Shown here piece after piece: positions 1 to 64,000 of a stretch of 64,000 nucleotides of DNA. The notes under the pieces were generated by a model. The model searched no databases. It worked only from the letters and a program-made list of their open reading frames with translations, and was not told the DNA's origin. Position 1 is the first letter of the stretch. Every line of letters starts with the position of its first letter. The DNA lies in the NCBI RefSeq assembly GCF_032854445.1, contig NC_088304.1, forward strand, positions 24,599,513-24,663,512. The letters run 5' to 3'. The position numbers and the translations under genes were made by a program. This stretch comes from Liolophura sinensis. Its lineage: Eukaryota; Mollusca; Polyplacophora; Chitonida; Chitonidae.

Positions 1-980
1 TTATTTTTATGTACATGTTTAATATATATATTTTATCGTCATGATTAATTTTTGGGCAGGAGGCAATGAAACAAAACAATATTTCTAAAATTCACAATGA
101 GCAATACACAAGCCAACCCGTCATTGAATAAAGCGCACTTTTGTGTCTACAAGCCTATCCCGTTATAGATGATAGGTTTATACACATGCCAAATGTGCGA
201 ACCAAAATTGGAATGACATTTGATTTCAGTCTAAATTTTTTAAATGCTTGATATTACCCATATTAATAATAGGTATATTTCATAATATTTCATAATGTAG
301 ACCTGCATTTTCATAATATGCTAATCTGGTACAGTGACAGAATCTTGTGAAGTTAAGGTTGCTGCTACTGTTTGGTGTTTAACCATGTCTCAGATGATTA
401 TTTTTGAAGTTAGAAAGACAAGATTGATATCTTTGTTGGTCGCAGACACACACAGAAATTCATTTTAATAACATCGTCGTCAAATGACTGAAAAATTGTT
501 GAGTACGACGTTAAACCCCAAGCACTCTCTCACTCATTTTAATAACAAGCAGATTTTCTATTGAACTGACGTATGCAGTTTTACAACATGCCCAAAACAG
601 CAACATGAACTTTACAACTGCCGAGTATAAACAAATGTATTTTGTTACCCAAAGTACGATTGTTCCATGGTCACTTCCTGCAGTGTTTATGTAGTATTTG
701 ATTGCTTGTGGGTGTGCCCTTCCATCAAAGCAGCATGTGTGTGTGTACAATATTATACATGAAAGCTTGGCTATATAGAGCACCCAGCTAGCAGCCTGCA
801 GAACCATGCAGGTTCAATTCAAAGTTCAGGCATCATGAAAGTTTCAAATTTTCTCACTTTTTTGTTATTAAGCATTCATAAGATAACAGACCAAGTTGTT
901 TAAGTTAGCCCATTTTTGATGTACTTTGGCTGTGCTTGAGTGGGGCATCTTACTTTGTGTCTGTTGTTATGAATTGGGAG
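1..980. other. Upstream DNA with no gene seen
   Basis: AT-rich sequence with no convincing coding stretch. Positions 479-538 hold a short repeat end ('gactgaaaaattgttgagta' followed by 'cgacgttaaaccccaagcac') that recurs near 2780-2826 and, inverted, near 57045-57110, so it is dispersed repeat. The 98-codon minus-strand frame at 511-807 overlaps that repeat and has no recognisable domain. The promoter and non-coding first exon of gene A should lie somewhere upstream of 1911, but I cannot place them. Confidence 0.6.
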
Positions 981-1146
981 TGAGGTAGCAATCAGTAGGG
1001 GCAGCAAGCAGTGAGGTAGCAAGCAGTAGGTGCAGCAAGCAGTGAGGTAGCAAGCAGTAGGGGCAGCAAGCAGTGAGGTAGCAAGCAGTAGGGGCAGCAA
1101 GCAGTGAGATAGCAAGCAGTAGGAGCAGCAAGCAGTGAGGTAGCAA
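981..1146. repeat. 31-bp minisatellite
   Basis: About five and a half copies of a 31-bp unit around 'gtgaggtagcaagcagtagg' plus 'ggcagcaagca'. Copies differ by single bases. Overlapping minus-strand open frames (LLLATSLLAAPTACYLTACC) are by-products of the array. Confidence 0.9.
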
Positions 1147-1279
1147 ACAAGTATGTGCTGGGATTAACTGTTATGTTCATCGACTAGCAAACAAAAATAC
1201 ACAATATGTACTGGCATTAGCCCCCTCTCCCAACTCCACCACTTCAACTCACCTACCATTCACACAAACATACACGCTC

Positions 1280-1650
1280 TTAAAATGTACATGTAGTGCC
1301 AGTCCAGTTAAGATGGCTGATATAATGCACATGTAGCGCCAATCTAGATCAGATGGCTGTAATAATGTACATGCAGTGCCAGTCCAGATAAGATGGCCGA
1401 AATAATATACATGTAGTGCCAGTCCAGATAAGATGGCTGACATAATGCACATGTAGTGCCAGTCTAGATAAGATGACTGATATAATGCACGTGTAGTGCC
1501 AATCTAGATCAGATGGCTGTAATAATGTACATGCAGTGCCAGTCCATATAAGATGGCTGATATAATGCACATGTAGTGCCAATCTAGACCAGATGGCTGT
1601 AATAATGTGCATGCAGTGCCAGTCCAGATAAGATGGCTGTAATAATGCTA
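1280..1650. repeat. 38-bp minisatellite
   Basis: About nine copies of a unit of roughly 38 bp containing 'tgtagtgccagtccagataa' and 'gatggctgatataatgcaca'. Two subtypes (ending gataataatg or taataatgta) alternate. Lies about 270 bp upstream of the first coding exon of gene A, probably inside its 5' UTR intron or promoter. Confidence 0.9.
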
Positions 1651-1915
1651 ATGCGATACACATGTGTTTGCATTTAGATCAACATGTGGATTGATATGGC
1701 TTCGGAGGAGCCACCTCTATGCCCAACCCAAGAACAGTAATAATAATTATAACAATAATTGCATCTAACTTGCCAAAGATTTACTACAGGCAATGCTTTT
1801 TTTTTTCAACCCACAGAAATGAACACTTACACAGTAAGGTGTTAAACAAGATTCAAGACATAAAAAAAAATGTATTGGAATGAATAAATCCAGGTCTATT
1901 TCATTTTTCAGGAAA

Positions 1916-2120
1916 ATGTTGTCGCGCTGCCTATTGGGGGCGTGGCTTGTCACCCTGGTAACCACAGGGTTGGCGCAAACCCCCGCAACTCTTCGTCAAA
2001 CGACATGCACTAACCGAGTGGTTGAGATCATCCCTGATGCAGACGCTGTGATTGGTGGGCTGTTCGCCATCCACTCTGACACCTCAGCCAATGGGTATGG
2101 ATGTGGACCACCCATTTCTG
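1916..2120 (+). CDS. Gene A exon 1: signal peptide and start of VFT1
   Basis: Begins at ATG 1916, five bases after a pyrimidine-rich 3' splice site (acceptor AG 1910-1911). Residues 1-20 form a signal peptide with core LLGAWLVTLVTTGLA; cleavage is likely after Ala20. It then runs into the first VFT strand (VIGGLFAIH) and the first conserved Cys (GYGCGPPIS). The donor is ctg|gtgaga; the exon ends in phase 1. The upstream ATG at 1880 lies in the polypyrimidine tract and was not used. Confidence 0.85.
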
Positions 2121-2197
2121 GTGAGAAATATTATAAATATAAAACTTTTAGGTACTCTATACAAATTTAACATTAAAAGAGAAGCCAAGGCTAGACA

Positions 2198-2247
<50 letters not shown>

Positions 2248-3481
2248 TTATTTATTTTAATAAAGTACCCCATTTCAAGATTGAAAAGTATTACATCTTA
2301 CTTTTCAGATGTTGTATGACTGAGATATTTCACCTGAAAGTAAGCAAATTTGTGCACATTGAAAGTCAAAAGCGATGCCATATTATCAATATTAACCAAT
2401 CAGGTGCGAGTTATTTCTATGACCCGAGAATGCAGATGTTTGCAATGACGTCACATGAACAGTGTGTAGCCTTTTAGCCATATGTAAATGGGGTTCAAGT
2501 CAGTGATTTCCACTTCTAACATGGTGTCAGGAGCGGTTGATCTAGGGTCAATCCTGGGTCAAGTCACACCTAAGACTTTAAAAGAGGAGGTTGTAACTTC
2601 CTCGCTTGGCATTCAGCATGAAGGGGATAGTACAGTATAATGGCTCGGGCGGGGCGGCTTACTTGCCTTAGTTAAGTCGTCTCAGTGAAGCAGCACTAGA
2701 TAAAAGAGCGGTGGAAATCCGTCCTGCAACAAGGAGGCACATTACATGCACTCTAAGGATTCCTTCGTCATCATACGACTGAAAAATTGTTAAGTATGAC
2801 GTTAAAGCCCAAGAACTCACTCACTCTTTCTAACATGGTGTATCTCATGGCCTTGTAAGAAGTCCAGATGAAAAGTTGATTTACAGAGTTACCCAGCCGA
2901 AGCACGTTTGAACAAAATTGTTGTGGCTGTTTAGATCTATTTCCATCCCTTTTCTGAAATAATATCAGATTATATCATTTATTATTCTTTCGTTTAATTA
3001 TTCACTCTCATGTTTGCTAGGACAAGATGTAAATATACACAATTATAAGATTAGGGGGTCAGCAACACCTTTTGGGCATTGTTTAATTATTTGTTTATTT
3101 GATTGATGTATTACGCCATACAAAAGTCATAAATTCCACTTATGACAGCAGTCGCGCTTGTGGTAGCAGGACCCCATGGAAACCCACAACCCTCCACAGG
3201 TGCTGACAGATCTTCCCATTGAGGTAGCCTTACATAAAGGTCATTGAATAACCAGCCTTTCACAAAAATGCCACATACATCTTACTTCACAGGTGGAAAT
3301 GTTTGTCAGGTACCTGTCTAAGGCCAGTGGTTTTACACCAGGTGAACCCCAGTTTCTAAACCAATAAATAATGGACACAAATATGTTTGTGATGCTCACA
3401 TGCAGCTATATCCTCAGTTTACGCATAGATTCCATATACCTTGTATCTTGAGCACAACATTAAACACTAAATGAGTCACTC

Positions 3482-3535
<54 letters not shown>

Positions 3536-6500
3536 AGTAAGGAAAGGTTTCTAATTAGTTAATACAGAATAACTCTTATTTTGACATGAGTTTTATGTAT
3601 ATATATAAATTTTTTTTTTTTCAGATTCGATGCAGGGTTTTGAGGCCACCCGGTGGATTTTGGATTTGCTGAACAAGAAAAATATCACGATCAACAATCA
3701 GCTGCAGGTGGATAGTTACATTCCAGGTGTTAAACTAGGTGAGTTATGACATCTGTGGAGCGTGGGATTTCCGGTTCAATTCAAACAGCCTGGATAGTTA
3801 TTTTTTTGAAGTGACACTGTAGACGGCTGGTTATAAAGAAGAACAGAAGCATGTCTCATGGATGTCAACTCTGGTGTTGATCAATCAATAACTTGGTTTG
3901 AAAATGATGTTAAAATGGAAGTTGAAACTCTAACGCAGGAGTTGATATCCATAAGTAATGCTTGTGTTCTCGTTAGTTTTCTAATAACTAAATGTTCTGG
4001 CTGGCTAAGCAGTCTAATAGGTTCTCCAAGTAGTCCATTGATCCTTGATTTAATATACATGCATTGAGGTTTCCTTGCTGGAATATGGCTCTTTCTAGTT
4101 TAACCATATGCCTGATACTCTCTGGTTGGTTTGCTTGCGAAACCAATAAGGTGCTGTTGTTTCTCCTGGGCTTTGTTCAGTTTGGTTGCAGAATAAACAT
4201 TATCTGAGGAAACCAAACATGGCAAGGTGCAATGGCTTCCTCCCTGTTCAGTTCCGTTTTTCTGCTGCGTAACAAGATGTTTGAGAAACATGGCAAGGCG
4301 CGGGGGCTTCCTCCCTGTTCTGTTCTGTTCAGTTTTGCTGCTGCATATCAAGATGTTTGAGAAACATGCAGTGGTTTCCTCCCTGTTCTGTTTGGCTTTT
4401 CTGCTTTGTAACAAGATGTTTGAGAAACATGGGAAGGTGTGGTAATTTCCTCCCTGTTCTGTTCAGTTTTTCTGCTTTGTAACAAGATGTTTGAGAAACA
4501 TGGCAAGGTGTGGGGGTTTCCTCCCTGTTCTGTTCAGTTTTTTTGCTGCGTTACAAAATGTTTGAGAAACCTGGCAAGGTGCATTGTTTTCCTCCCTGTT
4601 ATATTCAGTTTTTCTGCTGCGTTGCAAGATGTTTGAGAAACATGGCAAGGTGCAGTGGCTTCCTCCCTGTTCTTTTCAGTTTTTCTGCTGCATATCAAGA
4701 TGTTTGAGAAACATGGCAAGGTGCATTGGCTTCCTCCCAGTTCTTTTCAGTTTTTCTGCTGCATATCAAGATGTTTGAGAAACATGGCAAGGTGCAGTGG
4801 CTTCCTCCCTGTTGTATTCAGTTTTTCTGCTGCATTACAAGATGTTTGAGAAACCTGGCAAGATGCAGTGGCTTCCTCCCTGTTCTATTCAGTTTTTCTG
4901 CTGCATATCAAGATGTTTGAGAAACCTGGCAAGATGCAGTGGCTTCCTCCCAGTTCTTTTCAGTTTTTCTGCTGTGTGACAAGATGTTTGAGATACATTG
5001 CAAGGTGTTGGGGTTTCCTCCCTGTTCTCTTCAGTTTTTCTGCTGCGTGACAAGATGTTTGAGAAACCTGGCAAGGTGCATTGGCTTCCTCCCTGTTCTC
5101 TTCAGTTTTTCTGCTGTGTGACAAGATGTTTGAGAAACATTGCAAGGTGTGGGGGTTTCCTCCCTGTTCTATTCAGTTTTACTTTCACCTATAAATCTGA
5201 TTATAGCGGATAACATTAAACATTTTCACAAAATTTTCAGCCACATTCTAAATAGGGCAAGATGAAGGCACCAAATTGAATGTGAAACAATGATTCACAC
5301 AACAAGGTGTAGATGTATTTGTGTTGCTTGCATTAATGATACTGGCATGTATTTGTCTTGTATGTATTTGTCTTGTGTATGTGTAAGTTGATATGTGTAT
5401 GTATTTGTGCTACTTTTGTGTATTTAGGTTACTATGAAACTTGTGTATGTATTTATGTTAATTGTATCCATTTGTGCTACTTGTATTTATTTGTCGTAGT
5501 TGTATGTGTTTAGGTTACTGATTTGTACATGTATTTGCCTTACTTGTATGCATTGCCACACTTGTATACATTTGCCTCACTTGTATGCTGTTGCCTCACT
5601 TGTATGCCTCACTTGTATGCCTCACTTGTGCGTTTCAGGTATGAGGGTGATGGACACCTGTATGAGAGCAGAGAAGGCCCTAGGTGGGGCCACTGAGCTT
5701 TTCCCGCGTCTGGGTGGTAGTGAGCAAACCTGTTCTCAGACAAATAAAGCCATGCTGGGTAAGATTATGTTCTCTACTAAACTATGTCATTGTTATTCTG
5801 CGTTTTTGGGGGGCACTTTGGTGGTACTAACCTGTTGATGATGCTCTCTAGTGAAGTCTTGCATGGAGTTAGCCACAAGGGACCAATAAAATGTCTTCCA
5901 CCAATACAACATCCTATAACTTGCCAAACATGGGTGAAGAATGGGGTAGGTGTTACCCAAATATTTTTAATCATTTAATTAGGAGGCACAAAACTATGAA
6001 GATTGTCATTTCACCATTAGTTCTCACAAGACTTCACTTTTTGATGTTCTTGTACATGTATGTACATATCTGCTTGAAGTTTTTCAGCCCAATCATTTTC
6101 TTAAGATTTCTATGTAAGATTTTGTTGGCTTCCATTATGAAAAAAAAGGCTTATTTTAAAAAAGTGTAATTTTGGTAGCCAGTTTAAAGAGTGAATGCTG
6201 TAGCATTTTTACAAAATTATACTAACATGTAGGCGTGCAAATAGAACCTAATGGTTCATTATTGAAATATGCAATGTTAAAGGACACATGACAGTTTTTT
6301 TATTTCTGTATCCTTTAAAATTATCATTTATTTTCCTAGGTAGAGGTGTTTTCTTTGAATTGTCTCCCCTTAATAAGCCAGCATGGATGGCATTGGCCAT
6401 AAAGCCATGTTCAAGTCCAGCTCATGCTGCCTTCCTCTGCGGCCATACATGCGAAGGTCTGCCAGCAGCCTGTGGATGGTCACAGGTGTCCGCTCATTTC

Positions 6501-9500
6501 CTCCCATCTTAATGTTGGCTACCGTCGTATAAGTGAAATATTGTTGAGTACAGTGTAAAATACCAATCAAATAAATAAACAAAGCTATACATGTATTGTG
6601 AAATACATATGTTTTTAGCTTCTGTACAGAAACCTTCTGGATAAATTGAAATATGTAGATTTCGCTTCATTTTTCCGGATCAAGCAGAGCATTGAATAGA
6701 AAATTTTTCTCAGATCGGTTTTTGGCATTCAAAAATGTGTGATTCAAATTTATTTTTGAATAAAGTACATTAATTAAAGAATAGTGAACATGTTTTTTTA
6801 GGCATCATTGACATGAATCCCAGCCCAGTTGCAGCAGAATTAGCTGAGTTGGGGGAGCAGTATAACCTTCCTGTTGTGTCATTCGCCGCCACGTCATCAG
6901 ATCTGAGCAACAAACTGAAATATCCAAATTTCATGAGAACCATTCAGCCCGAGAGGAAAGGACTGACAAGGGTAAGGGTTAGCAGAAGCAATACTCATTT
7001 ATGGCCCATCAGTGCCATCTGGATGATGTCTAAGGGAAGATAACTCTGTGCTATAGTCCTTCACAAGCCCACTGAATGATATCACTAATCAGTCAGGTTA
7101 TCTTTCTTTGATATCCAGATGGTGATATGCCAGGGGCCATGTATAACTTTATATTGTTTCCCATTTTTAAGCATTTTCTAAAAGAAACCTTAAATTGTTC
7201 ATGTGATTTTACAAAGGTATTTGTAGTTTAAATGCATGTAACTTTTTAACAGACTGTACTTGTATGTGGCCTGTCTAAGGGTAACCTGTGTAGAGTTTTG
7301 TTAAATATGAACATGTTAGAAAACAAGCCTTAAGTTTTAATCTTGCTGTTTTTCCAGGCAGTGAATGAGGTTCTTCGCCACCTAAAGTGGACGTACATCA
7401 CAGCGGTGTACACAGACGACCTCAGATCTATGGAGTACTACCGGGAATTCGTACAAAATGTGGGCGGGTCGGGCGTATGTGTGGGATCCGCAGTCCGTCT
7501 GGCACACGACAACACCAGCACAGCCACCATGAATGCAGCGCTGAACAGACTTCTTCAAGCCAATGCCACTGGTGTCGTGTTTTTCGGAAAACCTGAAGTG
7601 GCAGAGAGTATCTTGAGGGCAGCGAACGGTTACACGAATGCAGGAAAACTGCAGTGGGTATTTGCAGACAGTATCAGCATTAGCTCCCTTTTCCCAGGTC
7701 TAACTTACCCACGTGGGATCATCGCCGTCCAGCCATTTTCCCGGACAATGGCCGAGTTTGAGGACCACTGGGTGCAACTCAACGAGCTCTCCCCGCCAGT
7801 TGATGACCCGTGGTTTGCAGAATGGTACATGACGGAGTATCAGTGTAACCTTCCCACAATGAACATGGGCCACCCAAGGGAGTGCTTGATTATTGACGAG
7901 ACAACAAAGCGCTCCCGGTTTGTCCAAGGGCGTCTCGTGGAGCCTGCCGTCCTCGCCGTCTACACATACGCCCGTGCTCTGCGCAAGGCCCATGCCGATC
8001 TCTGTCAGGGCGTGTCTGGTATGTGTGCCAATCTCCGGTCTCTGACCTCAAAGCAGTTTTATGAGAACTACCTGCAGAAGGTTAACTTCACGTTCATGAC
8101 CCCAGAGAGAGTGCCCAGTTTGTCCACACCCAACTCTCAACCCTACTTGGCCCCCGAGAGGCTCCAATTTGACAGTAACCTGGACATTGTTAATTCCGCC
8201 TACAAGATCTTCAACTTTAACAACCAGCAGGGAATTTACAAATTCATACGGGTAAGAAAACCTCATTACAGTTATTTTCATGTCAAATGTTTTGGAAAAC
8301 AGGCCTTGTTGTCAAGGAGACACCAGTTTTAATGGATTTTTTATAGGTGAGCTAACAACACTAAAGAGGCAGAAAATGGAAGAAAAATAAAATTGAAAGT
8401 ATTCTAATGCTTTGAATGGTTTTCAAGGCTTTCAAGGTTTTTCAATCCCATAAATACGTCCAGTTTTTCTGTTTTGTTTTGTACCCTTTTCCCACATTGA
8501 CAAAAAATGTTCATTTTTCCCATAAAACAAACCTTTAACTTGGTATGGCCTAATACTTCTGTGTGGCCTAACCCATCTGCATTGCCTAACACATCTGTGT
8601 GGCCTAACACATCTGTGCTTCCACATTGTTGAATGAGAACTGTTATCTGTAATACGTACTGGTATACATATTTTGGCTGTGTTCTACATGGGACTAATAC
8701 TTACTGCCAGGTTCTACACACTCTTTTGGACCAATAAAAAGTGTTTGGAGATCAAAAAAGATAGATAATGAACAGGCACTTGCAGGGCTTTATGTAGGCA
8801 ATTTTTCATACCTATATGTTTTATTATCAGAGCCAAAAGCCAAAAAAAAAGAAAAAAGAACTCAAAGGAAAAGAGTAGAAATATGAAAAATTTGCTGATT
8901 TGGATCAGTTTTAATGATTTAAGATTACTTCTTCACATTTAGTCTTTTATTTGATCTCTGTAGATCTTGTATAGGAACAGTGGATGTTTTTGATGAGTGT
9001 GTTATTACCCAGGCTGGTCTCTGTCAGTTTTAAGTACCAGAATCAGTGTTCTGTCGGTTTTCAGCACCCGACTCAGCGCTCTGTTCAAGAAATTGTAATC
9101 CATAATAATACTGCTACTTATACACAAATAGATATAGGGCTGCCAGCAACCTGCAGATGGTCATGGATTTCCTCCGGGCTCCGCCTGGTTTCCTCCCACC
9201 ATAATGCTAACCACCATAATGGGTCTTGAGTATGACGTAAAACACCAGTCAAATAAATAGATAAATAAATTAGATATAGTTCTATAGTGTCACAGTTAAT
9301 TGATATCTCACAACCGAGCCCAAAAGTAAAAGGTTGCATAATATTTGGGGCGGAATATCAGAGCATAGCACAAGAAAATAATCAAGATTACATTTAACGT
9401 GCATTCAGTAACTTTGCTTAAAGGAAGAGGTTAAACCAAAAAACATAGGGTCATCAGACGGACCACAAAAGCTGTGTCTGAAAATTCTCGGAATTTTAAA

Positions 9501-12500
9501 GATAATGATTTTTCACTGCAGTTGATTGTACAGTTTGTGTGGGGGGATTTTACTTTCATGAACCATAATGTATTCCATTATTTCAGGATGATGTTGGAGG
9601 TAAATTCATTTTTTCACCCCATTAAAACATGAGTGTTTCTTAATTTATTGTATTTTTCTGATATATGTACATGTAACTTAGCCTACAGTTAATGTGTGCA
9701 TGTATTAAACACATAATCCGGTTAGTAACTGGTATTGTATACGTCTGCAGATTATGGTAAAAAAAATAGGATACAGTGACAAAATTCATACATGCACATA
9801 TATTATACATGTATTGTCCATAAAGCCTTCCTTAAATCCAAACGTTTAAATCCCTGTAGTTAGGCAAGAAAAAAAATTCAAAAATTAGTGCACATATTTT
9901 TGTGTTTTTGAGTGGTCGATCCAATATTCACTTCTTTTCTCTAAGGCGCCAGTTCAAACCGGGTTGTGGATCAAATTTCTAGTTGTGTGGAAAAGTTAGT
10001 CAGTGAAATGACAAGATTCATGGGTTTATTTTTTACGGCTGTCTGGCTCCCTCCATCTATGGAATTGGCCATCGTTCAAAGTCTTGAAAACAGCTATTTG
10101 TAAACAAGAAACAACTAAGTGAATATTAAACAGATGCAGTTTTGCTAACCTTTTCATGCTACCATTCCAGAATTTTGCTTGTGACTGTTTCTATAGGTTG
10201 CCACAGTTCTGGGAAAGAATGAACCAGTCATATTTACGGGACTGCAGATGTTTGATGAATCACGGACGACTGTGCAGACAAATCCCCCAGCATCCTCTTG
10301 CCCCACTTCAGGCTGTGAACTTTGCCAGGGTCCAGAGTATCAGGCTAAATATCTTTTCCTGGATGGAGACATTATTCTGAATGGACTCTTTACTGTGCAT
10401 CGTGCTGGGCCGACGGCACTCTCCTGCGGTCCTTTGTCAGAGTTCAGTCCCTTGATTGTGGAGGCGATGAAATGGGCCGTGGAGAATAAAGCCCCAGCGC
10501 GTCTCAGTGGTGTAAAGCTGGGAATGCTTGCCTTCGACGATTGTCAGAGCTCACTCATCGGCAAAAATTTGGCATATGGAGCTTCTTCAGGAATGATGCG
10601 AATCGAAGACGGAACTGGAAGTTTGCTAGAGCCGCAGAAAATAGAAGGTTACCTGGCAGCTGCCTCGTCAAGTAGGACGATAGACTTTTCTGAGTTCATA
10701 AACCGTGTCCGCAAGCCTCAAATATCGTATGCAGCCACTAGCCCTGTTTTATCCAATCAGAAAGAGTTTCCCTATTTTCTGCGCACCATTCCATCTGATA
10801 CTTCACAGATTCGAGCAATTGTCATGATGCTAAAACTGTTGGGATGGCATAATGTCCAGGCCGTGCAGGATGCAACTTCTTACGGACGGGACGGAATCAA
10901 TGAGCTGAAGCGAATTGGTGCACAGGAAGGGATCTGCATTGTCGCTGTTCATGAAGCTGAAACTGACGGCAACATGACGGATATTATTGAGCGTCTGCGC
11001 GCGAGACCCTGGTCACAACCAGTGGTGCTGTACATGCAGAGTCAAGCAATCAAAGACTTCTTAAGGGCTTACAACAGCATGGGTGCGAAGGGCGAATTTG
11101 TTTTGATCGGTTCAGAGACCTGGGGCAAAAACAAGGACATTTTGGCAGGAATGGGTGACGTTGCAGAGGGCTCAATAACCGTTCAACCGGTGGACTTGGT
11201 TTTCGATGGCTTCAAATCATATCTGGCAGGCCTTGATGCGCGTACATATCTCACCAACCCGTGGTTTGCTGAGCAGTATGAGATGCTCAACAACTGTAGC
11301 ATTGACTCTCGGAACCCGATGTACCCAACTCCTTGCTCAGACGGCCCGATTGTTGACAACAATGTGGATCTAGATGTGTACAGCCAGTACACCATCGCAG
11401 CCGTCGAGACTTTTGCCATCGGCCTTCAGAAAACCTTGGAAGTTTTCTGTGGGGTGGGGTATCAAGGAGTTTGTAGCCAGTTCATTACAGCCAGTAACAA
11501 GATTGACATCTTGATGAAGAATATCGAAGATGCCACATTTTTCGATGACCGCCAACCGAAAAACAGGGAGTTTGAATTCTACAATCGTTCGGGGAATGTT
11601 GACTTCATAATCTACAGCGTGTCAGGACAAGGCCAAGACTACCGTCAGGTAACAGCAAAAACAAAACCATGGGGTCAACATTCAAAATACATGCATAAGC
11701 ATCACCCAATATTAATTTCCGTAACATTTTTCTTTTTTGTTATAATGCTTCACAACGTTGAAAGTCCAGATTGTGATGGATTGTTATATAAAAGTTTGAT
11801 CTGAATTAAAGTAAGCACCTTAATAAAAATAACCCTCAATCGTCAATGTTTTCCTACATGTGTCCATTAGCTGTTGGAATCATTATCATACTGTTTACAT
11901 GTATGTATAGTAAACTAGAAAACCCTTCAAGAAAGTTCTATAGTCTAAATGGGAGTTACCTTATTTCAGATCGCCACGTACAAACCAAAGGATAACCTCT
12001 TGGAACTTGAAGGAAGCTTGCAGAACAACATTGACAGTATCGTTTTGCCAGATCCAAACAAACGCCCCAATGACTGGAGGGCGGAATGCCCAGGTTTGTG
12101 CCTCGAGTGCATGTACATGTTCTCTCACCAGCCATATATGTACAAGCCAGGAGACATCGTTCTGCCAGCCGTCTTTGATGTTCACAAGTCTGGAGAGTTT
12201 CCATTTTCCTGTGGAGAGCTTAGTGACAATGGCTTCCTGATAACTGAAGCTTTTGCCTTCGCTGTCGACACGGTGAATGCTGGTACAGGCCCCGTAAAAC
12301 TGAATGCTGGCCAACTGGGGCATCTTGTCTTTGATGGTTGCACCAACCCGACAAGAATAAATCAACTGGTCACAAGTTTTGTAGGCTTTAGCGGGCTTGG
12401 CATACAAGAGCTGGCCTCAGACCGCCACCCTGGCTGGATGACCTTCAGTAACGAGGGGACTTTAGGGGTTGTTGATGTACTACAGAATCTCGGCATTCCA

Positions 12501-15500
12501 TTGGTCAGTCCAGGGGCGACCTCTCCACTTTTGAACAGCAAACTCAAATACCCAGGAACTTTCTACAGAACGGTGCCTTCAGATAGCAAGATTGCCATGG
12601 CACTTTTGCAGATTGCAAAAGAGATGGGGTTCAATTATACAGTCACTGTGAATGCCCCAGATTCTGCCAGCCAGGCTCTTAAGCAAGAGTTCAAACGCAT
12701 GGCCAAAGACTATGGAGTCTGCGTCGCTGCGTCTTACGAGTTTGGTATTGATGGAACAAGCGATATTATCCTGAAAGCAATCAAGGAGCACAATACAGAC
12801 ATCGTGTTTGTCTTCACAGAGTCTTTTTCTGATTTGGAGAATCTTTTGAACTCCAAGGAAAAGAGCACTCTGTATAAGAACATTGTGTTTCTGACTAACC
12901 AAGACCTGGAACAGCTCATCGAGACCAGAAACACGTTTATGATTGACAATGCCCACAATTCCATCTCAGTGGATCTGGAGAGCTTCAATGTGGATGACCT
13001 TGATGCAAGATTGAGAGCACAGTACAATGAGCCTTTTAATGATCATGGAAACCCCTGGTTCAGAGAACATTTCCAGAATCGCTTCAAGTGCAGCTTTCCT
13101 GGAGACTGGACTTACTCCAGCGGGTGCAATCAACAGACGGCCGTGTTCAAGCAAGGGAGATGTGTGTTGCCAGTAATCGATGCCGTGTTCTCCTATGCTC
13201 AAGCAGTCCACCGCACCCTGCAAGAGAAGTGTGGATCTAACTACACAAGTGTTTGTCAGTCCTTTAGCAGGGCCGATGATGTACACTCCAGAATCCTTGC
13301 AAATTTGGCTCCGGTCAACTACTTCTATCCCTTAAACCAACCATTCAGCTTCCTTGGCCGAGAATCCAGTCGAAAAATCAGAGCGTTGAGAGTTAAAGAT
13401 TTGACTACTGAAGAGGTGAGTAAATAAAGCTCATTCATAATGGCTTTTGGAAAATGCAGAGCAGTTATTTTTTTCCATGTTGATTCTAATCAAGGTTTTT
13501 AAAAAGGCTGATTTAAGTTTTGAAGAATTGAATGAACAAAACCCATTCCTAGTTAATTTGGAAATTCAGAGCAAAGTTATGGTTTTCCAGGCTGACTCTA
13601 GTCAGTGTATTGAAGAAAAGTAATGGAGAATCAATGGCCATTGAGGTGAACAGTTTAAGCCAGGTCAGTCTGGCAGGTCATATTAAAGTTGATGATAGGT
13701 GACAGGCCATATTAAAGTTGATGATAGGTGACAGGCCATATTAAAGTTGATGACAGGTCACAGGTCATATTAAAGTTGATAATAGGTGACAGGTCATATT
13801 AAAGTTGATGACAGGTGACAGGTCATATTAAAGTTGATGATAGGTGACAGGCCATATTAAAGTTGATGACAGGTCACAGGTCATATTAAAGTTGATGACA
13901 GGTCACAGGTCATATTAAAGTTGATGGCAGGTGACAGGTCATATTAAAGTTGATGACAGGTCACAGGTCATATTAAAGTTGATGAAGAACTTGGAGAGGG
14001 ACATTTTTTTTTCAGTTTTCTTTGGGGATTTACGAGTGCACTTGTACACTAAACCTCTGCAGTTAAATTTATTTTGATGATGGATGGACGTATAATCTAA
14101 TATTCAGTACGACGTGTATGAATGTTCCACAGACGCTGCCTTTAGACATTTTAGAATAGTGCTTATATTTTTTTTCTTTTTTTTTTTTTGATTGGTGTTT
14201 TACGCCGTACTCAAGAATATTTCACTTATACGACGGCGACCAGCATTATGGTGAGCGGAAACCGGGCAGAGCCCGGGGGAAACCCACGGCCATCCGCAGG
14301 TTGCTGACAGACCTTCTCACATACGGCCGGAGAGGAAGCCAGCATGAGCTGGACTTGAACTCACAGTGACCGCATTGGTGAGAGACTCCTGGGTCATTAC
14401 ACTGCGCTAGTGCGCTAACCAACTGAGCCACGGAGGCCCCAGTGCTTAATATATATATTTAATATATCTCAATATATAAATACACAGGCGTCAATTGTGT
14501 GAAAACTGGTTAGAATGTTAGCTCTTGCTTAAACATACAGCCATTTTAAGTTAAATGGGATTTTTCTTGTTTTAACAGTAGTTTTTCTGTTTTCTACCAT
14601 TTTTCTCAGCTTGGGAAACTTAACCAAGATGGCAGTATTACTGCTAATTTGGCCTCAAATGCCCGAGCAAGGAGGTCAAAGTATGGAGATAGCCACGTTC
14701 GGTGCACAGGGCAGTGCTCACAGTGTGAAGTTCCCAGTGAAACGAGCGACAGATTTACATATATGAATGCTGACATTTTCATTGGAGGTAAGAAATAAGA
14801 TTGAAAGGATTAAAATTTTCAAGAAATCCAGAATTAGCTATGCTATTTTCAAAAAGAATGCAGCATGTGAATTATGCTGGGATTTTTTTTATATGAACTT
14901 AACGATTCACTCACGTCGTATTTTTTTACTTTTTTGGGTGGTCAGATTGCCAAATTAGTAGGGAACCAAAAACAACGATAAATCTCCCTAATTATCAGAC
15001 TTGAAAAAATTTTACTGGCTGAGAAATGACAAGAGCCGCATTCAGTTCTGTGCATTGAGGGGCTCAGGTTCCAGCCAGCTGTTGCATTGGACATGTGTGC
15101 TAAAGAAGAAGCAGTTTCAAACTAAACACTTAAGTGCTGTAATCATCATTGGAAAGCGCCATTGAAATGTTTTTTGGGGTTTTTTTTACCAGTACATATT
15201 TAAATTAAAATTTTTAATTTTTAGCTTCTGGTATTTGTTGGCATATTTATGGGCCAGGCAGAAAGTACAGATATAAAAGTACCATTATTGTCTTACATAA
15301 AACAAGTATATTCAGTGTTTAGGTGTTCTCCATCTATAAATACTGTTTGTAGAAAGTGTAAATTATAGATACTGTATGTAGAATGTGTAAAATATAAATA
15401 CGGTATGTAGAATGTGCGAAATACAGATACTGTATGTGGAATATGTGAAACGTAAATATTGTGTGTAGATTGTGTAAAATATAACTACGGTATGTAGAAT

Positions 15501-18500
15501 GTGTAAAATATAAATACTGTATGTGGAATATGTAAAACGTAAATATTGTGTGTAAATTGTGTAAAATATAACTACGGTATGTAGAATGTGTAAAATAATA
15601 CATGGGGACATTCTGATTATTCTGTTGAGCTGGTGAATGTAAAAAGTCAATACCATTATGTCAGTATCACTTCAAGAACACCAAGAGTATGGCTTACTTG
15701 ACATGTCAGTAAAAAAATATCTAAAGAAAAATCATATTCTTGCCTATGCGTAAGATTTGAATATTTTTTGTTATTTTCCTTTTTTTAATTTTTTAAACGT
15801 GGCTTGCAAATCCATTGGAAAGTGATATTAATGGAGTGATGCTAGCAAAACAATTTTGCAGCCTCAAGACGTTTTTAGTCATTTTTTTCCTTCTTCAGGG
15901 CTGTTTGATGTCCACAAAGCAGGACCTACTCCATTTACATGTGGAAACATCAACAAGAAACATGGCTTCGCTCTGCTGGAGGCTTTCAACTTCGCTCTGG
16001 AATATGTAAATAACAAGACAGGCCAGTTTAGCAATATCTTGAGGGGAATCCGCTTTGGAGGTGCCGCATTCGATGTCTGCCAGCAACCCGACCGAGCTGG
16101 AAACATTGTCGCGAACATCCACAGCGGGAACCGCCCCATGGTGGTGAATGGACGAGTCATTGACCCAGAGCGTTTCGATGTCTACATTGGACCATTTGAC
16201 TCGGAGTCGTCAATCCGGGTTGCCGATGTCCTCGATGTCATGGGAATCCCACAGGTCAGCTACGGGGCTACGAGTCTGGAGCTACGTAATGCCCGAGACT
16301 ACCGCTACTTCCTGCGGTCCGTGCCAGCCGATGACAAGCAAGCCCGAGCTTTGATCTCGTACTTGAAGTTCGCTCACATAAACTACGTCCAGGTCATCAA
16401 CACCTTTAACAGTGTTGGTGAAAAGGGCTTAGAAGAGTTCTTGAGATTGGCCTACCTCAACAAGATTTGTGTGGCCCAGAACATTACCGTAGGCATGGAT
16501 GGATATGTCGATACCAAGGAAGCCACTGAGGCTGTGGGAAGGCTGGAAGCCCACAACCGTGCTACAACTGTTATCCTTTTTGTGGATGAACCACAAATCA
16601 TTCTCCAGGCAATAGAAAAGAATCCAGCAATCGGGGGCAAGTACCTGGTCATTGGTACAGACAAGTGGGGAGCTGATCCAGAAATGCTGATTGGTCTAAA
16701 GCATACTCTTACCAAGGCCGTAACCTTTGACATTGAAACTGCAGATGTACCAGAATTTGATCGCTATCTGGAAATGAAGAATCCTTCCACGTACAACACT
16801 AACCCATGGTTTGATGAATACTATGAGGCAGTCTTTGGTTGCCAGATTCAAGGGTCTGGCACGCAGAAATGTGAGGGTATCCGCGGGATCTCTCGGTCCC
16901 CAAATTACCTCCAAGATCCATATGCCCTCTACGTAATTAATGCTGTTTTCTCGGTGGCCAAGGGAGTCCACAACGCACTACTTGAGCACTGCGGACCTGG
17001 ATACAGTTTCGCCTGCGACAATTTCAGAATCAGTGGAGAACGGCGACAGATGATATTGAGTGGGATGAGGAAAGCAAATTTCAGCGACTGGACAAGACAG
17101 CTCTTCTACTTCACCCCAGGGGGTGAGAGTGACCGTGGCTACCATCTGTATGAAGTCCAGTTTGACAGCATCCTGAATACTTATGTCTATGAAGATGTAA
17201 GTAAACTGTTGCTTACCTTTTCTGTCCAGCTTTCTGAAAAAAAAATAGGGCTCTTTCACAATTTTCGTACCTTTTATAGGCACTACAGTCTATTCTACGT
17301 CTTTTATGAAAAGAATTTCTAGAAATATGACTCACAAAGTGGCCCCAAATCATTTCATGTAAATAAAGTCATCACTTCCTTTCTGTTTTTTTTTGTTTTT
17401 TTTTTGTTAAAATGGCTTACCCATTTCCTGGCAATTTGGTTCATTAAAAAACAAAACTGACTTACACTGTGGCAGGGTTAAAGCTGCTACGCTCCACACA
17501 ATGCCTAAGTCCCTGCATCCACCGGACACTCAGTCCCTGCCACAACCCCACACACAGTCCCTGCAACCACACGACACACAGTCCCTGCCACAACCCCACA
17601 CACAGTCCCTGCAGCCACCCCCACACACAGTCCCTGCAACCACACAACACACAGTCCCTGCCACAACCCCACACACAGTCCCTGCCACAACCCCACACAC
17701 AGTCCCTGCCACAACCCCACACACAGTCCCTGCAACCACACGACACACAGTCCCTGCCACAACCCCACACACAGTCCCTGCAACCACACGACACACAGTC
17801 CCTGCCACAACCCCACACACAGTCCCTGCCACATCCCCACACACAGTCCCTGCAACCACACGACACACAGTCCCTGCCACATCCCCACACACAGTCCCTG
17901 CAGCCACCCCCACACACAGTCCCTGCAGCCACCCCCACACACAGTCCCTGCAACCACACGACACACAGTCCCTGCCACAACCCCATACACAGTCTCTACA
18001 GCCACCCCCACACACAGTCCCTTTAGTCACCTAGCATGTTTTTCCATCCTTCCTGGTTCGTTAATTCCTATTTTTGATTAATTTTGCTAGGTTGGAAGCT
18101 ACAATGACACCCACTTCTTGAAGATCGACGCATCCTACACCATGGAGCACCATTCCAGCTGTAACACAGAGATGCCTGGCGACTGTGTCGAGTGTCAGTT
18201 CCCCACTTACCAGCCTTCACGCTACATGCTGAAACGCTCTACAGAAGACTTGAACGTTGTGGCAATCCTAAACGTCCACAAGGCAGGCTCTAGCTCCTTA
18301 GAATGTGGAGAGATCAATATGGAAACAGGATTCCAGAACCTCTTGGCGTTTTTCTACGCCATCGACATGGTTAACAGGAATGCAGACGCCGTTTTGACGT
18401 CAACTCTGAAACTTGGAGGCCTAGCATTGGATACATGCTCCTCCCCTATACAGCTGGGGCAGGATCTGTACAGCCTGCTCAGCGGTGAGGGACTCTGTGG

Positions 18501-21500
18501 GGTCAGCGGCCGCACCGGACAAATCGTCGATCCCTCCTCCATCGTAGCTTACATCCCCGATGGAAACTCTAACTCCATTATCACCAGCAGCATTATGTCT
18601 CCACGTAAAATCACCTCGTTTAGCCAGAGTGCCACATCTGTCGAGCTTAGCGACAAGGACATCCATAGCCACTTCCTGCGGACTGTTCCACCGGATGACA
18701 AACAGGCTCTTGTCATGGTCGACATTATACACAGAATGGGATTCAACTTTGCCTCTGTCGTGTACAGCTACAACGACTATGGGAAAAGCAGCGTTGAGTT
18801 TCTTCTGCAAAACGCTGAAGATCGCAATGCAACAACTTGCATTGGCAAAGCCATCGCGATGTACCCCAACGCAACAGCTGAAGATGCACAGAACGTGATA
18901 ACGGAGTTGAGATCTGTTGTTGGAAGCCGAGCTGTGATCCTTTTCCTGGACACTCACCATAACCGTCTGCTTCTTGACGCTGCCAGCAAGATGGGCGTTA
19001 GGAATCGTTTTGTCTGGATAGGCAGCGACACCTGGGGAGACAGCAGATCTGTGGTCGAAGGCCTGGAGGATTTTGCGCAGGGAGCAATCACAATCCAGAT
19101 CCGATCAGAAACAGTGGAAGGATTCAAAGCCTACATGAGTGATCTGTCTCTGACCAACCGCAAGGGCATTCCAGATGACTGGTTCGAAGAATTCTACCAG
19201 CGTAAACATCAGTGTCGCATTCTCAATAGTCAGGTCAGCCTGCCATTTCCACAGATCTGCAACGGTGCAGAGAATATAAATAACAGCATAGTGCAAAATC
19301 CGTCAGTCCTCCACACCATCATAGCGACTTATATGATTGCCCAGGGCATCAACAGTATAGCAGAGTGCAGCCAGACCAGCCTGAACATCGCAGGCTGCCT
19401 GGAACTTCAACAAAACAAGAGAGACTTGATTTACAATGGTATCTCGGAAGCAGAGTGGAATGTTTTGCCTGATGACTTAAAGAACAATTCATTTGTATTC
19501 CGGCTGACACCCAGTAGCTATGGAGCCATAGAATACAACATTTTGAATTACCATAGAAACAAGAACACAGGACAGTTTGAGTACAAAAAGGTAAGTACTC
19601 CACTGCCAGTTTCTGTGTGTACCTGGAGACTCCCTGAATCAGTGTTTATGGGCAAGCCCTTTAGGGGTCTGGAATTTCATGAACTTGGAAAGTCATAGAA
19701 GGATCATGGAATTTCAACACCCTGTAAAAAGTATATGAACCGTGATAATGGCAAAAGCCAAGCACTGGTCAACCCGGTCTCTTTGTACACATCCTGCTGT
19801 AAGAAAGATTGATAATATGCCATAGGCTTTGTAATCACCATATTTTTGTACATATAAAAGTCTTCAAAAAGACATGGTGGAGGTGCTTGAGTTTCCATCA
19901 CTGTGTCACATAAGACCTGGTGGAAGTGCGTGCCTTTCAATCACTATGTCACATAAGACATGGTGGAAGTGCTTGCCTTTCAATCACTGTGTCACATAAG
20001 AACTGGTGGAAGTGCATGCCTTTTAATCACTGTGACACATAAGACCTGGTGGAAGTGCTTGCCTTTCAATCACTGTGTCACATAAGACATGGTGGAAGTG
20101 CTTGCCTTTCAATCACTGTGTCACATAAGACATGGTGGAAGTGCTTGCCTTTCAATCACTGTGACGCATAAGACATGGTGGAAGTGCTTGCCTTTCAATC
20201 ACTGTGTCACATAAGACCTGGTGAAAGCGCTTGCCTTTCAATCACTGTGTCACATAAGACCTGGTTTGAAGTGCTTGCCTTTCAATCACTGTGACGCATA
20301 AGACATGGTGGAAGTGCTTGCCTTTCAATCACTGTCACATAAGACCTGGTGGAAGTGCTTGCCTTTCAATCACTGTGACACATAAGACATGGTGGAAGTG
20401 CTTGCCTTTCAATCACTGTGTCACATAAGACCTGGTGGAAGTGCTTGCCTTTCAATCACTGTGACACATAAGACATGGTGGAAGTGCTTGCCTTTCAATC
20501 ACTGTGTCACATAAGACCTGGGTTCAATGCAATCCTTGGATCAGTAATATTAAAGATTCTCCTGCTTCAGTTGCTCTCAGGGGGCCTTGGTGGCAGCAAG
20601 CTGACATCTTGTCTGGTCTTCCATGGAACTTGCTATAGACCACTTGCCTTCCAGCAATATGACGTATGGCATTCTCTTGCAAAGCTTTGCCCTTATGAGT
20701 TGCCAAAAGTGGATGGTTCCCTTGAAAAATTCAGAATATGGTGTTTAAAAAAAAAAGGCATGAAATAGGGTCAGAAAATGACATATCTCAATCACAGTCC
20801 AGGCCATTAATTATGTTAACAGAATAAAACAATATCAAAATGTCCAAAAGACCAGTTTCATTTATAAAATTAGCTTCAAAATCCCTGTAAAATAAATTTG
20901 TAAAATTAGATAATGAGATAGTTTCCAGTGATGTTATGCAGGCATAATGTGAGTGATGAGGGGCCTCCGTGGCTCAGTTGGTTAGCGTGCTAGCGCAGTG
21001 TAATGACCTGGGAGCCTCTCACCAATTCGGCCACTGTGAGTCCAAGTCTAGCTTCCTCTCCAGCCGTACTTTGGAAGGTCTGCGGAACCTGCGGATGGTC
21101 GTGAGTTTCCCCGGACTCCACCTGGTTTCCTCCCACCATAATGCTGGCCGCCATTGTATGAGTGACATATTCTTGAGTATGGCGTAAAACACCAATCAAA
21201 TAAATAAGTAAAATGTGAATAATTATGGTAATGTCTGATGTATCAAATCCAGCAGTTTATGTTTAAATAGTGAAAAACTCCATTCTACAGTGGACCAGTA
21301 CAGTTCTAATAATGCACATCATTCAGCTATAAAGAAAGAAAAGGTACATGCATGTCTGTATAGCACTTCCTGGTTCATCTGCTTTCAGATTGGCACTTGG
21401 CAAGATGGCCTTAACTTGGACCCTGAGATGTATGTTGGGTCTTCCTCGTCTGCCCAGCTACCCTTGTCTCGCTGTCCCGTGGGTAGCCAGTGCAAGTGCC

Positions 21501-24117
21501 AGGCCACAGAAGGAAGGACCTACAACTTCCGCTCTGTTGCATCCACTTCTTTATACATGATCAATTCAGGACAAGAATATGTGGATCCAGTGTCTGGGAT
21601 GAGCGTCAGCGCTAACAGCCAACCTCAACTCGCTGATCGCTTCGTACAGGCATGGGGAACAATCGTTGCTACCTGTGCCGCCATAGGTCTCTTCCTGTCT
21701 CTCTGTCTGTTCATTTATCTGTTGATCGTCTACCCAGTCCGAGACGGAACATCCATTCTGGGCTACCTGCTGGTGTTCGGACTGATCATCATGTTCGCGA
21801 TGGTATTCCCGTTCATCCTCCATGCTAACAACCACATCTGCGGACTGAGGCGATTCGGCCTTGGGGTGGCTTACAGCATCTGCTTCGCTGCACTGTTTGT
21901 AAAGCTGGTGGACGCCTGGCGTACGCGACACAAGGCAGAATTCACAGAAGTCAAATACGAGAAACTTGGTCGTCCTATGGGTCTTCTGTTCATCGCATTT
22001 TGTCTGATTGGAATCCAGGTTCTGATTGCTGCGGAGTGGCTCATCCTTCAGCACCCGACCTCTGAGTATGTCATCTACAGGGGCGTCCTATGGCCTCGCT
22101 GCAGCCCTGACCAGGATGTGGGCATGATGAAGAACTATGACACGGGACTTATCCTCTCTCTCGTCTACGTCATGTTTCTCATTTTCCTCTGCATTGTCTT
22201 CGGTTTCTGCACATGGGGCGCCCGCAAAAATCACCGCGAGGCACGCTACATTCTGGGCGTGTCACTATTCAGCGTACTGGTATGGATTCCCTGGAGTTTG
22301 GCGTCCACACTGTCCGAGTACAAGGTGCGTGATCCCGCCGTGGCCATTGGACTGCTGGTGAACGCCTTTGTGATCCTTTTCTTTATACCGCTGAGGAAGC
22401 TCTATCTGTTCAACCGTTACCAGAAGGACCTGAAGGAAGAAGAAAGCAACTCCCATTACCTGATTTCTACTTCGAAAAGTAAGTCACTACATGTCACCAG
22501 GTAACCATTTACACCTGACGTTAATCAAACAAGATGTTTTTCTGATTGTTGAAAGTGCTGTATTTCAGCCAATGTTTGGAACGTAAAAATGCACTTTCAG
22601 AGGCACATGAGAACCATAAAATGATACTTTTGATGCCAATACTTACGTTTTTTTCTGAAAAAGAAATTAGCCAAACTTAACCAGGTGAAAAACGTTGAAC
22701 TTTTGGGTGAAATACGGTAAGGTATTTCTTCAGTTACACAATTTCCAGCGGGCAATGGAAGTCACAGTTAACAAATGCCACTTCCCACCTGTACATGTAT
22801 CAAATCAAAGTTGATGTACAGTGTATGGTGGCACTCTACTGTACTTCTACAGCCTTTTTGCGTGTTTGCAAGGTGTTGATTCAGACATATTCTGAAGGCA
22901 TTATTCTGTGTAGCCCGATAAAAAAAATTTATACATTCTGTGAAACCCTGAAACCGGCCAATTCAGCCGTTGTAGTTTTGTTTCCAAAAAGGCCTCCAAA
23001 ATTGCACTAAAAGTTGCTCTTTCGTATGGGAAAATGTTGAGGAATTAGAGTAATTAAACTGCCCATCAATGTGAACTGTAATGACTGCTGGTCATACGTT
23101 ACAGAAAACATTAAATGACATATTAAAATGACAAAGATTTCTCAAAGCTGACTAACAAATCAAACCTGGAGTATCTTTTGTGACAGTACTCCGTCTAATA
23201 CTTACCTTTCTTCTAACTGGAAATTTGAGGAAATAAAATGTCTTCCATGAGAAAATCCAGCCATTGTCCAATAGCAAAAACACCATTGAGAAAGGCCTGG
23301 CCATATTGTGAAATACATATACTGAATATGTTTTAATTTGAGTATGAATGAATTCCTAACCAAACTGACAAGCTAACTCATATTTGTGTGTCTTTCTATT
23401 TATAGCTGATGACTATTCTATTGCCTACCCGTACGACCAGCAACAGATGGTTTTCCACGACAACAACTCTCTACACAATGGACGCTCCCATATATCAAGA
23501 AGTATGTAGATCTCAACTTTGTTCTCATGCTGTTCTCTTGTTAAGTTGCTGCAGTGAGCTTTGGCTGTAGCCACATGTTGACAGGTTTGACTGTGGCCAC
23601 ATGTTGACAGGTTTGACCGTGGCCACATGTTGACAGGTTTGACTGTGGCCATATGTTGACAGGTTTGACTGGTACCAGACCTGCTGCAGTGGTTTCCTGC
23701 ACCCGTAAACTGCCATCATAAAAATGAAATATTTGTATTCTTGAGTATCGTGCAAAGAGTCATTGGGATAACCTAATATGATGCATTATATGGTTTTGTC
23801 TTGGCTCTGCCTAATTTCTTTCTGACTGCCAGGTTTCCTTCTGACTGCCAGGTTTCCTTCTGACTGCCTGATTTCCTTCTGACAGCCTGGTTTCCCTGAG
23901 CGTTAGGTTATGTGTCACTTAACTCACTGTACCTCCCTACTGTACCTGATTTCCTCTTTTCTTTGCTTGGTTTCATCTGGGCTCTGCTTTCCTCTCGGAT
24001 CCATTTTTTCCTCTGTTATTTTGTTTTTGCCTTTTTCCTGCCAGAATGAGAAAAACTGACAGGTTGTAATGTACATATTTGTCTGTTTTCTTTGTTTCAG
24101 GTGAAGTCCTTCATTGA
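1916..24117 (+). CDS. Gene A: class C GPCR with five tandem Venus-flytrap domains
   Basis: Predicted plasma-membrane receptor of 2,859 residues from 13 coding exons: 1916-2120, 3625-3738, 5639-5758, 6802-6971, 7358-8251, 10197-11648, 11970-13415, 14610-14787, 15899-17196, 18091-19590, 21389-22478, 23406-23501, 24101-24117. All introns are GT-AG; exon lengths sum to 8,580 nt with no frame conflict. Order: signal peptide (1-20), VFT1 (about 30-500), VFT2 (about 556-985), VFT3 (about 1045-1467), VFT4 (about 1520-1959), VFT5 (about 2012-2459), seven-helix core (about 2546-2799), short cytoplasmic tail. Each VFT has the early Cys pair, an ATS motif and an mGluR-type NPWF-like motif (DPWF, NPWF, NPWF, NPWF, DDWF). 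The mGluR family normally has one VFT plus a nine-cysteine domain; here there are five VFTs and only three-cysteine linkers. The ligand is unknown. The start was chosen because a 3' splice site ends at 1911 and a signal peptide follows. Two adjacent fused genes or a skipped splice are possible but fit less well. Confidence 0.88.
2121..3624 (+). other. Gene A intron 1
   Basis: A phase-1 intron of 1,504 bp. It carries a (TA)n tract at 2199-2243, a dispersed SINE-like repeat at about 2530-2826, older repeat remnants at about 3089-3480, and a second (TA)n tract at 3486-3530. The acceptor follows a run of T (3609-3621). The 141-codon frame starting at 2052 crosses the donor and reads through the (TA)n tract, so it is not a gene. 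Confidence 0.8.
3625..3738 (+). CDS. Gene A exon 2: VFT1, first helix
   Basis: 114 nt, phase 1 to phase 1. With the split codon it reads DSMQGFEATRWILDLLNKKN, the first VFT helix after CGPPIS, followed by the strand ending PGVKLG. The acceptor is a long T tract plus cag; the donor is ctag|gtgagt. Class C receptors have G-x-x-x-x-x-A-x-x-x-A-I/L-x-x-I-N here, which this matches in spacing. Confidence 0.85.
4152..5185. repeat. 71-bp minisatellite in gene A intron 2
   Basis: About 14 copies of a 71-bp unit containing 'ggcttcctccctgttctttt', 'cagtttttctgctgcatatc' and 'aagatgtttgagaaacatgg'. Because 71 is not a multiple of 3, the same short peptide (MFEKHGKVQWLPPC) returns in a different frame each unit, which explains the ladder of small open frames spaced 71 bp apart on both strands. 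They are not genes. The array fills most of intron 2 (3739-5638). Confidence 0.95.
5336..5632. repeat. Degenerate 'gtatttgtgctacttgtat' repeat
   Basis: Irregular short repeats built on gtatttg and cttgtatg words (for example 'cctcacttgtatgcctcact') fill the 300 bp before the exon 3 acceptor. The unit is too decayed to give one length. The pyrimidine-rich last copies merge into the 3' splice site at 5637-5638. Confidence 0.7.
5639..5758 (+). CDS. Gene A exon 3: VFT1 Cys pair and following helix
   Basis: 120 nt, phase 1 to phase 1, reading G-MRVMDTCMRAEKALGGATEL and on. The DTC carries the second Cys of the first conserved VFT pair (mGluR family: L-G-x-x-x-x-D-T-C). The exon ends TNKAML before donor catgctgg|gtaaga. 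Junctions to exons 2 and 4 give continuous VFT sequence (KLGMRVMDTC; AMLGIIDM). Confidence 0.85.
6401..6585 (+). repeat. SINE, 5'-truncated, in gene A intron 3
   Basis: Matches the body and 3' end of the tRNA-derived SINE family seen whole at 20961-21211: 'ttcaagtccagctcatgctg', the gaaggtctgccagca block, then gtataagtgaaatattgttgagta and the caaataaataaa tail. The tRNA-like head is missing. The overlapping open frames at 6288-6582 are not genes. Confidence 0.85.
6802..6971 (+). CDS. Gene A exon 4: VFT1 hinge and ATS motif
   Basis: 170 nt, entering in phase 1 and leaving in phase 0 (ends GLTR, donor agg|gtaagg). It encodes IIDMNPSPVAAELAELGEQY and the strand PVVSFAATSSDLS, followed by FMRTIQPERKG. 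The ATS matches the class C motif whose Thr contacts the ligand alpha-amino group in mGluRs. The Asp normally found in the following P-P-D is absent (QPER), which speaks against canonical amino-acid binding in VFT1. Confidence 0.85.
7358..8251 (+). CDS. Gene A exon 5: rest of VFT1
   Basis: 894 nt, phase 0 at both ends, residues about 204-501. It reads from AVNEVLRHLKWTYITAVYTD through lobe 2 to the return into lobe 1: DDPWFAEWYMTEYQCNLP (the mGluR-type NPWF block), a late Cys pair (LCQGVSGMC), and the terminal strands ending YKFIR. The donor cgg|gtaaga cuts at the same structural point as the ends of exons 6, 7, 9 and 10. The aspartate of the mGluR G-S-D-x-W motif is not evident (VFADSISISS), so VFT1 may be structural. 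Confidence 0.87.
8252..10196 (+). other. Gene A intron 5
   Basis: A phase-0 intron of 1,945 bp. It holds a short 19-bp repeat (gtgtggcctaacacatct; 8548-8624, about four copies) and a SINE fragment at 9130-9272. Nothing else is recognised. The acceptor is 'gactgtttctatag|gttgcc'. Confidence 0.8.
9130..9272 (+). repeat. SINE fragment (3' half) in gene A intron 5
   Basis: Shares ctgccagcaacctgcagatggtc, the cctggtttcctcccaccata block and the 'tcttgagtatgacgtaaaac' end followed by an (AAATAG/AAATAA)n tail with the full SINE at 20961-21211. Head absent; more diverged than the full copies. Confidence 0.85.
10197..11648 (+). CDS. Gene A exon 6: linker and VFT2 (module 1)
   Basis: 1,452 nt (484 codons), phase 0 to phase 0, residues 502-985. 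It starts with the strand after VFT1 (VATVLGKNEPVIFTGLQMFD), then a three-Cys linker CPTSGCELC (Cys 536, 541, 544), then a whole VFT: NGLFTVHRAGPTALSCGPLS, LGMLAFDDCQ (paired Cys), SYAATSPVLSN, TIPSD, TSYGRDG, IGSETWG and TNPWFAEQY. Pocket positions are partly kept: ATS, the Asp of PSD and the Tyr of SYG; Glu replaces the Asp of mGluR G-S-D. Symmetric phases mean this exon can be duplicated or skipped without breaking frame. Donor cgtcag|gtaaca. Confidence 0.88.
11970..13415 (+). CDS. Gene A exon 7: linker and VFT3 (module 2)
   Basis: 1,446 nt (482 codons), phase 0 to 0, residues 986-1467. Begins IATYKPKDNLLELEG, then linker CPGLCLEC (Cys 1025, 1029, 1032), then VFT3: VFDVHKSGEFPFSCGELS, LGHLVFDGCTNP, SPGATSPLLNS, TVPSD, HGNPWFREHF and a late Cys pair (KCGSNYTSVC). 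The mGluR Tyr after TM-distal lobe hinge is not seen (APDSASQAL) and the G-S-D aspartate position reads FLTNQD, so this pocket is more diverged than VFT4 or VFT5. Acceptor 'accttatttcag', donor gaagag|gtgagt. Confidence 0.88.
13668..13984. repeat. 29-bp minisatellite in gene A intron 7
   Basis: About eleven copies of a 29-bp unit, 'aggtcatattaaagttgatg' plus acaggtcac. Units vary as acaggtcac, ataggtgac and acaggtgac. It starts about 250 bp after the exon 7 donor. Confidence 0.93.
14186..14440 (-). repeat. Full-length tRNA-derived SINE in gene A intron 7
   Basis: Reverse strand reads ggggcctccgtggctcagttggttagcgca, a tRNA-like head with an A-box-like tggctcagttgg, then a body with ttcaagtccagctcatgctg and a 3' end gagtacggcgtaaaacaccaatc. 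It is one of three near-complete copies in the window and is inserted antisense to gene A, 170 bp before exon 8. Confidence 0.9.
14610..14787 (+). CDS. Gene A exon 8: linker with furin-like site, start of VFT4
   Basis: 178 nt, entering in phase 0 and leaving in phase 1, residues 1468-1527. It encodes LGKLNQDGSITANLASNARARRSK, then the linker CTGQCSQC (Cys 1499, 1503, 1506), then NADIFIG, the first VFT4 strand. RARR-S at residues 1486-1489 (bases 14664-14675) fits the furin rule R-X-K/R-R. This is the only module with an intron between linker and VFT. Acceptor 'ccatttttctcag', donor ggag|gtaaga (14788). Confidence 0.82.
14664..14675 (+). other. Putative furin/proprotein-convertase site RARR
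   Basis: Codons cga gca agg agg give RARR followed by SK in the flexible linker between VFT3 and VFT4, upstream of the linker cysteines. The motif R-X-[K/R]-R is the consensus for furin-type convertases in the secretory pathway. Cleavage would separate VFT1-3 from VFT4-5 plus the membrane part unless a disulfide or contact holds them. Seen in sequence; cleavage itself is inference. Confidence 0.5.
15333..15598. repeat. About 30-bp minisatellite in gene A intron 8
   Basis: About nine units around 'atactgtatgtagaatgtgt' plus aaaatataa. Minus-strand frames read as Tyr/His/Phe-rich repeats (YILHNLHTIFTF) and are artefacts of the array. Intron 8 (14788-15898) has no other recognised feature. Confidence 0.88.
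15899..17196 (+). CDS. Gene A exon 9: VFT4
   Basis: 1,298 nt, entering in phase 1 and leaving in phase 0, residues 1527-1959. Reads GLFDVHKAGPTPFTCGNINK, FGGAAFDVCQQP (paired Cys), YIGPFDSESS, QVSYGATSLELRN, SVPADD, IGTDKWGADP, NTNPWFDEYYEAVFGC and INAVFSVAKGVHNA with a late Cys pair (HCGPGYSFAC). It keeps the S-x-S-S, ATS, Asp (PAD) and Asp (GTD) positions of mGluR pockets, but the Tyr of NYG is Val (NSVGEKG) and the helix lysine near INAVF is Tyr. With exon 8 it forms module 3 (1,476 nt, phase 0 to 0). Acceptor 'ttccttcttcag', donor gaagat|gtaagt. Confidence 0.88.
17197..18090 (+). other. Gene A intron 9
   Basis: A phase-0 intron of 894 bp, more than half of it the 24-bp array at 17526-18022. 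The exon 10 acceptor (tttgctag) lies only about 68 bp after the array. Open frames on both strands over 160 codons come from the array. Confidence 0.85.
17526..18022. repeat. 24-bp CA/C-rich minisatellite with G-run minus strand
   Basis: About 20 copies of 'acacagtccctgccacaacc' plus ccac (24 bp), with subtypes ccacaacccc, ccacatcccc, gcaaccacacga and gcagccaccccc. 24 is a multiple of 3, so four or more frames stay open throughout and read HTVPATTP, THSPCHNP or CVWGCGRD. On the minus strand every unit has GGGG and GGG runs, so the array could form G-quadruplexes. Not a gene: it starts and ends inside intron 9. Confidence 0.95.
18091..19590 (+). CDS. Gene A exon 10: linker and VFT5 (module 4)
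   Basis: 1,500 nt (500 codons), phase 0 to 0, residues 1960-2459. Starts VGSYNDTHFLKIDASY, linker CNTEMPGDCVEC (Cys 1983, 1991, 1994), then VFT5: ILNVHKAGSSSLECGEINME, LGGLALDTCSSP, GNSNSI, SQSATSVELSDKD, TVPPDDKQALVMVDIIHRMG, YNDYGKSSVEFLL, IGSDTWGD and PDDWFEEFY. This is the most mGluR-like domain: it keeps Ser, the ATS Thr, the Asp of PPD, the Tyr of DYG and the Asp of GSD. The mGluR K-x-x-F-V-I-N-A lysine is not present (VLHTIIATY). As the membrane-proximal VFT it is the best candidate for the domain that drives the helices. Donor aaaaag|gtaagt. Confidence 0.9.
19872..20520. repeat. 43-bp minisatellite in gene A intron 10
   Basis: About 15 copies of a 43-bp unit, 'cataagacctggtggaagtg' plus cttgcctttcaatcactgtgtca. 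Variants alternate acctgg and acatgg, and gtgtca, gtgaca and gtgacg. It starts about 280 bp after the exon 10 donor. Confidence 0.94.
20961..21211 (+). repeat. Full-length tRNA-derived SINE in gene A intron 10
   Basis: Reference copy in this window: head 'gggcctccgtggctcagttg' with gttagcgtgctagcgcag and a B-box-like region near gtgagtccaag, a conserved body (gaaggtctgcggaacctgcggatggtc), a 3' end ttgagtatggcgtaaaacaccaatc, and an (AAATA)n tail. It lies about 180 bp before exon 11. Confidence 0.92.
21389..22478 (+). CDS. Gene A exon 11: stalk and seven-transmembrane class C core
   Basis: 1,090 nt, phase 0 to phase 1, residues 2460-2823. After IGTWQDGLNL comes a short CPVGSQCKC (Cys 2488, 2494, 2496) in place of the nine-Cys domain of mGluRs. 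Seven hydrophobic helices follow: TM1 about 2546-2570, TM2 2581-2604, TM3 2610-2635, TM4 2655-2680, TM5 2711-2735, TM6 2744-2766, TM7 2775-2799. Class C marks: TM3-top Cys (HICGLRRFGLGVAYS) and loop-2 Cys (WPRCSP) for the conserved disulfide, NHREARYILG before TM6, and PLRKLYLF after TM7. Acceptor 'ttcatctgctttcag', donor aaaa|gtaagt. The reading frame runs on past the donor for eight codons (SKSLHVTR, stop), a possible retained-intron end. Confidence 0.92.
23406..23501 (+). CDS. Gene A exon 12: cytoplasmic tail
   Basis: 96 nt, phase 1 to 1. Reads T-DDYSIAYPYDQQQMVFHDNN and on to HNGRSHISR. Tyrosine- and Asn-rich tail with no recognised motif. Acceptor 'tttctatttatag', donor caagaa|gtatgt. 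Gene B has a phase-1 tail exon in the same place with unrelated sequence apart from a shared S-R-S near the end. Confidence 0.75.
23566..23668. repeat. 26-bp repeat in gene A intron 12
   Basis: Four copies of 'tgtggccacatgttgacagg' plus tttgac. A second array of four 20-bp units (ctgactgccaggtttccttc) sits at 23816-23895. Confidence 0.88.
24101..24117 (+). CDS. Gene A exon 13: last codons
   Basis: Acceptor 'ttttctttgtttcag' ends at 24100. The split codon gives Ser, then EVLH and stop TGA at 24115-24117, so the protein ends SRSEVLH. The exon is short but the acceptor is strong and the phase fits. The alternative is read-through of exon 12 into intron 12, which adds only a couple of codons (SM, then stop). 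Confidence 0.65.
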
Positions 24118-25280
24118 CCAACTGAATAAAGGGACTGCTTACACAATGTAAATGTTACAGCTTCAAAAAATGCCCAGTTTTTGGCACCAACTTGGTTATT
24201 GTTGTCTAGCGGGTCATTTTAACGGCCCATTATGTTAGAACAAGTGTCAGAACACCTGTCATATAAGTGAAATATTTTTGAGTATGGCGTAAAACACCCC
24301 AATCAAATAAATAAATGAATAAATATTCTGCAACAGGACATTGTTTGAAACAATAAACTCTGTTTATTCTGCAGAGTAGCTTTGTCTTCATAATGTATTT
24401 GCATGTAAAGGTCAACAGTCATGTAATGTGTCAAATACTGGAGAAAATAAAACCTATTAAAGGAAAAAAAACTGTGTGCAACATTTTTAAAATTTTAACC
24501 AGCAAATGATAAAAAGCTATAGTTTTAATGAATACGGCTTTACACCATTAAATTTGTTCCATGTGGATTTTTAAATAGGTGCTTGGATACATAGAGAAAA
24601 GTCTAGATTTTAGATTTCTCAGTATTGGTTAATGTTGAACAGAACGATAATGGTTTCTCATTGTTTTTGTAGTGAACAAATTGTTGAGAGGTTATTAAGC
24701 TGTGATATTTATATGAGGATACTAAATCAGCTAGGTGTAGGCCTAAATGATGGTAGGATTTAATACAGTGGCAAAAAAAATCAAAATTTTTAGGGTATTT
24801 AATTGAAGTATAATCATTTTAGTCTCAATTTAGGGTTATATCTTAAAGTACATTTTATACCTGTATATAGCGAGTGTTGTTGTTGTAAGGAAGGCCATTT
24901 ATTGTACTTTAGAATGTAACAAAAAAATGTGGCAAAATAAAGTTGCGTAAGAAGTTCAACTATTACAAAAACATTTCCAAAGATAAATATTTTTACAGGC
25001 TTTGTAAATTTTGCTTTCTGTCTTTAATTAATTTACATCAATTTCTTGTAAGTATTTACATCTTGCAATTGTTACATGTATTCTGTACTGTTCATAGTCA
25101 TCGAATTAGTATGCAACTATGTTTGAGTCTATTTTGTATCAGACATAGAGCGTCAAGATGTGAAAAAATTGATGTAAATAGTGTAATTTGTGATTTATTT
25201 GTACATCTCTTATATATTTTTGTACCACACCATTACAAGACAGATAACTGGTGTAAAATAAATGTATCCTTTACATTCCA
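24118..25280 (+). other. Probable gene A 3' UTR
   Basis: AT-rich non-coding sequence containing a SINE 3' end (24253-24328). Candidate AATAAA signals are at 24446-24451, 24936-24941 and 25257-25262. The last is followed by a GT-rich stretch (tctgtttgtttgttatttta), the usual layout of a cleavage site. Which one is used cannot be told from sequence. Confidence 0.5.
24253..24328 (+). repeat. SINE 3' end in gene A 3' UTR
   Basis: Only the terminal block remains: gtcatataagtgaaatatttttgag, then 'tatggcgtaaaacacc' and an (AAATA)n tail. Confidence 0.8.
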
Positions 25281-25515
25281 TTTCTGTTTGTTTGTTATTT
25301 TATTTGATAGTCCTATTGAGTAAAGGAAAAGACCTCTAATAATCAAAGTTTATGGACCATATTGTCAGAGTTTTTCCAACCCTAAACACTGAACGTTGTA
25401 ATAGCTCTTTTTACGCATGAGTGAAAAGTTACTGAAATAATGTTTCAAACACTTTTCAGTAAAATCTACAAAAAAATTGAAGTGTTTGTACACATAATTT
25501 TCAGTTACATAGACA

Positions 25516-25830
25516 CAGGCCCTGGCCGAGTGGTTAGGGTGCTCGCCTTTCACTTCGGTTCAATCCCATTTGTTTTCTACATTCCTCTGATATCATTGTT
25601 CTCTTGGACTTGATGGCAGTAAGCATTTGAAAATATTCTGATGTGCAATCTTGCATGAAGTTCCTTAAAGATATATGCCCTGTCATATGTAGGAAAGTTC
25701 ACCAGTAACTCGCCAAAGGCTAGTGGTTTACTCTCAATCCTCTACTCCTGAAACTAGCCACTGTCTTTTATGTGAAAATATTTTGGTACAGTGTAATGTT
25801 GGTCAATAAAATCAGGCACTAGTCCTAAAT
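25516..25830 (+). repeat. tRNA-headed SINE of a second family
   Basis: Head 'ggccctggccgagtggttag' with ggttcaatccc resembles the A and B boxes of a tRNA gene. The body resembles the repeat remnant at about 3290-3480 (aggctagtggtttac versus aggccagtggttttac). It ends near a cagtgtaatgttggtcaataaaa tail. Confidence 0.55.
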
Positions 25831-25834
25831 AAAA

Positions 25835-26394
25835 GCAGGTGTTCCAGAGAGGCAGTGCACAAAAGCTGGAGTTCCAGAGAGGCAGTGCACAAGGGCTGGA
25901 GTTCCAGAGAGGCAGAGCACAAAGGCTGGTGTTCCAGAGAGGCTGTGCACAAATGCTGGTTTTCCAGTGAGGCTGTGCCCTTCCATGGATGCAGTACACG
26001 AAAGCTGCTCTTCCATGCATGCAGTACACGAAAGCTGCTCTTCCATGCATGCAGTACACGAAAGCTGCTCTTCCATGGATTCAGTGCACGAAAGCTGCTC
26101 TTCCATAGTTGCAGTACACGAAAGCTGCCCTTCCATGGATGCGGTACACGAAAGCTGCTCTTCCATGGATGCAGTACACGAAAGCTGCTCTTCCATGGAT
26201 GCAGTGCACGAAAGCTGCTCTTCCATGCATGCAGTACACGAAAGCTGCTCTTCCATGGATGCAGTGCACGAAAGCTGCTCTTCCATGGATGCAGTACACG
26301 AAAGCTGCTCTTCCATGGATGCAGTACACGAAAGCTGCTCTTCCATGGATGCAGTACACGAAAGCTGCTCTTCCATGGATGCGGTGCACGAAAG
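25835..26394. repeat. 30-bp minisatellite, open in many frames
   Basis: About 19 copies of a 30-bp unit, in two subfamilies with a sharp change near 25970: first five units 'gttccagagaggcagtgcac' plus aaaagctgga, then fourteen units 'cttccatggatgcagtacac' plus gaaagctgct. Ten codons per unit means long open frames on both strands (216, 203 and 96 codons on +, 246, 102 and 101 on -), read for example as AVHESCSSMD or MEEQLSCTAS. No start context, splice site or domain supports any of them. Confidence 0.93.
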
Positions 26395-27229
26395 ATTAGT
26401 AAATTGCAAATACATCTGTGTACTAAAGACTACTATTTGTCTTCGCAATTGGCCTTGTTCGAACTTCGCCCACCTGAAATGCAAATACAGGTCAGTACCA
26501 GTTAACATTAACCTGCTTGAGTCTTGGACATTAAAAACCCAAGGGCCACTCAAGAAAGAAACCACTGATTTATACTGAAGGTATTTAATTTACCTTCCAC
26601 ATGAGTGAAATATATATGGTCAAACACCCTAAAAATCCGTAAGTAACAGTCATTGGAACTAAAAGGCGTTGTATTAAAAGAAAAATGGGTTTATCAGCCC
26701 ACAACCCACAGAAGAGTGAATATTCGGTCCGAACCAGAGGACGTCTTTACCACCCACAAATGTTACGTTTGTCTCACAATTTTTTTTCTCACCATCTTCT
26801 AAGTTATGGGGATTTCAAGTAGCCTGCAGGGATAAAGGATATAAAGGATTTTTCAACTTTAATAATTAAACAAAAACAGGCATCGACAAACTGAACCGTG
26901 GCCTTGTTCTGGCTGCCTGGCAAGAGCGTGGTGTTGCAAAGACGTTCGTGTCATAGATTTACATATAATCTATGTATATATAACTGGAGCAACTGCCTGA
27001 TTTCTCAGATTGAAAACTGCGCTAGAAGAAGCAGGATATTGCCAACTATCAGCATTTTCTACCACAAGAACATTCTCGCCGTCTTGTGTCTTCAACCATC
27101 TTCTCTGGAGCATTATGTTGGTTCCTGCAAGCGTTAATGTTGTCATCAGGTCGATTGTTGTGTGCTGCCTCATCCTACCAAAAAGTGCAAACTTTGTCTT
27201 CTAGAGCTTGCTTCCGGAGATTCTGCATA
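26395..27229. other. Intergenic stretch with nothing recognised
   Basis: No domain, RNA gene or tandem array seen. Overlapping frames of 60-80 codons on both strands at 26898-27204 have no recognisable motif. Confidence 0.5.
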
Positions 27230-27965
27230 AGATGCCTGATTCCATAAAACACAAGCACCTGATCACCAAAAACGGCAGGCTGGCACCAAGAAAAGACTGT
27301 ACACCCTAAAATACACAGAATTACATATATATAAGCGTCAAGTCCGACATTCATATACCATTCGTAGTCCGCAAAGGGCGTTCCAAGTCGATAATCGCAG
27401 ATCCATTTCCACAACAACGTTTAACAATAACTCCCAAAGACAAAGGTATGTAAGAAATTATACAAATAAGATATAAAGCCGGTAACACACAAGAGAGAAA
27501 CGGTCATCAGTTTTCAATGATGCCGGGCTGGCAGTTGATATTCCCGGCATGAATTCCACATCAAAGTTCGAATTCGTAGTCCGTGAATGAGTTCCATGTC
27601 AAATAACAGGTAAACAAGTATCTCAGTCGCGCTTTCATTGCAACTGTTCATAAAGGCATCATGCTGATGTAATTAGCATGGCTACCTTTACGGCCCCTAG
27701 CCCCAGGTTAAGCGGTATTAGATACAGTTTGAAAATGACGAGCGTTACACACCCTAAACGATCAGATTATGATTCAAAAGTAACGGACGATTACGTCTTT
27801 CCCGTTAATATGTAAAGAACTCATGCTACAAGAGGCGCCATCTATGATGTTACACGTGACATACAAGATAGACAGTTACACTGGGCAACCTGTGCCATCT
27901 ATGTTGTTAAATACCATGTACGTGATAGATATGTACATATGTCCCTCCCGAAAAACGGAAGTTCT
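27230..27965 (-). repeat. Composite repeat: 600-bp block inside another repeat
   Basis: On the minus strand 27330-27930 matches 52150-52780 over about 600 bp (shared words: acctggggctaggggccgta, ttaccggctttat, 'atggatcttgcgattatcga'). Part of it recurs at 44825-45018. The flanks (accaaaaacggcagg... cacagaatta and ggaagttctaatgggggtctgtgtcc) recur at 55045-55165 without the block. This suggests a mobile 600-bp unit that entered an older repeat; the family is not recognised. Confidence 0.7.
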
Positions 27966-28375
27966 AATGGGGGTCTGTGTCCATTTGTACTTGCTCTGCG
28001 CTTACAGATGTCCGCCTCTGAGATAGGGTGAAATGGACATGGGGGCAATTGTCTTTATAATGCTGTCATTCAACAGATTCCATGGTCGCCATTCGCAACG
28101 ATTGGCATTCGACCAATGATTGGCATGATTGGCATGTCGACCTAGATTTCGATATCTTAAAAATGTTACCACTTAATAAATATCGGACCTTTTATCTATA
28201 AGCAATGTGATATTGCCTTATAAAAAGCAGGTTTTAATGCTGCTACCACATTCGTTGATCGTCTGTGGGAAAAACCATTCCGTGCTTTCATGTATTTTTT
28301 ATGTGTATTTATATATTTTTTGCTTCTTTGTGATTTGTTTGTTTTTTTATTTATATGATTGTTGCCTAAAGCCAT

Positions 28376-28812
28376 ACAGACCTAAGACGTGCACGAGGTG
28401 CGGTGGTTCACAGCTATGGCCTCTGTATATGTCACACAGGCCTAAGACGTGCACGAGGTGTGGTGGTTCACATCTATGGCCTCTATATATGTCACACAGA
28501 CCTAAGACGTGCACGAGGTGCGGTGGTTCACAGCTATGGCCTCTATATATGTCACACAGACCTAAGACGTGCACGAGGTGCGGTGGATCACAGCTATGGC
28601 CTCTATATATGTCATACAGACCTAAGACGTGCACGAGATGCGGTGGTTCACAGCTATGGCCTCTGTATATGTCATACAGACCTAAGACGTGCAAGAGGTG
28701 CGGTGGTTTACAGGTATGACCTCCACATATGTCACACAGACCCAAGACGTGGACGAGATGCGGTGGTTCACAGCTATGGCCTCTATATATGTCACACAGA
28801 CCCGAGACGTGC
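28376..28812. repeat. 60-bp minisatellite, first part
   Basis: Seven copies of a 60-bp unit with 'cctaagacgtgcacgaggtg', cggtggttcacagctatggc and 'ctctatatatgtcacacaga'. Frames read as RPKTCTRCGGSQLWPLYMSH on + and CDIYRGHSCEPPHLVHVLGL on -, both repeats of a 20-codon period and not genes. The array continues after an inserted SINE at 29040-29150. Confidence 0.95.
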
Positions 28813-28813
28813 A

Positions 28814-29039
28814 TGGGGCCTCCGTGGCTCAGCGTAATGACCCAGGAGTCTCTCACCAATGCGGTCGCTTATGCTAGCTTCCTCTCCGGCCGGCCGTACG
28901 TGGGAAGGTCTTCCAGCAACCGGCGGATGGTGGTGGGTTTCCACCGGGCTCTGCCCGGTTTCTACCCACAATAATGCTGGTCGCCGTCGTATAAGTGAAA
29001 TATTCTTGAGTACGGTGTAAAAACCAGTAAAAATAAATA
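28814..29039 (+). repeat. SINE inserted in the 60-bp array
   Basis: Near-complete SINE with head ggggcctccgtggctcag and tail taaaaataaata. A 9-bp target-site duplication, agacgtgca, flanks it: it ends the left array piece and starts the right one. Part of the head is deleted. Confidence 0.9.
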
Positions 29040-29150
29040 AGACGTGCACAAGATGCTGTGGTTCACAGCTCTGGCATCTATATATGTCATACAACCTAAG
29101 GCGTGCACAAGGTGAGTGGTTCACAGCTATGGCCTCTATATATGTCATAA
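29040..29150. repeat. 60-bp minisatellite, part after the SINE
   Basis: Two further, shorter and more diverged copies (agacgtgcacaagatgctgt, ggcgtgcacaaggtgagtgg). Confidence 0.85.
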
Positions 29151-31298
29151 TCTGGCTGAAATATTGCCCACTGAGGTGAAAACATGTTGTCTTCATCAGT
29201 AAACATACTAACAAGCCGGGCGTGGTGACTATAGTGAGCCGGGTTTGTAAAGTACTCCGAGCGTGCGTCAATTCAAGTAACAGTTTCCAAAGGAAGTACA
29301 TCTTCCGTCTGCGCACGAGAAAACAGTAACTTGCTTTTAATGCCGTTACATTTTTAGTTATATGTTTTATCGTGTTTGTCTTAGCCTTAGTTAATAATGA
29401 TTCACCTGAAGGTATAGGAAGTCAGGTGTTTTAACAGCCGCGGAAAGTCCTAAATTGATCGGTGTAAGTTATGGGCGGCATCTCTATTCAACGCTTCTCA
29501 AGACTACACGGATATTCCATCAGGTCGTATATTTTTGGACTATAGCCCGAGGTGTATTTGAGGCCGAAAATGGCGCCCTTTGAAGTGTAGTGCTTGAGCG
29601 TTAAACGTTTAGCATCGATGGTCACATATAATACAGAGCTGTCTTTCATGGAAGTGTCAATAAAAACACTGCTTCTGTCGATGGTAGGAATGTCGTTCAT
29701 GCAATGCAAAATCTTGCTTCTCAACAAGAATTAATTTTCTCCAATATCATAGGACTGACACGTGAACACAAGTCTATCTGATACTATACAAATCTCGGTT
29801 GATTTGAAGGGAGATTTGCCCTACACCAATGGTCTTGCCCATCCTTTGTTTGCGCATGTGAAGTAGGTGCGTAGGTTTCCCGCTCTCATATCCCATCTGG
29901 GCCATATGTGTCTATTGAAATAACACAGAATAGCGCCTATAAAACACCTATCATATAAGCATCAAAATCTTGGTTTAATATGATCAAATCTTCCCATGCT
30001 GTTGTCGCACAACATTTATCATATATGTTCACTTGCGGAAGAGCAGGTATGTAAATTATACCAGAAGTAACATTTGGACATGAAAATATGACTAGGTATA
30101 ATGTCTGGTGATTTAGGCATGGTTTTCCAGTCAGGCAGCAATATACAAGGCAGCTATGTCGTGATCAATCAAGTTGTTCAACCACGATATGGCTGGGATA
30201 ATGCCGATGTGGCCTTAAGCCATAATCATTCAATCATTCATTCATTCATTCAATCAAGTTTCAAATGCGCCTACCAGTGAATAGCCCTCATTACTTTTGG
30301 TTAAATCTTATTGTCAGTCAACATTTGGACTATATTACCTTTCCTGAATCCGTTGGTTTCTTAGCTTGAGTATATTGCTGTCACTCACACCTGTCAACAA
30401 CAACAACAACAAAACAGTGACGTCACAGCAGGTGATCTATTTCAGTAATTAGCAGATGTTCGACACATTATATCTACACACCTCCATCAAGTGTTCACGT
30501 CACCTGGCAGTGAGCTTTTTGGACAATTAACAGTGAAGGTTTCATGTCATGTAATCCATAGGCAGAGCATGTTCATATTCTAGAGGCAAATCAATAATGA
30601 AGATAATGTATTCATTTAATGAAACCGTTGGTAATTGAAATTGTCGTCTTCAAACAGTTATTGGCCAAAATACCATTCAGAGAATATGGTTCAAAAGAAC
30701 ATCTATGAACCGATAGACTAACATAGATATACATCATTCAGTCTTATATAGAAAACTATCAGTTTAAGTAAAAGCACCCATAATGATCAGTTTAATATAA
30801 AATTTGTTGAATTAAAATCGATGGTGTAAAACCAGGAAATTCCGTCCCATAAAACATATCTAAAAATCTGCAAACCCACGGCTTGGGTCCATAGCGATGC
30901 AAATGTGTTAGTTTTAAAAAGAACCAGTATTCGAAGTAACATGTGTATATTGGTCTCATGGAAAAGTTAGTGCATATAATTAAATTTGATGGTGTTAACC
31001 CAGTTATCGGTAAACTACTATTCTAAAAAAATTTGTGTAAAAAAAAAAATTTACCAGCCGAAGGCCTGAATTCGTAGCAATGCATTCTTATACAGAAATG
31101 TAATAGTTTTAGCAAGCATCAGTAATGAAGATAATATATTTGGTTTAGGATACAAGAAAATGTACTGTAAAACGAAGAGTACGGCTATAAGGAAAATGAA
31201 GACATATATGCTGAAAAAATGAGGAAATGAGAATCAACATACTGGGAACGCGGAACCAGCTTAGCGACCTCAGTTCGGACTCTCCCCATAACACAGTT
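29151..31298. other. Intergenic stretch with only a small repeat
   Basis: AT-rich, no gene seen. At about 30130-30260 lies a dispersed repeat end (gccgatgtggccttaagccataatcattcaatcattcattc) whose last part recurs near 41995-42030. A (caa)n tract sits at 30397-30411. Confidence 0.5.
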
Positions 31299-31443
31299 GT
31301 TTTATTTATTTGATTTAGTTTTTTTTTATTTGTGTTTTACGCCGTACTCAAGAATATTTCACTTTTACGACGGTGGCCAGCATTATGGTGGAAGGAAACC
31401 GCACAGAGCCCGGGGGAAACCCACGACCATCCGCAGGTTACTG
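31299..31443 (-). repeat. SINE, 3' half
   Basis: Reverse copy of the main SINE family from the tail through the ctgcggatggtcgtgggtttccc block; head missing. The 81-codon frame at 31297-31542 reads through it and is not a gene. Confidence 0.88.
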
Positions 31444-31949
31444 ACTACAGTTGTTTTGACAGCTACCACTGTTGACGCAACCAAAGCAGGCTACTTAATT
31501 TCCGGATTGACCCCTGGAACCTTAGGAAAACTGTTTTCCTAAGACATTTTGGCGCCCTAAGAAAGTTAAGAAGCCTTGTGTGAACTTTTAAGTTACGACA
31601 AAGTCATATACTCAATACTAATTAAAAACGCCAAAAACCAAGAAATACAATCTAATGTTTCTTGATCCTTTAAGGAAAAGGATGGTAAGGGAATACGATG
31701 ATGTTAGTCATACCAGTTCTAAAAAAAATCATTTATATAAAGCCGCTACGAAGTCGATCCAACAATGAGGAAGTATTTTGGGGGCAGAGGTGTGCCATTT
31801 CAGTCAGAACAGGGTGTTAAATTTTATTGTACAATTAAATACCAAGTGTGGCCGAGTATAATAGTGCATGAGCAAGCATCAACATTTAACTCCAAATAAT
31901 TTAATGTGCAAGAACGTTGATATGGGCGTGAAACACCTGTAGATAAACC

Positions 31950-32150
31950 ACTGTAAACGTCAATCCACTGTACACGTCAATGCACTGTACACGTCAAAGC
32001 ACTGTACACGTCAATCCATTGTAAACGTCAATCCAGTGTAAACGTCAATCCAGTGTAAACGTCAATCCACTGTAAACGTCAATCCATTGTAAACGTCAAT
32101 CCAGTGTAAACGTCAATGCACTGTAAACGTCAATGCATTGTAAACGTCAA
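31950..32150. repeat. 17-bp minisatellite
   Basis: About twelve copies of 'tgtaaacgtcaatccac' and variants (tgtacacgtcaatgcac early in the array). Between 31444 and 31949 nothing else is seen. Confidence 0.92.
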
Positions 32151-32655
32151 TCGGTTTTCCTGAATACTAAGAAATTGTCGCTGAAATCGATAATTAACAG
32201 ATCACGAGTACCATTTGATTAGAAAAATTAGGCGTGTGTAATAAAAGATTGTGTTTACATCAACGCAAAACTGAAGCCGGAACTTGAATCTTCCCAACGA
32301 ATGTCGCTCTTGTCCAAAATTTGTCTGCCGTGAATCTTAATAGACATCAACGATCTCGTAGACGTCAGGATAAACAGGGTCAGAATTTATGTACTTATAG
32401 GTTGGTAATTGAAATAAAAATAGATTTAAGAAATACAGTATGGCCAAATGTGATATCTGAAATATCAAATGAAAAAATCTTGAATACAAGACACAGAAAA
32501 GTACATACATGCTCTTATGCACATTATGGGGCTACGCTGCTGGGATGCTGGGGTTGGGACCAAGTTTCTACCACTAGACTGATGGATGGTTACATAACAT
32601 AAGCTGCTCATTGCTTGATACAGTCTGTGCAGGCCAAGGTTCTTGCAGGGTTTTA

Positions 32656-32892
32656 CTTTTTATTTATTTATTTGATTGGTGTTTTACGCTGTACACAAGA
32701 ATATTTCACTTATACAACAGCGGCCAGCATCAAGGGGGAGGAGGGACCGGGCAGAGCCCATCCGCGGGTTACTGGAAGACCTTCCCACTTACTGCCGGAG
32801 AGGAAGCCAGGAGGAGCTGGACTTCAACTCACAGCGACCGCATTAATGAGAGGCTCTTGGGTCATTAAGCTGCGCCAGCGCGCCAACCGGTT
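32656..32892 (-). repeat. Near full-length SINE with target-site duplication
   Basis: Reverse copy running from the (TATT)n tail to gttggcgcgctggcgca; the first part of the head is lost. Flanked by the direct repeat ggttttactttt (32649-32660 and 32889-32900), a target-site duplication. Confidence 0.88.
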
Positions 32893-32900
32893 TTACTTTT

Positions 32901-34400
32901 TAACTGCATGTTGTAAAAGAATGGGTTTTTCTTTAATCCGATAAAAACTGAAGGCCAGAACCATGTCCTGTATAGAACATAATCCAGTCAATTAAGATTG
33001 CCTTTGTTCATCGATCAGCTTTGTCCAGTCCGTTTGACACTGTATCGGGTATAATGTAGCTAATGGTGTAGAGCTTTTCTATTTCCTGACAGTTAGCGCT
33101 ACATGACACTATGCCCTGTGTCCATTTCTATTACGTCAGCCATTCCAGATGGCGCTTGCTCCGTGTCACACTAATCTTCAACTTCATGACAAATATATCA
33201 CAATTCCAATGCATTTAATTTTTCGTGTTTCAAAACTATTAACCATGCAGCCAATAAAAGTACCTGAAAATGTTTGCAGCGCTTCTTGAAAGGAACCTTG
33301 ACTACTAATGCCAGGCTAATTCATTTCATAAATATCCAAAGCCGAGTTATATGTCCAGGCATACAAAAATAAATGTATATGTCCAGTTTTTCTTTTCGAA
33401 ACTCAAAGAGACAGCGCCTTTGTAACACCATACATTCTTAAATCTGTAATTTATGCAAGTATGCTATTATTTTAATATCCAATTTTATGGAATAACCATT
33501 TGTATATGGTGTACACAAAAACAAAAATAACTGATTCTATATAGTTATTGATTTAACTGCTGTTAAGTTAAGGCCTTACTTAAACGCAGACTGAAAGCCG
33601 CAGTCGAATCAGCGACAGCTGGATTCGAACTCGCGTCAAAGGGCTCGAAATCTCAGTGATTCCGAGCTTTAACCATCTTAAGAATCAACTGATTCCACAT
33701 GATAATGCAAATGCTAATATAGGAATACTGATAAGCAGTGAATATACATAATACGGTTGTGGAGTATATATGGATGATTGTATCCTAACGATATTTTGGG
33801 CATTCGAATGGACGGAGTTCTCTTATTACGCCAGTTATGTGCAACCGTTATGTCAGTGAACAATTCATAAGGAATTAAATGTCAGTTACCTCATTTTGTT
33901 TAAGCTCCAGTGCATGTGTTATCTTCAGATCAGTTGCTGTCAGCTTCAACCCTGTATGATAAGAAAAAAATCTGACTGACAAATATAGTTTATTATTTTA
34001 TTTATAGAAGACAAATTGAATAACATACACGTACATAAATGCACATACACGTACATGTAGAAAACGCCATTCTTGTTTTGAAATGTAATGTATATGTTTG
34101 CCGTGTACGTGCCATTATGCATGTACAAACAATAATAATCAACTAGAAAGGGATTACATAAAATCCAGTTTTTAGATAATATGTATGTAGAGTTCCTTGT
34201 CAGTTTGATCTGTTAACATGGATAATTTGGTATGAACTAAGCTGTATGTCCAGTATCATTTTCTCCCTCTTTCTCAGCCTATCTAACTTCTCTCTTTTCA
34301 CAAGTCGATATATTCCCTACTGTGAGAGGCCATGATTTCTCCATGGCGGATCTTGTCAATGCATTGGTGAGCCATTCAAGCTTGAATCACGTCAGAAATG
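32901..34400. other. Intergenic stretch with nothing recognised
   Basis: No coding potential seen. At 33601-33680 the minus strand has a tRNA-like trace (acgcgagttcgaatccagct), likely a decayed SINE head. Confidence 0.4.
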
Positions 34401-34429
34401 AGACCGCGCTTTTATAAATAGACCAGCTA

Positions 34430-34913
34430 GCATGAAAACCCGTCTAACCAGTTTTGCTGGATTGCGCTCTGCAAGCCTAAAGTCAGCTCGCCGTGACGCG
34501 CTCAAAGGAGTCTTACTCAGTATAACCTATACCTGTCCATAGGTTTAATACCGGTGAGTCTATGTCCGGTGAGTCTATGTTTGGGTGTACCCGTAGACGT
34601 ACAACAACTTGGCGGGGACAAGTCATACAGATATAGGACGGGGGAATCCAACTAGAACACAGCGTTGATGTGCCCTACCGTACAAGGAGACCCTAACTGG
34701 TTTAGGGCTGGGTGGATAGCCATCGTATCGTAGCTAACAATCTTCCCCGACTGGGTAGGGTTTGGGGTGCGGATCGCGCTAATTTCCAAGACTGGAGTAC
34801 AAGAACACCATTATCCCGTGGACTGACAACTTATTAGGACCTGGATCAAAGATACATTCAACTATCTTGATTTAATTCAACGCCAGGAGAAGAAGGAATT
34901 TTGTACCTCAAGG
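34430..34913 (+). other. Possible promoter and non-coding first exon of gene B
   Basis: A stretch visibly richer in G+C than its flanks, ending at a donor-like aag|gtaaaa (34914). Gene B's ATG directly follows a splice acceptor, so it needs an upstream non-coding exon; this is the best candidate I see in the 17 kb before it. No TATA box or start site can be assigned, so this is inference only. Confidence 0.2.
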
Positions 34914-36954
34914 TAAAAACTTTGATCATTATGTATAATGTAGATAAAGCGTATGAAACACAAACCTGTTGACCTGTATTACGTATACTGTACAACTGTT
35001 CCTGTCTTTATTAGCCAGGTATGTACTCTAATCTGAATAATGTACAAGAAATATCGGTTATCATGAATACCTGTTTTTATTATTAGGTAGCAAAAATCGA
35101 TATTAGTCCCGGTAATTGTGTATTTTAGGTATACTTAAACGCAAGACATGACTGACAACATGACCTCTTACTAGCCTAATATTTTAGATCGTATGTGGGT
35201 GATTTATTTTTCATCTATCGTCAGGTAAATCCCGTTTAATGAATTAACTGGATATTTACACGGTGGTTAAGAATGTGATTTCTCTTTACTGAACTGAAAC
35301 TCCATGCTTTCACAACAAAGTGTGTTGTAGCGGTACCCCCTCTCCTCACCACTCCCCCCCCCCCCCCCCACCACAAGCACACACTTTTCCCCACCTTTCC
35401 CCAAACACATGGCAATTAAGGCCTGTGGGTCTGTCGATCGTGGCATGCTGGGACAACTCCCTTCCCTTTCGCAGAAGCACAAGTGCTGTCGCAAATTACA
35501 GAAAGGGGTAAGTTATCTATGAGCAAACGATCTTGTTTTTCCTTACAGGGAAAACGAAAATATATTGACATGCCTAGATAACGCCTTTCTCGTGCACATA
35601 GGTAGATAAAGGTATGCATTTATTCACAAAGGTCATGTTTTTCTTCTTTATTTTTTTTTTGTCGGTCTATTTATAATAACTAAATGTGGCAGTAGGCTAA
35701 AGGTATATTTATATACTAATACAAATATATATTCATATCCTCACCAAACACATCTACTTTGTGACAATTCCGAAATTATAATAACTATATGTGAGTGAGG
35801 TTTTATAAATTAATTTCCACACACAATGAACCTCATTGATACTAAGGATATATGTAGTAGTATTTAATTGGAAGCAAACATATATGTATTATATCCATCT
35901 GATATACAGGACAAAACTTTGAATGCAATTAAAAGGGAATCTCACTGAACTCATTGTACATGTATAATTAGAGTTTAAATTATATATGCATTCTGTAACC
36001 TTTTCTGAAATTTGCTTGTTATTGTAGCATAAGTAAGGCCTCGTTAAAATTTAGTTGTCTGGGCATCGTTTCAGATATATTGGTAAACAGATAGACGAGA
36101 TTATACGCCATTGTTGCTAGAAATTGAAACAAATATACCTTTTCTAGCTATACAGTAGAACCGGTTTGCCTCACTGGCTCTTCCCCCTTGCTACAACAAC
36201 TTCCCACCCACCTGTTGAGTACGCCGTGAAACACCAATCAAACAATCAAATCTACACAAATGTTACAATCAGCCTGTACATCTGTTTACTATATGTATAG
36301 ACAAAAGGAAAGGAATTCACAAGTATATATATATATATATACGTACATCACACCCCAGTTATCATTCCTCCACATGTAACTAACTTCCTAACGCTCGTAT
36401 TAAAAATTCACACATTGGGACACGCATAGTTGCCCATATCATTGTTTGATTCCACTTTGAAATCAAAATGGCACATATGGTTTTCATCTTTATAAATAAG
36501 TAATATCTATATTTACATGTTTTAGGGCATTTATGTTTCAGAGACCCAACAATGAAATGTCTTTTAATTTAACCAACGTTATAAACCTAAATATTGATAT
36601 TTTAGCCGGATATATAGGCCCTATATGATGTACCCTTATAGTTGCCCTATGAGGGTTGTAAATATTAAGGCGTCGCCTGTGTTTTTGGCCCACTTATTCA
36701 ACTGTTCATTGTGAACTGCAGCCTTTCAATGGAACTGATGTCAGATTTCTCTACCACATGCATGGTGAATACAGCATCTTAAACTTAGCAAGTTTTGTAT
36801 TATATTCTGATAATACATTACGTCATCATTCTGGAAACCCATTTCATGGAAGATTTTCTTTAACGGGAATATATTGCTGAATACATGTGCAATATATTGG
36901 GATTTTTGCATTGGATGCCTGTATAAAACTCTATACCATATACCGGTATATTGA
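34914..36954. other. Intergenic stretch with simple repeats
   Basis: Holds a poly-C run (35347-35369), a (TA)n tract near 36325-36340 and a SINE tail trace (36211-36251, gagtacgccgtgaaacaccaatc). No gene recognised. Confidence 0.5.
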
Positions 36955-37796
36955 TGAGTGGACAGTATGCCGGTACATTCATGAGTGACAGTATGCCGGT
37001 ACATTGATGAGTGACAGTATGCCGGTACATTCATGAGTGACAGTATGCCGGTACATTGATGAGTGACCAGTATGCCGGTACATTGATGAGTGACAGTATG
37101 CCGGTACATTCATGAGTGACAGTATGCCGGTACATTGATGAGTGACAGTATGCCGGTACATTGATGAGTGACCGTATGCCGGTACATTGATGAGTGACAG
37201 TATGCCGGTACATTGATGAGTGACCGTATACCGGTACATTGATGAGTGACAGTATGCCGGTACATTCATGAGTGACAGTATGCCGGTACATTGATGAGTG
37301 ACAGTATGCCGGTACATTCATGAGTGACAGTATGCCGGTACATTGATGAGTGACAGTATGCCGGTACATTCATGAGTGACAGTATGCCGGTACATTGATG
37401 AGTGACAGTATGCCGCTACATTGATGAGTGACAGTATGCCGCTACATTCATGAGTGACAGTATGCCGGTACATTCATGAGTGACAGTATGCCGGTACATT
37501 CATGAGTGACAGTATGCCGGTACATTCATGAGTGACAGTATGCCGGTACATTGATGAGTGACAGTATGCCGTTCCAGTGATGAGTGCAGTATGCCGGTAC
37601 ATTGATGAGTGACAGTATGCCGGTACATTCATGAGTGACAGTATGCCGGTACATTCATGAGTGACAGTATGCCGGTACATTCATGAGTGACAGTATGCCG
37701 GTACATTCATGAGTGACATTATGCGGGTACATTGATGAGTGACAGTATGCCGCTACATTGATGAGTGACATTATGTCGGTTCATTGATGAGTGACA
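36955..37796. repeat. 26-bp minisatellite (largest by copy number)
   Basis: About 32 copies of 'agtgacagtatgccggtaca' plus ttgatg. Units alternate between ttgatg and ttcatg, suggesting higher-order duplication of unit pairs. Minus-strand frames of 68-122 codons read MYRHTVTHQCTGILSLMNVP repeats and are not genes. Confidence 0.95.
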
Positions 37797-38354
37797 TTTT
37801 GGGTTCGATTTATTGGTAGGACAAATCATTATTTTGACGACTGCAAAAACAAAGTGGGGGCCGGGGGAAACTTGTCACACGAAGTGACAGTGTTAGCTTA
37901 GAGATTGGAAATAGATTCTAGCAGTTCTTCATACAACTCAAGATTCTGGAGTAAAATATTAAGACATCGACTCTTCTGAATATTAGTTCTCTACATGTAT
38001 CAACTCTGTTTTGGCGATTTTTGGCGTATCTGTTCTCATGCTTTCCCGCCATCATGCATGCATATATGCATTTCCGCCATCATGCATGCATGTATGCTTT
38101 CCCACCACCATGCATGTGTACGTTGAATATTAACTGCACACAGGGTTACCCATGCAATATCGCCAAGAAATCCACCCCAAGCTTTGAAAGGCATTTATGT
38201 TCGGTGTTAAAAGCAGCGCTTTTGAAAAATGGTTTTCCAGGCGCAATTCTCGCGGAATTATTTCAGGATCCTCGTTGACCTTATACATAAGAGTACCTTA
38301 TTTTCATGCATCCTGTTAAAAAAAATCCGAGGAACTCGCAGCTTTCTATGTACA

Positions 38355-38640
38355 TGTATATCACTTACATGGCATAATGGTTAGAGTGTCCACCTCGAAG
38401 ACTTTAAATATGGTAGTGTTGTTGCCTCGCTAGGCGCTCAGCACTGAGGGGTTAGAGCAAGGAAACAGGACTGGTTGGCCCGGTGTCAGTATAATGTGAC
38501 TGGGTGGGGTGTCAAGTTTCCAGCATGATACACCGGCTGTGCATAGACTCGCCCTGCCACAAGAAGACACAGCACATGTAGGCTACACACACCTACTGAT
38601 GCCTCGCCCATCTCAGGCATAGGCCTACCTACATGTATCA
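38355..38640 (+). repeat. SINE-like dispersed repeat, second family
   Basis: Begins 'catggcataatggttagagt' (A-box-like) and continues through ggcgctcagcactgaggggt. Shares organisation with 2530-2826 (cattcagcatgaaggggata). Just before it, 38035-38110 carries three copies of a ccgccatcatgcatgcat repeat. Confidence 0.5.
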
Positions 38641-41600
38641 CTTTATTAAACCATCATGTGATAGACTGAGTTACACTTAACAACCATTCTGTCTGATATG
38701 ACAATAGACGTAGATCCACCACTGTTCCTCGATTTGGCTCAGTTCCCACATGTTTACTGTATACTCTGTTAACAACGACGCCAATATTGGTGTACTTTAC
38801 ATAATCGGCGAATGATGAAAAACATGAGAATCCGCAATGAACAGCGATGCATATGAATCTTGTTACAGAATTCAGCTTGACTTGGCAGTTCTATTTTGTT
38901 GAACATTTTAAAAAAATGGTGGCATAAATTAACGTTTCGGGTTTGAACTCCAAATCTAGTGTTGCTTTGCATGCCTTTTACTTTGTGCACATTGCTATTT
39001 AGGAATAAAGATTGCCAATTTTTTTTTTCGTTTTTTTAATTGTGCGTATTTGGATCATATTTAAGTAAAGTGATGTCAAATCACCTTTTCCCTCTATTTG
39101 TCTACAGAACATTTTGAAAAAAGAAAATAGACATTATGTGTGAAATCATCTGTGAATTACCTCAGGATCATTCTCGTAGTATTGAATATTAGGTGCTCAA
39201 TAATGCCTTTGGAAAACATGGTTGAAAAACCCACCTAACAAAACAACCGTGTTTGTAGAATTTCGTGATAAGGAAATTGTTAAAACGTAAGAGTAAGAAG
39301 TTTAAGTATTTCTGGACACAGTTCTCTGTAGAGTTCAACTTGAGGCACGCATTATTTTTTACTGTATGTACACTTTAACATTAAGAATGTGATATATAAG
39401 CTATATATGTTAGCCCTGTTCTCTCAAATTAGCTTCCTTATTCGGAATGGTCGTCAAGCTTATTTCATGTAGTCAACGCCCTCCAGGTTATGTTTGTCTA
39501 TACCTCTAGATATAGACTATAGTTGTCTTGAACATGGACGACAACTTACGGGGAAAAGAAAAGTTTCTGTTTATGAAAAACTCGCATTGTACTGAATATT
39601 TAGAGGAATACGATGGGCGCAAGTCGTGGCCTTGGGATAGCTATTGGAGCAACAACGCCGTGTTTTACTCTAAAAAAACTAATCAGTTAAAATTTTAACA
39701 GAAGGTCTTTTATCTGAATGATGTTAGAATATGCTGTTATTATTAATAACATAATGTTTTGTCATATTCGACACAATATCCTTTTAGTCTAATACGATCT
39801 TTCCACTGATTTTAATAGAATATAATACTTAACAGAATACATTCCAGCATCACTCAGATAACAGAATTTTTGTTAAATTTAATTTCTTAATTAATTTAAT
39901 TACATTGTTCAGGAAATAGAAAGTATAAGGTGGTATGAAGGTGCAGTCGTGGTGGGTATGATAAATATCCTATAAAATAAGTGTAGCGTATCTGGGCAAG
40001 TGTCCGATTACATTATGGTGTCAGATTTGGTGTCATGAAAGTCTATGACCTTCCATACGTGGGAGGGTTTGCCAGCAACCTGCGGAAGGTCGCGTGTTTC
40101 CTGCACTGCAGGCTCTGTTCGGTTTCCTTATATCATAATGCCGGCCTCCGTCTTATTTATAAGTGAAATACTGTTGAGTACCGCTAAAAACACCCATCAA
40201 ATATGTAAACAAATGTCCTTGTCTTCCAGTGTGTATCGGTTATGTCGGGCCATTTTGATTTATTACCTGTATTTGATATGGATTTGGGATGCCCAGCACA
40301 ATAATACACAATAATTTCAGCTGCTGTATGTATATATGATTGACCCAGTGATTTTATACAAAATACAGGAACACATAATTATCTGCAAAAGTTACAGCCC
40401 CCTGTATCGGCTGATTTACTCGCATCCGCACCATTACTCAAATTGGAAAATCACTGAAGATCGGAACCTGCACGATACATGCATCGTGATCACAAGATCG
40501 AATCCACCTCTCGTTCCCAGGAACTTTTATCTCGATTCTGGCGACAGGTAGTTTAAATGTTAGTACTTTAATGATGTAATAATATCGTTAAAATTATGAT
40601 ATTGTAATATACACCGATACAAATGAATATACCCGGCTTAAATGAAAACGGAAATGATCGATAGGTCATCTCTCCACCACCACCACCCCACACCCCGCTC
40701 CACCCTCAGTGTAGTTTGCGGAGTAAGCACACTTGAGGTGTATCTACCTTAAACCACTCAAGTTCACCATCCATATCGTAACGAAACCTGTCACATTCCA
40801 GTTTATCTGTAATGACACGGGGGTATATTAATATCTTGACAGTTTTCTAATTTTAGATCGGGTTGAAGAGGGCTTCATGGCAGTGAGCAAATTGTCTAAT
40901 TAGTTTCTGACGTCTGGGCTGACGTCTCCCGAAGGTTGTTACACTACATGTCTCGTCGGCTTAATCGTTAAGCAATCGTAGCGTCTTATATAACAACTAA
41001 AACAATTAAGTTGCTGGAAGAGATAGTATGAAAGATTAATGGATGGATATCGCCAGCCGAAGTCTTGCTAAAGCAAACAATCTTAATTTGTTAAAAGATT
41101 CTTCCTAATTTATCGCTAATCCAAGCTGGGTTTTTATATATATTTTTTTTTCATTACTCATTTTTCATGACTCATTATTTCTAGGCCCCGATAACTTAGA
41201 TTATTGCAGTCATATTATTTGCATTTAAAGTATTATCCTTCAATTTAAACTGATCTTTATACTTATGTGTTGGATTATGTGGTACTACTACACGTACCCA
41301 ACTATAAAAGAAGAATGTCTGTCCTTCGGTTTTCTCCAAAGCATTGCTCGGAATTCAATGAAGCGTAGTGTCGAGTATTGGAAAATTGCATATTGTATGT
41401 GCAAATTTGTCAATAACGGATGGCACAGCATTAGTTACCTTTAAATTTCCACCGACTATGTTGGCTTGAAACTAAAAGCAGCTTCTAACACGACTGGAAG
41501 CCATCTTGCGACAAGGGGATGTAACTCTCGTAGCACTATCAGATCGGTAGCGGTGCTCTTGGTATTTTGGAAGATATGGCCTCCAGTAAGTACATAAGTA

Positions 41601-42232
41601 TTTTCTGTTAGTACGATTCGATGATTCATCCATCTCTATTTACACCCACCTTACTACAGACGTCTTTTTTTAGGATCTTCCCTGTAAAGGGGGACACTGT
41701 TATGCCATTGTCGGCTTCCCACAGGATATTAAAATATCCTTTTTGAAAGGAACACCGTGGCGCGAAGGATTGGTGTGTGTGTGTTGTGTGCAATGCCTCT
41801 AACTCACCCAGCTGTGTTGTAGTCTTTTTGTGAAGATTTGACTGAAAGCAAGTGATTGGTCTATTATGTTTAGAAGCCACGGGACTAGTCAGCCATCCGC
41901 ATAGCACATCACTATAACTGCTTCTTATTGTCCTCTATATCTTAAAAAGACACCCCTCCCCCCCCCCCAAAAAAAACGGGGTTCTCGGTACATGTTGTGG
42001 CGTTCAGCCATAATCGTTCATTCATAGGCAATTGTGACGGAGAAATAGTGGATAGATGAATGCAAAATGACTGTTTAAGAAGAAATGGATGTGTGTGAGT
42101 GGGTTGGGGGGGGGGGGCTTTTATGGTTCGGAGTTTTCCCCGCAGATGTGACTTTTGTCGAAATATGTTTTAGATGAAAGAGTTACATCTGATACATGCC
42201 ATACTAGGTTGTAGACGTCTTCGACAACTTCT
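38641..42232. other. Intergenic stretch
   Basis: Apart from a SINE fragment at 40047-40214, homopolymer runs (for example C at 41957-41968, G at 42107-42117) and a dispersed repeat end near 41995-42030, nothing is recognised. The 93-codon minus frame at 41626-41907 has no domain. Confidence 0.45.
40047..40214 (+). repeat. SINE, 5'-truncated, diverged
   Basis: Retains the 'ccatacgtgggagggtttgc' body start, cagcaacctgcggaaggtc, the ttcctta...cataatgccggcc block, and ataagtgaaatactgttgagtacc. Confidence 0.85.
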
Positions 42233-42332
42233 ATGACTTACATTAAGAACATAGCACATGTGATCTACCGTTTTGTTATCTTTATGCTATTCAAATCGCG
42301 ACAGACACTGAAGGAAAATATGAGTAACTCAT

Positions 42333-42745
42333 CGTTCATTCCGTGCACTCTATCGTTCATTCCGTGCACTCTATCGTTCATCCCCTCCACTCTGTCGTTC
42401 ATCCCCTCCAATCTATGGTTCATCTCCTCCACTCTATCGTTCATTCCGTGCACTCTATCGTTCATTCCGTGCACTCTATCGTTCATCCCCTCCACTCTAT
42501 CGTTTATCCCCTCCACTCTATCGTTCATCCCCTCCACTCTATCGCTCATCCCCACCATTCTATTGTTCATTCCCTCCACTCTATCGCTCATTCCCTCCAC
42601 TCTATCCTTTCTCCACTCTATCGTTCACTGCCGTTCTTTCTATCGTTTATTCCGTTCTCCCTATCGCTTATTCCGTTCACTCTATCGCTTATTCCGTTCA
42701 CTCTATCGCTTATTCCGTTCACTCTATCGCTTATTCCGTTCACTC
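42333..42745. repeat. 21-bp minisatellite just upstream of gene B
   Basis: About 19 copies of 'actctatcgttcatcccctc' plus c; the last part shifts to 'actctatcgcttattccgtt' plus c. 21 is a multiple of 3, so frames of 110-180 codons are open and read FIPSTLS, VHSVHSI or VEGMNDR. It ends about 170 bp before the gene B ATG, probably in the 5' UTR intron. Confidence 0.93.
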
Positions 42746-42916
42746 AGTGTCGCCCATTCAGTGCACTTGTGAACACCGTTACACGCGTGAATGATTGGAG
42801 AATCCGCTGTTTCTACAAATTATGCACGACGTTAAACACCAAGCCAAAATACGTTTACTATACAGATATATAGTGAATACTTATGAGCGTCTGTCATTTT
42901 TTTTTCTTTATTACAG

Positions 42917-44380
42917 ATGGGTCACCGAGCGAAGCTGTGCCTTCTGTTGAGTTTGGCGTGTAATTTGGCGTGGGCACGGGAGGAGTGTGGTCCCGCCAGC
43001 GCCTGTCTCACCACGGCAGACGCCGCCATACTTCCGGTCGACGATCCTCAGGTCAACAATCACATTTACGTTGGCGGTATGTTTGGTGTCCGTGAAATGG
43101 GCCCGAGTATTTACAACAAAGGCGCTGTGCGGGAAAGCGGGATCCTGCACCTGGAAATGTTCCTTTACACTCTAAAAAACGTCCGTCCCCTTGACAGTTA
43201 CAAGGTCAAGGTCGGTGGGATTGCTTTCGATTCCGGGTCACTGGCTCAGCAAACGGTAGAGAACGTTCTGGGATTCGAGACGTGCAAAGTTCCGTACGGG
43301 ATCCAGAACGGAACGAATCCCTCGCGGATTGAGCCCCGTTACGTCTTGGCCTACGTGGGCCCCGAAACAAGCGATGAGGCCGTGCAGACGGGCATCGTGC
43401 TAAGGGATCTCAATAAGACCCAGATCACGAATGCTGACTCACCTCTTTTGGCGAATAAAAACATGTTCAGCTACCTGCTGAGAACGACGCCTTCCGCGTC
43501 CCTGGCCACTGATGCAATGGTGGCGGAAATGAAGCTGAATAACTGGGAGCACGTCATCGCCGTCTACAGCGACACGGCCCAGGGTCGAGGGCTTCTACAC
43601 AGTTTCAAAACGGCCACGGCGAAGAACAGCATTTGCATAGTTGAAACATTGATGATCCCGACAGATTACTCAGCTGAGGATATGGCTCAATTGGCTGACG
43701 AACTTCTGCGCCTTAAGTCCGCCTATTGGGTGGCAGTTCTGGCTGAGAACATGTACGCCAAGCCTCTGTTAACCGAGATGGGGAAAAGGCCTGACGTACG
43801 AGGCTCATTGGGTTTCATGGGCGCCGGAGACTGGGCCAAAGACAACCAAGACGTTATCGCAAACGCCAACGGGGCAGCTGACGGTGCAATTATCTTTGCA
43901 CCGAAACTGACGCGCAAAGTTGGCCGCCTTACAGATTTCGAGACCTACTTTCGTAACCTGAAACCCGATCAGAACATGCAGAATCCTTGGTTCGCGGACT
44001 ACTGGATGGAGAAGTTAAACTGTCGTTTACCAGGTGATACAACTCATACCGGTTTGAGTGCTTGTACTGGAAGCGAAACGTTGATGAACGTGAACATCGA
44101 ATTCAATAAAGATTTGGCCAGTACCTTTCTAGCTGTCGAGGCCATCCTGGAGGGCACAAAGAAAGCCATAGAGAACGCCAAATGTAACAATTCTGTGTGC
44201 TCCCATCTTCTGAACACAGATAATTCTGGGACCCAAATATACGAGGCAATACGAAAGGTGACCCTGTTACAAGAAGCCGTCTTCAGCGACACCACTAACG
44301 GCCCTCCCAATGATGAACTCAAATATTACATCTACAACTTGAAAGTCGACAGTATTGAAACTACACGGCGATTCGAGTCT
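42917..44380 (+). CDS. Gene B exon 1: signal peptide and whole VFT
   Basis: 1,464 nt (488 codons), ends in phase 0. The ATG is the first base after the acceptor 'tttttctttattacag'. Signal peptide core KLCLLLSLACNLAWA, cleavage likely after Ala20. The VFT reads YVGGMFGVREMGPSIYNKGA (no Cys), VGGIAFDSGS (no Cys), AYVGPETSDEA, ITNADSPLLANK, GAGDWAKDN, QNPWFADYW and a late Cys pair (KCNNSVC). Donor gagtct|gtaagt, at the same point as the module ends of gene A. Confidence 0.92.
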
Positions 44381-47300
44381 GTAAGTATGCATATACGTGT
44401 AATATAAAAGACAATAGTTAGAGAGTAAAACCATAGCACCGACAACAGTATGAGAGTTGGCAAATGGTCACGCATCACCGGTGAAATCCAGCCACCTGTC
44501 AGTTTACCTCAGAGCTTAAACTAATTGTTCATGAAAATGTTTAAAAAGTAGGAACTTAGACGTTCCGTCTGCTTAGGCAGAATTAGGTAAACAAATAATA
44601 AATATTAAAGACGGTAATTAGTTGACAAGGTTGAAGTGTGATTTGAAGGCTGCTTCGTTCATGCATATAGTAGCGTAAATTCATTGGCTGATCGATTCAC
44701 AAAAAGTGAGTTCTCAAGCTCAAATCCAGCTTTTGCTTTACCGGCTGCGGCTTTGAGTCATGAAGTTTGTCAGATATCCAAAGAATTACAGTGGTTTATT
44801 CCTGACACTCAGATTTTATCCCCTCCACACTGATGACCACTTGTCTCTTGTGTGTTACCGGCTTTATTTCTTATTTGTGTAATTTCTTACATACCTTTGT
44901 CTTTGGGAGCTAGAGTTAAACGTTGTTTTGGAAATGGATCTTGCGATTATCGACTTGGAACACCTTTTACGGACTACGAATGGTATACGAATGTCGGACT
45001 TGACGCTTATATTTATGCAAGTGATAATTGTAGATGAATAAATGAATATTTAAATTCCTACAGCAACATGCTGAATTTAACACAAATTTAAGGTTTATGA
45101 GTGAAGTTTCAATAGATTGCTAGGTTATTTGGACAGCAATTACCTCGATTGTCACATGTAATATAATCGTTTGTCGCCATAACATAATCTGTTCTTCCAT
45201 CACTCAGAAGTCCTAGTAGCCGATCAGTTTAACAGATCAGTTTAAAAAACATATATTTTACCATATAACAGTTGGCATGAGTCCGTGCATTTGTTACTAT
45301 TAAAGCATATACAAGGACAGCGGGACTACAACCCTGAGTGAGGCAAACCACCAAGAGGCCGTATAGCACGGGTTACATGTGACCTACAATCACACTGTCG
45401 TCGCTGTTCTGGTTTTTACTCTCTAAGCTAAGTCATTTATATCCTGACTTATGTGAGGGTTGAAAATTATTACCTTGCAATTTTATTTTTATTTTTATTT
45501 TAACAACGGTCACTTCATTTATTTTGAACAAATCCTTAACCAGTGCGATGTGAAACCAATACTGCCCTGCAATAGTACAACGCATTGTTTCAACATTCCT
45601 TTGTTAAAGCAAAATCTTGTGTAAATGTGTACTTCCATTTTCTCACAGACTTATGTATTATCGTCTTACAGATTGGACAATACGATGCTTCAACGGATAC
45701 AATAACGAACCAGAGAGCCGTAGTGCAGTATACGGCCAGCGGAGAGGAGATGACAAACCTAGTGACCAAGTGTCCCAGGGAAATATGCTGTGACCAGGTC
45801 CCAGTTACCACCCCGCGTCCCACATCTTCTTCCTCTTCCCCCAGTACCACGACAGACCCCACCCACGGAGGCCGACTTGCCCTGCTCTACGTAGATGCCG
45901 ATGTCGAAATTACTGGGGCATACCCGTCGTTTCAAAACCGAACCCAGAAGGATTTAGGCACCCGATTCGAGTATGGCAGCGTGTGGATCATAGCTTTAGG
46001 CGTATTGGCCGGGCTGGGTATCCTCTCCGTCATCATCTTTGAGATCTACATTATGACCCTGATCCTGCCGAACAGGTCCACCCGCCAGCTGCGATCCATG
46101 TGGCTGGGACAGCTTCTCCTCTTCGGAATCTTCATCAGTTACCTCACCCTCTTCGCTTTCATCTTCACGCCTACCAAGGCTACGTGCGGCATAACACGTT
46201 TTGGAGTGGGCGTCTCCTACGCCGTCTGTTTCGCCGTGCTCCTCGTCAAGCTTATGGTCATCATGACGTCAAAAAACACCGAAGGCTACATTCCAGGTGA
46301 CGCCGAGTCCCCAAACTACCTGAAGGGCGCTTATCAGTTACTGCTGTTCCTGTTTACTGTCGGTGTCCAGATCGTCATCGACATCCAGTGGCTCATCCAG
46401 GTCCCACCAGAGGCGGTTCGTGTCATGAGCAACGCTGGGGATCAAGTGTGGATTTGTAACCACTACACGTGGCGCGCGTCCATCGTCGACGGTATGACCA
46501 CGATGTCCACCTTCCTGAGAAATGAATTCGAGAACCACCTTCTATCTCTGGTCTACGTCATGCTCCTCATCCTCATCACGACCTTGATGGCACTAAAAGC
46601 CCACGGAATCACCACCAACCACCGCGAAAGCATTTTCATTGGAATCGCTGCGGGCTTCAGCATCCCGATCTGGCTGGCCTGGACGCTAGTCGGAGGGTTG
46701 AACCGCAACAACACCCACGCCCACGAGTACGGCGACGCCTGCCTGGCTTTTGGCTTGTTCATCACCGCGACCCTCATCCTCTTCTCCATGTTCCTGCCCA
46801 AAGTGCGCCAGCTGGTCAACATGGGCGTGGAGGGCATCTACCTTGAGGACGACAGGGAGACCATCTACGGAAGCGTCTACAACGGCCTGCCGCCGCCCAG
46901 CTACAAGAGCACCAAGGGACCTGGCTCTGTTATCTACGTCAACAATTCATCAGGCATATATTCTGAACCCAACAAAGGGGATCCCAGTAAATAGCGCTTT
47001 GGCTTCTACTAATTTCACGACAATTTATGCCCACGCGATAAGGAAGCTGTTTAAAGCGTAGCAGTTTTCACAGATTTAAATTTAAATCCATTAACTTAAC
47101 GACAGTATGTTAATTATTCAGCCAAAATGTCGATAACATCACTCGCATATCTATAATACAGCTATGCACAGCTTCATTATCAACGGGTTTGGGCCTTTTT
47201 CATGAGACTCTGGCTTTTTAATTAGTTTCGCAAATATCGCTGCCTTGTGGTATTACCACGTCAGACAATGTTATTTCCGAAAATAATTACAAATGTACGA

Positions 47301-48927
47301 AGTTTTGTGACACTGGCTTCTGATTTTCCACCTTTCCGCACACTATCTGGCCAAACCACAGCTTATTCGTCCATGCCATATGTGGTGTGAAATACGCATT
47401 AAAATACTTAATCACTGTCAAGGGATAACCTTTAGGGAATGTTTTAAGACAGATAATTTGTTTAAAAACAAAAAATAACTAGTCTGGAATTTAAGATTCT
47501 GAGGAAAGGTGGAAGCCGTTGTTTTTGTATTTGTTACCTGATCGGTTACTGTTTTTCTGTTCTTGTGCGTAGTGCAACTTAAGCAGAATTGGAATGGAAC
47601 CAATACTGAAAAGGTTCCATCATTTGAACAAGGCAAGCTTAAATGGCTGTGGGTCTAGACAGAGTTGTTGTATATACTTATATTCAGTATATACGTATTC
47701 AGTTATAATGCCTTAATGGAAGAAGACAATAGAGCACTGACACACGGTTTACAATATTGCATTTGGTTTTGCGTGCACCCAGTACTCCAGGCTTCTCCGT
47801 ATGGGGACCCGAACGACCTACTTAGTCTTATCTCCGATAAGGTCAAAAAAGCCTACTTTGATGATCACAGGCGCTTCGAAAATTCACCATTTGATTAGAT
47901 CATTACCATTTGAGTCTGATTTGTTACTTACTTGGAAGTGTGGTTGTATTTGCGTTAACACCTGACCGTTAAGTTTGTTCTTGTAGATGTGGTGAATCAG
48001 GCACGCAGTAGTGATTGTTTAGAATACATAACTAGTAACATGTACTTACTGTTTATTGTTCTAGGCAGAGTTGTTCCCATATACAAGATACAAGAAAAAT
48101 TATTTACGTTCTTTTGTTTCCCTTCTTCCATAATAATGATTGCAGTCTCTTTGTGGATGTTTTCCAGACAAAATCATTGCAATAATTACAGCTTTTGCAC
48201 ATGTATGCCATTAAAAAAATCTTAAGGCGACTCCAGTCTGTTCAGAGCAAAAAGTTGGAGAATATATTATAAATGTGTATGTATTTGTTATTTCCAGATT
48301 CCCTCCATCGCGTCCATCCCAAATCTCACAGCGTGTATTCTGCACCGGTGACCTACGCCCGCAGACCGGAATCCATGCCTGGAACCGGAAGTAGAGTTCT
48401 GACGGTTACAGGAGACTTGACCGGTAAAACACCGGTACCCAATGGGCGACAGTTACATTCGGAGATAGCCTATCCCACGGCCCGGTCTGTCCGCTCTGAC
48501 AGATCAGATAAAGGAACCATGCAGCGTAAGTTTGAATTCAACGAAATTGATTTGGATACCAGTTCTTGTTAACGCGCTGATTGGCACTGAGACTAGCCTA
48601 TGAGGCCTCAGACCAGTAAGGTCCGTGTTCGAATCCAGTTCAAGTGATGTACACACTGAGCTTACTCTTTGCATTAAAGTCTGTGGGGCGCACCCTGGAA
48701 AGGTCAAGCACTGCGGTTTCAAACTGAACATCTTTACCTGGATGAATCATTCTTGATTAACCATCAGAAATTGTCTTGTCTTTATACTAGTTGCTTCTGG
48801 AAGAGTGTTCTCCTAGAGAAATGAATTTATACCTATAAATTCCGCACAAAACTTTACCGGTATTTAACGATGGAATCTTATTTGCTCTACAGGCTCCAGG
48901 TCACAACAGAATCTAGGATCATTATGA
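42917..48927 (+). CDS. Gene B: class C GPCR with a single Venus-flytrap domain
   Basis: Predicted 1,013-residue plasma-membrane receptor from four coding exons: 42917-44380, 45672-46986, 48298-48525, 48893-48927 (3,042 nt, frame kept). Order: signal peptide 1-20, VFT about 45-488, Ser/Thr/Pro-rich stalk, seven helices about 592-864, long cytoplasmic tail. MQNPWFADYWMEKLNC marks it as mGluR-type. Introns match gene A in place and phase: phase 0 just before IGQYD (A: IGTWQ), phase 1 after TM7, phase 1 near the end. It has the architecture of gene A without VFT1-4. The first VFT Cys pair is absent and the ATS motif reads ADS, so its ligand need not be that of gene A. It is in the same orientation, 19 kb downstream. 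The 3' end could differ: see the alternative ends. Confidence 0.9.
44381..45671 (+). other. Gene B intron 1
   Basis: A phase-0 intron of 1,291 bp. Positions 44825-45018 are a partial copy of the 600-bp repeat block found at 27330-27930 and 52150-52780; the small frame there (44852-45037) is part of it. No minisatellite, unlike most introns of gene A. Confidence 0.8.
45672..46986 (+). CDS. Gene B exon 2: stalk and seven-transmembrane core
   Basis: 1,315 nt, phase 0 to phase 1, residues 489-927. Starts IGQYDASTDT; CPREICC (Cys 522, 527, 528) stands where mGluRs have the nine-Cys domain; then a mucin-like TTPRPTSSSSSPSTTTDP. TM1 about 592-614, TM3-top Cys 660 (TCGITRFGVGVSY), loop-2 Cys 750 (WICNHY), NHRESIFIG before TM6, TM7 about 842-864. 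The tail has LPPPSYKS with a PPxY motif (896-899). Acceptor 'tatcgtcttacag', donor ccca|gtaaat. If unspliced, the frame reads PSK and stops at 46994. Confidence 0.92.
46987..46994 (+). other. Alternative gene B stop if the donor at 46987 is not used
   Basis: Reading through the weak donor gtaaat gives GDPSK and TAG at 46992-46994, for a receptor of 929 residues. The donor lacks the +5 G, so intron retention or 3'-end choice here is plausible. Which end is used cannot be decided from sequence. Confidence 0.35.
47780..47898 (+). CDS. Candidate alternative last exon of gene B
   Basis: A possible acceptor gcgtgcacccag|ta at 47779/47780 is in phase 1 with the exon 2 donor and opens LQASPYGDPNDLLSLISDKV and on to RRFENSPFD, stop TAG at 47896-47898. 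The composition is tail-like and no repeat is seen here. The acceptor has a mediocre pyrimidine tract. No homology is recognised; this is a guess from phase and openness. Confidence 0.25.
48298..48525 (+). CDS. Gene B exon 3: cytoplasmic tail
   Basis: 228 nt, phase 1 to 1. Reads N-SLHRVHPKSHSVYSAPVTYA, then a basic Ser/Thr-rich stretch ending SVRSDRSDKGTMQ. Acceptor 'tgttatttccag'; donor gcagc|gtaagt is a strong consensus. Without splicing the frame continues RKFEFNEIDLDTSSC to TAA at 48570-48572, a second possible C terminus (1,017 residues). Confidence 0.7.
48893..48927 (+). CDS. Gene B exon 4: last codons
   Basis: Acceptor 'cttatttgctctacag' ends at 48892. The split codon gives Arg, then SRSQQNLGSL and TGA at 48925-48927. 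Phase and site quality fit, and gene A also ends in a short phase-1 exon that starts within S-R-S. The 89-codon frame at 48870-49139 lies in another frame and is not used. Confidence 0.6.
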
Positions 48928-51900
48928 AGTGGTGGACGAAGCAACCAAATGCACTCTGCGAGATGAATGGGGAAACGCATTCAACGAAACCAGATAGAAG
49001 CAAACAAATACCAATGCAACATCAACAACAACTTGTGTTTTGGGCTCAAAGATTTCCCATTTTAACCGCATTGTCATGGTTAAGAAAAAAAAGAAGACGT
49101 TTATGCATCAAGACAATAATCAAAAAGACGCATCGTTAATTTAAAATATTAATTTACAAGGGACCGAGTACAATTTTTCCAACAGAAATGCAACTGTAGT
49201 GGAAGGAAATGTTTCGTCCTCGTGTTCCCATGGATACCAAAGTAAGGTAATAATCTCAGCAGCCTGTCAGTATAGGCTTGGCGTTCCGAATGGAGCGTGA
49301 ATTGGAGCAGAAATTTGATTGGCTTTTTGTCAGCGGGAATTGTTCATACATTTCGATGTCCAAATGTGTTAATTTTGACATTTAAAATTTGATAATTCCG
49401 CTAACTGTGATTTTTTGTATGTTGTATAATTGCACAGTCCTCTTACGCGGAGGTCATGCACGAAATCAAAATATTTTTATACAAAATGATACAATGTACT
49501 TTGTATATATGATATCCAATGCACACGAGTATCACTTATAATGGTAAACGGTTATTCTTTAACGTCAACCAAATATTTTCTATTTTATTTGTACATAACT
49601 TCTTTTTAATGTCATTCTTTTATTCTCAAGCTTTGTACCTCTTTCAATATATGTCTCGATTAATTGTAAATGTTTTGTGAATTAATGTGGTTTTATTTTC
49701 TCTGATATACTAATACAGTCCCGTAGCTTCGTTAAATAGTAACGTATTTGGAGATACTCTCAGAGCAAAGCGAGGCGAAACTGTGTGCAGACACGCAAGC
49801 CTTTCTACATCAGTATGTAATACTAAATTGGAGTGTCAAACTTGTGTACAGATAATGCTGCCCTTTAAGGCGAAGAAAATTTAAGGAATTATCCTGTCAT
49901 TTAACAGCCGTATGAGAAATCAGTGTTTTATTTTTAGATGTTTTTTGGACTAGAATTAAATTAACATGTCGGGTTTTAGAGCTTACTATAATTCAATATC
50001 CAGTGAGGTCAATGAATTTGATTTCACGCTGAAATATCTCTTTATCATGTATGATTGTAAATAACTTCACAGGACTGAATAATATACCGAGATAATGGTT
50101 GAAATATAAAGAAGGAAATGACACCTTACCTGGTGTACATTATCTATACATTTATAGACAAATCTTCAAATTTTACGTTTTCTTCGTCTTTAAAACAGAT
50201 AATCAGTTCTGTGCATGGTTAGATATGGGTGTGTTTAGAGAGTACAACATACTGTATAGGCACATGAAAAAAGAGTGAAAAGCTTTGCAAAGAAGGATGA
50301 ATGAGCAATATATGAATGCTAGTTATTTGTAGCTTGCATTTACCTTCCCAGCAGTCCGTGACGAAAAGTACTATTTTGTATATATATATATATATATTTG
50401 TAGATCGTAGTATATATACATAATTTGTATGTCAAAATGCAGTCATTATCGTATGTGAAAAAAGGGGTATATTTTCTGGGCTTTGCATTTTATTCAGCAG
50501 ATGTTCCAATCAGTCATTTTGTTATGTTTCTGTTCGTTAGTGAATTTCTGTTACTTCATTCTCCTTTTGTTAAAGAATTGGCTTCATTTTAAGACCTGCC
50601 CAAGCACAATATCATGACCATGTGAAAACAACTATATATAGGGTTATGGTTGTCTCGGGTTATTTTAATATCTCCTATATACAAAAAGCATTCACAGAAT
50701 CACGGAACTTGGTGCATTTGCTAAACGCTCTTTTCAGGAAATTCAAATTATACTACAGTTATTTTCAAAAATTAACCTTGCACTGATAGACGTTACACGT
50801 CTACGCTTTGCTATACGAAGTGTAATTTATGAAACGATATACAACATTCCGAACTGTTTAATCTACGTCGCACTGATGTGTTTAATGGAACCGTTATACA
50901 CCTGTATATGCTATAAAGAGTATATGTGTGTGAATGCGTATAACTTTTTGTTTATATACAGATATACATTATGAACATAGACGCTGTAACATATACGCTG
51001 TAACATAGACGCTGATGTACTACACATATACTACACAGGATTTTTATCTGCCGTAATGTGATATCGCTCAATGGAAAACATACGAAATAAACAGCTGTGG
51101 AAACGAGATATTTTACTAATTAACCTTTGCTTTGTGTTTGTAGATTCTATGATTATAATTTAATATATATCCTACCTATACACTGCATTTCTACAGTTGA
51201 GCGATATTTTGGGATCCTACTGGCTCAGATGCTTATAAAGGGCCGGCTCGATGACACTGCTTTCGTCGATCTAATGATGGAATAATTACCGGCCTCCGCT
51301 GCATGTGCTCGGGGCCATGCATGTGGTATAAAGTTGCTGACCTCTCTCGTTGTCGTTGTTCAGCTGATCTTACATGGTCTCGCGAGAACTCGTGCCTGCT
51401 ATACCCGTATGGCCCACACTTAGATCACGTGTCACGCGCCGGGATGGATGTGAACACCGATATACGTAGCTGAAAAAATATTTTCTTTAGAAACGAATAA
51501 ATTTATCTCCGCAGCATTTTTCTGAACCGTAAAGCGCTGGGCTCATTCATGCATTAATAGCAAATTCAAAATTACATATGGACAAATGAGAATCGTCACC
51601 ACTGTATAAATATATGTATCCACTAAAAATCAAAACTGCAAAAGCAAAGCATTTGGAGTTGCAGCGTCGACACGAATTTAAATACAGGTGAATTGTCAAT
51701 CAGGTTTCCATGACAACTACCCTTGGCGATAAAAGTGTTGTACTGAACAGTCTCCCTTATTTACACGTGCCCACAAGAGGTGAGATCCAAGGGATAGTAA
51801 ATGTAGAAGATACAGGCCATTAAGACGTTGAGGATGGACTGTTGGCCGTCATCACACAAAACGATCCGCTTTAGCGTGGCCTTTATGATTCTGAACATTC

Positions 51901-52149
51901 ACTGAGGCCTGTATGGAGCCGGGTGTGAAGCGGATAACGCGTCTGTTTACTGATCAGTTATTCCAGGTTCGAATTCGGCCAAATTTGATAAAAATCACAC
52001 GCCCAGTTTAAACATGGCTCTCAGTACCATATGTTTTGGGCGCATATCCCCTTCATAGCTACAGTGTCTAACCGTTATAGTATCCCTTTCCATTCCCGAT
52101 TAGTTATATATAAACAGCATATTCTTTATAGTTATTCTTATCCTTATGT
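48928..52149. other. Probable gene B 3' UTR, then DNA with nothing recognised
   Basis: AT-rich. Candidate poly(A) signals: ATTAAA near 49954 and AATAAA at 51086-51091; neither is decisive. A tRNA-Arg-like trace (ggataacgcgtctg ... ccaggttcgaat) at 51925-51975 is probably a SINE head remnant. A (TA)n tract lies near 50380-50396. Confidence 0.45.
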
Positions 52150-52780
52150 ACATATCTATCGCGTACATGGTATTTAACAACATGATGGCGCAGGTCGCCG
52201 AGCGTAACCGTCTATCATGTAGACAGCTTTTATACAGACCAGCATGTCAGATGTAACATCATAGATGGGCGCCTCTTGTAGTATCCTTACATATTAACGG
52301 GAAAGGCGTGATCGTCCGTTACTTCTGAATCACAATCTGTTCGGTTAAGGTCAGTAACGCTCGTCATTTTCGAACTGTATCTAATACCGCTTAACCTGGG
52401 GCTAGGGGCCGTAAAGGCAGCCATGCTCATTACATCTGCATGATGCCTTTATGAACAGTTGTCATCGAAGCGCGACTGAGATACCTTGTTTAATTGTTAT
52501 TTGACCTGCAACTCATTCATGGACTACGAATTTGAACTTTGATATGGAATTCATGCCTGGAATATCAACTCTCTGCCCGGCATCATTGAAAACTGATGAC
52601 CGCTTCTCTCTTGTGTGTTACCGGCTTTATTTCGTATTTGTAAAATTTCTTACATACCTGTCTCTGAGAGCTTGTGTTAAACGTTGTTTTGGAAATGGAT
52701 CTTGCGATTATATTGACTTGGAACGCCCTTTACGGACTACGAATGATATACGAATGTCGGACATGACGCTTATATTCATC
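52150..52780 (+). repeat. 600-bp dispersed repeat block, + copy
   Basis: Matches 27330-27930 in inverted orientation and 44825-45018 in part. The 139-codon frame at 52532-52951 starts inside it and runs into the LINE relic; it is not a host gene. Confidence 0.8.
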
Positions 52781-52859
52781 AAAAGTACAAAATACAAACT
52801 AGGGTTATGTTCTAAACTCAACCGATTGCACTCCGATGCTATGGAGACTTTTGGTCCAA

Positions 52860-53310
52860 TGTTTTCGAGTTATTCGACTCCATTTACCAACATCATAAAA
52901 CCGTGGACAACAGACGACCTTCTGACATATATTTTTGAAAGAAAAAAATGATTGTGCCGACTGAACCTTAAATGTAGAGGTGATGTGTCTGAAAAAAAAA
53001 GGCACATATCCTTCAGGAACGAGTTAAAGAACAGTATTCGTTTAGCAAGAAAACGTTACCTTGACATCAAATTTAATAAGACAAACAATGATATTAAAGG
53101 TACATGGAACGTTTTAAAGGAATGAGGTAAAAGTAACTCTTGGTTTAGAAGCTATTTAGGTAATCGAAGTAATGCGTAACGTTTTCAGATTTTATCATCA
53201 ATTGAATCTGTACAGTGTGGAGTTCTACAAGGCTCTATTCTGGGACCTCTTTTCTACCTACTTTATATCAACAATATCTCTTATTTCTCCCTATTTACAT
53301 GTATGTCTGG
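52860..53310 (+). repeat. LINE (non-LTR retrotransposon) relic with RT motif
   Basis: Reading frame fragments show a LINE linker-like stretch (FRNELKNSIRLARKRYLDIK, then KGTWNVLKE) at about 53005-53125 and, at 53213-53278, the reverse-transcriptase motif QGSILGPLFYLLYIN, typical of Jockey/CR1-type LINEs (QGSxLGPLLFLLYIND). Stops and a frame change separate them, and the segment between is deleted relative to a complete RT. It is a short dead fragment. Confidence 0.8.
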
Positions 53311-55377
53311 AGTGATTTTGTAGAAACTCCATTTAGTTGTGTTGTTGTCGTTTACTCTTAAACATAACAAAACACAATAACTCCCTTTAACGTCTCATGC
53401 AAAAATAAATTAAATTTACCAACCTCTATTAAAATATGTGACTGTCACAAAGAAATAGAAAGATTATATAAATTTAAATGACTGCACATCCCACTCTTGG
53501 TGCAAATGAATCTAAAATCTGAGGTCGATAAGCCACATAAAACATTCTGTTAACAAGAAAACATTGTTTCTTCTGTATTTTTCTCTTATGTATCCTTACT
53601 ACTCACATGGAAACATGTTATGGGGGTAATGCATACACTTCACCGTGGGTTCCTCTGCATGCAAGCTTTCCTTTCACCATAATGTGGGTTGCTGTCTTAT
53701 GCGTTAAATATTGTTGAGTACGATATAAAGCAACAAACAAATAAGTAAATGAAAAAAGAAATGATCACATGCCGCCTCTGTTCTTTCACAGCAAAAGCTG
53801 AACATCCTGCCCTTATCACTCTTAGTACATCATTTTTTTATCATCCCGAAGCTATTCCTCCATTGGAGATCACGTGCCTTTCTACATGATCCGCCATCCG
53901 CCATCAGTGCAGTGATTTCCTCCCAAATTTGGGGATAATTGTTGATAGAGGAGTATCAGATATTTAATAAGTATTTTCAGATTCCGTGAGCCTAAATCTG
54001 TACCAACGGTACAAAAATCAAGCACTTACCTTATCAGGGTTAACCAAAAACATCCAAAATAAAAATGAACTATTTACTCACGTATTCGCAAATGAATATT
54101 GTTATTTAACATGGCGGCACCCATGAAAGACGGCATGAAAAGAGAGTTCGAAGGGAAATCGTGTGTGCCAAGACAAGCAGTCGCGTTTCTGTAGAGGTGA
54201 AGGCAAAGCAAGTCACCGCTCTTCGTGTGGCAATATGAGCAAAAAGATGTCATTGCAGTCTAATTGACTGGGTATGGTAAGAATCTTGTATATCAGGTTA
54301 TGTCTTCGGCCATCCAGGGTCTACAACAGTGAGGAACCCACGATAACTATTGTTGTATCCCCACTGAATTCTGTTACGCAAAATCAAGGTGTAAGTGTGT
54401 AAATATATTTAAATCGCTATTGAGTACGGACGGAGATGATAATAATACCCACATACGCCTGTAAATAGCGCACTACTTAACACTCCGGTGCGTTCACCAT
54501 CAAGTGCAGTTGTTTACATGAAGCGAAAGTTGTCAGCTCAAATCAGGTGACGTAGGCCTAATGAACGAGCCTCGCTTTCGACGTCGCTGTTGTAAAAAGT
54601 ACTTCGGCCAAGGATATTAGAGATGTAATCTCAGCGGAAGCAGTAGCTACATTTCTGTTTTTGAATGCCATTCCTCCCAATTTCGAAACCAATGTGTTAA
54701 AACAATCTGCTGGCCACAGACCCCCATTAGTTCACCATAAGCGACACTGTTTATGTTTAGCGCTGTAGCTCAGTCCCAAATATTCCATGGCCAATAAGCT
54801 TTGGTGCATACCTGGCCCAGCCTGTGCGAAAGAAGTCATAAAAATCTTGACATAGGTTGACCGTCAAAATCTGGACCTTTTTATGCCGGCAGCTGGGAGT
54901 GGTGCCTGGCAACGCCAAGGGGACGTCACTCGTAGCCTCATCACCACCTGTCTGCTTGTGTCCTCTCGCCCAGACTTTCGAACTTTCATCATTAAAACTC
55001 ATACCTGCCCAAAGCTTAGACAATTTCCATCATTTGGATACCAAGCATGCACCTGTACACCAAAAACGGCAGGTTGGCAGCAAAAAAAGACTTTACACCC
55101 TAAAATACACAGAATTAAATTCGTAATGTTGAAGAAACGGAAGTTGTAATGGGGGTCTGTGTCCTGCTTCCAATCACTATCCGACTAGATCAACGCGATC
55201 AGACATTAATAACCAGAACGAACCTATCGTACGTCTCAAATCTAGACCTCAATTATATCTCACTGAACAGCTTAATTAAGACACAACTTTGCTTGCTTAC
55301 ATAGGTTACAAGAAATGTATATAGAGAAAAGTAAACTAAAGTACACGCACAAATGTCTCTACAGTTTCTTAAATCTG
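53311..55377. other. Stretch with SINE and repeat fragments, no gene seen
   Basis: Contains a diverged SINE 3' end at 53645-53752 and the flank-only repeat at 55045-55165 (accaaaaacggcagg ... gaagttgtaatgggggtctg). A small frame MAAPMKDGMKREFEGKSC at 54110-54193 has a good start context but only 27 codons. The two overlapping 88-89 codon frames at 54757-55149 have no known domain. Confidence 0.45.
53645..53752 (+). repeat. SINE 3' end, diverged
   Basis: Gggttcctctgcatg, caccataatgtgggttgctgtctta, then ttgttgagtacgatataaag and an AAATAAGTAAA tail. Confidence 0.75.
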
Positions 55378-55772
55378 TTACCTTGTTATGTTGTTATGTA
55401 GGCCCCACCATGTGTGTTTTTATGATTCCTTTTTGTGTTACCTTGTTATGTTGCTATGTAGGCCCCACCATGTGTGTTTTTATGATTCCTTTTTGTGTTA
55501 CCTTGATATGTTGCTATGTAGGCCCCATCATGTATGTTTTTATGATTCCTTTTTGTGTTACCTTGTTATGTTTCTATGTAGGCCCCACCATGTATGTTTT
55601 TAGGATTCCTTTTTGTGTTACCTTGTTATGTTGCTATGTAGGCCCCACCATGTATGTTTTTAGGATTCCTTTTTGTGTTACCTTGTTATGTTTGCTATGT
55701 AGGCCCCACCATGTGTGTTTTTATGATTCCTTTTTGTGTTACCTTGTTATGTTGCTATGTAGGCCCCAACGT
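55378..55772. repeat. 60-bp minisatellite
   Basis: About 6.6 copies of a 60-bp unit with 'ccttgttatgttgctatgta', ggccccaccatgtgtg and 'tttttatgattcctttttgt'. The 201-codon + frame (55353-55958) reads CCYVGPTMCVFMIPFCVTLL repeats because 60 is divisible by 3; not a gene. Confidence 0.95.
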
Positions 55773-56449
55773 GTATGTTTAAGTATGGCAGATTGTAATA
55801 TTATCACCAGCATACAGATACTCCTGGCAAAAATGTATAGGTCCGCTCTGTCGACATTGTACTTTCCATGGAATAAAACGAGCTCTTCTGCCAGGAGTGT
55901 TCCAAATGTATTTATAGGCCTATATATGCAATTATTTCTGATTGATGGTGAAAAATGAAAATGAAAAATATAATTTGTGAATAATAATGTTCTAAAGAAG
56001 GGTGTGATGGGTGTGTCTAATAGACGATGTGTTTGAATATAAATTTCTATTCACTTTCGTTTAATCTCAATTGTGATAGTATTTATAAAAATACTAAAAC
56101 TAAAAATATGATCAAATTTATGGTTGCACACGTTTGTTAGATTAAAGGACCAAATTTGGCCACAAACAAATTAATTACAAATGTTAGCGATACACCCTCA
56201 CTATTATGCAAAGACAAATCATATTCATATACCAACGGTTCGTCCGTAATACCCACCATACAAAAATTAATTTTGATGTTTACTCTAACCTAAAGTTGTC
56301 CTGCAGTGCGCGGTGATTCGATCCCTGCATCCTCACTTCTTGTAGGCCTAAGACATATCACTTTTTGTTTAGTTGCAAACTTATGTCTCAACCCAGCTCT
56401 TTCGTTTTTCGCCTAATACCTACAAATTTTAGATGTTTGTAAAATGCAG

Positions 56450-56515
56450 CGGCTTGTGGCGCAATGGATAACTCGTCTGAGTACGTATCAGGAGATTCCA
56501 GGAGCGAATCCTGGT
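56450..56515 (+). pseudogene. Decayed tRNA-Arg (ACG) copy
   Basis: Cggcttgtggcgcaatggat with anticodon arm TCTGA-GTACGTA-TCAGG (ACG) and a T-arm-like ccaggagcgaatcctgg. The 3' acceptor strand does not pair with the 5' strand, so it should be non-functional. It pairs with 63237-63312 as part of the segmental duplication. Confidence 0.7.
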
Positions 56516-56802
56516 AATAAAAAAATAGAGGAATAAGCAAGGCTGGAAAATAGCATTGAAAATGACATACAGATGGAACTGAGATATAGATGGTGTCCCC
56601 ATCTATATCTTATGATTTAATTAACTGTCATACTGGTACCGTAAATAAATATGCTTTTGAGTGAATTGTTTGCTGAAAAACAAAAATGAAAAATGTCTTC
56701 TCATGAGAGGAAAAAATTATGTGGGCTTCGTAAATCCAAAACCAGGTTTTGTTGACGTTCACAATTTTTACATTGTTCACATTGCTCTTTGATCTTATCG
56801 CT

Positions 56803-56937
56803 GTGTGTTCAAGTCCAGCTCATGCTGGCTTCCTCTCCGGCCGTACGTGGGAAGGTCTACCAGCAACCTGCCAATGGGCTCTGCCCGGTTTCCTCCCAAC
56901 ATAATGCCGCCCGCCATCGTATAAGTGAAATATTCTC
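56803..56937 (+). repeat. SINE, internal and 3' part
   Basis: Tgttcaagtccagctcatgctgg through gtacgtgggaaggtctaccag and tcgtataagtgaaatattct; head and final tail missing. Confidence 0.88.
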
Positions 56938-57042
56938 TCCTCATATTTTCTTTTACATGTTATAGTTGCTTTACATGAAATTAATCCAACATTACCCTGA
57001 AAAATACATACATCCAGCAGCGTAGCCTGAGTTTTATTTTCT

Positions 57043-57240
57043 GAATGAGTGAGTGAGCGAGTGTTTGGGGTTAAACGTCGTACTTAACAATTTTTCAGCC
57101 ATACGACGACGAAGGAATGCTGAGAATGCATGTAATGTGCCTCCTTGTTGCAGAACGGATTTCCACTGCTCTTTTATCAAGTGCTGCTTCACTGAGACGA
57201 CTTACCCAAGGTAAGTAAGCCGCCCAGCCATATATGTTCC
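57043..57240 (-). repeat. Dispersed repeat of the second family
   Basis: Minus strand matches 2650-2826: 'cagtgaagcagcacttgata' in reverse, gcctccttgttgcagaacgg, ccttcgtcgtcgtatgg and the ttgttaagtacgacgtttaac end. Copy at 479-538 is the 3' end only. Confidence 0.8.
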
Positions 57241-57454
57241 AGTATATAGGTGCCACGTGTGATATACAGTGCAGAGCCTTATACACATGCAAACTAATGA
57301 AGAAAAGACTTATTGATTAGATCAGGTATCTGTACCTGTCTGTTTGACCTGTGGTCACGCCTGGAGATATTGATCATCACTGGGTGACAAACGCGATCTT
57401 ACAGTCGTAATTTATAGTATTGAATACACTGGACCACTAAGCCTACAAGGGTGT

Positions 57455-57526
57455 GGTTCTGTGGTGTAGTGGTTATCACGTCTGCTTTACACGCAGAAGG
57501 TCGCGAGTTCGAACCTCGCCAGAACC
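57455..57526 (+). tRNA. tRNA-Val (anticodon UAC)
   Basis: 72 nt. Acceptor GGTTCTG pairs fully with CAGAACC; D-arm gtgtagtggttatcac; anticodon arm TCTGC-TTTACAC-GCAGA gives anticodon TAC; T-arm GCGAG-TTCGAAC-CTCGC is perfect. A T10 run right after it (57527 on) is a strong Pol III terminator. It belongs to the same family as the two AAC genes, differing in the anticodon first base and an acceptor pair. Confidence 0.95.
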
Positions 57527-57716
57527 TTTTTTTTTTTCTTCTTCTTCTTCTGCATTCCCTCCTCTTTAATTGTAGCTAACAGCGATACTGAGTGTATTTA
57601 AAGTTATATACTCTGCACTGTGCACGTGTATGACACGTTAACAAAGAAATAACAGAACGAAATATATGCATATATTTACATAGGCGTATTTCAAAAAAAC
57701 TACTCAAACGAGGTGA

Positions 57717-57921
57717 CCAATGCGGTCGCTGTGAGTTCAAGTCCAGCTCATGCTGACTTCCTCTCCAGCCGTACGTGGGAAGGTCTGCCTGCAACCTTCG
57801 GATGGTCGTGAGTTTCCCCTGGGCTCTGTCCGGTTTCCACCCACCATAATGCTGACCGCCGTCGTATAAATGAAATATTCTCTAGTTTGGGGTAAAAAAC
57901 CAATCAAGAAAAAAAAAATCA
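57717..57921 (+). repeat. SINE lacking the tRNA-like head
   Basis: Starts ccaatgcggtcgctgtgagt and runs through gtacgtgggaaggtctgcct to gggtaaaaaaccaatcaag; A-rich tail. Confidence 0.9.
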
Positions 57922-58000
57922 AACGAGGTGAAATGTTTCACGCAAACATGTATATTTGTATATTTAACACGTGAGAAATTTACACGTTGTTAATATCAGA

Positions 58001-58072
58001 GGTTCCGTGGTGTAGTGGTTATCACGTCTGCTTAACACGCAGAAGGTCGCGAGTTCGATCCTCGCCGGAACC
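58001..58072 (+). tRNA. tRNA-Val (anticodon AAC), copy 1
   Basis: 72 nt. GGTTCCG pairs with CGGAACC; anticodon arm TCTGC-TTAACAC-GCAGA gives AAC; T-arm GCGAG-TTCGATC-CTCGC. A T-rich terminator follows about 15 nt downstream. Confidence 0.96.
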
Positions 58073-58552
58073 TGGCATATATTATTTATTTTTCTATGTT
58101 TTTTTTTCGGTATGTCATTTGTCACTTGATGGAATGCAAGTTAATGACGATTGAGGGCCATAGTACTAAAATGTTTCGGACCCGAAATGATTGACTAGAC
58201 ACCCTGTATTCTCACTTAGTGGGGCGTTGTGACCGTCCTTGTATCACTGTCGGTAAGGGAAACGTGCCTGCTTGTTGGAATCTTTTGCTGCAGCGTGGAA
58301 CATGGTCCAATTAAGATGAGTTAACAAACAAACAATCCACGGTCAAAAAAAACAAACATACAGAATATCAGTTCATCCTTTATTTCATTATTTTTATACC
58401 TCTAATTTCATTATGCAAGCGATGAAAAGACTTATCCTAGATCCAACTACTACAAAACTAGCACAATACCTATTTACCTTAATTGGCGAACACCAGTTTT
58501 AATCCACACACTGTGGTGTACATTCACGTGTTACCTGCCAGTTGTCATAAGT

Positions 58553-58711
58553 ATTTATTTACTTGTCTGATTGGTGTTTTACGCCGTACTCAAGAATATT
58601 TCACTTATACGACGGCGGCCAGCATTATGGTTTGAGGAAACCGGGTAGAGCCCGGGGAAAACCCACGACCATCCGCAGGTTGCTGGGAGACCTTCCCACG
58701 TACGGCTGCCG
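58553..58711 (-). repeat. SINE, 3' part
   Basis: Reverse copy from the tail (ttatttacttgtctgattgg) through cttcccacgtacgg; head missing. Confidence 0.9.
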
Positions 58712-58927
58712 TCATAAGTAAGAAAGTACAACGTTATACCACAATCAAACATACGGATAAATCAGTCCTACAGGTTTTGCTTATTTACTGCTAATTAACC
58801 GAATAATTAATTCTGAATTAGCGCTGACAACATTGCGTTGTGCACCGAACCTCACCTGACCAATTTAACCAACTTACACCTACACGTTTTTGTTCAGGTG
58901 TCCTACGCAAACAATTTAAGCAACATC

Positions 58928-58999
58928 GGTTCCGTGGTGTAGTGGTTATCACGTCTGCTTAACACGCAGAAGGTCGCGAGTTCGATCCTCGCCGGAACC
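58928..58999 (+). tRNA. tRNA-Val (anticodon AAC), copy 2
   Basis: Identical to the copy at 58001-58072 over its 72 nt, while the flanks differ. This implies recent duplication or strong selection on the gene body. It sits about 300 bp before the inverted-repeat element. Confidence 0.96.
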
Positions 59000-59712
59000 T
59001 ATTCTTGTTTTCACGCCGGAGGATTTCTTTGAAAGTCACACAGCGTTGTTATTTTTAATTCCATAATATAAATTTATAAAGGTATATGATACCTGTTCTC
59101 GACTGTAGACAGGTGTTAATTGTTTGCAGGTGTTTACGTTGCCCTTGTTCAAATTTAAAGAAAATACATAACACTATTTTCCGGCGCTGTCTTATTACAA
59201 AACAGCTTCTCCAGTAACCACAGCCTTCATTTCTGGAGGCAGGTGGGTAGTAGGGAATGGGCCGAATGTGTCCGATTGAGGTGACGGAGGGGATGGTGGA
59301 GGAGGTTGAGGTGTGACGTCCGGGCTCACCCTGCTCCACCGTTAGGGTAGGCTTGTAAAGTTGAGTGTTGAACAGTGTCGCGCCAAAACGGACCAATGGG
59401 GTGGGTTGTTTGGATGTTTTTTTCCCGCTTGGATATTTCGTTGACTTTCGCATCGCGTCCTCCAATGAGCGAGGAACGTGACGGGCCAATGAGCGACAGG
59501 GGAGCGAAACGCCGGCTTGTAAAGTTGGGTTGAACAGCTCCTTCGCGTTCCTGAATTTCGTTGACGTCCGCGCGGATGGGATAAAATTGAGGTGTGTGAG
59601 CCGTGAAGACAGCAAGCTACTACGGCTATCATGCCTGCTTAGGCAACGCCAGACCACGTTCACCCAGAGACGCTACGCTGTCAGTATGAAATGATCCGCT
59701 TCCGCTAGCCCT

Positions 59713-60135
59713 TTGCTGCCAGAGTCTGCCGAGAAGAAGGTGTGCCTGCCATCGCCTGGCGAGGCCGTGACCAAACATCAGCTTGCATGGTGGGCATATC
59801 GACCTGACGGTCCGCCCTACCCGACCAAAGAAGGTGTCACCCTCAACTACCTAACCAACTGGCAAAACCTTGTAGAAACCATCCAAGACATCGACATGTT
59901 GCTGGTAGCAGCCGAGGAAGAGACCGGCGTCGGCGACGATGGCGACAACACGCAGGCGGTGACATGCAGTCTGGAGCAGCCGAAACCGGCTTCGCTGAAG
60001 TCAGAGCTTGGGTCGGCGCTGACTAACTTGCTGTGGAATGCTTACCACGTGGCTCTCCACCCCACATCCTACAGTTGCAGCGCAAAGCGTACGCTGCTGC
60101 TGCTGGTCTCAACAAACAACCACCGGGCGCGATAG
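59713..60135 (+). other. Open stretch inside the inverted-repeat element, unknown product
   Basis: 140 codons, from MLPESAEKKV through LTNWQNLVETIQDIDML, with an acidic middle. No domain recognised. It directly follows the left inverted arm. Treated as part of the fossil element. Confidence 0.3.
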
Positions 60136-60981
60136 ACCAGACCTTCCGCTGTAGTTGACGGTGAACGCTGTGGGCTCGTCGTCATAGATAGCGTTCAGAT
60201 ACTCGTTCATGGCACCGAGATCGCTGAGTCGGTGGTTGTAGAGGTCCTGCATCGGCATGCCGCGATGGAAATGCTGGCGGGTGGAACGCAAATGCGGCCA
60301 ATACAGTTGTCTTATGTCGCTCGCACTGATAGGCAAGAGATCGTCTAGGCGTTGGGTTGGGTCGGGTTGGAAGTGGCTCGCTGGGATCTTCCAGTAGAGT
60401 AGAGTAGAGCAGAGTATAAACTATAATATAGTATAACTATAGTATAATATAACTATAGTATGGTATAACTATAGTATGGTATAACTATAGTATAGTATAG
60501 CTATAGTATAGCTTAACCATAGTATAGTATAACTATAGTATAGTGTAACTATGGTATAATATAGTACAGTACAGTATAATATAATTGTAGTTTAGTAAAG
60601 CTATAAAATAGCATAGTTTGACCATGGTATAGTATAACTATAGCTATGGTATAACAATAGTATCGTATAACTATAGTATCGTATAGCTATAGTATAGTAT
60701 AATTATAGTAGAGTATGACCATAATATTGTATAACTATAATATAGTATAACTACAGTAATTACTGGTAGTGGTGCGGTCGCATAGCACGGTGACTTGGTG
60801 TAAAGGTCTGTAGCGTGTGATGACGCGACACCCCGCGCACAGTGTCAGCCAGCGTCCGTGGGGGTTTGTCGATGGCGTTATTGATTTTTTGTCTAACGGG
60901 CCAGGCGGCAAATTTGCCGTATTCTCTGTTGGGGTTATTCACATACATCTGCTGCAATATGTCATTAAAATAGTTATACAT
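60109..60981 (-). other. Two coding-like fragments around an AT array
   Basis: Minus-strand stretches at 60109-60336 (contains SDLGAMNEYLNAIYDDEP) and 60760-60981 (contains YVNNPNREYGKFAAWPVRQK) look protein-like in composition and are separated by the array at 60405-60755. Neither is recognised. Part of the fossil element. Confidence 0.3.
60405..60755. repeat. AT-rich short tandem array
   Basis: Irregular repeats of about 13-16 bp, 'tatagtataactatagtata', nearly self-complementary, so able to fold into hairpins on either strand. Confidence 0.9.
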
Positions 60982-62216
60982 AATAATTAGGTATAAAATG
61001 ATCCAATAAAGTTCAAATCAGCTTTGATTTCCCCGCGATTTTATCAGCGTATTGAGATGGACTTGTCCTTTAATCCTAGCAAGTGAGACTCCTTCGCAGC
61101 ACCCCGATCGTCAAAAGAAAAAGTTTAGATGCTGAAGCTAACAAAAATTAATATTCCTTTGGAAAACTATAGTCCAATCTCCCCCAAATACCCAGGTTTT
61201 AAATTTTAGTTGAGTATTCAACCTCAACTCCAGATCAGTTAGAACTTTCAGTTGCTTATTGAGTTTAAGTGATTTATTCGAGCTTGAACCTCGAAGTGTA
61301 GTTGACTCTGTACAAGTTTGTTTGTACAAATGTAAATTACATATCAACACATGAAAACAGCATAACTGGTCTGCAGAACAGCATTTTCAAAGCTCTTCCC
61401 AGACATGCACAGTAACATCATTTTAAATTTTTATTTCTCTCTTCGTTCTTCTCGAATATGAATAAATTACAGCATACCTTCTTTCTCAGAATTTGTCACC
61501 TTCCAAATGATCACAAAAACAAAAACATTGCATGACTGAAGAGCTACATGCCACTTAATTACAAATATGCAATCATTCTGTATTTAAAGTGTGCACGCAA
61601 TGTTTAAGATGGATAGAACACCACATAACGCCATACATACACATTGTGCACTATAGGGCTGATATCACAAAGCTATTACATATTGGCCTTTGTCAAATTA
61701 AACTTATAATTACACAGATTTACATAAAGGATGGAACACTTGGCTTTGGCATATTTATGTATCAACATATTTATGTTTCATAAAAATGAAACAATGTTGC
61801 AAAAAGATAGATATTGACGGCATATACAAACTCATTTGATACCAAGTTGTATCTTACAGAGGAATAACAGTGAGAATATGGAGGACAAAGCATTTTGATC
61901 AGGTTTCACAAGCACCAGCAAATCCTCTGCTGAACACGCTTTGTACATACAGCCTGCAAGGCTTTGGATCAACAACTACATATCATTCGTTGTGACAAGC
62001 AAAATAAAACTATACAGGTTAAATTTGATTATATTTTACCCCTCCTGTTCATTTGCACATGTGTATGCAAGTTGGAATTATATTGAGGAAATAAATAGAA
62101 TTCATTTCCACATTATCATGTCATTTTACCACAAATTACATGCCCAGTGCAAGAGAATACCCGCAGATTTAATCAGTACAATTTCTTTTTCTCGATTGTC
62201 TATCTCATTTCCCGCA
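60982..62216. other. AT-rich interior of the element, nothing recognised
   Basis: No domain or RNA gene seen. A stretch at 61766-61820 (tttcataaaaatgaaacaatgttgc) recurs in the right inverted arm at about 62838-62892, so one is a copy of the other. The small frames at 61138-61350 and 61589-61783 have no known motif. Confidence 0.5.
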
Positions 62217-62640
62217 TCAATCCATTAATCTCAAACCACAGTGTGTGTGCGTGTGTGCGTGTGTATGTGTGTGACTTACCCTTCCGTGTTCAGCACGTCG
62301 ATGCACTCGCCAATCCCACAACCGGTAAAACGTCTTCTGGCACGCTTCACATGTGTAGACCCGCTCTTTCCTATCCTGCACCTGTTGGTGCCGGACCAAA
62401 TGCGTCCATCAGGAAAACTTCCGGGCACAGGTAGGGCACGTCAACCGCTCTTCCTCTGTGTGCTGCGTTCGCTCATGCCTCAGCCAGCTGTCCCGTCTGC
62501 AAAATGTCCTGGCGCACGTTTGGCAAGTAAACTCACCCCGCGCCGCCAAGGTAAGCGACGAGCGTCAAGCTCTCTCCTCCCTCTGTGTGCTGCGTTCGCT
62601 CATGCCTCAGCCAGTTATCCTCGTAGCGTCTCTGGGTGAA
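62217..62640 (-). other. C2H2 zinc-finger fragments, broken
   Basis: Minus strand shows C2H2 units with C-x2-C-x12-H-x4-H spacing: YTCEACQKTFYRLWDWRVH plus RRAEH at about 62275-62350, and TCQTCARTFCRRDSWLRH plus ERTQH at about 62460-62530. They lie next to the right inverted arm. A (GT)n tract adjoins at 62239-62272. Possible DNA-binding part of the fossil element or a captured host finger gene; broken in this copy. Confidence 0.55.
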
Positions 62641-63236
62641 TGTGGTCTGGCGTTGCCTACGCAGGTTTGCTCTCTTCACGGCTCACACACCTCAATTTTA
62701 TCCCATCCGCGCGGACGTCAACGAAATTCAGGTGCCAACACCGCGCGGTCACCCATTGGTCAGTTTGGGTCCGAAGGAGCTGAGGAAGCTACTCAACCCA
62801 ACTTTACAAGCCGACGTTTTGGTTCCCTGATCAATATATTTAATGTTTCATAAAAAATGAAACAATGTTGCAAAAGATTGATACTGGGCGTCCACGCGAA
62901 CGTCAATGAAATTCAGGTGCCAACACCGGGCGGTCACCCACTCGTCAGTTTGGGCGCGAAGGGTCTGAAAGAGCTGCTGAACCAAACTTTGCATGCCAAC
63001 CTTTTCACTCTCCTTTCATTCATTTGTCCGTCACGTTCCTCGCTCATTGGAGGACGCGCTGCGGACGTCAACGAAATATCCGAGCGGGAAAAAAGAACAT
63101 CCAACCCACCCACCCAACTGGTCCGTTTTGACGCGACACTGCACAACACCTTTACAAGCTTACCTAAACGGTGGGGTAGGGTGAGCGCGAACTCAACGCC
63201 TAACGCCTACAAATTTTAGATTTTTGTAATCTTTAG

Positions 63237-63312
63237 GGGCTTGTGGCGCAATGTATAATGTGGCGCCTGACTACGGATCAGGAGATTCCAGGTGCGAATC
63301 TTAGCAAGCTCG
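63237..63312 (+). pseudogene. tRNA-Arg (ACG)-like, probably a pseudogene
   Basis: 76 nt. GGGCTTG pairs with CAAGCTC (one G-U); anticodon arm CCTGA-CTACGGA-TCAGG is intact and gives ACG. The D-arm region is expanded (atgtataatgtggcg) and the T-arm has mismatches and TGCGAAT in place of TTCGAAT, which spoils the B box. Possibly still transcribed weakly, more likely dead. Confidence 0.65.
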
Positions 63313-63824
63313 TTATTTTTATTTTATTTTTTTCATTTTTTTATAAATTTTTTTTTGTAGTATTATAAACAGCCAACAGCTTGTCTTCCAGCTCCTATAG
63401 TCTGTTTGTTGATGTATATATATGGTTAAATAATGTATTCTCTCCTCATTCTCTTTTTACAAGTTATAGTTGCCTTATACACGGGAATTTAATTCAACAC
63501 TACCCTAAAAGTACATGCATCTTACAGGGTAGTGTGAGTTTTATTTTCTAAATATTTCAATATACAATATACCTCTATGTTTCTGTACAAACAGTTACAT
63601 GCATTTTTCTGAATATCTAAGTTGCCACGTGTGAGTTACAGTGCATTGCCTTATACACATGCAAACTAATGAAGAAAAGACTTATTGATTGGATCAGGTA
63701 TCTGTACCTGTCTGTTTGACCTGTGGTCACACCTGGGGATATTGATCATCACTGGGTGACAAACGCGATCTTACAGTCGTGCTATATAGGAGTAAATACA
63801 CTGGACCACAAAGCCTACGAGGGT

Positions 63825-63869
63825 GCTTTACACGCAGAAGGTCGCGAGTTCATACCTTGCCATTCCCTT
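63825..63869 (+). pseudogene. 3' half of a tRNA-Val
   Basis: 'gctttacacgcagaaggtcg' then cgagttcataccttgcca: anticodon arm 3' side and T-arm of the tRNA-Val at 57455, with the acceptor 5' strand and D-arm deleted. Upstream and downstream flanks still match copy 1, so the loss is internal. Confidence 0.85.
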
Positions 63870-64000
63870 TTTTTTTCTTTTTTTTTCTTCTTCTTCTTCT
63901 TCATTCTTTTTAATTGTAGCTAACATCGATACTGAGTGTATTTAAAGTTATATACTCTGCACTGTGCACGTGTATGACACGTTAACAAAGAAATAACAGA

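Follow-up and report, generated by a model that had tools for sequence, protein, structure and literature searches.

Can a class C receptor core stand below a whole series of Venus-flytrap domains (VFTs) within one chain? The mGluR, CaSR, taste and GABA-B receptors carry one VFT per chain and work as dimers. An earlier note on the stretch of DNA analyzed here (the window: 64,000 nucleotides, C10:24599513-24663512 of the Liolophura assembly) had described a gene in which five VFTs precede a single class C seven-helix (7TM) core. We examined this gene, its homologues in other animals and its relatives in the same genome.

We rebuilt the gene model from the window sequence. The gene occupies 1916..24117 on the plus strand, from an ATG at 1916 to a stop codon that ends at 24117, and its 13 exons encode a stop-free chain of 2,859 aa. 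All 12 introns are GT...AG introns with matching phases. The rebuilt model agrees in start, stop, exon count and codon count with the 13 exons of compatible phase and 2,859 codons reported previously. Calculated from base composition, the probability of being free of stops ranges from 3e-6 to 7e-12 for the six large exons (E5, E6, E7, E9, E10, E11). The exons (E1 to E13) and what they encode are as follows.

1916..2120, plus strand: E1, start codon, signal-like stretch (MLSRCLLGAWLVTLVTTGLAQ, by eye) and start of VFT1; GT donor, phase 1
3625..3738, plus strand: E2, VFT1 lobe I; phase 1/1
5639..5758, plus strand: E3, VFT1 lobe I with DTC and the loop cysteine (SEQTC); phase 1/1
6802..6971, plus strand: E4, VFT1 with the ATS motif; phase 1/0
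7358..8251, plus strand: E5, remainder of VFT1 (lobe II, helix-F cysteine GVC); phase 0/0
10197..10361, plus strand: first part of E6, linker 1, C-x4-C-x2-C
10362..11648, plus strand: rest of E6, VFT2 (PF01094, 2.8e-37); exon phase 0/0
11970..12146, plus strand: first part of E7, linker 2, three cysteines
12147..13415, plus strand: rest of E7, VFT3 (PF01094, 8e-25); exon phase 0/0
14610..14787, plus strand: E8, linker 3 (three cysteines) and first strand of VFT4; phase 0/1; the exon is likewise split in paralogue C10a
15899..17196, plus strand: E9, VFT4 (PF01094, 4.8e-38); phase 1/0
18091..18240, plus strand: first part of E10, linker 4 (GSYNDTH...), three cysteines
18241..19590, plus strand: rest of E10, VFT5 with the loop cysteine (PF01094, 4.1e-39)
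21389..22478, plus strand: E11, linker 5 (three cysteines, without an NCD3G match) and class C 7TM core (PF00003, 5e-36); helices at about 21641-22393
23406..23501, plus strand: E12, cytoplasmic tail (DDYSIAYPYDQ...), like the tails of orthologues by eye only
24101..24117, plus strand: E13, final codons and stop, 17 bases; weakly supported, without homology

The layout of the exons follows that of the domains: VFT1 is split over E1-E5; VFT2, VFT3 and VFT5 each lie in a single exon together with the preceding linker (E6, E7 and E10); VFT4 is formed by E8 and E9, and the 7TM core is in E11. The five borders that follow the VFTs are all in phase 0 and at the same place in the protein, just before a strand (I/V/L)-(G/A)-x-(Y/W/V/L). 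When the junctions of C10a, a paralogue on the same contig, were taken as implied by tblastn of its NCBI protein (P0013), six of the seven were homologous to those of the window gene within 1 aa, and the seventh lies in the unalignable tail. As an alternative to E13, read-through of exon 12 meets a stop two codons on; the rest of the gene model is independent of this weak 17-base exon.

The introns of the five-VFT gene contain minisatellites at 4215-5180, 13674-13985, 15335-15597, 17508-18022 and 19869-20521, with periods of 71, 29, 29/87, 24 and 43 bases, respectively, and the 24-base repeat is open in several frames. Others in the window are at 25831-26394, 28376-28813, 36939-37796, 42327-42745 and 55376-55780 (periods 30, 60, 26, 21 and 60); the one at 25.8-26.4 kb has frames of >200 codons open on both strands.

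We ran hmmscan on six pieces of the protein, with VFT1 as joined E1-E5 and with E6, E7, E9, E10 and E11 singly (E8, E12 and E13 left out). PF01094 matched VFT1 at 9.9e-35 and the other four VFTs at the values listed above, PF00003 matched once, and all matches were far over the cut-off, in keeping with the five VFTs and one class C helix bundle of the earlier note. The CG...DxC pair, the ATS motif and the NPWF-like block that it had assigned to each VFT are indeed present in all five, the last as DPWF in VFT1 and DDWF in VFT5. Eight hydrophobic peaks, the first two overlapping, occur from residue 2544 onward, none exceeds the threshold before 2544, and the tail beyond the last helix is about 65 residues long. 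By eye, the tails of five-VFT proteins from several species share a tyrosine-rich stretch, DY..MY..QYDN...HD.

To find out whether this architecture is confined to the window, we turned to protein databases and to the rest of the Liolophura genome. A search with the whole chain against 5.8 billion proteins returned 17 hits, of which 14 are near full length (2,699-2,890 aa). The ten that are named all come from molluscs: the bivalves Sinanodonta, Mytilus, Pecten, Saccostrea, Mactra and Mercenaria, the gastropods Haliotis and Littorina, a chiton (P0013) and the cephalopod Argonauta. Using an HMM built from the window gene's own five VFTs, we counted exactly five VFTs in 13 of the 14 and six in P0001, in which the first VFT is split. 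Several of the homologue models begin within VFT1. Two Octopus entries are shorter (2,158 and 1,613 aa), and P0017 (2,176 aa), with 4% of the query covered and two partial VFT hits, was left out of the counts as not a member of the family. The homologues bear the database names 'uncharacterized protein', 'hypothetical protein' or 'metabotropic glutamate receptor 3, partial'.

Four entries labeled 'lgn', which we take to be assemblies of public reads, bear directly on whether one mRNA encodes the whole chain. Their contigs of 8,840, 11,087, 9,646 and 9,018 bases hold ORFs of 2,847, 2,870, 2,851 and 2,890 aa, and exceed these ORFs by only 0.3-2.5 kb. Since so little room is left for introns, these contigs are most likely spliced mRNAs. 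That the whole string is held as a single ORF in four homologues makes separate mRNAs for VFT1-4 and VFT5-7TM unlikely, and upholds the single chain that had been proposed.

A second search, with VFT5-7TM, gave 11 hits. Nine are VFT5-only pieces; one, from Dreissena (P0018, 1,430 aa), has only VFT4- and VFT5-type VFTs and a 7TM core, begins inside the end of VFT3 and looks truncated. The remaining hit, a fragment from the brachiopod Lingula (P0020), begins at the VFT4-VFT5 linker (IGSYNDTH...) and continues through VFT5 into the 7TM core, so that a VFT4-like unit probably lies upstream of it in Lingula. The occurrence of homologues in further species, and of two paralogues within the chiton genome itself, rules out an assembly artefact or local oddity. 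As judged from these homologues, we conclude that five VFTs with a 7TM core define a conserved molluscan family: the domain string for which a proteome search had been proposed is present in 14 near-full-length proteins, a point beyond the single gene that was first described.

We then considered the class to which this receptor belongs. Its closest solved relatives are mGluRs, with VFT5 matching mGlu7 at 5.8e-51 (among the best 60 of 101 matches) and the 7TM core matching mGlu3 at 8.2e-23; no GABA-B entry occurred among the best 60 of 101 VFT5 matches or among 60 matches of the 7TM core. Across the six scanned pieces, NCD3G (PF07562) went unmatched at E 0.01. The same pieces yielded no GAIN/GPS domain and no 7tm_2 core, which argues against an adhesion GPCR, and no kinase, which argues against a Venus kinase receptor. 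All 16 aligned sequences have the TM3 cysteine and an acidic residue at the ICL3 glutamate place (E in 14, D in two); 15 have K or R at the ICL3 lysine place, and 11 have the TM6 tryptophan, which the other 5 lack. From these residues, the 7TM core looks able to couple to G proteins. An AlphaFold model of VFT5 was poor (mean pLDDT 58.7, built from 10 sequences), and matches to mGluR structures add little.

For the ligand pockets, we compared the places of residues that contact the ligand backbone in mGlu1, taking T188, D208, Y236 and D318 to be the mGlu1 numbers of four of them. The number of the fifth, S165, comes from PMC3703292, and R78 and K409 of mGlu1 are described as holding the glutamate side chain (PMC6307864). 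Aligned to mGlu7, none of the five window VFTs has R or K at either the R78 or the K409 place. In the cross-species alignment, one of 17 VFT5 rows and no VFT1-4 row carries R at the R78 place; K or R occupies the K409 place in three VFT2 rows and three VFT3 rows (each of 16), and never in VFT1, VFT4 or VFT5. An mGluR orthologue is ruled out by the absence of R78/K409 and of an NCD3G match; by its core and VFTs the predicted protein is a class C GPCR, and by its ligand residues and its lack of the mGluR type of cysteine-rich domain (CRD) it is not an mGluR.

The backbone places are kept unevenly. At the S165/T188/D208/Y236/D318 places, the window has S,T,D,V,D in VFT4, N,T,D,Y,D in VFT5, S,T,D,Y,E in VFT2, S,T,E,R,D in VFT1 and N,T,D,A,Q in VFT3. 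Thereby 4 of 5 places are matched in VFT2, VFT4 and VFT5, 3 of 5 in VFT1 and 2 of 5 in VFT3. VFT4 is the steadiest across species (S in 15, T or S in 16 and D in 16 of 16 rows; the D318 place kept in 11/16 and the Y236 place Y in 5/16), and VFT5 comes next (S 10, T 11, D 12, Y 12 and D 15 of 17 rows). These residues favor unequal VFTs, with VFT2, VFT4 and VFT5 more pocket-like and VFT1 and VFT3 less so, over ten equal sensors. They also favor a ligand that is amino-acid-like, although not glutamate in the mGluR manner, and that would be bound mainly by VFT4 and VFT5.

Two sets of cysteines might connect these domains. One set would link each VFT to the segment below it. In all 15 proteins, each of the five linkers that follow the VFTs has exactly three cysteines, spaced as C-x(3-12)-C-x(1-2)-C, and none of the 81 aligned VFT rows lacks the lobe-II cysteine at the base of helix F. 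In mGlu2, the helix-F cysteine, Cys234, is described as bonding Cys518 of the CRD, which joins pocket to CRD (PMC12394075). By analogy, we infer that each linker may be a reduced CRD, with one bond to its own VFT and one internal bond.

The second set lies in a loop of lobe I. Of 16 VFT1 rows, 14 span this loop and all 14 have a cysteine there, as do 17 of 17 VFT5 rows; VFT2, VFT3 and VFT4 have none (0 of 16 rows each). mGlu7 has one cysteine in the same lobe-I loop region, and we presume that the loop carrying C121/C127 in mGluR2/3 is this loop as well. The loop is variable: in the multiple alignment the column of the mGlu7 cysteine is matched by no VFT1 or VFT5 cysteine, the VFT5 cysteine is one residue off in the pairwise alignment, and only presence within the loop is conserved. 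In mGluR2/mGluR3, the VFT cysteine C121/C127 is reported to make an intersubunit disulfide (PMC8102066).

The five VFTs have kept distinct identities. Within the window protein they are only 18-32% identical to one another, and in a tree of 73 VFTs (from which P0001, P0015-P0017 and a short Liolophura VFT1 piece were left out) V1, V3, V4 and V5 each group by position across species with strong support, and V2 does so weakly, at 69/73. The proteins fall into two paralogue groups: group 1 comprises the window gene, Mytilus, Pecten, Saccostrea, Mactra, Argonauta and four unnamed entries, and group 2 comprises Mercenaria, Haliotis, Liolophura C10a (P0013) and Littorina, with gastropods in group 2 only in this one search. 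Since both groups have all five positions, the five-VFT array was complete before the groups split. Mean pairwise identities in group 1 and group 2, respectively, are 52.4 and 48.2% for VFT4 and 52.1 and 51.9% for the 7TM core, the most conserved parts in both groups, 50.9 and 27.7% for VFT5, and 34.9 and 26.3% for VFT2, the lowest.

Profile searches of the Liolophura genome gave 103 matches of PF01094 and 39 of PF00003. Upstream of the window, on the minus strand, are two more genes with five VFTs and a 7TM core, C10a (about C10:24,523.7-24,536.8 kb) and C10b (C10:24,576-24,589 kb). The VFT and 7TM pieces found in both have open frames; their first small VFT1 exons were not located. Exon by exon, C10a is 98 to 100% identical to P0013, which begins within VFT1. 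Between C10a and C10b, on the plus strand at about C10:24,554-24,566 kb (L018, L025, L026), lie the scattered VFT and 7TM pieces of a decayed copy, whose frames are broken, with 9 stops inside one 7TM match. The cluster, which spans about 140 kb (C10:24,520-24,663 kb), also includes a second gene in the window, so that it holds the window gene, two group-2 five-VFT genes, the decayed copy and one one-VFT gene. This second gene (gene 2; 42917-46994, plus strand; exons 42917-44380 and 45672-46994) encodes a one-VFT class C GPCR of 928 aa, the VFT of which is without the lobe-I cysteine pair; its phase-0 intron before the 7TM exon is at the same place as that of the five-VFT gene (S|IGQY vs K|IGTW).

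Elsewhere in the genome there are five loci with two VFTs: C3:12,427-12,437 kb (L017), C4:10,570-10,590 kb (L013-L014), C7:53,445-53,462 kb (L015-L016), C7:41,596-41,616 kb (L019-L020) and C7:58,872-58,892 kb (L021-L022). These were rejected as further 7TM genes, with no 7TM match nearby. In four of the five (C3, C7a, C7b, C7c), the two VFTs are followed by an exon with a third linker and by one helix; at the C4 locus we located the linker exon and no helix. Of the 15 proteins hit when C7a was the query, eight are of the two-VFT kind (Liolophura, Patella, Babylonia, Nucella, Potamilus, Octopus, Mya and one unnamed), and a strong single helix follows the second VFT in seven of these eight, with none in the Octopus model. 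By eye, the tail of one two-VFT protein has a YVNM motif.

We related these genes in a tree of 50 VFTs, drawn from 6 of 15 five-VFT proteins (window, Mytilus, Saccostrea, Argonauta, Mercenaria, Haliotis) together with C10b. The first VFT of the two-VFT genes grouped with VFT1 (100/99) and the second beside V2+V3+V4 (91/96), which themselves formed a clade (96/94), and VFT5 stood apart, grouped with gene 2 at weak support (82/64). In this tree V2 is not one clade and several rows are long-branched. The grouping of the VFTs, together with unit borders at phase-0 introns, suggests a model of origin in two steps, fusion and then triplication. A two-VFT receptor gene (VFT1-like plus VFT2/3/4-like) would have been joined ahead of a one-VFT class C GPCR gene (VFT5 plus 7TM), and the middle exon unit would then have been tripled between phase-0 introns.

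The arrangement of cysteines and pockets can be drawn together into a proposal for how the receptor might work. Two chains would pair side by side to give a dimer with ten VFTs in series. The multi-ligand sensing, adhesion-like contacts and graded activation that the earlier note had deduced for such a dimer are putative, as is the dimer itself. Intermolecular disulfides would clamp the array at both ends (VFT1-VFT1' and VFT5-VFT5'), and VFT2-4 would pair without a disulfide. In each VFT, a disulfide would run from the helix-F cysteine to a cysteine in the linker that follows, much as the lone VFT of an mGluR is tied to its CRD. With every VFT coupled in this way to the segment beneath, closure of an upper VFT could be transmitted along the stalk. 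The two 7TM cores would be driven by VFT5 itself. Sensing of a non-glutamate, amino-acid-like ligand would probably fall mainly to VFT5 and to VFT4, which is under the strongest constraint of the five, and VFT1-3 may extend, tune or add specificity. Against this assignment of sensors, pocket conservation is patchy (in the window, the S165 place is N in VFT5 and the Y236 place is V in VFT4), and VFT5 diverges fast in group 2 (27.7%).

Several other readings have to be weighed against this proposal. The exons could belong to two or more genes, one for a shed or secreted VFT1-4 protein and another for an ordinary one-VFT GPCR (VFT5-7TM), and indeed two-VFT genes without a 7TM core exist in this genome and VFT5-only pieces made up 9 of the 11 hits of the VFT5-7TM search. 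Nevertheless, there is no stop between VFTs and no hydrophobic peak over threshold before residue 2544, the 14 near-full-length homologues join five VFTs to a 7TM core, four of them as single ORFs on transcript-sized contigs, and paralogue C10a has the same junctions, as its NCBI protein implies; we consider separate genes very improbable. It is much harder to dismiss the idea that the array is a stalk, with VFT1-4 serving to raise or tether the receptor, as structural spacers or as adhesion modules, and with ligand binding and signaling left to VFT5 alone. Five modules would gain distance, VFT1 and VFT3 are without several pocket residues in the window, and VFT2 evolves fast. Yet constraint on VFT4 equals that on the 7TM core, its S, T, D and D are retained, and the helix-F and linker cysteines, which have a coupling role in mGluRs, are kept in all five units, so that we regard a pure stalk as rather unlikely.

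The loop cysteines, too, could be read differently. Those of VFT1 and VFT5 might bond within one chain to form a ring instead of clamping two chains at both ends, and a paired bond of this kind would also explain why both are found in every covering row (14/14 and 17/17). However, mGlu7 too has a loop cysteine in this lobe-I loop region, and the mGluR2/3 VFT cysteine of that kind is reported to bond between subunits (PMC8102066), although the exact columns differ; a ring seems to us quite improbable. As to origin, the five-VFT gene may have come first, with the two-VFT genes its cut-down descendants and no fusion at all. Such descent would fit the presence of both gene types in several molluscan classes and the placement of the two-VFT genes' first VFT with VFT1 (100/99), but their second VFT falls outside the V2+V3+V4 clade (96/94) rather than inside V2 or V4. 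We hold this order of events to be unlikely, while granting it real weight. The five-VFT architecture is nearly certain, and the mechanism is a reasoned proposal. Taken as a whole, we lean toward paired, clamped five-VFT chains with serial coupling, with VFT4 and VFT5 as the main sensors and with an origin by fusion and tripling of the middle unit.

Comparison with known systems sets this receptor apart. It resembles the mGluRs (mGlu1-8) in its VFT fold, lobe-I CG...DxC pair, helix-F cysteine, lobe-I-loop cysteine (here in VFT1 and VFT5 only), and class C 7TM core with TM3 cysteine and ICL3 E-A-K/R, but differs from them in having five VFTs rather than one, three-cysteine linkers rather than NCD3G, and no R78/K409 in any window VFT. 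Unlike GABA-B receptors, with their one VFT per chain, it has five VFTs and linkers with three conserved cysteines. As in GABA-B receptors, its class C core is reached from a VFT without NCD3G (for GABA-B, PMC12716839). Venus kinase receptors are likewise invertebrate proteins with a VFT of the PF01094 family (PMC3703292), but consist of one VFT, one helix and a tyrosine kinase, against five VFTs and a 7TM core here. The uncharacterised molluscan two-VFT single-pass proteins, such as Liolophura LOC135470406 (P0029) from the same genome, have C-x-C-x-C linkers and share VFT1-like and VFT2/3/4-like VFTs with the window receptor, but end in one helix and a tail instead of a 7TM core. Bacterial sensor kinases of the BvgS/EvgS type also place tandem periplasmic VFTs on one signaling chain (PMC4352136), although the chain is a kinase and not a GPCR.

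A 2025 survey gives ANF+NCD3G, ANF alone and Cache+EGF as the main class C architectures of animals (PMC12716839). The earlier note had known of no characterised class C receptor with five VFTs, and in line with this we found no description of a multi-VFT class C receptor in the open-access literature searched, a scope that lies outside most subscription journals and bioRxiv. We conclude that the five-VFT receptor is real, conserved across molluscan classes and undescribed in that literature.

The receptor departs from the textbook class C plan of one flytrap and one core, acting as dimers, and its presence in bivalves, gastropods, chitons and cephalopods shows that a class C core can sit below a long series of flytraps. 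Tentatively, but as a prospect that deserves to be taken seriously, it may represent a class of receptors that reads several small molecules at once, through five non-identical flytraps in a doubly clamped ten-flytrap dimer with disulfide-coupled linkers, and that would have arisen by fusion of a two-flytrap single-pass receptor with a class C GPCR in early molluscs or their lophotrochozoan ancestors. It offers a natural system for asking how far, and through which links, the closure of a flytrap on its ligand can act on a GPCR, and it adds an unstudied receptor family in economically weighty animals: oysters, mussels and scallops.
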